From Patulibacter sp. (GTDB lineage: Bacteria; Actinomycetota; Thermoleophilia; Solirubrobacterales; Solirubrobacteraceae): a stretch of DNA of 46,752 bases. The stretch spans positions 1 to 46,752 of the forward strand of contig NZ_JAURWA010000099.1 in the NCBI RefSeq assembly GCF_030655195.1, in the 5' to 3' direction. Below the pieces are notes generated by a model, which was given only the letters and a program-made list of their open reading frames with translations, did not search any database and had not been told where the DNA came from. Below are positions 1 to 46,752 of this stretch, in pieces. The position numbers and the translations under genes are program-made. Every line of letters begins with the position of its first letter. The first letter of the stretch is position 1.

Positions 1-211
1 ACGACGCGCTCGGCGGGAGCCGTGGCGCGGCGGGCCCGGACGGTCGGCGCGGGCCGGGCGGGCACGGGAGTCGGGTCCGACGCGCGCACCGGCCGGGCGG
101 ATCCGTCGCGCGGGGCGACGGGGGAGGGGACGGAGCGCACCAGTCGAGGATGCCGCTCCGGTCCGGCATCACGGTGACGGACCGGTGTCCGGCGGGTATC
201 GCCGATGCGTG
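1..211. other. Left-edge stretch without a supportable gene
   Basis: This GC-rich stretch lies beyond the 3' end of glmS. One forward frame is open from base 1 to a TGA at 175-177, but its translation is only Arg, Gly, Ala and Thr rich, as chance frames in such DNA are. I see no family signature, start or promoter. Confidence 0.4.
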
Positions 212-253
212 CGGGCGGTCACGGGGCGGCGGGTGCCGCCCCGTGACCGCCCG
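212..253 (-). terminator. Strong hairpin terminator after glmS
   Basis: A perfect 19-bp inverted repeat (212-230 with 235-253) closes on a four-base loop. It starts 8 bases after the glmS stop. There is no U-tract on the exit side, which is common for actinobacterial terminators. It is the strongest simple hairpin I noticed in the window. Confidence 0.75.
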
Positions 254-260
254 TCGCCCG

Positions 261-2084
261 TTACTCGACCGTGACGCTCTTGGCGAGGTTGCGCGGCTTG
301 TCGATGTCGCGGTCCAGCGCCAGGGCGGCGTGGTAGGCCAGCAGCTGCAGCGGGATGTTCAGCAGGATCGGGTCGAGCTCGGGCTCGGTCCTCGGGATGA
401 CGATCGTCCGCTCGGCGAGCTCCTGCGGGAGCTCGGTGTGCGAGATCGCGAGGATCGGGCCGGACCGCGCGCGGATCTCGTGGAGCGTCGAGCGCTGCTT
501 CTCGCCCAGCTCGTCGTCCGGGACGACGGCGACGACGGGCATCTGCTCGTCGATCAGGGCCAGCGGACCGTGCTTGAGCTCGGCCGCCTGGTACGCCTCT
601 GCGTGCATGTAGGCGACCTCCTTGATCTTCTGGGCCGCCTCCCGCGCGATCGGCCAGCCGCGCACGCGGCCGATGAACATCGCGTTCTCGAACTGCGAGA
701 GCCAGCCGGCGGCCTCGATGATCTTCTCCTCCTGCTCGAGGACCGCGGCGATCTTGGCCGGCAGCTCGCGCAGCGCGGTGATCAGGCGGTCGCCGTCGGC
801 GGGGGAGAGGTCGCGGATGCGGCCCAGGTGCACGGCGAGCATCGCGAACGCCACGCACGTCGACGTGAAGCTCTTGCTCGACGCGACGGAGACCTCGGGG
901 CCGGCGTGGATGTAGATCCCGCCGTCGGTGGCGCGGGCGATGGCCGAGCCCACCTGGTTGACGACGCCCAGGACGCGAGCGCCCTTGCGGGTCAGCTCCT
1001 CGACGGCGGCGAGCGTGTCGGCGGTCTCGCCGGACTGGCTGACGGCGATGTAGAGGCCGTCGGGGTCGATGACGGGGTTGCGGTACCGGAACTCGGACGC
1101 GGCCTCGGCGGTGGCGGGGATGCGCGCGAGCTCCTCGATCAGCTGGGCGCCGACCTCGCCGGAGTAGTACGCCGAGCCGCAGCCGAGGATGTAGACGCGC
1201 TTGAACGACCGCAGCTCGTTGGGGTGCAGGTTCAGGCCGCCGAGCTTGATCGTCGAGAAGCGCTCGTCGAGGCGGCCGGAGATCGTCCGCTCGACGGCCT
1301 CGGGCTGCTCGCCGATCTCCTTGCGGAGGAAGTGCTGGTGCTCGCCCATGTCGAAGTCCTCGGCGTCGAAGTCGACGCTCTCGGAGATCTTCTGGACGGG
1401 GCGGGCGTCGAGCGTCGACGTCGTGAAGCCGTCGGCCTCGAGCAGCGCGATCTCGCCGTCCTCGAGGTGCACGACCTGCTTGGTGTGGCGGACGATCGCG
1501 CCGACGTCGGACGCGACGTACATCTCGCGGTCGCCGAGGCCCAGGACGATCGGGCTGCCCAGCCGGGCGACGATCACGCGGTCGGGGTGCTTGGCGTCCA
1601 GGACGGCGAGGCCGTAGGCGCCCTCGACGTGGCGCAACGCGGAGCGCAGGGCCTCGACCGGGTCGTCGTGCTCCTGCGCGGCCTGGCCGATCAGGTGGGC
1701 GACGAGCTCCGTGTCGGTCTCGGACACGATCTCGATGCCGTCGGCCTGCAGGCGGGCCTTGATGTGCGGCGCGTTCTCGATGATCCCGTTGTGGACGACG
1801 GCGAAGCGCTCGCTGAAGTCGACGTGCGGGTGCGCGTTCTGGTCCGTCGGGGCGCCGTGGGTCGCCCAGCGGGTGTGGCCGATGGTCGGGGAGCCCTTGA
1901 TCCGCTTGGGGAGCGAGGCCTTCAGGTCCGCGATCCGGCCCTTGGCCTTGTGGACCTTGAGCCCACTGGCCCCGGCCACGGCGATGCCGCCGGAGTCGTA
2001 GCCGCGGTACTCCAGGCGCTGGAGCCCTTCGAGGACGATGGGGACCCCGTTGCGGGAGCCGACGTAGCCAACGATGCCGCACAT
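261..2084 (-). CDS. glmS: Glutamine--fructose-6-phosphate aminotransferase (isomerizing)
   Basis: This cytoplasmic enzyme converts fructose-6-phosphate and glutamine to glucosamine-6-phosphate, the entry step to UDP-GlcNAc. The protein is 607 aa, the usual family length. It begins MCGIVGYVG, so Cys2 becomes the N-terminal nucleophile of the glutamine amidotransferase domain (about 1-220). Two SIS sugar-isomerase domains follow, with SQSGET and SSKSFTST phosphosugar loops, and the protein ends in the family tail NLAKSVTVE. The ATG is preceded by an AGGAGG Shine-Dalgarno (2096-2101) that overlaps the stop of the upstream small gene, so the two are probably translationally coupled. UDP-GlcNAc is the substrate of PseB later in the window, so glmS plausibly feeds the nonulosonate pathway as well as peptidoglycan. 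No glmS ribozyme is expected or seen upstream. Confidence 0.97.
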   Translation of the reverse strand: MCGIVGYVGSRNGVPIVLEGLQRLEYRGYDSGGIAVAGASGLKVHKAKGRIADLKASLPKRIKGSPTIGHTRWATHGAPTDQNAHPHVDFSERFAVVHNGIIENAPHIKARLQADGIEIVSETDTELVAHLIGQAAQEHDDPVEALRSALRHVEGAYGLAVLDAKHPDRVIVARLGSPIVLGLGDREMYVASDVGAIVRHTKQVVHLEDGEIALLEADGFTTSTLDARPVQKISESVDFDAEDFDMGEHQHFLRKEIGEQPEAVERTISGRLDERFSTIKLGGLNLHPNELRSFKRVYILGCGSAYYSGEVGAQLIEELARIPATAEAASEFRYRNPVIDPDGLYIAVSQSGETADTLAAVEELTRKGARVLGVVNQVGSAIARATDGGIYIHAGPEVSVASSKSFTSTCVAFAMLAVHLGRIRDLSPADGDRLITALRELPAKIAAVLEQEEKIIEAAGWLSQFENAMFIGRVRGWPIAREAAQKIKEVAYMHAEAYQAAELKHGPLALIDEQMPVVAVVPDDELGEKQRSTLHEIRARSGPILAISHTELPQELAERTIVIPRTEPELDPILLNIPLQLLAYHAALALDRDIDKPRNLAKSVTVE

Positions 2085-2095
2085 GACTGGGGATT

Positions 2096-2101
2096 CCTCC
2101 T
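2096..2101 (-). promoter_or_regulatory. AGGAGG ribosome binding site of glmS
   Basis: A perfect AGGAGG lies 11 bases before the glmS ATG and overlaps the TAG stop of the preceding 93-aa gene. It contrasts with the many apparently leaderless genes here and indicates internal translation within a two-gene mRNA. Confidence 0.7.
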
Positions 2102-2381
2102 ACGTGTAGACGATCCTGCGCAACTGCCTGACGGACAGCACCTGTGGGCTGTACCGCCTGGTCCCCAGCTCCGCCGCGATCCGCTCGAACGCGTCGTCGT
2201 TGCGGACCCCTCGGGACTGCAGCTCGGTGTGCCTGCGACGCACGAACCCGGGGACGTCCTCGTCGAAGTACGCGAGCACCTCGGCGATCACGCGGTCGGC
2301 CTCGGACGGGCTGAGCGACGTGGTGCGCGAGAGGTGGGTGCGCAGCTCCTCGAACGAGGACGACGACCGGGCGGCGGTCAC
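2100..2381 (-). CDS. Small conserved-looking hypothetical protein upstream of glmS
   Basis: The protein is 93 aa, charged and soluble, with no signal peptide or membrane segment. I do not recognise the family. It looks mostly helical: a Ser/Thr-rich start, then helices around residues 8-45 (SPSEADRVIAEVLAYFDED) and 50-72, and a basic tail. The GTG start at 2381 fits a promoter with a TTGCAA -35 and CACCAT -10 placed 8 bases upstream. It is the first gene of a two-gene unit with glmS: its stop overlaps the glmS Shine-Dalgarno. It could be a regulator or partner of GlmS, but only position supports that. Confidence 0.65.
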   Translation of the reverse strand: MTAARSSSSFEELRTHLSRTTSLSPSEADRVIAEVLAYFDEDVPGFVRRRHTELQSRGVRNDDAFERIAAELGTRRYSPQVLSVRQLRRIVYT

Positions 2382-2389
2382 GAGAGAGC

Positions 2390-2418
2390 ATGGTGACGCA
2401 CTCGCACGGAGATTGCAA
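2390..2418 (-). promoter_or_regulatory. Probable promoter of the small gene-glmS unit
   Basis: A TTGCAA -35 (2413-2418) and CACCAT -10 (2390-2395) are 17 bases apart, and the -10 ends 8 bases before the GTG. The -35 sits inside a perfect 10-bp palindrome GATTGCAATC (2411-2420), which could be an operator. Confidence 0.5.
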
Positions 2419-2425
2419 TCGGATC

Positions 2426-2443
2426 CTGCCCGTTATCGGGCAG
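2426..2443. repeat. Inverted repeat in the glmS-DUF192 divergent region
   Basis: The arms CTGCCCG and CGGGCAG (7 bp each) flank TTAT. It lies next to the GATTGCAATC palindrome in a locally AT-richer patch, so it may be a regulator site or a small hairpin. Confidence 0.45.
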
Positions 2444-2543
2444 ATAGCCGGAGTAGAGGCGCATCTGCACCGAAAGGGCGTCGGGCCAGATGCGATCTCG
2501 AGGCCGCCCGGCTCGCCGCGACGCTGCGTGGCACGGTCGGGTT

Positions 2544-2897
2544 GTGACGCTCTTCAGACGCACGTCGCCTCCTCGGGTGCCCGACGGATGGACGGTCACC
2601 GGGGCCGTCTCGCCCGTGGCGCGCGGTCGCGGGCTCCTCGGCCGCGACGGTCTCGGGATCCGGCAGGGCCTGTGGCTCCCGGTCCGGTCGGTCCACACGG
2701 TCGGCATGCGGTTCGCGCTCGACCTGGTGTGGCTGGACGGGCGCGGTGGAGTCCCGCGCATCGACCGCTCCGTCGGGCGAGGGCGGATCCGGACGTGCCT
2801 CGCTGCGCGGGGCGGCGTCGTCGAGGTCGAGGCGGGGCGTGGGGACGCCCTCGCGACCGCGCTGACGTCGGGCCTCGGCCCTGCGACCCAGGTCTAG
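2544..2897 (+). CDS. DUF192 family protein
   Basis: The protein is 117 aa and matches the DUF192 family, a compact single-domain fold found in bacteria and archaea with no firmly assigned reaction. The diagnostic segment is WLPVRSVHTVGMRFALDLVW, with the family's VHT.GM....D pattern. I chose the GTG at 2544 because the sequence before it is Arg-rich and unlike the family. A weak CACGGT box ends 6 bases before this GTG. Unlike some members it has no signal peptide, so it is predicted cytoplasmic. It is divergent from the glmS unit and its stop overlaps the stop of the convergent 48-codon gene by 2 bases. Confidence 0.75.
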   Translation: MTLFRRTSPPRVPDGWTVTGAVSPVARGRGLLGRDGLGIRQGLWLPVRSVHTVGMRFALDLVWLDGRGGVPRIDRSVGRGRIRTCLAARGGVVEVEAGRGDALATALTSGLGPATQV

Positions 2898-3040
2898 GCC
2901 GGCCGGTCGCCGCGGTCGTCCTCCTCGACGTCCTCGGCACGCTGGCGCGTGGCGCGAAAGACGAGCAGGCCGGCCATGCCGAGGACCACGGTCATGCAGA
3001 CCCCGGTGACGATGTCGGATGCCGTGGAGGCGAGGGCCAT
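2894..3040 (-). CDS. Small single-pass membrane protein (48 aa)
   Basis: This short gene encodes 48 aa: a short N-terminus, one hydrophobic helix (about residues 9-28, with TVVLGMAGLLVF at its end) and an acidic/basic tail EDVEEDDRGDRPA. I do not recognise a family. Support comes from a TACGAT -10 box exactly 7 bases before the ATG, the arrangement seen at other genes in this window, and from the convincing membrane-helix-plus-charged-tail layout. It converges on the DUF192 gene with stop codons overlapping. It could be a small membrane regulator or a component of a larger complex. Confidence 0.6.
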   Translation of the reverse strand: MALASTASDIVTGVCMTVVLGMAGLLVFRATRQRAEDVEEDDRGDRPA

Positions 3041-3047
3041 GGCAGCG

Positions 3048-3053
3048 ATCGTA
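3048..3053 (-). promoter_or_regulatory. TACGAT -10 box, leaderless promoter of the 48-aa gene
   Basis: The box ends 7 bases before the ATG at 3040, so transcription would start at or next to the start codon. Confidence 0.55.
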
Positions 3054-3128
3054 CGCGCCGTGTCCGGCCCGCTGCACCCCGGCAGCGGGCAATCAGGGGG
3101 CCCTACGCGCCCGCCACGGACCGTGCTC

Positions 3129-3134
3129 TAGCCT
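3129..3134 (+). promoter_or_regulatory. TAGCCT -10-like box before the GT2 gene
   Basis: A TANNNT box about 70 bases before the ATG at 3206. It would give a leader of roughly 65 bases. No clear -35 was seen. Confidence 0.35.
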
Positions 3135-3205
3135 GTCGAAGGCCTCTGACGTGGCAGTCGCGCGCGCCGGTGCCGCCGGTTCGTCCCACGTTCGCAGCCA
3201 CCTCG

Positions 3206-4396
3206 ATGAGCGCCACGATCTCCCCGCAGACCCCGCACTCTCCAGCGACGGACCCCGATCACCCCCTCCTCGTGTCGGTCGTGATCCCGTGCCTGAACGA
3301 GGAGGAGAACATCGTCGCGGTGGTGACCCAGGCCCGCGAGGCGATCGCGGACGCCGGCATCACCGGCGAGGTCGTCGTCGCGGACAACAACTCGACGGAC
3401 CGCTCCGCCGAGCTCGGCGCCCAGGCCGGAGCGCGCGTGGTCCACGTCCCGACCCGCGGCTACGGCGCGGCGTACATGGGCGGCTTCTCCGCCGCCAAGG
3501 GCAAGTACATCGTCATGGGCGACGCCGACCTGACGTACGACTTCCACGAGATCCCGAACTTCGTCCGCGAGCTCGACGACGGCGCCGACCTCGTCATGGG
3601 CAACCGGATGAAGAACATCCAGCCCGGCGCCATGCCGTGGCTGCACCAGTACGTGGGCAACCCGCTGCTGTCGGGGTTCCTCAACCTGCTCTTCAAGACC
3701 GGCGTGCGCGACGCCCACTGCGGCATGCGCGCCGTCCGGCGCAGCGCCCTGCCGGCGATGGACCTGCGGACGCCGGGCATGGAGTTCGCGTCCGAGATGG
3801 TCATCCGGGCGAGCAAGGCCAAGCTCGACATCCGCGAGTTCGACATCCAGTACCACCCCCGCGGTGGTGAGTCGAAGCTCTCCACGTGGCGCGACGGCTG
3901 GCGGCACCTGCGGTTCCTGCTGGCGCACTCGCCGACGCACCTCTTCCTCATCCCGGGCCTGTTCCTCACGGTCGTCGGTGCGCTGATCATGGCGACCGTC
4001 CTGTCGGGCGTGAACATCCTCGGCCGCGACTGGAGCGTCCACAGCCTGATGGCCGGCGCGCTGCTGACGATCATCGGGACGCAGGTCGTGTCGCTCGGCC
4101 TCTGCGCGCACGCCTACGGCATGTACTTCATGGGGGACGTCGACCCGTGGTTCGACCGGATGCGTGCACGGTTCCGGCTGGAGCACGGGCTCGCCATCGG
4201 CGGTGCCGTCATCCTGGTCGGCGTGATCGCCGCCGCGATCATCATCATCCGCTGGGCCGCCGACGACTTCGGTGCGCTGAGCCAGATCAACCTGGCCATC
4301 GCGTCGGTGACGACGATCGTCATCGGGGTGCAGGTGTTCTTCTCGAGCTTCCTGCTCTCGATCATCGGGCTGCGCCGCACCACCCCCGGCGGCTGA
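3206..4396 (+). CDS. DPM-like GT2 glycosyltransferase with membrane tail
   Basis: This probably transfers a sugar from a nucleotide donor to polyprenyl phosphate at the inner face of the membrane, making a lipid-linked donor. The 396-aa protein starts at the ATG just before the fold; the upstream reading frame is non-coding in style. The N-terminal GT-A domain holds VVIPCLNEEENI, the NNSTDRS loop and a DADLTYD metal-binding motif. The segment GAMPWLHQYVGNPLLSGFLN is typical of DPM1/DPG-type GT2 enzymes. About four transmembrane helices follow (residues about 250-390), so it is membrane-anchored. It lies 19 bases upstream of the DUF2142 gene. GT-C enzymes use lipid-phosphate sugars, so the pair probably forms a donor-maker and donor-user unit. 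The sugar is unknown. Confidence 0.88.
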   Translation: MSATISPQTPHSPATDPDHPLLVSVVIPCLNEEENIVAVVTQAREAIADAGITGEVVVADNNSTDRSAELGAQAGARVVHVPTRGYGAAYMGGFSAAKGKYIVMGDADLTYDFHEIPNFVRELDDGADLVMGNRMKNIQPGAMPWLHQYVGNPLLSGFLNLLFKTGVRDAHCGMRAVRRSALPAMDLRTPGMEFASEMVIRASKAKLDIREFDIQYHPRGGESKLSTWRDGWRHLRFLLAHSPTHLFLIPGLFLTVVGALIMATVLSGVNILGRDWSVHSLMAGALLTIIGTQVVSLGLCAHAYGMYFMGDVDPWFDRMRARFRLEHGLAIGGAVILVGVIAAAIIIIRWAADDFGALSQINLAIASVTTIVIGVQVFFSSFLLSIIGLRRTTPGG

Positions 4397-4415
4397 CGTC
4401 CGTCGGCCGGGCCGG

Positions 4416-6548
4416 ATGGCCGTCGAACACCCACACGGTCCGTCGACGGGCATAGGCCGCCCCCGTCAGTCCGCCGCCCTCCTCGCGATCGGGTTCGCTG
4501 TCGCGGCCGTCGTCCTCGTCCTCGTCGTCTGCTCCGGGCAGGGGTGGCGCGACCGCTACGTCCAGCCCACCCTCGCGCAGGAGCCCGTGGCGACGCTCGC
4601 GATCGGAACGCCGGCGCAGGCCTGCGCCGACGTCGGGCCGTTGCCGGACGGGGCCGCGCGCGCGGCGTTCACGGTCGCAGCCGGCGGATCCGGGGCTACG
4701 GTCCGGACGCTCACCTCGGGGCTCGGCGTGCCGGCCGTCCGTGGCGCGCCCGCCGTCGTGGGCGCCTCCACCGTGATCCGGCCCGGCCTTGGTGCGGTCG
4801 ACCCCGACGGGCGGCCCCGCCGCGTCTGCCTGGAGCACGTCGCCGGACCGCCGGTCGCGGTCCTCGGCCAGGGCGACGTCCCCGCCCTGCGGCTCACGGG
4901 CGCCGAGCCCGAGACGGTCTGGAGCGTGCTCGGCGCGATCGTCGACCGCTCCACCCGGGCCACGAGTGCCCCCGCGCGCTGGGTCGGCCTGCCCGGCGCG
5001 CTCGTCCTCCTGGCGCTCGCAAGCGGCGCGGCGCTCGTCCTGGTCGTCCTGGCGTGGTCGCCCGGCCGGCTCCCGTCCCGGGGGACGTGGGCGGTCGTCG
5101 TCGGGGTGGCGCTGGCGCACGGCGCGGCCTGGTCGATCGTGACGCCGCCGTTCGAGGTGCCCGACGAGTGGAGCCATTTCCATTATGCCGATTACGTCGC
5201 GGACCACGGCACGCTCCCCAACGGCCTGGCCGCCGGGGTGCCGGTCGCCCCGGATCAGGAGATGGCCATGATCCTCGTCGGCGCCAACGGCCTCCCGGGA
5301 CACCCGTCGCTGCGACCGCCGTGGAGCGCCGCGGACGACTCCCGCATCCGTGCCGGTCTGGCGGCGATCCCGGACGCGTCGGTGCCCGACGGCCGGACGT
5401 CCGCGACGGGCCAGCCGCCGGGGTACTACCTGCTCGCTGGGGCCGTCGCGAAGGTCGCGGCCGGGAACGTCCTGGACCGGGTCTGGCAGGTCCGTCTCGT
5501 CGGGATCCTCGCGCTCGGGGCGCTGGCCGCCGGGGCCATGGCGCTCGCGCGTCGCCTGGCGCCGCGGCGGCCCGAGTGGGCCGTCACCGTCGGGCTGCTC
5601 ACCGGCCTCGCGCCCCTCCTGGGCTTCCTCGCCGGGGGCGTCACGCCCGACGTCCCCCTCGTCACGGCCGCGGTCTGGACGATGTGGGCGGCCCTGACGT
5701 TCGTCGACCAACCGGACCGCTGGACCGGATTGCGACTCGGGATGCTCCTCGTGGCGCTGATCCTTGTGAAGCTGACGGCGCTGGCGCTCGTCCCCGGGAT
5801 CGCCGTGCTCGTGCTCCTCGCGCTCGCGATCGCGGTGCGGCGCGGGTGGCCGCCGGGCTCTACCGGGGCGGTCGCGGGGCTCGCGGCGGGCCTCGCCGTG
5901 CCGCTGCTCGCCTACATCGCGTGGTGCGTCGCGAGCGACCGCTCGATCGTCCCCGGCGTCCTCACCGCGGTCGTGCGGTCCGAGGTGGACGCGACGGTCG
6001 CCCCGGGCTCCGGCCCGGTCTCGTTCCTCTCGTCGGCCTGGCAGCTCTACCTGCCCCGTCTGCCGGGCATCGACGACCTCGCTCCCGGCGTCGGGCCACG
6101 GACGTTTTGGCTGAACGGGTTCGTCGGCCGCTACGGCTGGCTCGACGTCGGACTGCCGACGTGGGTCGAGAAGGTCCTGCCGCCCCTGTGGATCGGGATC
6201 GCCTTCCTGGGGGTGCGCGGCGTGCGGGGGGTCCTGCCCGCACGTGACGCCGGTCGCGCGGCGTGGGTGCGGCAGGTAGCGATCGCCGCCGCCTTCCTGC
6301 TGCTGCTCGCCGGGCTGCTCCTCACGATCGCGCGCGCCGACTACTCGGCGCTCGTGTCGGGCGGCGACCGCTTCACGCAGCCGCGCTACCTGCTGCCCGC
6401 GCTGCCGGTCGCCGTCGTGGTGGTCCTGCTCGCCCTCCGCGGCACGCCGGACCGCGTCCGACCGTGGTTCGCGGTCGGGCTCGTCGGAGTCGCGGTGCTG
6501 CACGTCCTCGCCTCGATCCTGGCGACGGCCGGGCGCTTCTACGTCTGA
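4416..6548 (+). CDS. DUF2142 membrane protein with fused two-Cys extracytoplasmic domain
   Basis: This 710-aa multi-spanning protein is probably a GT-C-type glycosyltransferase (DUF2142 belongs to the GT-C clan) using lipid-linked sugars outside the membrane. It has one N-terminal helix (about 20-39), then a soluble domain containing Cys70 and Cys138, a second helix (about 190-213), then the DUF2142 region of ten or more helices. Family marks include PPFEVPDEWSHFHY (244-257), a WQLYLPRLPG segment and RYLLPALP near the end. The first 215 residues match the separate single-domain genes next to the other two DUF2142 genes here, so this gene looks like a natural fusion of both parts. It sits just after the DPM-like GT2. 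Its last 20 codons are repeated, in degraded form, after the stop. Confidence 0.85.
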   Translation: MAVEHPHGPSTGIGRPRQSAALLAIGFAVAAVVLVLVVCSGQGWRDRYVQPTLAQEPVATLAIGTPAQACADVGPLPDGAARAAFTVAAGGSGATVRTLTSGLGVPAVRGAPAVVGASTVIRPGLGAVDPDGRPRRVCLEHVAGPPVAVLGQGDVPALRLTGAEPETVWSVLGAIVDRSTRATSAPARWVGLPGALVLLALASGAALVLVVLAWSPGRLPSRGTWAVVVGVALAHGAAWSIVTPPFEVPDEWSHFHYADYVADHGTLPNGLAAGVPVAPDQEMAMILVGANGLPGHPSLRPPWSAADDSRIRAGLAAIPDASVPDGRTSATGQPPGYYLLAGAVAKVAAGNVLDRVWQVRLVGILALGALAAGAMALARRLAPRRPEWAVTVGLLTGLAPLLGFLAGGVTPDVPLVTAAVWTMWAALTFVDQPDRWTGLRLGMLLVALILVKLTALALVPGIAVLVLLALAIAVRRGWPPGSTGAVAGLAAGLAVPLLAYIAWCVASDRSIVPGVLTAVVRSEVDATVAPGSGPVSFLSSAWQLYLPRLPGIDDLAPGVGPRTFWLNGFVGRYGWLDVGLPTWVEKVLPPLWIGIAFLGVRGVRGVLPARDAGRAAWVRQVAIAAAFLLLLAGLLLTIARADYSALVSGGDRFTQPRYLLPALPVAVVVVLLALRGTPDRVRPWFAVGLVGVAVLHVLASILATAGRFYV

Positions 6549-6594
6549 GCCGCGGTCCTGCCCGTCGTCGCGTCGATCCTGACGACGGCTAGGC
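6481..6594. repeat. Degenerate 60-bp tandem duplication across a stop codon
   Basis: Bases 6481-6534 match 6541-6594 at about 83 percent with a 60-base offset. Copy 1 encodes the last transmembrane helix of the DUF2142 protein. Copy 2 starts with its stop codon and, read in the same frame, still encodes a similar peptide (AAVLPVVASILTTA against VAVLHVLASILATA). Copy 2 runs into the 3' end of the convergent glycosyltransferase gene. Confidence 0.65.
6562..6588. terminator. Hairpin between convergent genes
   Basis: An 8-bp stem (6562-6569 with 6581-6588) with an 11-base loop lies in the 40-base gap between two converging genes, so it could stop transcription from both sides. It is built from the second copy of the 60-bp duplication. 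There is no U-tract. Confidence 0.4.
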
Positions 6595-8607
6595 CCGAGC
6601 CGCGCCCGCCCGGGTCGCCGTGGTGTCCGCCCGCTCGTCCGCCAGCCGCTCGTAGAACGCCTCGAGGGCGTCGATCTTCCTCGGCCAGGCGTAGCTCGCC
6701 GCGGTCTCGTGTCCGGCGGCGATCAGGCGCTCGCGCAGGTCGCGATCCGTCAGGAGGCGCTGGAGGGCGTCGGCCACGTCCTGGGGGTCGCGGCCGGGCA
6801 TGAGGCAGTTCACGCCGTCGACGCAGAAGTCGCGGTTGCCGTTGGAGTCGGTGCAGACGACCGCCGCGCCGGCGGCCATGGCCTCCAGCGGCGGCAGGCA
6901 GAAGCCCTCGTGCTTCGAGGTCTGGACGAGCACGGAGGTCTCGTTGAGGAGCACGTTGACCTCCTCGTCGGAGGGGAAGCGCAGGAACGTGACGGCGTCG
7001 CCGAGGCCCTCGGCGAGCTCGGGCTCGGACCCGAAGAGCGTCAGGCGTGGCTTTGGCTCCGGCAGGCGCTCGTACGCGGCGCGCGTGAGGGGGAAGTCCT
7101 TGAGCGGGTTGGAGCGCGCCGTGGAGAGGATCGTCCCCTCGGTCCGCGCGACGTCCGGCAGGGTGCGGTAGGTGTCGACGTCCAGGCCCGGGGTGAACGG
7201 CAGCGGGTCCGCGACGCCGAGCTTCTTCAGCTCGTCCGCCACCCAGATCGACCCGGCGAGGTAGGCGAACTCGGGTCGGTAGCTCGCGTGGACCTTGGCG
7301 TGGTCCTTCGGGGAGGCGTAGTACGAGCTCTCGACGTCCTGGACGAGGTAGACCGGGATGCCGTGCAACAGCGAGGCCTCCCAGACCCAGGAGGACGTCT
7401 CCCACCACGTCGCGACCTTGATGGCGTCGATCGGTCCCAGCTCGTGAGCGAGCTCCGCGTAGGAGTCGAACGTCCGGACGGGGACCTGCAGATCGAACCA
7501 GTCGGGTCCGCCGTCCTCGTCGAGGGTCCAGAGCTCGGGGTGGTGGCCCTTCTCGAGCAGCCCGTTCAGGTGGGTGAAGATCACGCGGTGACCGCCGCCG
7601 ATGCCGGTGTCCTGCGTCACGTAGATCACGCGCAGGCCGCCGTCCTCGGCGCGCACGGGTCGGTGGTCGAGGTCCTGGCCCCAGCGGTCCCAGAAGCGCT
7701 GCTGCGAGGCGAGCTCGCGGTCGCCCTGGACGGTGCCGCGGGTCTTGCTCTCGTGGTGGAAGAGCACGGACTGCGGGGCGTAGCCGACCCGCTTGCCGTG
7801 AGCCCACGCCCGCAGGCAGTAGTCCACGTCCTCGTAGGCCATGCCGAAGCCCTCGTCGAGCTCGCCGATCTCGTCGAGCGTGCCGCGCGTGATGTAGAGC
7901 GCCGCCCCGGTGGCCGCGAGCGTCGGCCCTTCGACGTTCGCCGGCGGGAAGTCCGCGGGCTTGAAGCGGAACCGGTGGTCGAACCACTGCGGCTGGTCGT
8001 GGTTGCGCAGCACGCCGCCATGCTGGATCGACGTGTCGGGATAGAGCAGACGCGCCCCCACCAGGTCGAAGTCGCGGCGGTAGGCGGCGTACTGCAGCGC
8101 CGCGAGCCAGCCGCGCTGGGCGATCACGTCGGAGTTGAGGAGGACCGCGTCCTCGTCGCGCCGGACCGTCGCCAGGCCGCGGTTGCAGTTGGCCGCGAAG
8201 CCGCGCTGCTCCGCGCCGAGGACGGTCTCGAAGCCGTGCTCGACCGCCAGCGCCTTCAGGGCCGCGACGTGCTCGGGGGCGGAGCCGTCGTCGGTCACGA
8301 CGATCCGGACCTTCGCGGGGTCGGTCGTCTTCCGGATGCTCTTCACCGCGTCGGCGACGAGGTCCGGCGAGCCGTAGGACGGGATGACGATCGCGACGGG
8401 GCGCGCGTGGCGCTTGTACCAGGCGCGGGCCGGTCCGCTGGCGTCGCCGACGCCTCCGACGGCACTGCCGGGAAGCAGCCGGACCGGGGCGGAGACAACG
8501 CGGCGGCCGAGCTCGGCCCAGCCGAGGTGCTGCACGGTCAGGACCGCCCGGCGCGGGAGGCCGGTCAGCAGGCGGCGGAGGTGGCGGAGGTACAACGACG
8601 GGTCCAC
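6589..8607 (-). CDS. Two-domain glycosyltransferase (GT2 + GT4)
   Basis: This 672-aa soluble protein carries two transferase domains, so it may add two successive sugars to one acceptor. The N-terminal GT2 domain (about 70-320) shows VAIVIPSYGSPDLV, DDGSAPEH, LLNSDV and GMAYEDVDYCLRAW. The C-terminal GT-B domain (about 325-650) is GT4-like with TSKHEGFCLPPLEAMAAG, the E-x7-E donor-site motif. Its first part, VTQDTGIGGGHRVIFTHLNG, matches rhamnan/O-antigen-type GT4 enzymes. The GTG start is supported by a CACACT box 7 bases upstream. It converges on the DUF2142 gene. The linkage and sugar cannot be read from sequence. Confidence 0.88.
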   Translation of the reverse strand: MDPSLYLRHLRRLLTGLPRRAVLTVQHLGWAELGRRVVSAPVRLLPGSAVGGVGDASGPARAWYKRHARPVAIVIPSYGSPDLVADAVKSIRKTTDPAKVRIVVTDDGSAPEHVAALKALAVEHGFETVLGAEQRGFAANCNRGLATVRRDEDAVLLNSDVIAQRGWLAALQYAAYRRDFDLVGARLLYPDTSIQHGGVLRNHDQPQWFDHRFRFKPADFPPANVEGPTLAATGAALYITRGTLDEIGELDEGFGMAYEDVDYCLRAWAHGKRVGYAPQSVLFHHESKTRGTVQGDRELASQQRFWDRWGQDLDHRPVRAEDGGLRVIYVTQDTGIGGGHRVIFTHLNGLLEKGHHPELWTLDEDGGPDWFDLQVPVRTFDSYAELAHELGPIDAIKVATWWETSSWVWEASLLHGIPVYLVQDVESSYYASPKDHAKVHASYRPEFAYLAGSIWVADELKKLGVADPLPFTPGLDVDTYRTLPDVARTEGTILSTARSNPLKDFPLTRAAYERLPEPKPRLTLFGSEPELAEGLGDAVTFLRFPSDEEVNVLLNETSVLVQTSKHEGFCLPPLEAMAAGAAVVCTDSNGNRDFCVDGVNCLMPGRDPQDVADALQRLLTDRDLRERLIAAGHETAASYAWPRKIDALEAFYERLADERADTTATRAGAARA

Positions 8608-8614
8608 GCCGTCC

Positions 8615-8620
8615 AGTGTG
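8615..8620 (-). promoter_or_regulatory. CACACT box, possible leaderless promoter
   Basis: The box ends 7 bases before the GTG at 8607. It lacks the first T of TANNNT, so it is a weaker case than the others. Confidence 0.35.
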
Positions 8621-8675
8621 AACCGGATCGCGGCGCGGCGCGGTGGCGACGGGATCGCCGGCCGGGGTCGCGGGC

Positions 8676-8697
8676 GCCGGGGCGCAGCCGCCCCGGC
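8676..8697 (-). terminator. GC hairpin after a GT2 gene
   Basis: A perfect 9-bp stem (8676-8684 with 8689-8697) with a four-base loop lies 6 bases beyond the stop of the gene ending at 8704. There is no U-tract. Confidence 0.55.
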
Positions 8698-8703
8698 CCC
8701 GGA

Positions 8704-9678
8704 CTACGCCTCGAGGTCCAGCCGCTCGACGGTCGCGATGCCGTCGCGCGAGCACCAGCGCCGCACGGGCGCGGGCAGTCGATCCGCCCGGGTGCCGGCC
8801 ACGGAGGCCACGGCGCGCTCGGTGTGGTGCACGAACGAGGCGAGCGTCGTGCGGTCCAGGGACCCCGCCGAGACGCCGCGCGCCCGCACCCACGCGCGGT
8901 CCGCCGCCGTCTGCCGCCGGATGCCGCCCAGGACGGCGCGCGGGGCGGCCGAGGACCGCATCCCGTAGACCTCGTGGAGGGCGCGGAACTCGTCGAAGAG
9001 CCGCGAGAACCGTTCGCCGAAGGGGTAGTCGTGCGAGTGCTCCACAGCCGCCGCGGGCACGAACGCGCGAGCCCATCCCGCGCGCAGCAGGTCCACGGCC
9101 AGCAGCTGGTCCTCCGCGTAGGCGACGTCGCGGAAGGGCGTGTCCTCCCAGGCGCGGCGCAGGAGCGCGCCGTTGGCGTCGGTGTGGAAGGTCGCGGGCG
9201 ACGGGCGCAGCGGGTCGGGGACGTCGCGCTGCCGGTAGATGCTGGGCGTCCCCGCCGGGCCCGCCATCGCGGAGAACATCTCGCTCAGCTCGCGCGTCGT
9301 CGCGACGCTGGCCCCCGGGATCGGCCGGTACGGCCCACAGGCCAGGGCCACGTCGTCGGCCAGGTCGAACGCCTCGACCATCGTCCGCAGCCACGAGCGC
9401 CCCGCGGGGACGGCGTCCTGGGTGAGGAAGACCACGACGTCGCCCGAGGACTCGCGCATCAGGAGGTTGCGCGTGCGGCCGTGTCCGAAGGCGGAGCGCT
9501 CGATGCGCACCAGCCGGGCACCGGCGGCCTCCGCGACGAGGTCGGACCCGTCGCCCGAGCCCGAGTCGCAGACGACCAGCTCGTGCTCGGGGCCGTCCTG
9601 CTCGCCCAGCGCGAAGAACAGCTCCTGCAGCCGGGAGCCCCCGTTGAGCACCGGGATGGCGACGGAGACGGAGCGCAC
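8704..9678 (-). CDS. GT2 family glycosyltransferase, rhamnosyltransferase-like
   Basis: The 324-aa cytoplasmic protein has a GT-A fold: VSVAIPVLNGGSRL at the N-terminus, CDSGSGDGS, and FLTQDAVP in place of the usual DxD acidic loop. The run TRNLLMRESSGDVVVFLTQD, followed by Y.EDQLLAVDLLRAG, is typical of rhamnosyltransferase-like GT2 enzymes. The frame is open further upstream to 9900, but the GTG at 9678 is chosen because a TACGAT -10 box ends 6 bases before it and the extension looks like random GC-rich translation. It diverges from the ArnT-like gene over a 109-base gap and is followed by a GC hairpin. The acceptor is unknown. Confidence 0.85.
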   Translation of the reverse strand: MRSVSVAIPVLNGGSRLQELFFALGEQDGPEHELVVCDSGSGDGSDLVAEAAGARLVRIERSAFGHGRTRNLLMRESSGDVVVFLTQDAVPAGRSWLRTMVEAFDLADDVALACGPYRPIPGASVATTRELSEMFSAMAGPAGTPSIYRQRDVPDPLRPSPATFHTDANGALLRRAWEDTPFRDVAYAEDQLLAVDLLRAGWARAFVPAAAVEHSHDYPFGERFSRLFDEFRALHEVYGMRSSAAPRAVLGGIRRQTAADRAWVRARGVSAGSLDRTTLASFVHHTERAVASVAGTRADRLPAPVRRWCSRDGIATVERLDLEA

Positions 9679-9684
9679 CGGGCC

Positions 9685-9690
9685 ATCGTA
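9685..9690 (-). promoter_or_regulatory. TACGAT -10 box, leaderless promoter
   Basis: The box ends 6 bases before the GTG at 9678 and sets that start codon. Confidence 0.55.
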
Positions 9691-9774
9691 CGGGCGCTCC
9701 CGGAGGAGGGCCCCGGACCCGGCGACCCGGCCGGGCCCGGGAGTCGCGTTGCGGCGTGCGGCGTACGGGGCTCC

Positions 9775-9780
9775 TACACT
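9775..9780 (+). promoter_or_regulatory. TACACT -10 box, leaderless promoter
   Basis: The box ends 7 bases before the GTG at 9788 and sets that start codon. Confidence 0.55.
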
Positions 9781-9787
9781 GCCCCGC

Positions 9788-11089
9788 GTGTCCGCGGCAG
9801 CGCCCCCAGTGCCCTCCGCCCGTCGCCGGGTGCTGCCCGCGTGGCCGTGGGCGATCCTCGCCGTGGCGCTGGCCCTGCGCGTGGTCGTCGTGCTCGCCAC
9901 GCCCGGCTACTTGCCCTTCGGCGACCCCGCGGACTACGACCGGATCGGCCGGTTCCTGGAGTACTTCGGGACCTACCCGCCCACGACGTTCGCCGACCCG
10001 GCCGGCCCGGCTGCGCTGCGCCCGCCGGGCTACCCCTACTTCCTCGCGGCCGTCTACGAGGTCGTCGGCGTCCGCTGGACGGTCGTGCGGCTGATCGCGG
10101 CGCTCCTGGGGACCGTGGGGGTCCTGCTGCTCTGGGACGTCGTGCGGCGCCTCTGGGACGTCCGGCTGGCGATCTGGACGGCGGCCGTCGCGGCGGTGCT
10201 CCCGAGCCTCGTCTGGGTCGGCGGCGGGCTGACGGCGGAGTCGCTGTTCGTCCCGCTGGTGCTCGGGGCCGTCTGGGCGGTGGTCCGCCACCGCGACGCA
10301 GGGGGCAGCGCGCTCTGGGTGCTGGCCGCCGGCCTGCTGCTCGGCGTCGCGGTGCTCACGCGCAGCAACGGCGGGATCCTGTTGCTGCCGCTGCTGGTCG
10401 CCGCGTGGGTCCCCCGTCGTCGGTGGACCGACCCGGTCGTGCTGCTGCTCGGGACCGTCGTCGCGCTGACGCCGTGGACGGTCCGCAACGCGGAGGCCTT
10501 CGGGGCGTTCGCCCCGCTGGGCACGCAGTCGGGGTTCACGATCGCGGGTGCCTACAACTCCAATGCCGACACCGGCGGGAAGTACTACGCGGCGTGGCAG
10601 CTGCCGATGGACGTCCCCGCGCTGAAGCCGCTGTTCGGCCGACCGGACCTGAACGAGGCGCAGGTCGACGCCGAGCTCCGGGATCGGGGCATCGCCTTCG
10701 CCAAGGACCACCCGGGGTTCGTCGTGGGCGCGACCGGCGTCCACGCCCTGCAGCTGTTCCACCTGTGGCCCGACATCGACCTGGGCAGCGGCAACTCGTT
10801 CCGCGAGACCGGGGTGCCCGAGTCGCTGTGGGGCGAGTACACCGCGGCGTTCTGGGTCTTCCTCGCCCTGGTCGTCGCCGGGATCGTGCTGCTCGTGCGG
10901 CGGCACGAACGGCCCGGTCCGCTGTGGCTGTGGGCGATCCCCGTCCTGATCGTGCTGAGCGTCGTGCCGCTGCTGGGCCCGCCGCGCTACCGGATCCCCG
11001 CCGACCCGTTCCTGGCCATCCTCGCGGGCGTGGCGCTCACGGCCCTGAGGGACCGTCTCCGGTCGCCGGGACTGTCGCGCCCGGCGTAG
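9788..11089 (+). CDS. GT-C glycosyltransferase, ArnT/PMT (GT39/GT83-like)
   Basis: This integral membrane protein (433 aa) should transfer a sugar from a polyprenyl-phosphate donor to an acceptor on the outer face. After a first helix, the loop has PFGDPADYDRIGRFL, the acidic position expected in PMT-type enzymes, then RPPGYPYFLA. About ten helices follow, with GLTAESLFVPL and the C-terminal PPRYRIPADPFLAILAG, a common end pattern in this superfamily. GTG at 9788 is chosen because a TACACT box lies 7 bases before it; the upstream extension is shadow sequence. It precedes a two-gene DUF2142 module on the same strand. The substrate is not predictable from the sequence. Confidence 0.85.
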   Translation: MSAAAPPVPSARRRVLPAWPWAILAVALALRVVVVLATPGYLPFGDPADYDRIGRFLEYFGTYPPTTFADPAGPAALRPPGYPYFLAAVYEVVGVRWTVVRLIAALLGTVGVLLLWDVVRRLWDVRLAIWTAAVAAVLPSLVWVGGGLTAESLFVPLVLGAVWAVVRHRDAGGSALWVLAAGLLLGVAVLTRSNGGILLLPLLVAAWVPRRRWTDPVVLLLGTVVALTPWTVRNAEAFGAFAPLGTQSGFTIAGAYNSNADTGGKYYAAWQLPMDVPALKPLFGRPDLNEAQVDAELRDRGIAFAKDHPGFVVGATGVHALQLFHLWPDIDLGSGNSFRETGVPESLWGEYTAAFWVFLALVVAGIVLLVRRHERPGPLWLWAIPVLIVLSVVPLLGPPRYRIPADPFLAILAGVALTALRDRLRSPGLSRPA

Positions 11090-11114
11090 GGGGCCGCGCC
11101 CGAGGCGGGGCGGC

Positions 11115-11120
11115 TACAGT
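11115..11120 (+). promoter_or_regulatory. TACAGT -10-like box
   Basis: It resembles the box at 9775, including the following GCCCGCGT, but no start codon follows at 7 bases. Transcription would start near 11128 and give a leader of about 40 bases before the ATG at 11168. Confidence 0.4.
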
Positions 11121-11167
11121 TGCCCGCGTCGCAGGATCGCCTCCCGGTCCCACGGCGCGACCCGTCC

Positions 11168-11980
11168 ATGTCCTCCACGCCTGACCCACCCGGCTCGCGC
11201 GACCGGACGCTGCCCTGGCGCGCGCTCGTCGTCGCCGTCGTCGTCCTCGTCGTGGGCGTCCTCCCATTGGCCGGCAGCCTGCTGGATCGTCGGGACGAGC
11301 GGCTGGCGACGAACACGCGCCTGCTCGGCAACTCGAGCTGGTCCGCGATTGAGCCGGGGGCCCGCGAGTGCGCGGACACCACGAGCGACGACGCCCTCGC
11401 GCTCCCGGAAGGGGCCACCGGGGTCGAGATGTTCGTCCGCCGCCCCGTGCGCCCGGCTCCGCGACTTTCCGTGACGGTCACCGGGCGGCGCGCGTCCGTC
11501 CGGGGGACGGCAGCGGCGTCGACGCCCGAGGGCGGCGGTCCCGTCCTCGTCGAGCTCGACCGCGACCTCCCCGCCAGCATGCGGCGGATCTGCGTCCGCA
11601 ACGTGGGTGCGCAGCGGGTGGAGCTGGCGCGGTCCCTCGACGCCGGCGGGAACGGCCGCACGCTGCTCACCGCGGGCAAGGGGGCGAACGAGCCCGAGCG
11701 CGAGGCGCGGCCGACCCTCCGGTTCGACCTTATCGGCCGGCAGGACGCCGTCGCCGGGTCGCTGCTCGGCCGCGGCCTGGACCACGCGACGGCGTTCAAG
11801 CCGGACGGGGTCGGGCCGCTCGTCATCCTGGGCGGCCTCGTCCTCGTGCTCTTCGGCGGCGGGGCCGGGCTCGTACTGGTCGCGCGGACCCCCTCCGACC
11901 CCGAGCCGTCCGGCGGCACGGACGTGCCTCGCGCCGCCGGTCCACTGGCCGGTCCGGACGGACGGCGGGGCGGATGGTGA
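11168..11980 (+). CDS. Two-Cys extracytoplasmic membrane protein, partner of DUF2142
   Basis: This 270-aa protein of no named family has one N-terminal helix (about 17-36), a soluble segment predicted outside the membrane, a second helix (about 213-236) and a short charged tail inside. The soluble part has beta-type alternation and two cysteines, Cys68 and Cys142, the second in RRICVRNVG. Cys spacing and layout match residues 1-215 of the protein at 4416-6548 and the protein at 23111-23941. The ATG at 11168 follows a probable promoter at 11115. Its stop overlaps the start of the DUF2142 gene (ATGGTGA), so the two are co-translated. It may bind the glycan acceptor or stabilise the transferase; that is inference. 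Confidence 0.75.
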   Translation: MSSTPDPPGSRDRTLPWRALVVAVVVLVVGVLPLAGSLLDRRDERLATNTRLLGNSSWSAIEPGARECADTTSDDALALPEGATGVEMFVRRPVRPAPRLSVTVTGRRASVRGTAAASTPEGGGPVLVELDRDLPASMRRICVRNVGAQRVELARSLDAGGNGRTLLTAGKGANEPEREARPTLRFDLIGRQDAVAGSLLGRGLDHATAFKPDGVGPLVILGGLVLVLFGGGAGLVLVARTPSDPEPSGGTDVPRAAGPLAGPDGRRGGW

Positions 11981-13464
11981 GGTCCGACCGCTGGTGGCGC
12001 CGCGCGACGCTCCTCGTCGTCCTCGTCGCCTTCGTCCACGCCGCGTCGTGGGCGGTGCTGACGCCGCTCTTCCAGGGCCCGGACGAGATCGTTCACTACG
12101 GCTATACGGAGCGCGTGGCCGAGACCGGGCGTCCGCCGACGCCCGCCGGGAGCGGCGCCTTCAGCTCGATCTCCACGACCCAGACGCTGATCACCATCCC
12201 CTGGTCGATCACCGGGCTGCCGTCGTGGGACCGCGACGACAGCAACGCGCAGGACCGGGTCATGAAGCGGTTCGACGCCCCGGAGGCCAACCGCGACGCG
12301 CCCCAGGCCGCGGGATATCAAGCGGGCAACCCACCGCTCTACAACTACGTGACCGCGGTGCCGTACCTGGCCGCGAAGGCGACGGGCGCCACCGTCGAGG
12401 GCCGGATGATGGCGATGCGGCTGACAACGGCGCTCATCGGAGCCCTCGCGGTCCTCTTCGTGCTGCTCTTCCTCCGGGAGCTGCTCCCGCGGCGCCCCGT
12501 GGCGGTCGTGGTCGGGGCGCTGGCCGTGGCGCTGCAGCCGGTCTACGGCTGGCTCGCCGGGACCGTCAACAACGACCTCGCGGTGACGCTCGGCGGGACG
12601 ATCCTGCTCTACGGGGCGGCCCGTGCCTTCCGCCGCGGTCTCGACCTGCGCTCGGCGCTGATCATCGGGGCCGGCGCGTCGATCGGGATGCTCTCGAAGG
12701 TCTCTGCCTACGGCCTGCTCGCGGCGGCCGCCTGGTGCACCGCGTGGCTCTTGATCGGGCAGCGCCGACGGATCAGGATCGACGCCCGTCGGCTCGCCCT
12801 CGCGGTGGTCGTGATCGTCGTCCTCGCGTACCTGCCCCAGTGGGTCGTCGCCCAGCTGCGGCAGCCGCAAGGGTTGCTCGCCGGGGCCGAGAACGCGGCC
12901 GCGACGACGCCCGGGTCGGGCGCGCCGAGCGGCCTGGGCAAGGTCCGCGACGTCCTCTCGTACGTCTGGCAGTTCTACCTGCCGCGGCTCCCGGGGATGG
13001 ACGTTCAATTCCGAGGCTATCCGGACAACCCGGTCTGGCAGGTCTACCTCCAGCCGTTCATGGGCCGCTTCGGCTGGTTCCAGTACGGCTTCTCCACCGG
13101 TCAGTCCCAGCGGCTCCTGGGGATCTTGGCCGTCGCCCTCGTCGCGGCCCTCGCCGGTCTGTGGCGCCTGCGGTCCACCGCCCGACGGCACTGGGCCGCG
13201 CTGATCGGGCTCGTTGGCTCGTTCGTCGGCTACGCCGTGATGATCAACATCCGGGGCCAGCAGTTCCGCGACGAGACCGGTCAGGGCTTCGAGCAGGTCC
13301 GCTACCTGTTCCCGATGATCGGCTTCTACGGGCTGCTCGTGGCGCTCGCCCTGACCGGCCTGCCCGCGCGGTGGCGCCGCCCCGTCGCCGTCGGTGCCGT
13401 CGCGCTGATGCTCGTGCAGGTCGTGGCCTCCTGGGGCCTGACCTTCGACCGCTACTTCCTCTGA
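11974..13464 (+). CDS. DUF2142 family membrane protein (GT-C-like)
   Basis: The 496-aa multi-pass protein has the DUF2142 pattern: first helix, then PLFQGPDEIVHYGY (31-44), GNPPLYNYVTAVPYLAAKA, WQFYLPRLPGMD, and RYLFPMIGFYGLL close to the C-terminus. It lacks the fused N-terminal domain of the 4416-6548 protein; that domain is supplied by the gene immediately upstream, with a 7-bp overlap. GTG at 11977 is an alternative start. It probably acts as an extracytoplasmic glycosyltransferase using lipid-linked sugars. The family has no defined substrate that I can assert. A GC hairpin separates it from the convergent HAD gene. Confidence 0.82.
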   Translation: MVRSDRWWRRATLLVVLVAFVHAASWAVLTPLFQGPDEIVHYGYTERVAETGRPPTPAGSGAFSSISTTQTLITIPWSITGLPSWDRDDSNAQDRVMKRFDAPEANRDAPQAAGYQAGNPPLYNYVTAVPYLAAKATGATVEGRMMAMRLTTALIGALAVLFVLLFLRELLPRRPVAVVVGALAVALQPVYGWLAGTVNNDLAVTLGGTILLYGAARAFRRGLDLRSALIIGAGASIGMLSKVSAYGLLAAAAWCTAWLLIGQRRRIRIDARRLALAVVVIVVLAYLPQWVVAQLRQPQGLLAGAENAAATTPGSGAPSGLGKVRDVLSYVWQFYLPRLPGMDVQFRGYPDNPVWQVYLQPFMGRFGWFQYGFSTGQSQRLLGILAVALVAALAGLWRLRSTARRHWAALIGLVGSFVGYAVMINIRGQQFRDETGQGFEQVRYLFPMIGFYGLLVALALTGLPARWRRPVAVGAVALMLVQVVASWGLTFDRYFL

Positions 13465-13477
13465 GCGGACCGTCGGG

Positions 13478-13518
13478 CCGGGGCCAGGAGACCGGGGGCC
13501 CCGGAGGGCCGGCCCCGG
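13478..13518. terminator. GC-rich inverted repeat between convergent genes
   Basis: The arms CCGGGGCC (13478-13485) and GGCCCCGG (13511-13518) fall in the 59-base gap between converging genes. A competing pairing exists with GGCCCCGG at 13498-13505. It is a plausible two-way terminator without a U-tract. Confidence 0.45.
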
Positions 13519-13523
13519 TGGCG

Positions 13524-16178
13524 TCAGCCGCGCCGCGCGGCCCGCAGGCCCTTGGTGACCCGCCAGCTCAGCGACTGCTCCATCGCGCCCCGGACCGCCT
13601 CGGACGAGGCCATGCGGGCGGGGGAGCGCGGATCGCCGACGGGAGGGGGGGACCACGGGAGGACGGCGAGCAGGAGCTCGACGTCGACGCGGTAGATCTC
13701 CTCGTTCGTGACGTGGCCCGTCGCCCAGGACAGCGTCGCATCGCCGTGGTGGGTGGCGAACACGCCGTCGCCGAGGGTCGTGGCGTGGAGCAACTCGATC
13801 TGGCCGGACCGGGCGTGCTCCTCGAGGCGGACCACCACGGGCGCGTCGCGGTCGCGGAGGTGGAGCCGCAGCTCGAGGCGGTCAATCCGGGCGATCACCG
13901 GCTCCGTGCCGAGCTTCAGGTGCAGCTTGGCGATGTGTCGGCCTTGCACGTTGGTGCCGACGTGGGTCAGCCCGCGGACGTTGCGCCGCGGCTCGCCGAC
14001 GTAGGGGTCGCCGACGTTGACGCCCTCGCCGGCGATCGTGATGCGCCCGCTCTCGAGCGGGGTGGAGAGGACGCCGAGGGGGATCTCGCCGGTCTCGTGG
14101 AGCATCGCCGCGTCGGCGATGGCCGGGTCGGCGGTACGGGCGACGCCGTAGGGCCAGTAGACGCTCTGCATCGGCAGCTGGCTGAGCCCCTCGGGGACGA
14201 CGTAGCGGATCGTCGCCGCCGCCTCGGGGTTGGCCAGCGCCTCGTTGCCCGACGAGCCCTGGTTCTCGTCGTGGACCCACGCGCCGAACCGCGTCGCCTC
14301 GTCGGCGGTCGGCGCCGCCACGGAGCGGGCGATCTGCGGGATCAGGGCCTCGCCCAGGTCGGCCAGGTCGTCGAGGCCCTCGACGACGCCGCGGTAGCGG
14401 TGGTACTCGCGCTGGAAGGCGAGGATGCCGGCGCGCACCGCCCCCGCCTCGGCCGTCTGCCGGGCGGGCAGCGGGTTCGGGGCGAAGACCGGCTCGAGGT
14501 CGGCGGTCAGGTCGATCTGGCTGCCGTGATCGGGCATGCAGACCTGCTCGAGGATCTCCGGCGAGCGGACGATCGCCCGGCACGCCGCCTCGGGCGCGCC
14601 CATGTTCGCGAGGAACCCGCGGACCTCGGCGCCGGACGCGACCGTGGTGCTGGCCCCCTCGTGGGTGACCATGTAGAAGCCGATGACGTGGCGCTCGACG
14701 CCCGCCTGCTTCAGGAGCGCCACGATCCGCCGCTGGATCGAGGCGCCCCAGCCGAGGTCGCACACGAGCAGCGGCCCGTTCGGGGCGTCGCGGTTGATCG
14801 CCTCGACGGCGCGCGCCCGGAGCACGGCCGCCCGCTCGGAGACCGTCGCCTGCAGCGCCGGGTCCTCCAGCGCGCGGATCAGGGCGTCGCGAGCCGTCGC
14901 GTCCGAGGACGGGAACCCAAGGTGCGGCCGCAGGCTCGGGACCCGGACGGGGTCGATGCCGAGCGTCTCCAGCAGCAGGCCCAGCGGCGCGGCCGAACGC
15001 CGCTCGAGCAGCGTCAGGAAGTCGGACCGGTCCGCGCTGCCGATCGCGGCGATCGTCGAGAGATGCCGGTTGAGGTTGAGCATCCGCGTGTCGAGCGGCA
15101 GGTCGTTGGCGCGTGCAGCACGGTCGACGAGCTCGCCCAGGAACGAGCCCTCGCGCATGAGACACATGAGCCGTCCGGTGCCGACGACGGCGGCCTCCCG
15201 GGCCGTCCACTCGGCGAAGCCCGTGAACGCCGGCCCGAGCACCTGGGCGCCGTAGCGCCAGAACGGCTGGAGCGCCGACGGGACGTCGGCCAGGTCGGCG
15301 TGCCGGGCGGCCTTCGCGCGAAGCTGGGCCAGCACCGAGTCGCCGAGCGCGACCGGGTGGGGGTGCGACGCCGGCTTGTCGGTCATCGGCCGCGGGCAGG
15401 GGTGCGCGAAGCGCTCCTCCTGCTCGATGATCGCCGCGAGCTGCGGGTCGCGGCGCTCGAGCAGGATCCCCGTGATCCCACGCTTCTTCGCCGGGGCGAT
15501 GTCCGCGAGCGGGTTGTCGCCGAGGTGGACGACGGACTCCGGGTCGGCGTCGACGTGCTCCAGGGCGCGGTCGAAGAGCGTGCCGGCCTTATTCACGCGA
15601 TGGTCGGAGGACGTGACGATCGCGTGCCAGACCACGCCGTCGAGCCCTGGCTGGTCCAGGAGCGTCGCGAGCTGGTCGGCGGACAGGTAGGTGTCGGAGA
15701 CCGCGAGGACCGGGACGCCGATCGCGTTGGCGTACCGCAGCGCCTCGGCGACGTCGAGGTCGGGCACCGTGATCTCGCGCTCCAGCGCGACCTCGAGGGC
15801 CACGACCTCGTCCCGCGTCAGGCCGGGGTGGACCCACTCGGGGATCCGGTCGTAGATCTCGTGCAGGCGGATCTCGGGCGACTCGATGGCCTCGCCCAGG
15901 AGCATCCGGGACTCGTGCTCCGCCTTGCGGCGGAGGATCGCGAAGGGGCCTGGTGCCAGGGACTCGTGGAGGTGGTCGGCGTCGCGCAGCCGGTGCCCGA
16001 GACGGACGAAGACGTCCTCCGGCTCCGGCACGCGGCGCCAGAGGACCGTGTCGAAGACGTCGGTGAAGAGCGCCCGTGCCGCCCCGCTCTCGAGGAGGTC
16101 GAACGCCCGGTGCAGGCCGGTGGGGATCGCCGCCGGCCGGGTCGCGGGGGTGCGCGTGGTGCTCGGTTCGTCGCCCAT
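13524..16178 (-). CDS. Large HAD-superfamily domain protein of a glycan locus
   Basis: This 884-aa protein has an N-terminal HAD phosphatase-like domain resembling the predicted hydrolases (COG5610 type) found among surface-glycan genes. Motif I is D40-V-F-D-T44, motif II lies in SDTYLS (161-166), Lys197 is in NKAGTLFD, and motif IV is HLGDNPLADI (218-227, Asp221 and Asp226). The middle (about 270-640) and C-terminal parts belong to no family I know; the middle contains GPLLVCDLGWGASIQRR. Phe at the third position of motif I replaces the usual acid/base Asp, so its reaction is uncertain. It could act on a phosphorylated sugar or cyclitol. The ATG at 16178 is 8 bases after a TACGGT box. The next gene upstream is a paralogue without the catalytic residues. 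Confidence 0.8.
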   Translation of the reverse strand: MGDEPSTTRTPATRPAAIPTGLHRAFDLLESGAARALFTDVFDTVLWRRVPEPEDVFVRLGHRLRDADHLHESLAPGPFAILRRKAEHESRMLLGEAIESPEIRLHEIYDRIPEWVHPGLTRDEVVALEVALEREITVPDLDVAEALRYANAIGVPVLAVSDTYLSADQLATLLDQPGLDGVVWHAIVTSSDHRVNKAGTLFDRALEHVDADPESVVHLGDNPLADIAPAKKRGITGILLERRDPQLAAIIEQEERFAHPCPRPMTDKPASHPHPVALGDSVLAQLRAKAARHADLADVPSALQPFWRYGAQVLGPAFTGFAEWTAREAAVVGTGRLMCLMREGSFLGELVDRAARANDLPLDTRMLNLNRHLSTIAAIGSADRSDFLTLLERRSAAPLGLLLETLGIDPVRVPSLRPHLGFPSSDATARDALIRALEDPALQATVSERAAVLRARAVEAINRDAPNGPLLVCDLGWGASIQRRIVALLKQAGVERHVIGFYMVTHEGASTTVASGAEVRGFLANMGAPEAACRAIVRSPEILEQVCMPDHGSQIDLTADLEPVFAPNPLPARQTAEAGAVRAGILAFQREYHRYRGVVEGLDDLADLGEALIPQIARSVAAPTADEATRFGAWVHDENQGSSGNEALANPEAAATIRYVVPEGLSQLPMQSVYWPYGVARTADPAIADAAMLHETGEIPLGVLSTPLESGRITIAGEGVNVGDPYVGEPRRNVRGLTHVGTNVQGRHIAKLHLKLGTEPVIARIDRLELRLHLRDRDAPVVVRLEEHARSGQIELLHATTLGDGVFATHHGDATLSWATGHVTNEEIYRVDVELLLAVLPWSPPPVGDPRSPARMASSEAVRGAMEQSLSWRVTKGLRAARRG

Positions 16179-16186
16179 CACCGACC

Positions 16187-16192
16187 ACCGTA
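16187..16192 (-). promoter_or_regulatory. TACGGT -10 box, leaderless promoter
   Basis: The box ends 8 bases before the ATG at 16178 and 5 before the GTG at 16181, which favours the ATG. Confidence 0.5.
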
Positions 16193-16226
16193 GGCGACCG
16201 CCCCCGCGGATGCCGCACGGCGGCGG

Positions 16227-18110
16227 TCAGGCGCGGAGGTGCCGCACGACTGCCCGCAGGCGCAGGACGAGGCGGTAGGCGCGGCTGCCGACCACTGCGT
16301 CGCGGGTCGCCAGCTCGCCGCGGGCCGCCGTCAGAGCGCGCTCGAGCGGATCGATGACCCGTGCGATCCAGGCGGGCGGGTCGAGGGCGTCCGCGGGTCG
16401 CGCCGCCGGCACGACGGAGGGCGTCGTCGAAGACGCTGCGAGTCGCAGCGCCAGCCCGGGACCGGAGAACACGAGCGCCGCGGGGTCGCCGGCCACGGCG
16501 AGCAGGCGCAGGTGCTGGCGGAGGAACGCCAGGACGCCCCGGCGCGCGGCCTCGACTCGGAGCCCGCGCAGATCGTCCGCTGATGCGGACGCGGACCCGG
16601 CGAGCGAAGTCCTCGAGCGGTCCGGCGCGCCGGCCAGCTCCTCGATGCGGGACCGCCACGACGTCGCGGCCGCGTGCGCGTCCGCCGGGGTCCCGAGGTT
16701 GGCGAGGTAGCCCAGGACCTCGCCGCCGGCCGGCCCGAGGATGGCGTCGGCCGCGGTCGCGTCGCCCGCGAGGTGCAGACCGACCACGTGACGCGGCGTG
16801 CCCGCGGCGGCGAGGGCCCGGGCGAGCTGCGCCTGCAGGCGGCCCGGTCCGCCCACGTGGCACAGGACGAGAGGCACGCCCGGGTGCTCGGCCGGGGCGG
16901 CGATGCCGGCGTCCAGCTCGGCGGAGAGCTCCGCGGCGCGGGCGGCCGCGCGCTCCTGCAGGGCCGGGTCCGCGGCGAGCGCCGTCGCGAGCGACGCGAC
17001 GTCGTCGTGTCCGGCCGGCAGGCCGAGGATCTCGGCGACCTCTGCGAGGCGGCCGTCGCGCCCCAGCGCGAGCGTCAGCGCGGTGCCGACCGCGGCGCCG
17101 CCCCCCGCCGCGGCGGCCACGAGTGCCGGCGTCACGGGTAGGACCCGGACGGGCACCGGGAGTCCGAGGGCCCGGACGATCTCGGCGACGAGCTCGGGAA
17201 GGAGACCACCCCGATCGGCGGCGACGACGATCGGCGCGCCCGCGTGCCCGGCGGCGTGCCGGACGGACCACTCCGCGAAGCCGACGAGCACTGGGCCGAG
17301 CTCGGCGGCGCCGGCGACCCACGCGTCTCGCACGGCGCCGGGGGTCGCCCCGGCCTCACCGGAGATCGCGACGCGGGCCACGAGACGCTCGAGCGCCGTC
17401 GCGTCCCGCGGACCGGCGCCGAGCCGTACGACGTGCAGGGACTCGTGGTCGATCGTGGTGGTCCGGGCGGTGAGGAGCAGGATCGGTCGGGGCGCGCTCC
17501 CCGCGGCTGCGAGGGCCTGACCCGCGGCGTCGCCGTCGTCGTCCGTGCCGGCCCGGACCGCCCGCCACGTGACGGCGTCGAGCGCGGGGTGCTCCAAGCG
17601 GCGCCGGAGCTGGTCCGCGGAGAGCGGTCCTGCCGAGATCGCGGAGATCGGCAGCCGGGCGGCCGCGGCCGCCTCCAGGAACAGGGCGACGTCGGGGTCG
17701 GGCACCGTCGTCCCGGCGATGAGGTCCAGCTCGAGGTCCGCGACGCCGTGACGGGTCGCGCCGGGGTGGCACCACTCCGGGACGAGCGCCCAGATCGCGG
17801 CCAGCGGCGCCCCCGAGCCGGCCCGCTCGGCGGCCCGCTCCCGCAGCACGGCGAAGGACTCCGGGGTGAGCGACGGGTGGAGGTGCCCGGCGGACTCCAG
17901 GCGGCGCCCGAGCTCCCGGTGTCGCTGGGCCTCGTCGACTGTGGGCCACGTGGCTCCGCCCTCGACGTCGGCGACGACGGCGCCGACGACACCTCGCTCG
18001 AGCAGCTCCCAGGCCGCGACGAGCTCGGCCGGGACGGTGTCCGGCCGACGGACGTCGGTGCCCGCCTGCGCGGCCGTCCCGGCGGCACCGGCACCGCTCG
18101 CGGCACTCAT
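16227..18110 (-). CDS. Catalytically degenerate paralogue of the HAD protein
   Basis: The 627-aa protein is related to the 13524-16178 product along most of its length. Matching pairs include LERGVVGAVVADV with LESGAARALFTDV, VPEWCHPGATR with IPEWVHPGLTR, LGPVLVGFAEW with LGPAFTGFAEW, LGYLANLGTP with RGFLANMGAP, and RRGVLAFLRQ with RAGILAFQRE. The HAD motifs are lost: DVFDT is DVEGG (48-52), SDTYLS is SAGPLS (159-164), and the Lys and GDNPLAD motifs are gone. It also lacks the last ~250 residues. The ATG overlaps the upstream methyltransferase stop (ATGA), so the two form an operon. It is unusually Ala-rich. A non-catalytic partner or regulator of the active HAD protein is the simplest guess; function is unknown. 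Confidence 0.75.
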   Translation of the reverse strand: MSAASGAGAAGTAAQAGTDVRRPDTVPAELVAAWELLERGVVGAVVADVEGGATWPTVDEAQRHRELGRRLESAGHLHPSLTPESFAVLRERAAERAGSGAPLAAIWALVPEWCHPGATRHGVADLELDLIAGTTVPDPDVALFLEAAAAARLPISAISAGPLSADQLRRRLEHPALDAVTWRAVRAGTDDDGDAAGQALAAAGSAPRPILLLTARTTTIDHESLHVVRLGAGPRDATALERLVARVAISGEAGATPGAVRDAWVAGAAELGPVLVGFAEWSVRHAAGHAGAPIVVAADRGGLLPELVAEIVRALGLPVPVRVLPVTPALVAAAAGGGAAVGTALTLALGRDGRLAEVAEILGLPAGHDDVASLATALAADPALQERAAARAAELSAELDAGIAAPAEHPGVPLVLCHVGGPGRLQAQLARALAAAGTPRHVVGLHLAGDATAADAILGPAGGEVLGYLANLGTPADAHAAATSWRSRIEELAGAPDRSRTSLAGSASASADDLRGLRVEAARRGVLAFLRQHLRLLAVAGDPAALVFSGPGLALRLAASSTTPSVVPAARPADALDPPAWIARVIDPLERALTAARGELATRDAVVGSRAYRLVLRLRAVVRHLRA

Positions 18111-19102
18111 CGGCCGCCTCCGTCGAGCGCCGCCAGCCTGGCGGCGAGGTCCGCACCGCTCGCCCGCGCCAGCCTGGCCTCCCAGACGGCCCGCTCCCGG
18201 TCGCGGTCCAGCGCCTGCGTGGCCAGCTCGTCCTGCAGCTCGAGCACCTTCGCGTACAGCGCCAGGCGGTTGCGCTCCAGACGGGCGATCAGGGGGGAGC
18301 GGTCCAAGGGTTCGAGGATGCGGTCGGCCTCCGCGGCCCACGGGGCGTCACGGGAGTAGACGAAGCCCAGGCCGAAGATCGCGGGGATGACCCGCAGGTG
18401 CAGGTCGTCGCGGTCGACGATCGCGTCCTCGACGGCCGTCAGGACGCCGTTGCGCTCGCCGCCGGCGTGGTCGGCGATGCCCATGGTGCCGCGGCTGCGC
18501 ATGCCGCGGCCGACGACGGGGTCGTGGCCGAAGACGGACATCCCGGTGTCGAAGGCGTGGGGATGGACGTCGGCGGGATCGAGGCCGTCGGGGCCGTAGT
18601 AGTAGTCGCGACGGCCGCAGGGGAAGCAGACGTCGTGGAAGACGAGCAGAGCGTGCTCGCCGGCGGCGGTCGCGCGCTCGAGCAGGCGCTCGGTCTCGGC
18701 CCGCACGACGGCGTAGGAGTGGTCCCCGTCGACCACGACGAACTGGCAGTCGGGCAGCTCGGTGATCGCGTCGGGGGAGTAGGCGCGCACGAGTTCCAGC
18801 CGGGTGGTCCCGGCCAGGCCCTCGAGGACCGCGGAGGGCGCCGGGTCGATGCAGGTCACCGAGGCGTCGAGCGCCTCGGCCTGGGCGATGAGCTCCTGCG
18901 TCAGCAGACCGCCCTCGCCGCCGATCTCGGCGATGCCCGTGGGGCGCACGACGGCGGCCAGGTCGCCCAGGACCTCGCGGAACAGCCCGACGGAGTGCAG
19001 GAGCAGCGGCATCGCGGCGGCCTCGTCGGCCTCGACGTGCGGCTCCTCGCGGGTGTTGAGCCGCGCCAGGCGCGAGGGGTCCCCGTGGGGCTCGTCGGAC
19101 AT
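18107..19102 (-). CDS. Class I SAM-dependent methyltransferase (Methyltransf_24-like)
   Basis: The 331-aa cytoplasmic enzyme probably methylates a sugar or glycan precursor. The SAM-binding region shows GIAEIGGEGGLLT (56-68, motif I), CIDPAPS (84-90) and FVVVDGDHSY (121-130), the last typical of the Methyltransf_24 group. A His/Cys-containing stretch FHDVCFPCGRRDYYYG follows, then GERNGVLTAVEDAI. The last ~70 residues look like an amphipathic helix or coiled coil. The ATG is supported by a TACCCT box ending 7 bases before it. Its stop overlaps the start of the degenerate HAD paralogue by 4 bases, tying the two functionally. The methyl acceptor is unknown. Confidence 0.82.
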   Translation of the reverse strand: MSDEPHGDPSRLARLNTREEPHVEADEAAAMPLLLHSVGLFREVLGDLAAVVRPTGIAEIGGEGGLLTQELIAQAEALDASVTCIDPAPSAVLEGLAGTTRLELVRAYSPDAITELPDCQFVVVDGDHSYAVVRAETERLLERATAAGEHALLVFHDVCFPCGRRDYYYGPDGLDPADVHPHAFDTGMSVFGHDPVVGRGMRSRGTMGIADHAGGERNGVLTAVEDAIVDRDDLHLRVIPAIFGLGFVYSRDAPWAAEADRILEPLDRSPLIARLERNRLALYAKVLELQDELATQALDRDRERAVWEARLARASGADLAARLAALDGGGR

Positions 19103-19109
19103 GGCCGGA

Positions 19110-19115
19110 AGGGTA
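19110..19115 (-). promoter_or_regulatory. TACCCT -10 box, leaderless promoter
   Basis: The box ends 7 bases before the ATG at 19102. Confidence 0.55.
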
Positions 19116-19122
19116 GCCGCGG

Positions 19123-19161
19123 GGCGGACCGCTCGGCCGGTGGACGTCGGTCCGGTCCGCC
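19123..19161 (-). terminator. Possible terminator after wzm
   Basis: The arms GGCGGACC (19123-19130) and GGTCCGCC (19154-19161) pair over a long loop that has an alternative inner pairing. It lies 44 bases after the permease gene stop. Confidence 0.35.
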
Positions 19162-19205
19162 TCCCGTCCAGGACGAGGGACTCCGGCCTGCCGCCCGGCG
19201 CCCGG

Positions 19206-20126
19206 CTAGAGCCGCTCGGCGATCCGCGGGGCCTCGCGGTTGAAGTACCAGAAGCCCCCGAAGAGCAGCGCGAGCGTGATCGCCGTGGGGATCAGCAGCA
19301 CCCACCAGGCGCCGGCGGAGTCCAGGGCGCTGGGGTGGCTCGGGGCGATCATCGCGTGGCGCGACTGCTGCAGGATCGCCGAGAACGGGTTGAACATCAG
19401 GATCCGCTCGATCGTGTCGCCGAACTTCGCCTGGATCGCCTGGACCGGGACGAGCACGCCCGAGGCGTAGAACATCGCCTGCAGCACGACCTCCCAGATC
19501 GGCCGCACGTCGCGGAACCGCACGTAGAGCGCCGACAAGATCATCGCGATCGCCAGGCAGAGGACGCCGAGCAGGAGCAGCAGGAACGGCAGCTCGAGCC
19601 ACGTCCAGCGGATCTCGGCCCCGGACGCGATCAGGAAGATCAGCACCGGGATGAGGTTGAGGACCAGGTTGAACGACGCGAGGATGACGACCGAGATCGG
19701 CACCGCCATGCGCGGGAAGTCGATCTTGCGGACGAGGTTCTCGCGGTCGACCATCGCCGACACCGCACCGCCCGTCGCGTCGCCCAGGAACGTGAACAGC
19801 ACGATGCCCAGGAGCAGCGTCGGGCCGTAGAGCTCGACGTCGTTGCCCAGCCGGACGACGACCGTGAAGACGACCATCAGGACGCCGAAGAGCAGCATCG
19901 GCCGGGCCAGCTGCCAGAAGTACCCGAGGAACGAGCCGTAGAAGCGGAGCTTGAACTCGGCCGTGGCCATCGTCCACGCCAGGCCCATCATGCGCCGGAA
20001 GTCGGTGCCCAGCGCCGACGGGCCCTTGATCGGCGGCTTCAGCGTCGAGCGGTCGATCTCGCTGAAGTCGCGGGCCACCGGCTTGGCGTTGAAGCCGTCG
20101 GGGACCGTCGTCTGGGGAGCGCTCAC
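19206..20126 (-). CDS. wzm: Polysaccharide ABC exporter permease
   Basis: This is the membrane half of an ABC-2-type exporter that moves a lipid-linked polysaccharide across the membrane. The 306-aa protein has a soluble N-terminal lead of about 60 residues, then FYGSFLGYFWQLARP at the membrane entry and six predicted helices. ENLVRKIDFPRM is the conserved cytoplasmic loop of polysaccharide exporters. The GTG start overlaps the stop of the ATPase gene by 4 bases (GTGA), confirming a transporter pair. The family is KpsM/Wzm/TagG-like, so export of teichoic-acid-type or O-antigen-type polymer cannot be told apart. A weak hairpin follows. Confidence 0.9.
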   Translation of the reverse strand: MSAPQTTVPDGFNAKPVARDFSEIDRSTLKPPIKGPSALGTDFRRMMGLAWTMATAEFKLRFYGSFLGYFWQLARPMLLFGVLMVVFTVVVRLGNDVELYGPTLLLGIVLFTFLGDATGGAVSAMVDRENLVRKIDFPRMAVPISVVILASFNLVLNLIPVLIFLIASGAEIRWTWLELPFLLLLLGVLCLAIAMILSALYVRFRDVRPIWEVVLQAMFYASGVLVPVQAIQAKFGDTIERILMFNPFSAILQQSRHAMIAPSHPSALDSAGAWWVLLIPTAITLALLFGGFWYFNREAPRIAERL

Positions 20127-21436
20127 GTGGACACCGCCGGGTCGTCGGTCGCAGCGGTGAGCTCGAGCCGGAAGGGGGGGTGCATCGTGCCGAGCGTCTT
20201 GACGTGCCCGGTCACGAGCAGCTTGTGCATCCGCGGGCGACGGTCGAACCACTCCAGGCCCGACTCGTCCTTGCACACCGACGGCGTTAGGACGTAGCGC
20301 CCGGGGGCGAGGTAGGACTCGAAGGTGATCCGCGACTCGTGGACCGAGCCGGCCTCGAAGCGCCCGGCGGGCGGCAGGTCGAGGTTGTTGGGCTCGAAGA
20401 CGGTGACGCCCTGGTCGGTCAGGACGCTCATGCCGAAGAGCGGGTTCTCGACGGTCTCGTGGAACGCCACGCGCATCGCGAACGTGCAGGACGACCCGAA
20501 GGTCAGGACCTCGACGCGGTCGCCGTTCTCGTCCTCGACCCACGAGTCGACGATCTCCGCCTTCTGGTTGCCGTGGCGGTCGACGTCGTGGTTGACCGAG
20601 CCGGCGAGCGAGATCGTCGTGCGGTCCGCCGACGTCTCCTCGTCGTCGGGGTCCGCGGCGATCTCGGCGGCCACCTCGGCGCGGGCGTCGGCCGAGAAGT
20701 TCATGTCGAGGTACTGGTCCCCGATCTCCTCGGGGTCGCCGATCGCCACGACGGTGCCGCGCTCGAGCAGCAGCGCCCGGTCGCAGAAGCGCTTGACGGC
20801 GCTCATGTCGTGGGTGACGAGGATGACCGTGGCGCCGCTGTCGCGGATCCGCTCGAACTCGTCGAAGCACTTCTGCTGGAACGCGGCGTCGCCGACGGCG
20901 AGGACCTCGTCGATCAGCAGGATCTCGGCGTCGACCTGGATCATCACCGCGAACGCCAGCCGGACGAGCATGCCCGAGCTGTAGTTCTTGATCTTCAGGT
21001 CGGCGAAGTCGCCCAGCTCGGCGAACTCGAGGATCTTGTCGAACCTTGCACGGGCCTCGGAGCGGCCGAGCCCGAGCATCTGCGCGTTCAGCATGACGTT
21101 GTCGTACGCGGCGAGGTCGGGGTTGAAGCCGACCCCGAGCTCGATGAACGTCGACATGCGCCCGTCGACGTGGATCGCGCCCTCGTCGATCCCGTAGATG
21201 CCCGCCAGGGTCTTGAGCATCGTCGACTTGCCCGACCCGTTGCGACCGACGACGCCGAAGAACTCGCCGCGCTCGACGTGGAACGAGACGTTGCGCAGCG
21301 AGCGCATCCGGCGGACCTGACCGCGGCGGAGCGGGTGCAGCGCGCGCTCCTTGAGCGTGTGGGCACCCTCGGTCGGGATCTCGAAGGTCTTCGAGATGCC
21401 GTCGACGAGGATGGCTGGGGGTGCCTGGTTCGTCAT
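20123..21436 (-). CDS. wzt: Polysaccharide ABC exporter ATPase with C-terminal glycan-binding-type domain
   Basis: The 437-aa protein powers the exporter. The nucleotide-binding domain (about 8-255) has Walker A GRNGSGKST (64-72), signature YSSGM (152-156), Walker B ILLIDE (172-177) and the switch His in LVTHDMS. An acidic linker (about 255-285) leads to a beta-rich C-terminal domain (about 285-435) of the Wzt_C type, which in characterised systems binds the completed polymer end before export. This implies export coupled to a specific terminal modification, which the methyltransferases or HAD proteins nearby might provide (inference). The ATG lies 13 bases after a TACGCT box. It is co-translated with the permease. 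Confidence 0.9.
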   Translation of the reverse strand: MTNQAPPAILVDGISKTFEIPTEGAHTLKERALHPLRRGQVRRMRSLRNVSFHVERGEFFGVVGRNGSGKSTMLKTLAGIYGIDEGAIHVDGRMSTFIELGVGFNPDLAAYDNVMLNAQMLGLGRSEARARFDKILEFAELGDFADLKIKNYSSGMLVRLAFAVMIQVDAEILLIDEVLAVGDAAFQQKCFDEFERIRDSGATVILVTHDMSAVKRFCDRALLLERGTVVAIGDPEEIGDQYLDMNFSADARAEVAAEIAADPDDEETSADRTTISLAGSVNHDVDRHGNQKAEIVDSWVEDENGDRVEVLTFGSSCTFAMRVAFHETVENPLFGMSVLTDQGVTVFEPNNLDLPPAGRFEAGSVHESRITFESYLAPGRYVLTPSVCKDESGLEWFDRRPRMHKLLVTGHVKTLGTMHPPFRLELTAATDDPAVST

Positions 21437-21449
21437 GGGCCGACTCGAC

Positions 21450-21455
21450 AGCGTA
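21450..21455 (-). promoter_or_regulatory. TACGCT -10 box before wzt
   Basis: The box ends 13 bases before the wzt ATG, so the leader would be only about 6 bases. Confidence 0.45.
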
Positions 21456-21535
21456 GAGGCTGATCGGCTCCGTCCACCCCGCGCGTCCCCGGATCACCGC
21501 GTACACCTGGGCGGCACGGGGGCGCATCCGGGAGC

Positions 21536-21541
21536 TATGGT
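21536..21541 (+). promoter_or_regulatory. TATGGT -10 box, leaderless promoter
   Basis: The box ends 8 bases before the ATG at 21550. It is back to back with the wzt promoter in a 113-base divergent region. Confidence 0.5.
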
Positions 21542-21549
21542 TGCGGCCG

Positions 21550-23118
21550 ATGCGCTCCGTCCTGCCGGCGCGGCGTCGTCCGGCAGCTGGCGAGCCGACG
21601 ACCCCCGCGCGTCGCATCAGCGTCCCGCGGCCGCTGCTGCTCCTCCTCTTCGTCGTTTTCGTCACGACGAGCACGTGGGCCTTCGCCACCCCCGCCTGGC
21701 AGGTCCCGGACGAGCCGCAGCACTTCGGCTACGCGGAGACGCTGGTCGAGCAGGGCGGCAAGCCGACGCGGGGAGACGCCGAGGACCCCGCGGCGCGCAT
21801 CGCCGGCATCCCCGCCAGTGGGCAGTACGGCGAGATCTCCCGCCAGTCGCGCGACGCGATGGCCCAGAGCAACGGCTACCCCGTCGCCTTCAACACGTAC
21901 GCGAAGCCGCCGTGGAGCTCGGAGGCCCAGCGCCGCTACGACGCGATCGCCGACCGGGGCAGCCGCAAGGACGGGGGCCGACGGACCGGCGCCACGGGCT
22001 ACCCGCCGCTCTACTACGCGATCGAGACCATCCCGTACCGGCTCGCGTCGTCGGGCACCGCGATCGACCGCCTCTACGCGATGCGCTGGGTCTCCGGGCT
22101 CTGGGCGCTGGTCGGGACGATCGGTGCGTGGCTGCTGGCCGGCGAGGTCTTCCGGCGTCGCCGCCTGCCGCAGCTCGCCGCCGCCGCGACGATCGGCCTG
22201 TGGCCGATGATCTCCTTCCTCTCGGGCGGGGTGAACCCGGACGCGATGCTGACGGCGCTGTCGCTGCTCGTCCTGTGGCTGGCGGTCCGCGTCGCGCTGC
22301 ACGGCACGACGTGGAGACCGGCGCTCGCGCTGCTCGTCCTCGTGGGGGCGGCGACGGCGACGAAGGTCTCCGGTGCTGCGCTCGCTCCCGCGGCGGCCTT
22401 CGCGATCCTCTACGGCCTGCCGGTGGTGCGATCGCGGGTCGGGGCCAGCGTGCCCCGGCTGCTCGGCCTGGTCGCGGCGCTGGTGGTGGGTGCGCTGGCC
22501 GTCGTTTTCGTCGGCGGCGCCCTGAAGGTCTTCCCGCCCCAGCTGCAGGTGATCGCCGACACCCGGCCGAACCTCCGCGAGTTCGGCTCCTACCTGTGGC
22601 AGTTCTACCTGCCGAAGCTGGCCTTCATGGACGACATGGTGTTCCAGTACCCGGTGGTTTCCGAACGGCCCGTCCTGAACCTCTGGATCGGGTCGTCGTG
22701 GGGGGCCTTCGGGTGGGTGAACGTGTGGTTCCCGCGCTGGGCGATGCACCTGTTCCTCGCGATCACGGTCCTGATCGGCGTGGCCGCCGCCCGGGCGGGG
22801 CGGATCGGCTGGAAAGGGCGCGAGCGCGAGCGCAGCGCGCCGTTCGCGGCGGCAATGGTCGTGCTGGCGATCGCGGCGCTCGGCGTCTTCGGCGGCGTGC
22901 ACCTGCAGGACTTCATCAACGGCACCGACGGCAACCTGCCGTTCGCCCAGGGGCGCTACCTGTTCCCGGTCGCCGGCATCGGCGCACTCGCCGTCGGAGC
23001 GGCCGCCATGGCCTTCCCGCGGCGCCTGCGCCCGGGAGCCGCCGGAGGCTGGCTGGCGTTCCTGGTGGTGCTGCAGATCGCCGCTCTGGCGCTGACGGCC
23101 ACGAGGTACTATGCGTAG
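21550..23118 (+). CDS. DUF2142 family membrane protein (GT-C-like)
   Basis: The 522-aa polytopic protein is the third DUF2142 member here. After the first helix come PAWQVPDEPQHFGY (48-61), TGYPPLYYAIETIPYRLA, SGGVNPDAMLT, WQFYLPKLAFMDD and RYLFPVAGIGALA. It should be an extracytoplasmic glycosyltransferase or related enzyme using a lipid-linked sugar. The start is set by a TATGGT box 8 bases before the ATG. Its 3' end overlaps the start of a two-Cys membrane protein gene by 8 bases, so partner order is reversed relative to 11168-13464. A DPM-like GT2 lies downstream. Compared with the 496-aa member it has a longer loop (about 75-130) after the PDE motif. Confidence 0.82.
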   Translation: MRSVLPARRRPAAGEPTTPARRISVPRPLLLLLFVVFVTTSTWAFATPAWQVPDEPQHFGYAETLVEQGGKPTRGDAEDPAARIAGIPASGQYGEISRQSRDAMAQSNGYPVAFNTYAKPPWSSEAQRRYDAIADRGSRKDGGRRTGATGYPPLYYAIETIPYRLASSGTAIDRLYAMRWVSGLWALVGTIGAWLLAGEVFRRRRLPQLAAAATIGLWPMISFLSGGVNPDAMLTALSLLVLWLAVRVALHGTTWRPALALLVLVGAATATKVSGAALAPAAAFAILYGLPVVRSRVGASVPRLLGLVAALVVGALAVVFVGGALKVFPPQLQVIADTRPNLREFGSYLWQFYLPKLAFMDDMVFQYPVVSERPVLNLWIGSSWGAFGWVNVWFPRWAMHLFLAITVLIGVAAARAGRIGWKGRERERSAPFAAAMVVLAIAALGVFGGVHLQDFINGTDGNLPFAQGRYLFPVAGIGALAVGAAAMAFPRRLRPGAAGGWLAFLVVLQIAALALTATRYYA

Positions 23119-23941
23119 GTCGTCGATCGCCGTCGGGGTCGCCATGCTGGTGGTCCTCGTCAGCGGCGCCCTGGTGCTCGTCGACCGCGGCAGCAAGGGC
23201 CGCGAGGACCAGCCGGTCCGCTTCGGCGTCCTCGCCAAGAAGTCGATCGGCCTGCTGCCGGCAGGCAACGAGGCGTGCCAGTCCCCCGTCGACATCGACC
23301 GCGCGGTGAGCCAGGTCGGGCTGGCGGTCGACACCGCGGGGCGACCGGGGCCCGCCCTCGAGGTCTCCGTCCGCGACCTCCGCACCCGCCGGGTGCTGCA
23401 ACGGGCCCGCGTTCCCGGCGGCTACGAGATCGCCCTCGGTGGATTCGTGACCGCACCCCTCGAGGCGGCGGTCACCCCCGAGCGGTCGGTCGCGGTCTGC
23501 GCCCGGAACCTGGGCCGCCGGAGCCTCTCCCTCGTGGGCGACAACACCGTCGACTACAGCGTCGCGCTCGACGGTCGTCGAGAGCTCGACGGTGACTGGG
23601 GCGTCTTCTTCCCGCTCGCCGAGTCCGGTCGGCGCACGTATCTCGAGATGGCCTCCGACATGGTGCGGCGGGCCACGGTGCTGCGCCCGGGGATCGTGAC
23701 GCCCGTCTTCTACGGGGTGATGGCGCTGCTGCTGGTCGTCGCCGCACCGCTGCTCCTGTGGCGCGCCATCGTCGCGGCGGGCGACACCGATGACCGGCTG
23801 GCGACGACCCCGGGGCCCCGGCCGGAACCCCCGACGGTGGACGACGACGCGCGGGCCGCCACGGCAGGCACCGACGGCCCCTCGCGGTCGGATGCCCCCC
23901 GGGACGACGGCACCGGCGGCCCCGTGCCCGACCCGCGCTGA
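23111..23941 (+). CDS. Two-Cys extracytoplasmic membrane protein, partner of DUF2142
   Basis: The 276-aa protein has one N-terminal helix (about 6-25), an extracytoplasmic beta-type domain, a second helix (about 196-216) and a disordered Pro/Asp/Thr-rich cytoplasmic tail. Cys56 and Cys130, the latter in VAVCARNLG, are 74 residues apart, as in the 11168-11980 protein (Cys68, Cys142), and could form a disulfide. A degenerate trace of RNLG/RNVG after the second Cys links the proteins despite low overall identity. It overlaps the preceding DUF2142 gene by 8 bases, so the products are likely made together. No known family was recognised. Confidence 0.75.
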   Translation: MRRSSIAVGVAMLVVLVSGALVLVDRGSKGREDQPVRFGVLAKKSIGLLPAGNEACQSPVDIDRAVSQVGLAVDTAGRPGPALEVSVRDLRTRRVLQRARVPGGYEIALGGFVTAPLEAAVTPERSVAVCARNLGRRSLSLVGDNTVDYSVALDGRRELDGDWGVFFPLAESGRRTYLEMASDMVRRATVLRPGIVTPVFYGVMALLLVVAAPLLLWRAIVAAGDTDDRLATTPGPRPEPPTVDDDARAATAGTDGPSRSDAPRDDGTGGPVPDPR

Positions 23942-23994
23942 CGGGGACGACCGGCACCGGTCGGGAAGGCTCCGCGAGGCCGCCGGGTTGGCGA

Positions 23995-24000
23995 TAGGCT
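23995..24000 (+). promoter_or_regulatory. TAGGCT -10-like box
   Basis: Identical to the box at 38279. It would start an mRNA near 24008, about 50 bases before the ATG at 24059. Confidence 0.4.
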
Positions 24001-24026
24001 GCTGGACGGTCCGCGACGCGTGTGTA

Positions 24027-24058
24027 CGCCGGTCCCACCACGCCGGTCCCACCACGCC
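24027..24058 (+). repeat. 14-bp tandem repeat abutting a start codon
   Basis: The unit CGCCGGTCCCACCA occurs twice in tandem (24027-24040, 24041-24054), followed by four bases of a third copy that touch the ATG at 24059. It occupies the place where a Shine-Dalgarno would be. Copy number could vary by slippage. Confidence 0.6.
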
Positions 24059-24844
24059 ATGTCGACCGCCCCGCCAACCTGCGCCATGTTCCGCGTCCTC
24101 GCCATCGTGCCCGCCTACAACGAGGCGGAGGCGATCGCGGGCACGGTCCGCCACGTGCGCGAGACGCAGCCGGACATCGACCTCGTGGTCATCGACGACG
24201 GCTCGACCGACGGCACGGGGGACCGTGCTCGCGACGCCGGGGCCCGCGTGCTGCAGATGCCGTTCAACCTGGGCATCGGCGGGGCCGTCCAGGCGGGGTA
24301 CCAGTACGCCCGCGAGAACGGCTACGACTATGCCGTGCAGATCGACGGCGACGGTCAGCACGACGCGGCCTTCGTGACCGACCTGCTCGCGGCGCTGCGC
24401 GCCGACCCGAACCTCAACATGGTCGTCGGGTCGCGCTTCGTCGACGGGGCCGGGCACGACGGGTTCCGCTCCTCGGCGTCCCGCCGCGCGGGCATCCGCC
24501 TGTTCTCGGCGGTGCTGTCGCGGATCGTCGGGCAGCCGGTCACCGACCCGACGTCGGGACTGCGGATGACCGACCACCGCGCCATCGACCTCTTCGCCCG
24601 GGACTACCCCCACGACTACCCCGAGGTCGAGGCGATCGTCCTGATGCACGCCCACGAGCTGCGCAGCGCCGAGATCCCGGTAATCATGCGCGAGCGCCAG
24701 GGCGGCACCTCCTCAATCGGCACGATGCATTCCGGCCTCTACATGGTCAAGGTGCTGCTCGCCGTCTTCATCGGGCTGATGCGCGCACGGCCGACGCCCG
24801 TCCCGGGCGGCGCCGCTCCGGTCGCGGCGGAGCGCAACCTCTGA
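24059..24844 (+). CDS. DPM-like GT2 glycosyltransferase
   Basis: The 261-aa cytoplasmic-face enzyme probably makes a polyprenyl-phosphate sugar. It has AIVPAYNEAEAIAGT, IDDGSTDGT, NLGIGGAVQAGYQYA and DGDGQHD, the classic DPM1-like GT-A set with its DxD. ATG at 24059 follows a promoter-like box, but Met10 (24086), just before the fold, is an alternative; the repeat upstream leaves no Shine-Dalgarno for the first. The stop overlaps the DUF2304 start by one base (TGATG). GT2-DUF2304 pairs are common in actinobacterial glycan loci, with the small protein supplying the membrane part. It could make the lipid-linked donor for the DUF2142 protein just upstream. Confidence 0.87.
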   Translation: MSTAPPTCAMFRVLAIVPAYNEAEAIAGTVRHVRETQPDIDLVVIDDGSTDGTGDRARDAGARVLQMPFNLGIGGAVQAGYQYARENGYDYAVQIDGDGQHDAAFVTDLLAALRADPNLNMVVGSRFVDGAGHDGFRSSASRRAGIRLFSAVLSRIVGQPVTDPTSGLRMTDHRAIDLFARDYPHDYPEVEAIVLMHAHELRSAEIPVIMRERQGGTSSIGTMHSGLYMVKVLLAVFIGLMRARPTPVPGGAAPVAAERNL

Positions 24845-25257
24845 TGGGCACGCGGCTCCAGATCGTCTCGATCTTCGTGACGCTCGGGCTCTTCGGCATC
24901 GTCTTCGAGCTCGTCCGCCGTCGTCGGCTGATGGAGCGCTACGCCCTTCTCTGGCTGTTCTCGACGGTCGTGCTGCTGGCGCTGTCGGTCTGGGGCGACG
25001 CGCTCGAGACGATCTCGAGGGCGACCGGCATCGTCTACGGCCCGTCGGCGCTCTTCGCGGTCGCGTTCGGGTTCGTCCTGATGCTGCTGCTGCACTTCTC
25101 GCTGGTGCTGTCGAAGCTCTCCGACCAGTCGAAGGTGCTGGCCCAGGAGGTCGCGCGGCTGCGCGAACGGGTCGGTCGGCTCGAGACCGAGCGCGACGAG
25201 CTGCTCGAGCGGGCGGGGCGTCGCGACGACGCGCACGAGACCGCCGACGCCCGCTGA
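24844..25257 (+). CDS. DUF2304 small membrane protein
   Basis: The 137-aa protein has three predicted helices (about residues 6-20, 33-47 and 65-87) and a cytoplasmic coiled-coil tail (about 92-125) with the heptad-like RLRERVGRLETERDELLERA. RRRRLMERYALLWL between the first two helices is typical of DUF2304. It is translationally coupled to the GT2 gene upstream. Members of this family commonly sit beside GT2 enzymes and may anchor or assist them at the membrane; no enzymatic residues are evident. Confidence 0.85.
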   Translation: MGTRLQIVSIFVTLGLFGIVFELVRRRRLMERYALLWLFSTVVLLALSVWGDALETISRATGIVYGPSALFAVAFGFVLMLLLHFSLVLSKLSDQSKVLAQEVARLRERVGRLETERDELLERAGRRDDAHETADAR

Positions 25258-25307
25258 GCCGCGGGCCCGCGGGACGGCGTCCCGGTCGGTTCCGCGAAGA
25301 TGGGCCG

Positions 25308-26138
25308 ATGGCTGAGCACGAGGGCATGGACGGCATCGCGGCGGCGTACGAGGGGCTTGAGACGACCTTCGCCGACGACGGCGCGCTCGACGCCTACCGT
25401 CGCTCGGCGCTCGAGCGGCACGTCGCGCAGGGCGACGTCGTCGCGGCCCTGCTGCCCCCGGACGCCACGGTCCTCGAGATCGGCACCGGCAACGGCCGGC
25501 TGCTGATCGACCTGGCCCGTCGCGGCCTGCTGGCATCGGCGCTCGGGGTGGACCTCGCGCGGTCGCGGATCGCCTTCGCCGAGCAGTGGGCGACGGACGA
25601 CGGTGCGGCGGGCCTGCGCTTCGCGGCCGGGGACGCGCTGACGATGGACCTCGGCGGGGCGGGGGAGTGGGACGCGGCCATCGTCATTACCGGCGCGCTC
25701 GCGTACTTCGACGCCGTCGCCCCCGGGTCGGCTCGAGCCCTGCTCGACCGCCTGCGCGACGGTCTGAAGCCGGGCGGGCGGCTTGTGCTCGAGCTCTACC
25801 CGCACCCGTCGTGGCGTCAGCTCCTCGACGACGCGGAGGACGGCCGCGCGCGGCTGTGGTCGGAGCTCCCGGACGGCGATCCGTGGCGCTTCTACCTCAG
25901 CGACCTGCACCTGGACGGGGAGACCGGAGTCCTGACGCACCGCAAGACCTTCGTGCACCGGACAACGGGCGAGATCGACGAGGGCCGCCGCGAGGCCCTG
26001 CGCCTGTACGCGACCGACGACCTCGTCGCGCTGCTGCACGACGCGGGCTTCGGCGAGGTCGAGACGTTCGCGGGCTGGGACGGCGCCCCGTACGACGACG
26101 GCGAGCTGCTCGTCGTCACCGCGGTCCGGGCCGACTGA
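25308..26138 (+). CDS. SAM-dependent methyltransferase
   Basis: The 276-aa class I methyltransferase has motif I TVLEIGTGNGRLL (54-66), a following acidic residue in GVDLARSR, and DAAIVITGALAYFD as motif IV. GLKPGGRLVLELYPHP is the post-IV strand. The C-terminal half has DGEGT-type strands (DLHLDGETGVLTHRKTF) seen in small-molecule or sugar methyltransferases. A weak GAAGAT box ends 6 bases before the ATG. It stands alone between DUF2304 and a large inverted repeat. It may methylate a sugar of the locus; the acceptor is not predictable. Confidence 0.85.
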   Translation: MAEHEGMDGIAAAYEGLETTFADDGALDAYRRSALERHVAQGDVVAALLPPDATVLEIGTGNGRLLIDLARRGLLASALGVDLARSRIAFAEQWATDDGAAGLRFAAGDALTMDLGGAGEWDAAIVITGALAYFDAVAPGSARALLDRLRDGLKPGGRLVLELYPHPSWRQLLDDAEDGRARLWSELPDGDPWRFYLSDLHLDGETGVLTHRKTFVHRTTGEIDEGRREALRLYATDDLVALLHDAGFGEVETFAGWDGAPYDDGELLVVTAVRAD

Positions 26139-26152
26139 GCCCACCGGCCCGG

Positions 26153-26237
26153 CCGGGTCCGTCACGGTGCGGCGGCCGACCGGGACGCTCGCCCCCGGGC
26201 CGGCGGCCCGCAGGCGCCGCACGCAGCCCGGACCCGG
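26153..26237. terminator. Long nested inverted repeat between convergent genes
   Basis: The outer arms (9 bp, 26153-26161 with 26229-26237) and inner arms (8 bp, 26167-26174 with 26215-26222) are separated by short internal loops and enclose a further GC-rich stem. It fills nearly all of the gap between the methyltransferase and cytidylyltransferase stops and probably ends transcription from both. Confidence 0.55.
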
Positions 26238-26238
26238 G

Positions 26239-26964
26239 TCAGCCGCGCAGGCCGTCCTCGGCGAGGCTCGGCGCGCGGGTGACGGCCCGGCGGATCTCGG
26301 CGGTGTCGGCTTCGTGGCGCCGCGGGCCGAGGCGACCCACGACCTCGCGGACGAACGCCATGTCTTCCGCGGTGTCGACGGTCCACCGAAGGGGCCCGAG
26401 CGTCGCGTCGGTGATCGGTACCGCAGCGGCGGGCCAGCGGCCGGGGTCGTTGCGCAGGCCGAGGGTCACGTGCTCGCGCTCCTCGGCGGTCGGGCCAGCG
26501 GCCGCGAGTGCGCGCAGCGCCCCGACCCGGAAGGCCTCCGCGTCGCTGCCGTCGGGAACGGAGCGCGGCAGGACGTTCTGAACGTAGGCGACGTCGGGGT
26601 CGTCCCGGAGGAGCGCAACGACGGCGTCGACGGCCGCGGGGTCGATCAGGGGGCAGTCGCCCGTCAGCCGCACCGCCACGTCGTCGTCGGAGCGGTCCGC
26701 GAGTGCCCCGACGAAGCGGGCCAGGACGTCGTCGAGGGGCCCACGGTGGACCGCGACCCCGAGCTCGGCCCCGAGTGCCGCGACGGGGTCGTCCGACCGC
26801 TCGTCGCTCGTCGCGAGCACGACCCCGCCCAGGCTCCGGGCGGCCTCGAGCCGGCGCAGCATGAGGGCGAGCATCGGCTCGCCGTGGACGTCGGCGAGGA
26901 CCTTGCCCGGCAGCCGCGAGGACGACGCGCGGGCCTGAACGACGGCGAGGGCGGAGCCGCTCAC
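26239..26964 (-). CDS. pseF: SpsF-type cytidylyltransferase, probable CMP-nonulosonate synthetase
   Basis: The 241-aa nucleotidyltransferase starts with QARASSSRLPGKVL (10-23), the nucleotide-binding loop of the SpsF/KdsB/NeuA group. It continues with RLTGDCPLIDP and YVQNVLPRSVPDGSDAEAF, typical of the SpsF (COG1861) branch. It should activate the nonulosonic acid with CTP to give the CMP sugar. It is the only cytidylyltransferase in the window, so assignment as the PseF step rests on context. The GTG start overlaps the stop of the transferase gene upstream by 4 bases, suggesting that the enzyme feeds that transferase directly. The symbol is functional inference: classical PseF is closer to NeuA. 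Confidence 0.75.
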   Translation of the reverse strand: MSGSALAVVQARASSSRLPGKVLADVHGEPMLALMLRRLEAARSLGGVVLATSDERSDDPVAALGAELGVAVHRGPLDDVLARFVGALADRSDDDVAVRLTGDCPLIDPAAVDAVVALLRDDPDVAYVQNVLPRSVPDGSDAEAFRVGALRALAAAGPTAEEREHVTLGLRNDPGRWPAAAVPITDATLGPLRWTVDTAEDMAFVREVVGRLGPRRHEADTAEIRRAVTRAPSLAEDGLRG

Positions 26965-28604
26965 GCCAGCGCGAGCTCGTCGGGCAGCAGCAGGTCCTCG
27001 CCGTCGAGCAGGCGGTCGGCGACCCAGTCCAGGTGGGCGTCGCCGCCCGGTCGCAGCCGCTCCGGCGTCGCGTCGATCGCGCTGACCTTGCCCGCCTGCA
27101 CCGTGACGGACCGCAAGGGCACGAAGCCGCGGTAGAAGAACGTGAAGGCGTACCGCAGGGCCAGCTCGCGCTGCTCGTCGTTGAGTCGTCCGGGGGGGTC
27201 GGCGAGCAGACGGGTCAGGTCGTCGGGTCCCTCGACGTCGTAGGTGAAGCCGCGACCGCGGTAGTGGACGTCCCCGCCGACGAGCACCGGGAAGCCCGCG
27301 GTGGCGGCCTCGAGCCCGATCGTGGTCGTGTAGCCGAGGACGAGGTCCGAGGCGTCGAGCAGGGCGTAGGAGCCGAGCGGCTGGTCCGGGCCGATGACGT
27401 GCGCCGTTGCCGGCAGGACGCCGCCCAGACGCTCGAGGAGTGCCGCCTCGACCGTCTCGCGGGTCCGCCAGCGGGTCTCGGCGGGGTGGATGCGGATCAC
27501 GAGGTGCATCCCGTCGATGGCGGCGACGCCGCGGACCGCCCGCTCGATGAAGTCCATCATCCCCGCGAACCCCACGTCGCGGCCGAGCGCGGCGGAGTCC
27601 CAGGTCAAGTTCGTGAACAGGCTGGCGAGCCGGGCGCCAGGAGGGATCCCGACGGCCGCCCGCAGGCGTTCGTGATCGTCCTCGACCGACGTGAAATACG
27701 ACTCGTGCGCGCCCCGGCCGCTGGCGCGGTCGTCGAGCAGCCCCGTGACGGCGGCCCGCTGCTCGGGCTCGAGCGGACGGTCCCGGCACACCGACCACGC
27801 GTGGTCGGTGTCGTACTCCGGCGCGGGCGCCTCCTGTGAGAACGCCAGGGCGCCCGCCCGCGGGGAAATCTCGTACGTCGGGCAGCGGATCCCGCGGGCC
27901 TTCGCGGCCTCCCGGAGCGCGTGCTCAGCGGAGAAGAGGCCGTTGACGGTGAACAGGACGTCGGGGCGCAGGCGGTCCAGCAGCTCCTCGGCCACCCCGG
28001 CCACCCCGTCGACGCCGGCTTGGAGATCGGTGCCGACCGCTGCGCCGTCCGGGGCGTCCCCGGGAACGCTCGTGCGCAGGATCCAGGCGCGGGAGATCTC
28101 GACGGCGTCCGCGGAGACCTCGGTGGGCGAGGGGGCGCGGCGGCCGTCGCCGCCCCAGGGGAGCAGGTCGGCCAGCCGCTCGTGCTCGAGCCCGAGCCGC
28201 TCGGCGACGCCGGCGGTGTGCGGGGCGCAGCGGTCGCACGGGCGCGGCCAGGCCCTCCGGCCCCAGCCCATCTCGCACAGCGGGAGGCCGCCTCCGCAGG
28301 TCAGTAGGGTGACCCGCGCACCGCGCATCCGCAGCGCCGCCGCGACGACCGCCTCGAACGCGTTGTGGTCGGGCCAGCCCCGCAGGGCGACGAGGAGCAC
28401 GTGCGGGCCCGTCGCCGGGGGCGCCTCGCGTCGGACGACGTCGCCGAGCCGCTCGAGGTCCGCGAACGCGGTGACGCGCCGCAGGAACGCGCGGTCCAGC
28501 GGCCGCCGAAGACGTGCCGCGGCACGGTCCACGAGGTCGGGATGCTCGAAGACGTAGGCGTTGCCGGCCGCCGAGAGGCGGCTGCGCACGGAGGGTGGCA
28601 GCAT
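26961..28604 (-). CDS. Capsule-type GT-B transferase with four-cysteine motif
   Basis: The 547-aa protein resembles capsule polysaccharide biosynthesis proteins (KpsS/LipB-like). The C-terminal half has LVIRIHPAE and DASDLVLGYTTTIGLEAA, the nucleotide-sugar site pattern of such enzymes. The N-terminal half carries Cys103, Cys110, Cys123 and Cys126 (C-x6-C-x12-C-x2-C, within LTCGGGLPLCEMGWG and PRPCDRCAPHT), which could bind zinc. I chose ATG 28604 because a TAAGCT box lies 10 bases upstream; the longer frame adds 20 basic residues that would not be transcribed from it. Overlap with the cytidylyltransferase gene makes it a good candidate for the nonulosonic acid transferase. That link is inference. 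Confidence 0.72.
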   Translation of the reverse strand: MLPPSVRSRLSAAGNAYVFEHPDLVDRAAARLRRPLDRAFLRRVTAFADLERLGDVVRREAPPATGPHVLLVALRGWPDHNAFEAVVAAALRMRGARVTLLTCGGGLPLCEMGWGRRAWPRPCDRCAPHTAGVAERLGLEHERLADLLPWGGDGRRAPSPTEVSADAVEISRAWILRTSVPGDAPDGAAVGTDLQAGVDGVAGVAEELLDRLRPDVLFTVNGLFSAEHALREAAKARGIRCPTYEISPRAGALAFSQEAPAPEYDTDHAWSVCRDRPLEPEQRAAVTGLLDDRASGRGAHESYFTSVEDDHERLRAAVGIPPGARLASLFTNLTWDSAALGRDVGFAGMMDFIERAVRGVAAIDGMHLVIRIHPAETRWRTRETVEAALLERLGGVLPATAHVIGPDQPLGSYALLDASDLVLGYTTTIGLEAATAGFPVLVGGDVHYRGRGFTYDVEGPDDLTRLLADPPGRLNDEQRELALRYAFTFFYRGFVPLRSVTVQAGKVSAIDATPERLRPGGDAHLDWVADRLLDGEDLLLPDELALA

Positions 28605-28614
28605 CTGGCGGCAG

Positions 28615-28620
28615 AGCTTA
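28615..28620 (-). promoter_or_regulatory. TAAGCT -10 box before the capsule-type transferase
   Basis: The box ends 10 bases before the ATG at 28604, giving a near-leaderless mRNA. Confidence 0.45.
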
Positions 28621-28662
28621 GTGCGATGGACCCGTCCCGGACCGTCACGCCGCCGCCCCGCC

Positions 28663-29718
28663 ATGCCTCCCGCCGCTCGCCCCGCCCCGTCCGTCAGCGC
28701 CGTCCTCGTCGGCTACCGCGAGGACCTCGACGACCTCCGCCGGGCGTTCGCGTCGCTGCGCGCCCAGAGCGCCGGGGTGCCCGAGATCGTCTACGTCGAC
28801 CAGCGCGAGGGCGACGACTGGGCCGCCCGGGTCCGGGCGCTCGAGCCGGCGGCGACCATCGTGGGGCTGGGGCAGAACGCCGGGTACGTCGAGGCCTGCC
28901 GCGCAGGGGTCGCGGCGGCGACGGGCGAGCGGATCTTCTTCCTGAACACGGACGCGGCGGCGGCACCGGACTGCCTGGAGCAACTCGCGGTCTGCCTCGA
29001 CGACGACCCGACCGCAGCACTCGCGGGCGCCCAGGTGCTGCTCCCGGGCGGCCGCGAGGTCAACGCGGGCGACAACCCGGTGCACCTCTCCGGGATTGCC
29101 TGGGCCGGGCGCTGGGGCGAGGCCCCGGAGGACGGACCGCCCCGGGAGGTGGCCTCTGCCTCGGGCGCCGCGATCCTCGTCCGACGCGAGGCGTTCGAGG
29201 CGCTCGGAGGCTTCACCCCCGGCTTCTTCATGTACTACGACGACGTCGACTTCGCCTGGCGCGCGTGGCTGGCCGGGTGGAGGGTGCTCCTCGTTCCGAT
29301 GGCCGTCGTCGAGCACGACTACGTCTTCGAGAAGGGCGACTACAAGTGGCGGTGGCTGGAGCGCAACCGCCTGTGGTGCGTCCTGGCGCACTTCGAGGCG
29401 CGGACGCTCCTCCTGCTCGCGCCGCTGCTCCTCGCGATCGAGCTGGCGATCGTCGCGGGGGCGGTCCAGGGCGGGTGGATCCGGCCGAAGCGCGCTGCGT
29501 ACGGCGAGCTGTGGCGCTCGCGCCGGGCCCTGCGCGAACGCCGGGCGTACGTGCAGGCCACCCGGGTGGTGGGCGATGCGACGTACCTGCGGCTGATGCA
29601 CCCCGCCCTGGACTCGCCCGTGTTCCCGCCGGCCGCCGCGCGGCTGACCGCACCGGCGCTCCGGCTCTACCGCTGGGTCGTGCTGCGGTTCGTCGGGAAG
29701 GGCACCGGCCGCCTCTGA
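28663..29718 (+). CDS. GT2 family glycosyltransferase
   Basis: The 351-aa protein has the N-terminal GT-A fold: VSAVLVGYREDLDDL, GLGQNAGYVEACRAG, FFLNTDAAAAPD (DxD-like NTD) and GFFMYYDDVDFAWRAWLAGW, the acceptor-side motif of rhamnosyl-type GT2 enzymes. A hydrophobic segment LLLLAPLLLAIELAIVAGAV (about 265-285) suggests membrane attachment. ATG 28663 is chosen because MPPAARPAPSVSAV leads directly into the fold. It diverges from the capsule-type transferase with only 58 bases between, and ends 19 bases from the convergent acyltransferase stop. The sugar is unknown. Confidence 0.85.
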   Translation: MPPAARPAPSVSAVLVGYREDLDDLRRAFASLRAQSAGVPEIVYVDQREGDDWAARVRALEPAATIVGLGQNAGYVEACRAGVAAATGERIFFLNTDAAAAPDCLEQLAVCLDDDPTAALAGAQVLLPGGREVNAGDNPVHLSGIAWAGRWGEAPEDGPPREVASASGAAILVRREAFEALGGFTPGFFMYYDDVDFAWRAWLAGWRVLLVPMAVVEHDYVFEKGDYKWRWLERNRLWCVLAHFEARTLLLLAPLLLAIELAIVAGAVQGGWIRPKRAAYGELWRSRRALRERRAYVQATRVVGDATYLRLMHPALDSPVFPPAAARLTAPALRLYRWVVLRFVGKGTGRL

Positions 29719-29737
29719 GCGGAGGGGCGTGCGGCGC

Positions 29738-30973
29738 TCAGCCGCGGGCTGCGCCGGGGTGCGGCTGGGCGGCGGGGTCGAGCTCCGCGCGGTCGTCGGG
29801 GTGGGTGAGGACGGACGGAGGGGCGGCCAGCGGGGGGTTCAGGCGGTTCTTGAGGGTCAGGGCCGGGGCTTCGATCAGGTGCCAAGAGAGCACGGCCAGC
29901 ACCGCCGTGGCCGGCAGCGAGATCGCGAACATCGCCCATCCGCTCGTCGGCTCGATCACCTTCGACACCGTCTGCTGGACCGGGAACGCCCACACGTAGA
30001 GCCCGTAGGAGTAGTCGCCCAGGCGGGCAGGCCAGCGGATCAGATGGTGGGTCCGGTAGGCGAGCAGCAGCACCAGGTACGGGATCGCCCAGGCGGTCGA
30101 CGTCTCGATGACCTCGGGCGACCCGAGGAAGATGCAGCAGAGCCAGGCGGTCGCGAGGATCGCCCCGAAGGTCCAGCGCATCGGCACCCACCGGGCGGCG
30201 GCGAAGAGTCCCGCCCCGATCGCGAACGCGGCGAACGGCTTCAGCTGCGTCGCGTACCCGCCCAGCGACGCCTGGTACGCGGCGGCGGGCGTGGCCTGGA
30301 TGTCGACGAGCATGGCGATCCCGTGGTTGGCGCCGGGGACAGCGTCGCGCACGTCCTTGAGCAGCAGGGCCGCGATCAGCACGGCCACCGGGACCATCAG
30401 CAGGCGGAACCGCGGCCGAAGCAACCCGAGCAGCCCGAGGACGGCGATGAAGCAGTAGGCCTTGAACTCGAGCGGCAGGGTCCAGAGCGACCCGTTGACC
30501 GCGCCGGGGTAGACGACGTCGCCGAACACACCCGGCAGGCCGTAGGTGGTCTGCAGCAGGGCGTTCTGGAGGACGAACGCCTTCGTCCCCGGGTCGTCGA
30601 CGTACGCGCGGAACGGCAGGACGGTGACGAGCGGGCCGAGCACCAGCGCGCAGACCACTAGCGATGCGAGCAGCGCCGGCCACAGCCGGAGCGCCCGCTT
30701 GAACAGGAACGGCAGCAGCCGCGGCTCGTAGGCCCAGCTTCGCGCGATCAGGAAGCCGCTGATCGAGAAGAAGACGAGGACCCCGAACGCGCCCCAGTCG
30801 AGGTTGAGCGGCTGTGGTTGCCGGGTGACTGTGAGCGCGAACGAGTGCGCGAAGAGGACCGCGAGCGCGCCGAACAGCCGCAGCAGGTCGAAGTTGTTGG
30901 CGCTGCGCCCGTGCTTGGCCGCCTCGTCGAGACGCCCGTCGGGGTGGAGGAGGCGACCCAGGAAGGACCTCAC
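29738..30973 (-). CDS. Acyltransferase-3 family membrane protein (second of a pair)
   Basis: The 411-aa protein has ten or so helices and is of the AT3 (OafA/OacA-like) family, which usually O-acetylates glycans across the membrane. Marks are NNFDLLRLFGALAVLFAHSF with the family His, FFSISGFLIARSW, NGSLWTLPLEFKAYCFI and GDYSYGLYVWAFPVQQ. GTG 30973 is selected because it overlaps the upstream AT3 stop (GTGA); the frame extends upstream only as shadow of that gene. It is the last gene of the operon that begins with pseB, so it probably acylates the nonulosonate or the finished glycan. It lacks a C-terminal SGNH domain. Confidence 0.83.
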   Translation of the reverse strand: MRSFLGRLLHPDGRLDEAAKHGRSANNFDLLRLFGALAVLFAHSFALTVTRQPQPLNLDWGAFGVLVFFSISGFLIARSWAYEPRLLPFLFKRALRLWPALLASLVVCALVLGPLVTVLPFRAYVDDPGTKAFVLQNALLQTTYGLPGVFGDVVYPGAVNGSLWTLPLEFKAYCFIAVLGLLGLLRPRFRLLMVPVAVLIAALLLKDVRDAVPGANHGIAMLVDIQATPAAAYQASLGGYATQLKPFAAFAIGAGLFAAARWVPMRWTFGAILATAWLCCIFLGSPEVIETSTAWAIPYLVLLLAYRTHHLIRWPARLGDYSYGLYVWAFPVQQTVSKVIEPTSGWAMFAISLPATAVLAVLSWHLIEAPALTLKNRLNPPLAAPPSVLTHPDDRAELDPAAQPHPGAARG

Positions 30974-32106
30974 GCGTCGGTCCGTCCGCCGGCGGCGATG
31001 GGCCCTGGGCCCGGATCTGCCCGCCGTCGCCCGTCGGCGCGACGCGCGAGCATCGCGGCCCCCCGACGCATGATCGGCAGCTCGAGCAGCACGTACGACG
31101 CGACCGAGACGACGACGGCCACCAGCACCGACACGGGTCCGGGCCACCCGAGTCGCAGGACGACCATGTGCCATAGGTAGAGGCCGTAGCTGATCAGGCC
31201 GAGGAACTGCAGCGGGCGCCACGCCAGCCAGGGTAGGCGTGCCGACGCGCCGATCACGGCTGCGGAGGCCAGGGCCGTCACGAGGTAGACGTCAGGGTCG
31301 ACCACTCCGCCCTCGTAGGACACGTAGAGCACGATCGCGAGCCCGGCGATCCCGACCCAGCGGTTGATCGCGATCGGGAACAGCGCCAGGAGCGCCCCGA
31401 CGCCGAGTGCGTCCCACCGAAGTCGCGTCACGATGGTCTCGGCCGATACCCCCGGTGCGTGACGGGCCAGCACGGTGGCCACGATTGTTGCGACCGCGAC
31501 CGCACCTGCGAGCTTGATGCCGTGGCGCCGGCCACCGAGGCGCAGCGCGACGTAGAGGAGCGCCGGCCAGACGAGGTAGAACTGCTCCTCCACGGCCAGC
31601 GTCCAGGTGTGACCGAGGAAGTTGTCATTCGGAAACAGCGGGAAGTTCGACGTGTAGGTCACCGCCGCCCAGATCGAGTTGGCCGCGAGGTGCCGCTCGA
31701 GACCGGGACCGTCCTTGGTCAGCAGGATCGCGACGCCGTAGACGAAGCAGACGCTGAGGAGGGCCGGGAGCAGACGGAGGGCCCTGCGCGCGTAGAAGGT
31801 CGGCAGCCCTCGGACGCCGCGGTCGGACCACCCACGCACGAGGATCCCCGTGATGAGGAAGCCCGAGAGCACGAAGAAGAGCTGCACGCCCATCTCGCCC
31901 CCTCCGGGCAGCACGGACGGCGCACCCGCGTAGAACGGCCGGTTGTAGGGCGACACCCCGTTCCAGGCGTGCGCAATGACCACCAAGGCGACCGCGATGC
32001 CCCGCAGGCCGTCCAGCTCCGGACGTCGCCCGGGGGCTGGGCGGAGAGCCGACAGCACGGTTCCCGCTCCGCCGGGACGCAACCGGCCGCGGAGCGCCTC
32101 GAGCAT
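30970..32106 (-). CDS. Acyltransferase-3 family membrane protein (first of a pair)
   Basis: The 378-aa membrane O-acyltransferase shows RRPELDGLRGIAVALVVIAH, with the conserved RxxLDGLRGxA and His. VQLFFVLSGFLITGILVRG, GHTWTLAVEEQFYLVWPALL and SYGLYLWHMVVLRL are standard AT3 landmarks. About ten helices are predicted, and there is no SGNH domain. The ATG lies 5 bases after the pseI stop and the gene overlaps the second AT3 by 4 bases. The two AT3 proteins differ strongly in sequence, so they probably acylate different positions. Third-position GC looks slightly lower than in neighbours, perhaps a more recent gain. Confidence 0.85.
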   Translation of the reverse strand: MLEALRGRLRPGGAGTVLSALRPAPGRRPELDGLRGIAVALVVIAHAWNGVSPYNRPFYAGAPSVLPGGGEMGVQLFFVLSGFLITGILVRGWSDRGVRGLPTFYARRALRLLPALLSVCFVYGVAILLTKDGPGLERHLAANSIWAAVTYTSNFPLFPNDNFLGHTWTLAVEEQFYLVWPALLYVALRLGGRRHGIKLAGAVAVATIVATVLARHAPGVSAETIVTRLRWDALGVGALLALFPIAINRWVGIAGLAIVLYVSYEGGVVDPDVYLVTALASAAVIGASARLPWLAWRPLQFLGLISYGLYLWHMVVLRLGWPGPVSVLVAVVVSVASYVLLELPIMRRGAAMLARRADGRRRADPGPGPIAAGGRTDA

Positions 32107-32111
32107 CGCGG

Positions 32112-33164
32112 CTACACCATCTCCCAGGTGACGATCTCGTCGAACGGGATGTCCACGCGGGCGACGCGGCCGACGACGAGCTGCAGGTCGCGCGGCTTGA
32201 TGCCGAAGCCGGGGCGCTTGACGGTGAGCATCGCCTCGGTGATCTCAGTGCCCTTCGGGATCTCGACCGCGGCGATGACGGAGCGGCGCGCGTTGCCGTG
32301 CATCTCGCTGGCCTCGAGGGCGGACGGGCCCTCCATGCGGCCGTTGCCGAGGGCGGTCTCGACCTCGCGCACGTTCGCCACCAGGGCCTTCAGCTCGTCC
32401 GGCTCGATCGCGAACGGGTGGTCGGGGCCTGGGCGATCGCGGGAGAGGGTGAAGTGCTTCTCGAGGACGTCCATCTGCAGCGCCGCCGCGCCGGTCGCCG
32501 TCGCGATCCCGGTGGTGTGGTCGCTGAGCCCGGCCGGGACGCCGAACGCCTGACGCAGGGTCGGCATCGCGCGGAGGTTCATGATCTCCGGCGGCGAGGG
32601 GTAGACCGACGCGCAGCGCAGGAGCGCGACGTGCGGGTTGCCCGCGCGGGCCACGGCGGCGAGCGCCTCCTCGATCTCGCCGTAGGTGGCCATCCCGGTC
32701 GAGAGGATGATCGGCACCCCGGCGCCGGCGGCGTGCTCGATCAGGCCCAGGTCGACGATCTCGAACGACGCGATCTTCATCGCCGGGACGCCGAGGGCCT
32801 TCAGCTGGTCCACGGCGGCGCGGTCGAACGGGCTGGAGAAGAAGTCGATCCCCCGCTCGCGGGCGTGCTCCGCCAGGAGCGGCTGCCACTCGCGCGGCAG
32901 GGCGATGTCGTCGAGCAGCTGCTGCGGCGTGCGGTCGTCGTCGAGGTAGTCGAACGCCGGGGTGCGGCTGGAGTAGAGGTCCTGGCCCGTGTAGGTCTGG
33001 AACTTGACCGCGTTCGCGCCCGCTTCGGTGGCGACGTCGATCAGCTCGCGTGCGACGTCGAGGTCGCGGTCGTGGTTGGCGCCCGCCTCGGCGATCACGT
33101 AGCACGGCGCGCCGCCGCCGACGGGGGTGCCGCCGATCTCGAAGGTCTCGGCGAAGGTGTTCAT
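32112..33164 (-). CDS. pseI: Nonulosonic acid synthase (pseudaminic acid synthase-like)
   Basis: The 350-aa NeuB-family enzyme condenses phosphoenolpyruvate with a 6-deoxy diacetamido hexose to form a nine-carbon acid. The TIM-barrel domain has VIAEAGANHDRD, KFQTYTGQDLY, FFSSPFDRAAVD, ILSTGMATYGE, LLRCASVYPSPP, GLSDHTTGIATA and EKHFTL. The C-terminal SAF (antifreeze-like) domain (about 290-350) has IPKGTEITEAMLTVKRPGFG. PGPDHPFAIEPDEL fits the PseI/LegI side. The PseI assignment rests on the inverting-type PseB and the PseC upstream in the same run; legionaminic-type product cannot be fully excluded. The ATG has a GGAG-type Shine-Dalgarno nearby. Confidence 0.88.
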   Translation of the reverse strand: MNTFAETFEIGGTPVGGGAPCYVIAEAGANHDRDLDVARELIDVATEAGANAVKFQTYTGQDLYSSRTPAFDYLDDDRTPQQLLDDIALPREWQPLLAEHARERGIDFFSSPFDRAAVDQLKALGVPAMKIASFEIVDLGLIEHAAGAGVPIILSTGMATYGEIEEALAAVARAGNPHVALLRCASVYPSPPEIMNLRAMPTLRQAFGVPAGLSDHTTGIATATGAAALQMDVLEKHFTLSRDRPGPDHPFAIEPDELKALVANVREVETALGNGRMEGPSALEASEMHGNARRSVIAAVEIPKGTEITEAMLTVKRPGFGIKPRDLQLVVGRVARVDIPFDEIVTWEMV

Positions 33165-33216
33165 CGGAGGGCTCCGGAGGTGGGGGAAGCGGGATGGCAG
33201 CCCGAGTGGCGACGAG

Positions 33217-34521
33217 TCACCGGACGGCCCGGAACGCAGGTGAGAGGGCGTCAGCCTCCAGCAGGGCCAGGACGCCCGCCGCGCCGCCCGACGACAGCCC
33301 GCGGGCGAGGGCCGAGAAGCCCGCGTCGTAGGCGTCGGCGACCTGCTCGAGGTCCTCGTCGCTGTGCGCGAGGCAGATGAAGTTGTTGCCGTTGTAGAGC
33401 ACGCCGCGGCGGGCCATCTCCTGCTGGACCAGGCTCTTGGCCCAGAGACCGTCGGCCCCGTCTGGCTCGCTCACGAGCACGAGCGTGCGGGGATCCTCGC
33501 CGGAGACGGACACCAGGTGACTGAGGTCGTGCGTCGCGACGGACACCTCGACGCGGGCCCGCAGCCACGCCCCGGCGCTGTAGAGCCGCGCGTAGGCGTC
33601 GGCGTCGAGGACACCCAGCGTCGCCCGGGCGGCCGCGAGGGAGAGGATCTCGCCGCCGTGGGTGCCCGAGAAGAAGACGTCGTTGAGGACGTCCATGTGC
33701 TCGGCGCGGCCCGCGAGCGCGCTGATCGGCATGCCGTTGCCCAGCGCCTTGCCGAACGCGACGAGGTCGGCCTGGACGCCGTAGCGCTCCTGTGCGCCGC
33801 CCCGGCCCAGGCGGAAGCCGGTGATGACCTCGTCGAAGACCACGAGGGCGCCGTGCTCGTGCGCCAGGTCGATCACGCCCTGCAGGTAGCCGTCGGCGGG
33901 GACCTCCGCGCCGCTGGGCTCGAGCACGACCGCGGCGACGAGTCCGCGGCGCGCCTCGAGGCGCTCGCGCAGCCCTTCGAGGTCGCCGTAGGGGAACGTG
34001 CCGGAGAGCTCCTTGACCGCCGCCGGGACGCCCAGGTCGCGGGTCGTCGTGGCGATGAACCAGTCGTGCCAGCCGTGGTAGCCGGCGGCCAGGACGTGAT
34101 CCCGCCCCGTGACGGCGCGCGCCAGGCGGACGGCCGCGCTCGTGGCGTCGGAGCCGGTCTTGCCGAAGCGGATGCGCTCGACCCCGGGGACGCGGTCCAG
34201 GACGAGCTCGGCGACCTCGAGCTCGATCGGGTGGGGCAGGGTGAACGTGATGCCGTCCTGCAGCTGCTTCGTGATCGCCTCGGTGACGACCGGGTGCGCG
34301 TGGCCGAGGATGATCGGCCCGAGGGCCATCGGCAGGTCCACGTAGCGGTTGCCGTCGACGTCCCAGACGTGCGCGCCGGCACCGCGGGCCAGGAAGGCCG
34401 GCGCGATGCCCTGCATCCACTGGGTCGGGTTCTTCGACAGCGTGTGGGTCCACGCCGGGACCAGCGACGCCGCCCGCTCTCGCAGTCGTGCGGACTCGGG
34501 CAGGCGGACGTCGTCGGTCAT
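33217..34521 (-). CDS. Class III aminotransferase (glutamate-1-semialdehyde aminomutase-like)
   Basis: The 434-aa PLP enzyme has WDVDGNRYVDLPMALGPIIL, GKTGSDATSAAVRLARA, YHGWHDW, VVFDEVITGFRLG, and the Schiff-base Lys258 in FGKALGNGMP. It resembles HemL but lies between pseC and pseI, overlapping pseC by 4 bases (ATGA). A haem role is therefore unlikely, and HemL-like proteins do recur beside SpsF- and NeuB-like genes in glycan loci. It may install an extra amino group or supply an amino-acid-type substituent for the sugar. It is not one of the six canonical pseudaminic acid steps, so the final product may be a variant. Confidence 0.85.
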   Translation of the reverse strand: MTDDVRLPESARLRERAASLVPAWTHTLSKNPTQWMQGIAPAFLARGAGAHVWDVDGNRYVDLPMALGPIILGHAHPVVTEAITKQLQDGITFTLPHPIELEVAELVLDRVPGVERIRFGKTGSDATSAAVRLARAVTGRDHVLAAGYHGWHDWFIATTTRDLGVPAAVKELSGTFPYGDLEGLRERLEARRGLVAAVVLEPSGAEVPADGYLQGVIDLAHEHGALVVFDEVITGFRLGRGGAQERYGVQADLVAFGKALGNGMPISALAGRAEHMDVLNDVFFSGTHGGEILSLAAARATLGVLDADAYARLYSAGAWLRARVEVSVATHDLSHLVSVSGEDPRTLVLVSEPDGADGLWAKSLVQQEMARRGVLYNGNNFICLAHSDEDLEQVADAYDAGFSALARGLSSGGAAGVLALLEADALSPAFRAVR

Positions 34522-35669
34522 GCGGGGAGGCTGTCCTTCAGGTCGAGGACGACGCGAAGCACGTCATCGTCGGTCATCAGCGGGAACAGGGGCAGCGAGA
34601 TCGCACCCCAGTAGTAGGCCTCGGCGTGCGGGCAGTCCTCCTGCGGGACGCCGAGCCGGTCGCGGTAGTAGGGCAGGCGGTAGACCGGCACGTAGTGCAC
34701 CTGGCAGCCGACGCCGCGCTCCTGCAGGCCCTCGAACGTGGCGCGGCGCGCAGCGCCGCCGCCTTCGACGTGGACGACGAAGAGGTGCCGGCCGTGGCGG
34801 GAGTCCTCGGGTGCCTCGGGCGGCAGGGTGATCCGCGGCTCGTCGGCGAGCAGCTCGCGATAGCGGGCGGCCAGCGCGTTGCGGCGGTCGACGAACTCGT
34901 CCAGGCGGGTGAGCTGGCTCTCGCCGAGCGCGCACATCACGTCGGTGATGCGGTAGTTGAAGCCCAGCTCCTGCATCTCGTAGTACCAGGCACCCTCGTC
35001 CGCGGACGGGTGGATGTCCTGCTTCGTGATGCCGTGGGTGCGGAAGATGCGCAGCCTCCGGGCGAGCTCGTCGTCCTCGGTCGTCGCCAAGCCGCCCTCG
35101 CCGGCGGTGATCGTCTTGGCGGGGTGCAGCGAGAAGCACGTGATATCCGCGCCGCCGGGCCCGCCGACGGGCCCGCCGTGGCGGTGCGCGCCCAGGGCGT
35201 GGGCGGCGTCCTCGATGACGACGACGCGGTCGCGCACGCCGTCGAGCGGGGCGAGGTCGACGGGCAGGCCGGTGAAGCTGACCGGGACGATCGCCTTCGT
35301 GCGCTCGTTGACCGCGGCGGCGGCCGCGGCGGTGTCGAGGTTCCACGTGGCCGGGTCGATGTCGACGAAGCGCGGCGTGGCGCCCTGGTAGAGCGCGGCG
35401 TTGGTGGACGCCGCGAACGTGATCGGCGACGAGATCACCTCGTCGCCGGGGCCGACGTCGGCGGCGAAGATCGCGGCGTGCAGCGCGGCGGTGCCGGAGC
35501 TGAACGCGACGCAGTGCTTCGCACCGGTTCGCGCGGCGACGGCGCGCTCGAACGATTCGACGCGCGGGCCCTGGGTGATGAACGGGTCCCGCAGCGCCTC
35601 GACGACCGCGGCGACGTCGGCCTCGTCGATGTCCTGGCGGGCGTAGGGGAGCGGGGCCCCGCGGGTCAT
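34518..35669 (-). CDS. pseC: UDP-4-amino sugar aminotransferase
   Basis: The 383-aa DegT/DnrJ/EryC1-family PLP enzyme performs the second step: it aminates C4 of the UDP-4-keto-6-deoxy sugar from PseB using glutamate. The signs are FITQGPRVESFE, AFSSGTAALHAA, VIEDAAHALGA (Asp contacts PLP) and SLHPAKTITAGEGG with Lys185 as Schiff-base residue, which closely follows the PseC pattern (HPxKTITTGEGG). GFNYRITDVMCALGESQL and CQVHYVPVYRLPYY are also typical. The start overlaps the pseB stop (ATGA) and its stop overlaps the class III aminotransferase start, so three genes are coupled. Confidence 0.92.
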   Translation of the reverse strand: MTRGAPLPYARQDIDEADVAAVVEALRDPFITQGPRVESFERAVAARTGAKHCVAFSSGTAALHAAIFAADVGPGDEVISSPITFAASTNAALYQGATPRFVDIDPATWNLDTAAAAAAVNERTKAIVPVSFTGLPVDLAPLDGVRDRVVVIEDAAHALGAHRHGGPVGGPGGADITCFSLHPAKTITAGEGGLATTEDDELARRLRIFRTHGITKQDIHPSADEGAWYYEMQELGFNYRITDVMCALGESQLTRLDEFVDRRNALAARYRELLADEPRITLPPEAPEDSRHGRHLFVVHVEGGGAARRATFEGLQERGVGCQVHYVPVYRLPYYRDRLGVPQEDCPHAEAYYWGAISLPLFPLMTDDDVLRVVLDLKDSLPA

Positions 35670-36649
35670 ACGGCGGCGGTGACGTCGTCCGCCCACTCGC
35701 GGAGGTCCTCGACGCCGAGCCACACGGTGTTGTTGTCGGACGAGTAGCGGTAGCCGATCTCGGGCGTCGTGCCCTCGTGCGTGACCGTCGGCCACGACGC
35801 GTACTCCGGCAGGATTACGAAGCGCTCGTCCTGCTCGACGGAGTGCCGCGACTCGTCCTCGGTCAGCATGACCTCGTGGAGCTTCTCGCCGGGGCGGATG
35901 CCGGTGATCTCGATCTTGGCGTCCGGCGCGAGCGCGTCGGCGATGTCGGTGACGGTCATCGACGGGATCTTCGGCACGAAGATCTCGCCGCCGCCCATCG
36001 AGTCCAGCGCGGCGAGGACGAAGTCGACGGCCTGGTCCAGCGTGATCCAGAAGCGGGTCATGCGGTCGTCGGTGATCGTCAGCGTGCCGGTCTTGGCCTG
36101 GGCCTTGAAGAGCGGCACGACGGAGCCGCGCGAGCCGACGACGTTGCCGTAGCGGACGCACGCGAAGCGGGACGCGACGTCGCCGGCGTAGGCGTTGCCC
36201 TGGACGACGATCTTCTCCATGCACAGCTTCGTCGCGCCGTACAGGTTGACCGGGTTGACGGCCTTGTCGGTCGACAGCGCGAGCACCGTCGGGACCTCGT
36301 TGGTCAGCGCGGCGCTGACGACGTTCTCGGCGCCCAGGACGTTGGTCTGGACGGCCTCGAAGGGGTTGTACTCGCAGGCCGGGACCTGCTTCATCGCGGC
36401 GGCGTGGATCAGGACGTCGACGCCCTTGGTCGCGCGCTCGAGGCGGGCGAGATCGCGGATGTCGCCGATCAGGTAGCGCAGGCGTGGGTCGTCGCCGATG
36501 CGTCGCTGCATCTCCGACTGCTTGAGCTCGTCGCGGCTGTAGACCCGCACGGCCTTGGGATCGTGGTCGGCGAGGAGCCGATCAATGAAGCGGGAGCCGA
36601 AGGATCCGGTCCCGCCCGTCACGAGGATGGTCTTGCCGTTGAGGTCCAT
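35666..36649 (-). CDS. pseB: UDP-GlcNAc 4,6-dehydratase (inverting)
   Basis: The 327-aa short-chain dehydrogenase starts the pathway by 4,6-dehydration with C5 inversion of UDP-GlcNAc. It has the NAD-binding TGGTGSFG (11-18), YSRDELKQSEM (37-47), AAAMKQVPACEYNPFEAVQT and the catalytic STDKAVNPVNLYGATK with Tyr137 and Lys141. These are PseB/FlaA1 hallmarks, as opposed to retaining LegB-type enzymes. I chose the ATG at 36649 over an in-frame one at 36682 because the family begins just before the first beta-strand. It opens a run of seven same-strand genes to 29738 and follows pseGH by 51 bases. Confidence 0.93.
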   Translation of the reverse strand: MDLNGKTILVTGGTGSFGSRFIDRLLADHDPKAVRVYSRDELKQSEMQRRIGDDPRLRYLIGDIRDLARLERATKGVDVLIHAAAMKQVPACEYNPFEAVQTNVLGAENVVSAALTNEVPTVLALSTDKAVNPVNLYGATKLCMEKIVVQGNAYAGDVASRFACVRYGNVVGSRGSVVPLFKAQAKTGTLTITDDRMTRFWITLDQAVDFVLAALDSMGGGEIFVPKIPSMTVTDIADALAPDAKIEITGIRPGEKLHEVMLTEDESRHSVEQDERFVILPEYASWPTVTHEGTTPEIGYRYSSDNNTVWLGVEDLREWADDVTAAV

Positions 36650-36700
36650 GGGCGTGCGGCTGGGGAGGGGTCGGGAATGCACCCAAACCGACCCGTGACC

Positions 36701-38173
36701 CTATCGAACGGCTTCGAGCGTGCGCCATGCGCCATGGGTGCCCGCCGGCCGGTACCCGGCCGCGCCGAACGCCCGCAGCGACGCCGCGTTGTCGGCGTGG
36801 ACCAGGGCGGTCACGCGACGGAGCGCGGGGCGACTGGAGAGCTCGCGCTCGGTGCTCTCGCGCAGGATCCGCCGACCGAGGCCGGTCGCCCGCGCGGCAG
36901 GGTCGACCGTGACCGAGATCTCGGCCTCGGCGGACCCCGCATCCCGGTCGAAGCGCACGGTGGCCACGGGCACGCCGCCCCGCTCGACGACGAGGAGCGT
37001 GCGATCGGGATCCGCGAGCACCCGGCGGAGCCAGCCCGCGTGCTCGTCGGCTGCGATCGGGTCCGACGAGACGCTGACGGCGCGCACACCCGGATCGTTG
37101 CGCCAGCGACGCAGCAGATCGGCGTCGGCCGTCGTGGCCGGGCGTTGGCGGAGGGGCTCCGGGGGATGGTCCCCCGCGACGAGCGCCAGCAGGGCGTCCC
37201 GCACCCGGGCGGCACCGTGGCCGTCGACCAGCGCGGGACCACGGGACGGCAGCGACGAGCCGGCGAGCCCGCCGGCCGCGTCCCGGGCCGCGGCGAACCC
37301 GTCGGCGACGGCCGCCCGCGGGCCCGGGCCTCCGACGCCGAGCGGTCCCGCCGCGGGCGCGACCGCCGGGCTCGAGTGTCGCCGCGGCTCTCCCCGCACG
37401 TCCAGCACCGGCGTCAGGGGTGCGAACACGCGACCGACGCGCTCCTGGTTGTCGACGAGGACGACGAGCAGCGCGGCGGTGCCCGCCGCGCTCGCCTCGT
37501 ACGCGGTGACGCTCGCGCCGCAACAGATGCCCGAGACCTCGCCGAGCACGTCCTGCAGTCCCGGCAGCGGTCCCACGTGCTCCACGCCCGGACGCGGCTC
37601 GGGGACGAGGGCGCCCGCGACGAGGAGCCGCTCGTGGCCGGCGTCCAGGAGCGCGCCGAGCAGCGGCTCCAGCGCCGTAGTGCCGACCGTCGAGCCGCCC
37701 AGCGCCACGAGCAGGCCGCCGTCGTGGGGCCCCTGCCGGGCCGCGGCGACCCGGGGGTCCAGCGGGGCGTAGTCCGGGCCGCAGAGGGCGATCCCGGCGC
37801 TGGCCGGAGGGACGGCGTCGAGGTGGTAGTCGAGGTAGGCGGCGCCCGGTGGGGGCGGGGTGGGGTCCAGCGCGTCGCGGACGACGACGAGCGGCCGGAG
37901 CGCGGCGGCGGCGCGGCGCTGCCCGTCGCCCTGGCCGTAGACGTCGACGAGCGCGGCTTCGACGTCCGCGGGGATCCCGCACGGCTCGTCGCGCGCAGGC
38001 GGGCGGCGGGCGACGCCGGCGTGCTCGAGCAGGCGCAGCGCCACGCCGTCGTGGTCACCGACCATCACCGGCTCGTGGCCGGCCCGCGCCAGGGCATGGG
38101 CGACGGGCAGGCAGCGACCGACGTGCCCGGCCCCGAGCACGTCGCCCCCGTCGCAGCGCAGCGCGATCAACAT
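36701..38173 (-). CDS. PseG-PseH fusion: UDP-sugar hydrolase plus N-acetyltransferase
   Basis: The 490-aa protein combines two pathway steps. The N-terminal part (about 1-285) is a GT-B-like UDP-sugar hydrolase: RCDGGDVLGAGHVGRC carries His17, the expected PseG catalytic position, followed by LLVALGGSTVGTTALEPLL and YEASAAGTAALLVVLVDNQ. The C-terminal part (about 341-485) is a GNAT acetyltransferase with ARATGLGRRILRES as the acetyl-CoA loop and HADNAASLRAFGAAGYR, like PseH. A disordered Ala/Gly/Pro-rich linker joins them. Order in the pathway is H then G, so fusion could channel the intermediate. The ATG is 7 bases after a TACCGT box. Fused versions of these steps are known in some bacteria. 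Confidence 0.85.
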   Translation of the reverse strand: MLIALRCDGGDVLGAGHVGRCLPVAHALARAGHEPVMVGDHDGVALRLLEHAGVARRPPARDEPCGIPADVEAALVDVYGQGDGQRRAAAALRPLVVVRDALDPTPPPPGAAYLDYHLDAVPPASAGIALCGPDYAPLDPRVAAARQGPHDGGLLVALGGSTVGTTALEPLLGALLDAGHERLLVAGALVPEPRPGVEHVGPLPGLQDVLGEVSGICCGASVTAYEASAAGTAALLVVLVDNQERVGRVFAPLTPVLDVRGEPRRHSSPAVAPAAGPLGVGGPGPRAAVADGFAAARDAAGGLAGSSLPSRGPALVDGHGAARVRDALLALVAGDHPPEPLRQRPATTADADLLRRWRNDPGVRAVSVSSDPIAADEHAGWLRRVLADPDRTLLVVERGGVPVATVRFDRDAGSAEAEISVTVDPAARATGLGRRILRESTERELSSRPALRRVTALVHADNAASLRAFGAAGYRPAGTHGAWRTLEAVR

Positions 38174-38180
38174 GCGCGCA

Positions 38181-38186
38181 ACGGTA
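38181..38186 (-). promoter_or_regulatory. TACCGT -10 box, leaderless promoter of pseGH
   Basis: The box ends 7 bases before the ATG at 38173. Confidence 0.55.
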
Positions 38187-38278
38187 GGGATCGCCGGCCG
38201 CCGCGGGCGGGCAGGGCGCGCTCGTCGCCGCCGGGCGGCGGTCGCCCACCGGCGCCCGGTCGGCCGCGCGCGACGCTC

Positions 38279-38284
38279 TAGGCT
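38279..38284 (+). promoter_or_regulatory. TAGGCT -10 box, leaderless promoter
   Basis: The box ends 7 bases before the GTG at 38292. It faces away from the pseGH promoter across a 118-base region. Confidence 0.55.
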
Positions 38285-38291
38285 CCCGGCC

Positions 38292-39194
38292 GTGCCCCGC
38301 GTCAGCGTCATCGTCCCGGCGAAGGACTCCGCCGCCACGATCGGTCGCGCGCTGCGGTCGGTCGCGGCCCAGACGTTCGAGGACTGGGAGGTCGTGCTCT
38401 GCGACGACGGTTCCTCCGACGACACGGCCGACGTCGCCCGGGCGACGCTCGGGGACCGCGTCACGGTCGTCCGCCACGACGCGGCCCAGGGTCCCGCGGC
38501 CGCGCGCAACCGGGCGATCCGCGACGCGCGCGGCGAGCTGATGGCGTTCCTGGACGCCGACGATGAGCTCGCGCCCGTGTTCCTCGCCGTCCAGGTCGCC
38601 CGCTTCGACGAGGAGGTCGCCGCGGGCCGCGCCGACGTGGGGCTGCTCGCCTGCGACGCGCGCGTCGCAGGCGACGGCGTCCCGCCGGGCCAGACGTACC
38701 TGGCGCAGTTCCGCGAGGAGGTCGAGCCGATGACGCTCGAGCGCGTGCTGCGCCGCAACTGCGTCTACGTCGCCACCGTCGTCCCGCGCCCGGTGGGCGA
38801 GGAGCTCGGCTGGTTCGCGCCGGAGCTGTTCGGCACCGAGGACCACGACTTCTGGGTGCGGATCCTCGAGACCGGCCGGCGCGCGGTGCTCAGCCGGCAG
38901 GTCCTGGCGACCTACCACCACTCCTCGGGCTCGGTCTCGTCGAACATCGCCAGCCAGGGCGTCAACAACCAGAAGACCTACGTGCGCGCGCTGGGCCGCG
39001 GCAACCTGCCGCCCGCCGCCCGCCGGATCGCGAAGCGCGAGGTCCGCTACAATCGGGCGATGGAGGCCGCTGCGAAGGCGTGGTTCGACCGCGACCTGAA
39101 GGCGGCGGTCCGAGCGGCACCGGTGCTGATCGCCGTCGCGCTGACCCGCCCGTCGCACTGGGGCGACTGGCTGAGGGTGCTGCGGTCGCGATGA
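38292..39194 (+). CDS. GT2 family glycosyltransferase
   Basis: The 300-aa cytoplasmic GT-A enzyme starts directly with VPRVSVIVPAKDSAATIGRA. DDGSSDDT, QGPAAARNRAIRDARGELMA, FLDADDEL (DxD) and GTEDHDFWVRIL complete the family pattern. GTG at 38292 is chosen from the fold boundary and the TAGGCT box 7 bases before it; the frame extends back 120 bases without coding character. It overlaps the next GT2 by 4 bases (ATGA). The acceptor and sugar are unknown; the divergent pseGH gene suggests the same glycan. Confidence 0.87.
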   Translation: MPRVSVIVPAKDSAATIGRALRSVAAQTFEDWEVVLCDDGSSDDTADVARATLGDRVTVVRHDAAQGPAAARNRAIRDARGELMAFLDADDELAPVFLAVQVARFDEEVAAGRADVGLLACDARVAGDGVPPGQTYLAQFREEVEPMTLERVLRRNCVYVATVVPRPVGEELGWFAPELFGTEDHDFWVRILETGRRAVLSRQVLATYHHSSGSVSSNIASQGVNNQKTYVRALGRGNLPPAARRIAKREVRYNRAMEAAAKAWFDRDLKAAVRAAPVLIAVALTRPSHWGDWLRVLRSR

Positions 39195-40057
39195 CGGGCA
39201 CCCCGTCCGGCAACGACGACATCGCCGTCGTCATCGCCAACCACGACTACGGCGAGACCCTCGAGGAGGCCGTTAACAGCGCGCTCTCCCAGGACGGCGG
39301 TCCGCCGCGGGTGATCGTCGTCGACGACGGCTCGACCGATCCGCACACCCTCGAGGTCGTCGACCGCCTCGAGGCCCGCGGAGACGCGCACCTGCGGATC
39401 GTGCGACAGGCCAACACCGGCGCCGCGGGGGCCCGCAACGCGGGGATGCGCCTGGCCGACACGGCGTACCTGCTGGCGCTCGACGCCGACGACCGCCTGC
39501 CCGCCGACGCGCTGACGACGATGCGCGCGCCGCTGGACGCCGACCCCGCCCTGGGCTTCGCGTACGGGCGGATGCGCTTCTTCGGCACCTGGGAGGGCGA
39601 GATGGTGATGCCCGGCTACGACCCCTACGCGCTGCTCTACCGCCACACGATCGGCATGACCGCGCTGATGCGCCGCGAGGTCTTCGCGGCGACCGGCGGC
39701 TTCGACCCCGAGTTCCGCGGCTACGAGGACTGGGAGCACTGGCTGCACGCGCTCTCGGCCGGCTGGCGCGGCCGCCGCGTCGACGCCGTGACCCTCGAGT
39801 ACCGCCGCCACGGCGCGACGGTCAACACCGCCGCGCGGAAGGCGTACCGCCACTGGTACCGCCGCCTGCGCCGGAAGCACGCCGCCGTCTACGCCCGCCG
39901 CCGCGAGCTGGCGAGGGAGTCCAACCTGGGTGCGGTCGGGCGCCTCGTGCACCGGGTCTACTGGGGGCCGCGGCCGATCCCTGCGGCGGTGGAGGCGCGG
40001 CTCTACGCCCTCGTCTTCCGGCCCGCGCGTCGCCGCCGAAGCGACGCCGCCGACTAA
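39191..40057 (+). CDS. GT2 family glycosyltransferase
   Basis: The 288-aa GT-A enzyme has IAVVIANHDYGETLEEAVNS, VVDDGSTDPHTLEV, NTGAAGARNAGMRLADT, ALDADDRLP (DxD) and FRGYEDWEHWLHAL. The C-terminal ~60 residues are Arg/Tyr-rich and basic, probably a peripheral membrane contact. The ATG start overlaps the stop of the preceding GT2, so the two act in one operon and may add consecutive sugars. It converges on the GT-B gene over a 37-base gap that holds no clear hairpin. Confidence 0.87.
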   Translation: MTGTPSGNDDIAVVIANHDYGETLEEAVNSALSQDGGPPRVIVVDDGSTDPHTLEVVDRLEARGDAHLRIVRQANTGAAGARNAGMRLADTAYLLALDADDRLPADALTTMRAPLDADPALGFAYGRMRFFGTWEGEMVMPGYDPYALLYRHTIGMTALMRREVFAATGGFDPEFRGYEDWEHWLHALSAGWRGRRVDAVTLEYRRHGATVNTAARKAYRHWYRRLRRKHAAVYARRRELARESNLGAVGRLVHRVYWGPRPIPAAVEARLYALVFRPARRRRSDAAD

Positions 40058-40094
40058 CGCTCTCGGCGTCGACGGTGGCCGCAGTCGCCGGCCG

Positions 40095-41438
40095 CTAGGT
40101 CGACGGCGGGGTCCAGGCCCGCGCGGCCCGGCGCTGCCGGTGCTGAAGCAGCGCACGCCCCGCGGAGCGTCGGGCGGCACGCAGGCGTCGGCCGGGCCGC
40201 AGCGGACGGCGGCGCGCCGCGAGCGCCCGCCGGAGCTCCTGCGCCTCAGGGTTCCTCGCTGCGGCTGCCGCCCGGGCGTGCTGCCCGACGACGTCCAGCG
40301 CGCGCCGGGCCGCCCCGCCGTCCAGCGGCCCGAGGTAGATTTCCGAGACCCGGCGACGGCCCTCGGCGGTCGCCGGATCGGCCCGCCAGCCCCGGCGGGA
40401 GTCGATCAGTGGAGCCAGCCGGGCGGGGTCGTCGACCACGTCGAGGAGCTCCGGCCACTCGGCGAACGGGAGCAGCTCGCCCGCGAGCTTGCGCGCCTCG
40501 GGATCCCAGGCCGTGTAGGCAACCGGGCCGCCGGCGAGCATCGCCTCGAGCATGGCGGTGCTCTGGAATCCGACGACCGCGTCGGCGCCGAAGATCAGCG
40601 GGCGGACGTCCGCCGCGCCGTCGACGAGCACCACCGTCCGACCCAGGTGGTCGCCGAAGGTCTGCGCCAGGCGGGCCCGCATCCCGGAGACGTCCTGCTG
40701 CGGGTGCGGCTTGACCAGGACCCGCCAGCCGTCGTCGGCGAGGGTCCGGAGCCCCTCCTCGGTCTGCCGGTGCAGGCGTTCCCATGCGGGCTCGCCCTGG
40801 CCGTCGGTCGGATGGTACGCGTCCACCATGTAGGAGAGGAACAGGACCGTGGGCGCCGCGTCGGGGGCCCGCGCCGGCCACCGCTCTGGGTGGGCGAAGA
40901 GGTCGAACCGCGGCTGGCCCGTCACCGTGATGGTGGTGGCGGCGGCGCCGGCGTTCAGCCAGAACTCCTTGTGGTGCTCGCTGCAGACCGTCATGTGGTC
41001 GGCGATGGGCGGCGCGTAGCGCTGCACGTGCGCGGCGTGCTCGCGCATGGTGTTCGGCGAGATCGTCGTCTCCTTCTGGACGACGAAGAACGGGACGCCG
41101 AGCGCGTGGCACGCCTCGCGGGCGGCACGGACGTAGAAGAAGATGTCCGAGGGGAGCACGAGCGCGTCGAAGGGCTCGCGCGTGAACTCGTCCTCGAGGA
41201 TCTCCCGCACGACGCCCGCCCAACCTTCGCGGGCGCCGGCATGCTCGTCGGCGGCGAACGCCTCGAGCCCCGACGCGACCGCCTCGGGGAAGACCCGCAT
41301 CGCCTCCTCGCGCAGCGCGCGGTAGTCGAGGACGCGCAGCGACTCGCCGGGGCCCAGCGCCGCGCGCAGCGCCGCGAGGTCCTGGTCGAAGAAATGGTCG
41401 AGGGCGAGGAGGCGCAGGGGCACCGGCGCGTCGGGCAC
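40095..41438 (-). CDS. GT-B-type transferase of surface carbohydrate synthesis
   Basis: The 447-aa soluble protein looks like a capsule/teichoic-type GT-B transferase (KpsS or CDP-glycerol-transferase-like). Supporting segments are LPSDIFFYVRAAREACHALG, ITVTGQPRFDLFAHPERW, WRVLVKPHPQQD and IFGADAVVGFQSTAMLEAML, which match the donor-site half of such enzymes. The last ~60 residues are very Arg-rich and probably bind membrane phosphates. It lies 10 bases downstream of two linked unknown genes on the same strand, so all three probably work on the same step. It is not close to the other capsule-type transferase at 26961-28604. Substrate unknown. Confidence 0.72.
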   Translation of the reverse strand: MPDAPVPLRLLALDHFFDQDLAALRAALGPGESLRVLDYRALREEAMRVFPEAVASGLEAFAADEHAGAREGWAGVVREILEDEFTREPFDALVLPSDIFFYVRAAREACHALGVPFFVVQKETTISPNTMREHAAHVQRYAPPIADHMTVCSEHHKEFWLNAGAAATTITVTGQPRFDLFAHPERWPARAPDAAPTVLFLSYMVDAYHPTDGQGEPAWERLHRQTEEGLRTLADDGWRVLVKPHPQQDVSGMRARLAQTFGDHLGRTVVLVDGAADVRPLIFGADAVVGFQSTAMLEAMLAGGPVAYTAWDPEARKLAGELLPFAEWPELLDVVDDPARLAPLIDSRRGWRADPATAEGRRRVSEIYLGPLDGGAARRALDVVGQHARAAAAARNPEAQELRRALAARRRPLRPGRRLRAARRSAGRALLQHRQRRAARAWTPPST

Positions 41439-41448
41439 CGCTCAGCCC

Positions 41449-42303
41449 TCAGCCGTGGTGCAGCGACGGCGGACCGCCCGCGTACCGCATGATTACGTAG
41501 GGCTTGCCGTTGGTCGTCAGCAGCGGATCGAGGCCGATCCGGACCTGGCGGCCGGGGCCGGCCTCGCGCCACTGCTCGATCGCCGTCTGCGGGACGCGCA
41601 CGCGGCGCAGCTCGCGCGGGGCGAGCGTCACACGCTCCTCCCAGAGCAGCGGACCGTCGGCGTCGAAGATCCCGACGCCGGTCTCTCCGGGCTCGGTGCC
41701 GTGGTTGACGGCGACGACCTGGACCTCGTCGAGCAGGTCGGCGTCCAGCAGGCGCCAGGACCGCCACGGCTCGCGCTGCGCCGGAGCGCGGCGCAGGTGC
41801 CACGCCAGGGGCGCGGTGGTCCCCTCGACGACGCCGCCCAGGACCTCGATCGAGTGGACGTACATGTAGTTCTCGGAGGCGTCGCGGTACGCCATCCAGA
41901 ACGGGGTGTTGATGCCGACGCTCTCCGGCGACGGCAGATCCGCCATGCGCGCCCGCAGCGCGGGAGCGGGCTCCAGGTCGACGGCGACGAGGCCCTCGGT
42001 CGTCGTCGACGCGCCGAGCCGCTCGAGGATGTTGGCGACCTCGAGGAACATCGACCCGAACGCCGGCAGCTCGACGTCGGTGGTCCCGAGGGCCCGTCCG
42101 GACTGGTCGAACGCGCTGACGTGCGCCGTGGCCGTGGCGTCCGCCCCGGGCCAGAACGTCGAGTAGAAGTTCTGCAGGTGCACGCGGGAGCGCAGGCCCT
42201 CGGTCTCGATGAAGTAGTGGGCGTAGGGTCGCCGCGGCACGCGCCCGGCCTGGACGGCCCGCTCGTGCGTGCCCTCGACGATCCGCTGGCGCATGCCGAC
42301 CAT
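41449..42303 (-). CDS. Unknown protein with two beta-type repeat units (protein B)
   Basis: The 284-aa protein has no signal peptide and no membrane helix. I do not recognise a family. It contains two units of beta-alternation, each centred on FD..G: VSAFDQSGRALGTTDVELP (unit 1, about residues 65-85) and VGIFDADGPLLWEERVTL (unit 2, about 210-230). It ends with R-x4-GG-x4-HHG. The same unit pattern occurs twice in the neighbouring protein, which also has an R-x5-GG-x4-H site. The ATG overlaps the upstream stop by one base (TGATG). A structural, glycan-binding or assembly role is possible but unproven. Confidence 0.7.
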   Translation of the reverse strand: MVGMRQRIVEGTHERAVQAGRVPRRPYAHYFIETEGLRSRVHLQNFYSTFWPGADATATAHVSAFDQSGRALGTTDVELPAFGSMFLEVANILERLGASTTTEGLVAVDLEPAPALRARMADLPSPESVGINTPFWMAYRDASENYMYVHSIEVLGGVVEGTTAPLAWHLRRAPAQREPWRSWRLLDADLLDEVQVVAVNHGTEPGETGVGIFDADGPLLWEERVTLAPRELRRVRVPQTAIEQWREAGPGRQVRIGLDPLLTTNGKPYVIMRYAGGPPSLHHG

Positions 42304-43259
42304 CAGGACCGCGCCCCCGCCGTGGCCAGCCGCGCCGACGTGAAGGCGTCGCCGTCGAACAGCTCCTGCTCGAGCCGCGCGTTGGCCTCGAGCCGCTTCT
42401 GCCCACCCCACGTGGAGAGGTAGAAGACGGGCGGCAGCGTGTGGTCGCACGCGATGCCGCCGCTGGCGGTGTTGCGCGTGAGGGACACCGGGACCACCGT
42501 GCCGTCCTTCGAGTACCCGATCAGCAGCCCGAGCCCGCCGGCGTTGCGGACGCGGTCCAGCGTGCCGTCCTGCTCCAGCACCTCGGTGACGCTGATCTGC
42601 CGGTAGGTCCAGGCGGGGACCGTGATCTGCGAGCGCGTCACCCGCGTGCCGTCGGGCAGGATGATCCAGAAGTCCAGGGTGACCGGGTCGGCGTAGTCGA
42701 ACGACGTCGACACGTTCAGCAGCGTGAAGAGCGTGTCGACGCCCTCGGAGACGATGACCTTGGGCGCCTGCACGACGGTGCTGCGGGTCGACAAGAGACG
42801 CTTGTCGTTCAGCGGGCCGGTCTGGTACGCCACGCCGGTGATGACGCCCCGGGGCTCCTGGCGGAACTCGATGAAGTCGTCGGAGACCCGGATGTGCTCC
42901 ATCAGGACGGCCGTGTCGACGTCGGTCGTCGCGACGCCGACGAGGTCGACGGGGACGAGGTGCAGGACGCCCAGCAGATCCTGGTCGTCGGGGGCACCGA
43001 GCTGCTCGATCAGCGGTCGGGTGTCGATCTTCGTGATCGCCCCCGGAGCCAGCCGGGCCAGGTCCTCGAGCGTGCCGATCAGCGTGCCCGCCGCGTCGAA
43101 GACGCTGAGCGAGAGCACCATCTCCGCAGCGTGGGGACCGGACGCGACGCCGTTGTTGACCGACACCGCGGTGCCGTAGCCCATGCGCCGCATCACCGGG
43201 AAGATGCACGGCCGCAGGAAGCGGGGATCGAACGCGGAGATGCTCTTCGGTGGGGCCAT
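42303..43259 (-). CDS. Unknown protein with two beta-type repeat units (protein A)
   Basis: The 318-aa cytoplasmic-looking protein is of no family I recognise. Unit 1 (about 30-105) contains LSLSVFDAAGTLIGTLEDLA followed by ITKIDTRPLIEQLG and GVLHLVPVDL. Unit 2 (about 180-260) contains DFWIILPDGTRVTRSQITVP, then ISVTEVLEQDG and GLGLLIGYSKDG. SLTRNTASGGIACDHTLP near 265-282 carries the R..GG..H site shared with protein B. ATG 43259 was chosen over an upstream in-frame one because a TACGCT box (43306-43311) would start the mRNA between them. It is co-translated with protein B and followed by the GT-B gene. Confidence 0.7.
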   Translation of the reverse strand: MAPPKSISAFDPRFLRPCIFPVMRRMGYGTAVSVNNGVASGPHAAEMVLSLSVFDAAGTLIGTLEDLARLAPGAITKIDTRPLIEQLGAPDDQDLLGVLHLVPVDLVGVATTDVDTAVLMEHIRVSDDFIEFRQEPRGVITGVAYQTGPLNDKRLLSTRSTVVQAPKVIVSEGVDTLFTLLNVSTSFDYADPVTLDFWIILPDGTRVTRSQITVPAWTYRQISVTEVLEQDGTLDRVRNAGGLGLLIGYSKDGTVVPVSLTRNTASGGIACDHTLPPVFYLSTWGGQKRLEANARLEQELFDGDAFTSARLATAGARS

Positions 43260-43305
43260 GGGTGGTGCCGGGATCCCCCGGGGGGTCGCCTGCAAGGACC
43301 GACGC

Positions 43306-43311
43306 AGCGTA
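43306..43311 (-). promoter_or_regulatory. TACGCT -10-like box before protein A
   Basis: Same hexamer as before wzt. It would give a leader of about 40 bases to the ATG at 43259. Confidence 0.4.
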
Positions 43312-43387
43312 GCGCGGCACCCGCGGGCGACAGGGCGGCGGGCTTGCGGGCCGGCCGGCACCCTCGCAGCGAGGCTGTCGGAGCCGG

Positions 43388-45010
43388 TCAGCGCGGGGTG
43401 ATGTCCGGTCCGGCCGCCGCCGTGGGATTGGCCTGCGCTGCCGAGTCGCCCGGAGGGGGCGTCGTCGGCGGATCGTGGGGAGCTCCGCGACGAATCGCTC
43501 GGCGAAGCGTGGAGGCGAGCGCACGGCGCTCAGGCTCGGGAAGGCTGAGGCGCACGAAGATCGCGAGGTACGTCCCCACCGAGAGCAGGATCCACAGGCC
43601 GTCGAGGATGAGGCTGCCGACGTCGTCGAGGAGCCACAGCCCGACGAAGAGGACGGCCACCTGCGAGCCGGTGGGCAGGATCTGGGGAACCACGATCCGC
43701 CGCACCCAGTCGGTCGCGTCGACTTCGAACCGGCGGAGTGCGATGACGAGCAGCGGAACCCACCCGACGATGGTCGCGACGAGCGTGCCGAGCAGGACGC
43801 CCTCGACCTCGAGGGGGCCGACCAGCACGAGCGACACGGCGACGTTGACGGTCAGCATCCCGATGTTCGTCAGGAGGATCGGGCGGACGTTGCCCAGCGC
43901 GACCAGCATCGTCGTAGAGACCATGTGGAAGACGGCGAACGTGAGGTAGACGAGGAACAGTTGGGCCGACGTGATCGCGCCGTTGGCCTCGGGACCGATC
44001 CAGTCGCGGAGGAGTGGGCCGGCGAAGACGATCGCAGCCGTGGTGAACGGCAGGGACGCCGCGACGGAGTACGAGGTCCCCCGGAGCAACATGTCTCGCA
44101 ACAGCGCCAGGTCGTTCCGAGCCTTCGCGACTGCGGGCACCAGCGCAGACACCGACATCGACTGGACGAGCGCGGCCGCCAGATGGACCTTGTTGGCGAT
44201 CTCGTAGATCGCAACGAGTCGGGGTTCGGTCGCGACACCGAGGATCAGGCGGTCCATCTGTCGGTACGCGGTCCCGGTGAGTCGAAACACGAACACGCTG
44301 GAGCCGTAGCTAAGGAGCCGCCGGAGCTCCGAACGCGAGGCGTTCCCCGGCCAGACTCGGAGCCCCGTCACAGCACGGTGGGCGAGGAACCAGTACGCGA
44401 AGAACGCCCCGAGCGACGTCGCCACGTACGAGACGCCGAGGCCGATGATCCCATGATCGGTCAGGAGGACGATGATGGTCAGCACCGCGAAGGAGAGGGC
44501 CTTCGAGAGCTCGACCGCCTGATACGCGACGAAGTTCTGCGTTCCTTCGAGCACGGCGGTCAGCGCCCGCGACGGCATCTCGATCACGAGCTGGCCGCCG
44601 ATGAGCGCGAAGGCGATCGTCGAGGCGTGGACCAGGCCCGGCGGCGCGTCGAAGAGCGAACTCAGGCTGGACGCCAGTGCGACCATCCCGATCGCGAGCA
44701 GGCCGCCGACGATCGCGAAGAACACGAGCGTCGTCGCGACGGTGCGATTGATCCCGGCGAGATCGTCGTCTCCTTCGGCCTCGGCGACGTAGCGGACCGT
44801 CGCCGCTTCGATCCCGAGATCCGACATCGCCGCGTACCCGCCCGCGAAGGACAGCGTCAGGGCGAGACTCCACACCCCGTAGGCGCTGAGGCCCAGCTGC
44901 GTGATCGTGAACGGCGTGATCAGGATGCCGATGGCCATCCCGACCGAGGCGCCGGCACCGTTGGCCAGGGTGTTGCGCACCAGGGTGCTGGCGGAGGTCG
45001 TCCGAGCCAC
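43388..45010 (-). CDS. Wzx-type polysaccharide flippase
   Basis: The 540-aa membrane protein has about 12-14 helices of the MATE/MVF-type oligosaccharide flippase superfamily, which moves lipid-linked repeat units across the membrane. It begins with the typical amphipathic STLVRNTLANGAGASVGMAI and includes ITQLGLSAYGVWSLALTLS, YEIANKVHLAAALVQSMSVS and LVPAVAKARND. The first possible start is at 45019, but a TAAGGT box overlaps it and ends 7 bases before the GTG at 45010, so I use 45010. The Ser/Pro-rich tail is disordered. Codon use appears less GC3-extreme than in neighbours. With Wzm/Wzt also present, two export routes coexist. Confidence 0.85.
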   Translation of the reverse strand: MARTTSASTLVRNTLANGAGASVGMAIGILITPFTITQLGLSAYGVWSLALTLSFAGGYAAMSDLGIEAATVRYVAEAEGDDDLAGINRTVATTLVFFAIVGGLLAIGMVALASSLSSLFDAPPGLVHASTIAFALIGGQLVIEMPSRALTAVLEGTQNFVAYQAVELSKALSFAVLTIIVLLTDHGIIGLGVSYVATSLGAFFAYWFLAHRAVTGLRVWPGNASRSELRRLLSYGSSVFVFRLTGTAYRQMDRLILGVATEPRLVAIYEIANKVHLAAALVQSMSVSALVPAVAKARNDLALLRDMLLRGTSYSVAASLPFTTAAIVFAGPLLRDWIGPEANGAITSAQLFLVYLTFAVFHMVSTTMLVALGNVRPILLTNIGMLTVNVAVSLVLVGPLEVEGVLLGTLVATIVGWVPLLVIALRRFEVDATDWVRRIVVPQILPTGSQVAVLFVGLWLLDDVGSLILDGLWILLSVGTYLAIFVRLSLPEPERRALASTLRRAIRRGAPHDPPTTPPPGDSAAQANPTAAAGPDITPR

Positions 45011-45017
45011 GCCGGGC

Positions 45018-45023
45018 ACCTTA
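45018..45023 (-). promoter_or_regulatory. TAAGGT -10 box, leaderless promoter of the flippase
   Basis: The box ends 7 bases before the GTG at 45010 and overlaps the alternative start at 45019, excluding it. Confidence 0.55.
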
Positions 45024-45073
45024 GCCCTCCGGGTCCCGTCGCCCGCCCGACCCCGCCGGCGACCCCGCGGTGC

Positions 45074-46051
45074 TCAGCCCACCGCCACCCGCCGTCCGTC
45101 CGTCGACGCGACGCGGGCGGCATCGACCACCCGGACCGCGTCGCGACCCGCGTCGAGACCGCACAGCGGCTCGACCGGCCCGCCGGCCGCGGCGGCGAGG
45201 AAGTGCCGCATCTGACGGGCGTAGGTCTCCGCTGCCGGCGAGGGGGCGGGGACCACGCGGGTGCCCGCGTCGGTCGTCACCCGGACCTCGGCGGCCTCCC
45301 AGGCCCACGAGAGCGTGCCCTCGGTCCCGACGACCCGCATCCCGCGGCGGTAGTCGCGGTCCACGTAGTCGAGGGTGATCGTGCTGACCACGCCGCTGCG
45401 GTGCCCGAGCGTGAACAGCGCGACGTCCTCGACGTCGAGCTCGAGGTCCGAGAGACGGGCCAGCCGGGCGTCGACGTCCGCCGCCGGCCCCAAGATCCAC
45501 GTCACGTAGTCGATCTCGTGGATCGCGTCGAGGGCCACGCCGCCGCCGAGCTCGCGACGCGCCGAGTAGGAGCGCCGGTAGTCGCTCGCGGGGCGCCACC
45601 CCGGAAGCCAGGATCCGCAGGTGGCGGACGCGGTGACGGGGCGGCCGATCTCGCCGGCGTCGAGCAGCCCGCGGATCGTGCGAGGACCGTCGTGGAAGCG
45701 CAGGTTCATCGCGACCGCGGCGACGAGACCACGGTCGGCCGCGAGCTCCGCGAGGCCCTCCCCCTCCTCGGCGGCGACGGCGACGGGCTTCTCGACGAGG
45801 ACGTGGCAGCCGTGCTCGAGCGCGAGTCGCGCCTGGGCGGGGTGCGCGATCGACGGGCTCGCGATCACCGAGGCGTCGGCCCCCTGCAGCGCGAGCTCGG
45901 GGGTCTCGGCGCTCTCCGTGCCCGGCGCGTGGTGGCCCGTCGGGTCCCAGGCGACGACCTCGCATCCCTCGGCGAGGGCGAGGCCGGCGTGGCGGCTCCC
46001 GATCGAGCCCTGACCGAGGACCGCGACGCGGAGAGGGGTCGAAGTGCTCAT
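45074..46051 (-). CDS. Gfo/Idh/MocA family oxidoreductase
   Basis: The 325-aa NAD(P)-dependent sugar dehydrogenase has a Rossmann domain opening with RVAVLGQGSIGSRHAGLAL (GxGxxG at 13-18), the family signature VEKPVAV with Glu87-Lys88-Pro89, and GGGVALDAIHEIDYVTWILG in the C-terminal domain with the usual Asp/His pair. It probably oxidises or reduces a nucleotide sugar or related precursor for the glycan. It begins at ATG 46051, directly before the first beta-strand. It is separated from the flippase by 63 bases that contain the flippase promoter, so it may be a separate unit. The exact substrate cannot be read. Confidence 0.87.
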   Translation of the reverse strand: MSTSTPLRVAVLGQGSIGSRHAGLALAEGCEVVAWDPTGHHAPGTESAETPELALQGADASVIASPSIAHPAQARLALEHGCHVLVEKPVAVAAEEGEGLAELAADRGLVAAVAMNLRFHDGPRTIRGLLDAGEIGRPVTASATCGSWLPGWRPASDYRRSYSARRELGGGVALDAIHEIDYVTWILGPAADVDARLARLSDLELDVEDVALFTLGHRSGVVSTITLDYVDRDYRRGMRVVGTEGTLSWAWEAAEVRVTTDAGTRVVPAPSPAAETYARQMRHFLAAAAGGPVEPLCGLDAGRDAVRVVDAARVASTDGRRVAVG

Positions 46052-46408
46052 CGCCCGCCGCCGCTCGGGGCGGGGTGCGGACGGCCAGGACCGCGGGAGG
46101 AGAGGTCGGTGCGTGGTGCGGACGACACCCCCGGAGCGTCGCAGCCGAAGGCCCCGGACACGGCCGAGGTGCCTCAACCCGCCCCGTGAGGACCCCCACA
46201 AAAGACCCCGCCCGGCGTGCCCTAGCGTGAACGACGGCGCTCGAGGGGTGTGGTGATCAGGACGCCACGCGGCCCGCCGGAGAGGTTCCGGCCCCCGACG
46301 CCTGCCGCGCACCGCCCGACCGGCGGTGCCCGCGTCCTCGCCGCTTCGGAGAGCTCCGGAGCGCGACGTGGCGCGCCACGCATCCGTCCACCGCGAGGTG
46401 ATCATCAC
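46052..46408. other. Divergent intergenic region (357 bases)
   Basis: The region separates the oxidoreductase from the secreted protein gene. It contains a CACAAAAGACC patch (about 46197-46207), the most AT-rich spot, and a TAGCGT box at 46223-46228 pointing right. A leader of about 170 bases would follow. I see no convincing gene, RNA structure or repeat in it. Confidence 0.45.
46223..46228 (+). promoter_or_regulatory. TAGCGT -10-like box with long leader
   Basis: The sequence is CCCTAGCGTGAACG. It lies about 180 bases before the ATG at 46409, so any mRNA would have a long 5' leader. Confidence 0.35.
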
Positions 46409-46752
46409 ATGGGCACGAAGAACCGTCTCATCGCAGTCGCGGCCGCCTCGGCCGCCTTCGCCGGGCTCCCCAGCCTGGCCTCCGCCGCGCCGACCGGCGC
46501 GAAGGACCTCTCCGCAGGACTCGTCACCGCGTACGATACGGTCTACGACCGCGTCGTGAAGGTCGGCGGCGAGCCCGGCCGCAACATCGCTGAGGACGGC
46601 GTGCGCGAGGGCGGCGAGGCCCGTTCCGCCACCCGCAGCGAGGTCGTCGAGTCGCTCACGACCCTGCGCCGCATGCACGTCGACCTCAAGCCGGACAGTG
46701 CACAGGCGCAGGCCTCGCTGCAGGCGCCGACGACCGGCTCGCCGGCCCCGGC
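46409..46752 (+). CDS. Secreted protein, 5' part only
   Basis: The gene runs off the right edge; 114 codons are visible. It starts MGTKNRLIAVAAASAAFAGL and has a Sec-type signal peptide with likely cleavage after SLASAA (about residue 27). The mature part has a Tyr/Asp/Val-rich stretch AYDTVYDRVVKVGGEPGR, then charged helical sequence with EVVESLTTLRRMHVD, and becomes Gln/Ala/Pro-rich at the edge. A GAGGTG Shine-Dalgarno-like sequence lies 9 bases upstream of the ATG. I do not recognise the family. Export suggests a cell-surface role next to the glycan genes. Confidence 0.75.
   Translation, partial: MGTKNRLIAVAAASAAFAGLPSLASAAPTGAKDLSAGLVTAYDTVYDRVVKVGGEPGRNIAEDGVREGGEARSATRSEVVESLTTLRRMHVDLKPDSAQAQASLQAPTTGSPAP

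What the first reader, a model, noticed from the sequence alone, without database searches (positions are those of the whole stretch)
4416..23941. Three DUF2142 modules, each with a two-cysteine extracytoplasmic domain, in three different gene arrangements
Seen: the DUF2142 proteins at 4416-6548, 11974-13464 and 21550-23118 share PDExxH, a YLP[RK]L segment and a RYL[LF]P end. Each has a companion domain with the layout TM - beta-type domain with two Cys - TM. The Cys pairs are 70/138, 68/142 and 56/130, so 68-74 residues apart. The domain is fused at the N-terminus in the first, a separate upstream gene in the second and a separate downstream gene in the third. Established: DUF2142 lies in the GT-C clan. 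Inference: the domain is an obligate partner, perhaps for acceptor binding, and this is an undescribed family of two-part extracytoplasmic glycosyltransferases. Two of the modules sit beside DPM-like GT2 genes that could make their lipid-linked donor.
Basis: partly seen in the sequence, partly recalled or inferred. Interest (0 to 1): 0.85.

Follow-up and report, generated by a model that had tools for sequence, protein, structure and literature searches.

The report
Sugar-transfer enzymes with detachable extracellular subunit
Soil bacteria of the order Solirubrobacterales carry membrane enzymes that probably add sugars outside the cell, and most of these enzymes travel with their own small extracellular protein domain, either as a separate gene or fused on, a pairing for which no earlier description was found.

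Summary
The window holds the only three DUF2142 genes that Pfam finds in this assembly, each with a TM - two-cysteine domain - TM companion: fused, upstream or downstream. In the same order 89 of 98 full-length DUF2142 modules fetched have it (81 of 87 away from contig ends); in other orders of the class 0 of 7. In 146 genomes of the family 96 of 102 companion matches adjoin or join a DUF2142; one is a clear orphan, two lie at contig ends, three are weak fragments. Both cysteines are in 74 of 74 companions. On the DUF2142 tree the downstream order arose once; fused and upstream forms interchanged several times. No Pfam, NCBIfam or PHROGs family matched. AlphaFold2 predicts a beta-sandwich held by two TM helices, docked on a GT-C enzyme in the fused protein (pTM 0.90). 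By E-value the first PDB matches are mycobacterial EmbA/EmbB, which have the same TM1 - beta domain - TM2 - GT-C order, but superposition is poor and no sequence kinship was detectable. Best reading: a two-part glycosyltransferase using polyprenyl-phosphate sugars. Acceptor binding is not shown; a stabilising role fits as well.

The parts
3206..4396 (+). GT2, DPM/AglJ-like, with four C-terminal TM segments; likely makes a polyprenyl-phosphate sugar for module 1
   Evidence: PF00535 E 8.6e-26; TIGR04182 (AglJ) E 1.7e-44, below that model's cut-off; 19 bases between its stop and the start of module 1
4416..6548 (+). Module 1: companion domain (about residues 1-221) fused N-terminally to DUF2142 GT-C (residues 235-664 in Pfam)
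   Evidence: PF09913 E 5.8e-16; companion profile E 5.5e-17 at 4416-5147; AlphaFold2 pLDDT 89.5, pTM 0.90
9830..11089 (+). PMT_2-type GT-C gene directly upstream of module 2, no companion of its own recognised
   Evidence: PF13231 E 3.7e-19; session DUF2142 profile E 7e-24
11168..11980 (+). Module 2 companion, separate upstream gene overlapping the DUF2142 start by 7 bases, C68/C142
   Evidence: companion profile E 9.3e-40; no Pfam or NCBIfam family
11974..13464 (+). Module 2 DUF2142 GT-C
   Evidence: PF09913 E 4.2e-13
21550..23118 (+). Module 3 DUF2142 GT-C
   Evidence: PF09913 E 3.6e-26
23111..23941 (+). Module 3 companion, separate downstream gene overlapping the DUF2142 end by 8 bases, C56/C130
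   Evidence: companion profile E 1.3e-53; AlphaFold2 pLDDT 78.7, beta-sandwich between helices 2-29 and 196-232
24086..24844 (+). GT2, GacI/PpgS-like polyprenyl-phosphate sugar synthase candidate
   Evidence: PF00535 E 2.5e-22; NF058614 PpgS E 2.6e-31, below that model's cut-off
24844..25257 (+). DUF2304 small membrane protein, GacJ/WpsB-like partner of the GT2
   Evidence: PF10066 E 4.9e-23; DUF2304 immediately downstream of gacI homologues is called typical of GacJ-like proteins in PMC8327497 (passage)

Best explanation
Each module is a two-part extracytoplasmic glycosyltransferase. The DUF2142 protein is the catalytic GT-C subunit: after its first TM helix the PDExxHFxY segment supplies the acidic catalytic residue outside the membrane, and it takes a sugar from a polyprenyl-phosphate donor made inside the cell by a neighbouring GT2 (for module 3 with a DUF2304 helper). 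The companion is a disulfide-stabilised beta-sandwich anchored by two TM helices that packs on the GT-C subunit, in the place that the TM1 - N-terminal domain - TM2 unit has in EmbA/B/C; there it completes the enzyme and probably helps to hold or admit the acceptor, a glycopolymer exported by the Wzm/Wzt-type transporter encoded in the same window. Shown: gene pairing, conserved cysteines, repeated change between fused and separate. Predicted: the folds and the docking. Inferred: catalysis, donor, disulfide, acceptor role.
For: Pairing: 89 of 98 full-length modules of the order (87 by profile, 2 by eye; 81 of 87 if modules near contig ends are left out on both sides); 96 of 102 companion matches next to or fused with DUF2142 in 146 genomes. 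Rearrangement: the downstream order is one clade of 36 (SH-aLRT 100); FUSED needs 7 changes, UP 6, all three together 7. Co-divergence r 0.78 against a shuffle maximum of 0.07, or 0.36 when shuffled within arrangement; same nearest neighbour in 53 of 86 against at most 6. Cysteines 74 of 74, no third one in the domain. Fused AlphaFold2 model pTM 0.90; the PDB list is led by GT-C enzymes. D250, H254, R360, D412, K452, R657, Y658 invariant in 23 fused rows. A GT2 of the kind that precedes module 1 lies within 4 kb of 20 of 30 fused modules; DUF2304 near 16 of 36 downstream-type modules (no background control was run). All fusions found between companion and DUF2142 are N-terminal (30 rows, plus L134, L141 and L171), as expected if the 11-TM catalytic part ends outside and the companion starts inside.
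Against: No biochemistry. The Emb matches lead only by E-value (5.9e-6 for EmbB): they superpose poorly (rmsd 22-26 A), and by TM-score ArnT, Pmt4 and ALG12 do as well or better. No profile kinship with Emb: N-domain hhalign probability under 1%, whole chain 2.4%, GT-C part 3.6%. Companion fold matches are weak and mixed: the only E below 0.001 is a viral capsid protein; CBM6/35/4 follow near E 0.01 with TM-scores of at most about 0.42. By DSSP the cysteines are in strands 2 and 7 of P0005 but 3 and 7 of P0001. No conserved polar or aromatic cluster in the domain. Linkage alone can give co-divergence. Six order members away from contig ends lack the companion and one clear orphan exists (L159). 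Mean net charges do not cleanly support the assumed topology: 1.6 before TM1 but only 0.4 after TM2, against 0.7 and 0.9 on the outer sides.
Confidence: 0.6

Rival explanations
1. The companion is a stabilising or assembly subunit only, needed for folding or membrane insertion of the GT-C enzyme and without any glycan contact (the way PIG-X serves PIG-M; that parallel is recalled, not taken from a call).
For: The best-conserved non-Cys, non-Gly positions towards the C-terminus are membrane-proximal (S176 56/74, R187 65/74, W199 51/71 in P0005 numbering); the fused model predicts a defined docking; no shared sugar-site-like residues.
Against: The extracytoplasmic part is a full beta-sandwich and diverges more than its partner (median identity 22% against 28%), which also fits varied acceptors; beta domains of EmbC, AftD and GT136 were tied to acceptor binding (PMC11127046 section 10).
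Confidence: 0.35
2. The companion is a chain-length regulator or co-polymerase for a DUF2142 polymerase, as proposed for WpsH with WpsI in lactococci.
For: [quoted passage not shown]
Against: The predicted fold is a beta-sandwich without the long helices of Wzz-type proteins (the Wzz comparison is recalled); N-terminal fusion one to one with the catalytic subunit in 30 rows is odd for an oligomeric ruler. WpsH sequence was not compared here.
Confidence: 0.12
3. The two genes are only neighbours by inheritance and have no shared function.
For: All convincing pairs are within one order, so linkage by descent is expected to some degree.
Against: The link outlived a gene-order swap and several changes between fused and separate and is kept by most members of this DUF2142 subfamily.
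Confidence: 0.03

Closest known systems
EmbA/EmbB/EmbC arabinosyltransferases (GT53; PF17689 N-terminal domain)
   Same: TM1 - beta domain - TM2, then an 11-TM GT-C core (EmbB, PMC7341804 passage); a Cys pair 60-64 apart in the 9 of 14 Emb N-domains extracted by script (3 of the 9 also have other cysteines), and by eye in 4 of the 5 others; first PDB matches of the fused model by E-value
   Different: EmbB has two more TM helices and a C-terminal CBM and is one chain; superposition is poor (rmsd 22-26 A); no profile kinship; one Emb row (L213) has neither cysteine
Lactococcal WpsI (DUF2142) with WpsH
   Same: DUF2142 protein of 11 TM helices paired with a protein having an outer loop between membrane segments (PMC12599335 passages)
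   Different: Firmicute cell-wall polysaccharide; proposed polymerase and regulator; WpsH not tested against the companion. PMC10821137 names the two roles both ways round (passages)
GacI/GacJ/GacK/GacL-type four-component glycosylation
   Same: GT2 plus DUF2304 making a lipid-phosphate sugar for a GT-C transferase (PMC8327497, PMC10821137 passages)
   Different: No companion subunit is mentioned in the passages seen; no flippase recognised among the window genes scanned
GT136 (C. youngae ORF12) three-component pentofuranose transfer
   Same: GT-C enzyme with a beta-rich CBM that binds the acceptor (PMC11127046 section 10)
   Different: CBM is C-terminal and fused, and was not essential there

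Membership tests
DUF2142 (PF09913) | profile score above the curated cut-off | tested here: met
   58.7, 49.3, 92.3 bits against 30.1
GT-C superfamily | GT-C fold | tested here: met
   by predicted model of module 1 only: the PDB list is led by GT-C enzymes, with low TM-scores
GT-C superfamily | acidic catalytic residue in the first outer loop | tested here: met
   D250 invariant and E251 at least 90% in 23 fused rows, just after TM helix 222-242; catalysis itself not tested
Emb arabinosyltransferases (GT53) | Arabino_trans_N (PF17689) match | tested here: not met
   not among the matches of the 74 companions at E up to 0.1; no PF17689 hit in G000; hhalign probability under 1%
Emb arabinosyltransferases (GT53) | C-terminal CBM after the GT-C core | tested here: not met
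   P0001 ends with the last TM helix 682-709
Emb arabinosyltransferases (GT53) | TM1 - beta domain - TM2 before an 11-TM core | tested here: met
   by prediction: helix 16-40, strands 46-161, helix 185-213, then eleven TM helices by my reading, one of them broken (386-406)
Multi-component lipid-sugar glycosylation (Gac/Gtr type) | neighbouring GT2 polyprenyl-phosphate sugar synthase | tested here: met
   modules 1 and 3; module 2 has a PMT_2 gene as its upstream neighbour instead
Multi-component lipid-sugar glycosylation (Gac/Gtr type) | flippase (GtrA, Wzx or MATE type) | tested here: inconclusive
   none among the 30 window proteins scanned with Pfam; the first three called genes and those after 41438 were not scanned, nor was the rest of the genome
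Carbohydrate-binding modules | jelly-roll fold close to a CBM family | tested here: inconclusive
   CBM6/35/4 among the first 50 of 1755 matches at E about 0.01, low TM-scores
Carbohydrate-binding modules | binds a glycan | not testable with these tools
   needs a binding assay
Wzz co-polymerases | Wzz profile match or long helical periplasmic part | tested here: not met
   no Wzz model among the Pfam matches of 74 companions at E up to 0.1; beta-sandwich model

The most novel reading that the evidence does not exclude
The companion is a detachable specificity subunit of GT-C enzymes, and the Emb-type order TM1 - beta domain - TM2 - GT-C is the fused end state of such a pair: Solirubrobacterales still show the two-gene, swapped-order and fused states side by side, so the assembly history of an Emb-like enzyme could be followed and subunits possibly exchanged between catalytic partners.
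Probability: 0.15. Interest if true: 0.75.

Novelty: new variant of a known kind. Interest (0 to 1): 0.6.

Why it matters
DUF2142 has almost no literature in the library searched (3 papers hold the term), and Pfam and NCBIfam gave no name for its partner here. A GT-C enzyme whose extracytoplasmic domain exists both as a free subunit and as a fused domain is a natural experiment: it makes testable, with separate proteins, what the N-terminal domain of Emb-like enzymes does (acceptor handling, stability or both), and it gives a marker for finding surface-glycan loci in a poorly studied bacterial order.

Tried and rejected
Homology of companion and Emb N-terminal domain by profile: rejected at this sensitivity (hhalign under 1%; hmmsearch both ways gave best E values of 0.0074 in 9 and 0.006 in 71 sequences, and the part of the first that was printed is a TM segment). 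In one search at least one of 14 Emb rows (L206) was read in a wrong frame; searches used 9 of 14 rows after a motif filter dropped L204, L209, L213, L214 and L215. By eye in the printout four of these five also have the Cys pair and L213 has neither cysteine.

Solved-structure search by sequence: nothing useful for the companion (best E 0.41) or for DUF2142 (E 0.093). The companion as a virus-borne protein: no PHROGs match for the three window companions. P0004-like DUF2142 on plasmids: no match. Wzz-type regulator: the fold does not fit.

A companion shared by all Actinomycetota: not seen. In 396 genomes of the phylum 12 had a match: 7 of the same family and 5 weak fragments at E 2e-4 or worse. 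In 299 of the class 41 had one: 39 of the same order (G053 only a weak fragment) and 2 weak fragments elsewhere. These searches scored at most 7 (phylum), 9 (class) or 20 (family) of the first-look candidates per genome, so distant copies may be missed.

Modules first counted as lacking a companion (L134, L141, L171) turned out to have one fused and too divergent for the profile.

Mended on review: the ratio 89 of 95 of my draft left edge modules out only among the misses; it is 89 of 98, or 81 of 87 with edges left out on both sides. The Emb likeness was overstated in the draft; for that reason the odds of the best explanation went from 0.62 to 0.60 and of the novel case from 0.20 to 0.15. 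The named set is not independent of the first set.
Full report
What is there. The window is contig C158 of a 4.55 Mb assembly. A genome of the same genus in the held set (G005) has a contig of 13598 bases numbered 225, as has record JADMKN010000225.1, titled Patulibacter sp., so the organism is probably a Patulibacter or near relative (Solirubrobacterales, Thermoleophilia). Pfam finds no other DUF2142 in the assembly.

The companion is one family. The two separate companions of the window give only E 0.17 against each other. I fetched 99 DUF2142 neighbourhoods from the same family, order and class (L052-L150; places taken, mostly near-complete matches above the cut-off; several contig-edge fragments and the near-duplicate G132 were left out). 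I picked adjacent small TM - domain - TM proteins and long N-terminal extensions (71 rows, 69 different) and built a profile. It finds 88 stretches in the 100 sources, window included, every one beside or fused with a DUF2142: 36 downstream, 30 fused, 22 upstream, two of the last being fragments of one gene in L126. The profile was trained on neighbours of DUF2142, so the genome-wide search is the fairer test: in 146 genomes of the family the aligned set A3 gives 102 matches in 76 genomes (at most 20 first-look candidates scored per genome). Of these, 84 lie within 1.5 kb of a Pfam DUF2142 place above the cut-off, strand not considered. All 18 others were fetched: 12 have a DUF2142 relative next door that Pfam had not called above its cut-off, one (L159) is a clear orphan in the 7.6 kb held, two stop at contig ends (L163, L166), and three are weak fragments (L167-L169; E 4e-4 to 6e-4).

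Seen from DUF2142. In the same order 89 of 98 full-length modules have the companion (87 by profile; L134 and L141 by eye). Of the nine without, three lie at contig ends (L053, L069, L143); six do not (L052, L054, L055, L060, L121, L129), five of them poorer matches to the session profile (E 4e-24 to 2e-45) and L121 at 9e-80. With modules near contig ends left out on both sides it is 81 of 87. In other orders of the class 0 of 7 have it, though several of these match the DUF2142 profile at E 1e-73 to 1e-92. In the family-wide Pfam list 13 of 97 places above the cut-off lack a companion within 1.5 kb, some of them at contig ends or partial. A named set gave it in 20 of 22 loci by profile; L171 has it by eye and L190 is cut off by the contig start.

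Sequence features. Both cysteines are in 74 of 74 aligned companions, 63-78 residues apart, and no row has a third one inside the domain. This is what a structural disulfide would look like; it is inference. Other positions conserved in 60% or more are glycines, a proline, a leucine, a valine, an N-terminal arginine and a segment before and in TM2 (S176, R187, G197, W199 of P0005). No cluster of conserved polar or aromatic residues marks a common sugar site. Pfam: 11 unrelated models matched one member each, best E 0.006 (74 members). NCBIfam at E 0.01 and PHROGs at E 0.1: nothing for the window's three companions.

History. On a quick maximum-likelihood tree of 86 DUF2142 partners the downstream arrangement is one clade of 36 rows (SH-aLRT 100), while fused and upstream forms are mixed; the whole needs 7 changes against a mean of 39 in 200 shuffles. 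Companion and DUF2142 distances correlate at r 0.78 (2000 shuffles, maximum 0.07; 0.36 when shuffled within arrangement), and 53 of 86 share the nearest neighbour (1000 shuffles, at most 6). Linked inheritance explains part of this; the point is that the link survived rearrangement. Module 1's nearest are L117 and L107 and module 3's nearest is L063, all from the same genus (kinship); module 2 is a long branch.

Structure. AlphaFold2 on P0005 with 23 companions: pLDDT 78.7, pTM 0.61, block means 89-97 over residues 51-140, ten strands between helices 2-29 and 196-232. AlphaFold2 on the fused P0001 with 41 rows: pLDDT 89.5, pTM 0.90, nine strands. No interdomain error was reported; I infer from the pTM that a fixed position of the 200-residue domain is predicted. 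By DSSP the cysteines lie in strands 2 and 7 of P0005 and 3 and 7 of P0001; strands 2 and 7 are neighbours in a classical eight-strand jelly roll (recalled rule), so a cross-strand disulfide is possible but not measured. Foldseek of the fused model against the PDB: by E-value EmbB and chains of EmbA-EmbB complexes first (5.9e-6 to 1.8e-4), then ArnT (8e-4), EmbB and EmbC again, Pmt4, OST/PglB, ALG9/12, PimE, DPY19. The Emb superpositions are poor (rmsd 22-26 A over 730-860 columns), and TM-scores (0.2-0.46 in all) are no better for Emb than for ArnT, Pmt4 or ALG12. So GT-C fold: yes; Emb as nearest: only by E-value. The companion alone: weak hits, a capsid protein, FlgD, PHR and GOLD domains, CBM6, CBM35 and CBM4.

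Comparison with Emb. [quoted passage not shown] PMC7305291 (passages) calls the N-terminal domain a jelly roll between TM1 and TM2. P0001 has this order and stops after eleven helices. Nine Emb N-domains read by script (of 14 loci) have a Cys pair 60-64 apart, three of them with further cysteines; by eye four of the other five have the pair and L213 has neither. But hhalign gives under 1% probability for the domains and 2.4-3.6% for longer stretches. So it may work like, and may descend from, such a unit; it is not filed as a member.

Mechanism. DUF2142 starts inside, because PDExxH follows TM1 where GT-C enzymes keep the acidic residue; after eleven TM helices it ends outside. The companion starts inside and its TM2 ends inside. 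Hence a direct fusion can only be companion first, which is what every fused row shows, although 36 modules have the companion gene downstream. Mean net charges around the companion's TM helices support this topology only weakly. In L181 (Solirubrobacter soli DSM 22325) a companion is fused instead to a following multi-TM protein with a DE motif and a C-terminal outer domain, without Pfam match. Donor: a GT2 more like the gene before module 1 than like the one after module 3 lies within 4 kb of 20 of 30 fused modules; DUF2304 near 16 of 36 downstream-type, 2 of 22 upstream-type and 0 of 30 fused modules (session profiles, permissive thresholds, TM helices not checked there, no background control). 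No GT2 or DUF2304 of these kinds was seen near 6 of 30, 9 of 36 and 5 of 22 (fused, downstream, upstream). DUF2304 directly after a GacI-like gene is called typical of GacJ (PMC8327497 passage), and GacI with GacJ makes GlcNAc-phosphate-undecaprenol. I therefore expect module 3 to use a HexNAc-type donor and module 1 another hexose; this is inference. Acceptor: the window has an ABC-2 permease and an ATPase with a Wzt_C domain (19209-21436), so an exported polymer is likely.

Literature. Searches: DUF2142 (3 papers; PMC9964109 seen only in the listing), PF09913 (1, listing only), DUF2304 (1), WpsH with WpsI (5), general GT-C queries and Solirubrobacter/Patulibacter with glycosyltransferase (1, listing only). 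Passages were read from PMC12599335, PMC9746298, PMC10821137, PMC8327497, PMC7341804, PMC7305291 and PMC13390465 (its WpsH/WpsI are unrelated proteins); of PMC11127046 the outline with abstract and section 10. None of what I saw describes this pairing; most subscription papers and all bioRxiv preprints are outside the library.

Verdict. A real, order-wide two-part GT-C system with an unnamed subunit; the mechanism is likely Emb-like in layout; acceptor binding is unproven.

Noticed in passing
26242-36649 (minus strand): Genes matching cytidylyltransferase (26242-26964), NeuB (32115-33164), DegT aminotransferase (34521-35669) and Polysacc_synt_2 (35669-36649): a nonulosonic-acid (pseudaminic or legionaminic type) set, so the exported glycan may carry such sugars.
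   Followed up: partly
19209-21436 (minus strand): ABC-2 permease and ATPase with a Wzt_C domain: ABC-type polysaccharide exporter between modules 2 and 3.
   Followed up: partly
L181:5358-8168: Solirubrobacter soli DSM 22325: the companion of a second DUF2142 module is fused to a following multi-TM protein with a DE motif and a C-terminal outer domain, no Pfam match.
   Followed up: partly
L159:1858-2595: The one clear companion gene without a DUF2142 neighbour in the 7.6 kb held; beside a small membrane protein and a GT2.
   Followed up: partly
L052, L053, L054, L055, L060, L082, L121, L129: DUF2142 genes of the same order that match the session profile less well and have no companion (L053 and L082 lie at contig ends); genome G095 has one module of each kind (L055, L165).
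   Followed up: partly
9830-11089: A PMT_2-type GT-C gene directly before the companion of module 2, so that companion lies between two GT-C genes.
   Followed up: no
16230-18110 and 26964-28604 (minus strand): Proteins of 627 and 547 aa without any Pfam match at E 0.001; the first lies next to an 885-aa HAD-hydrolase protein (13527-16181).
   Followed up: no
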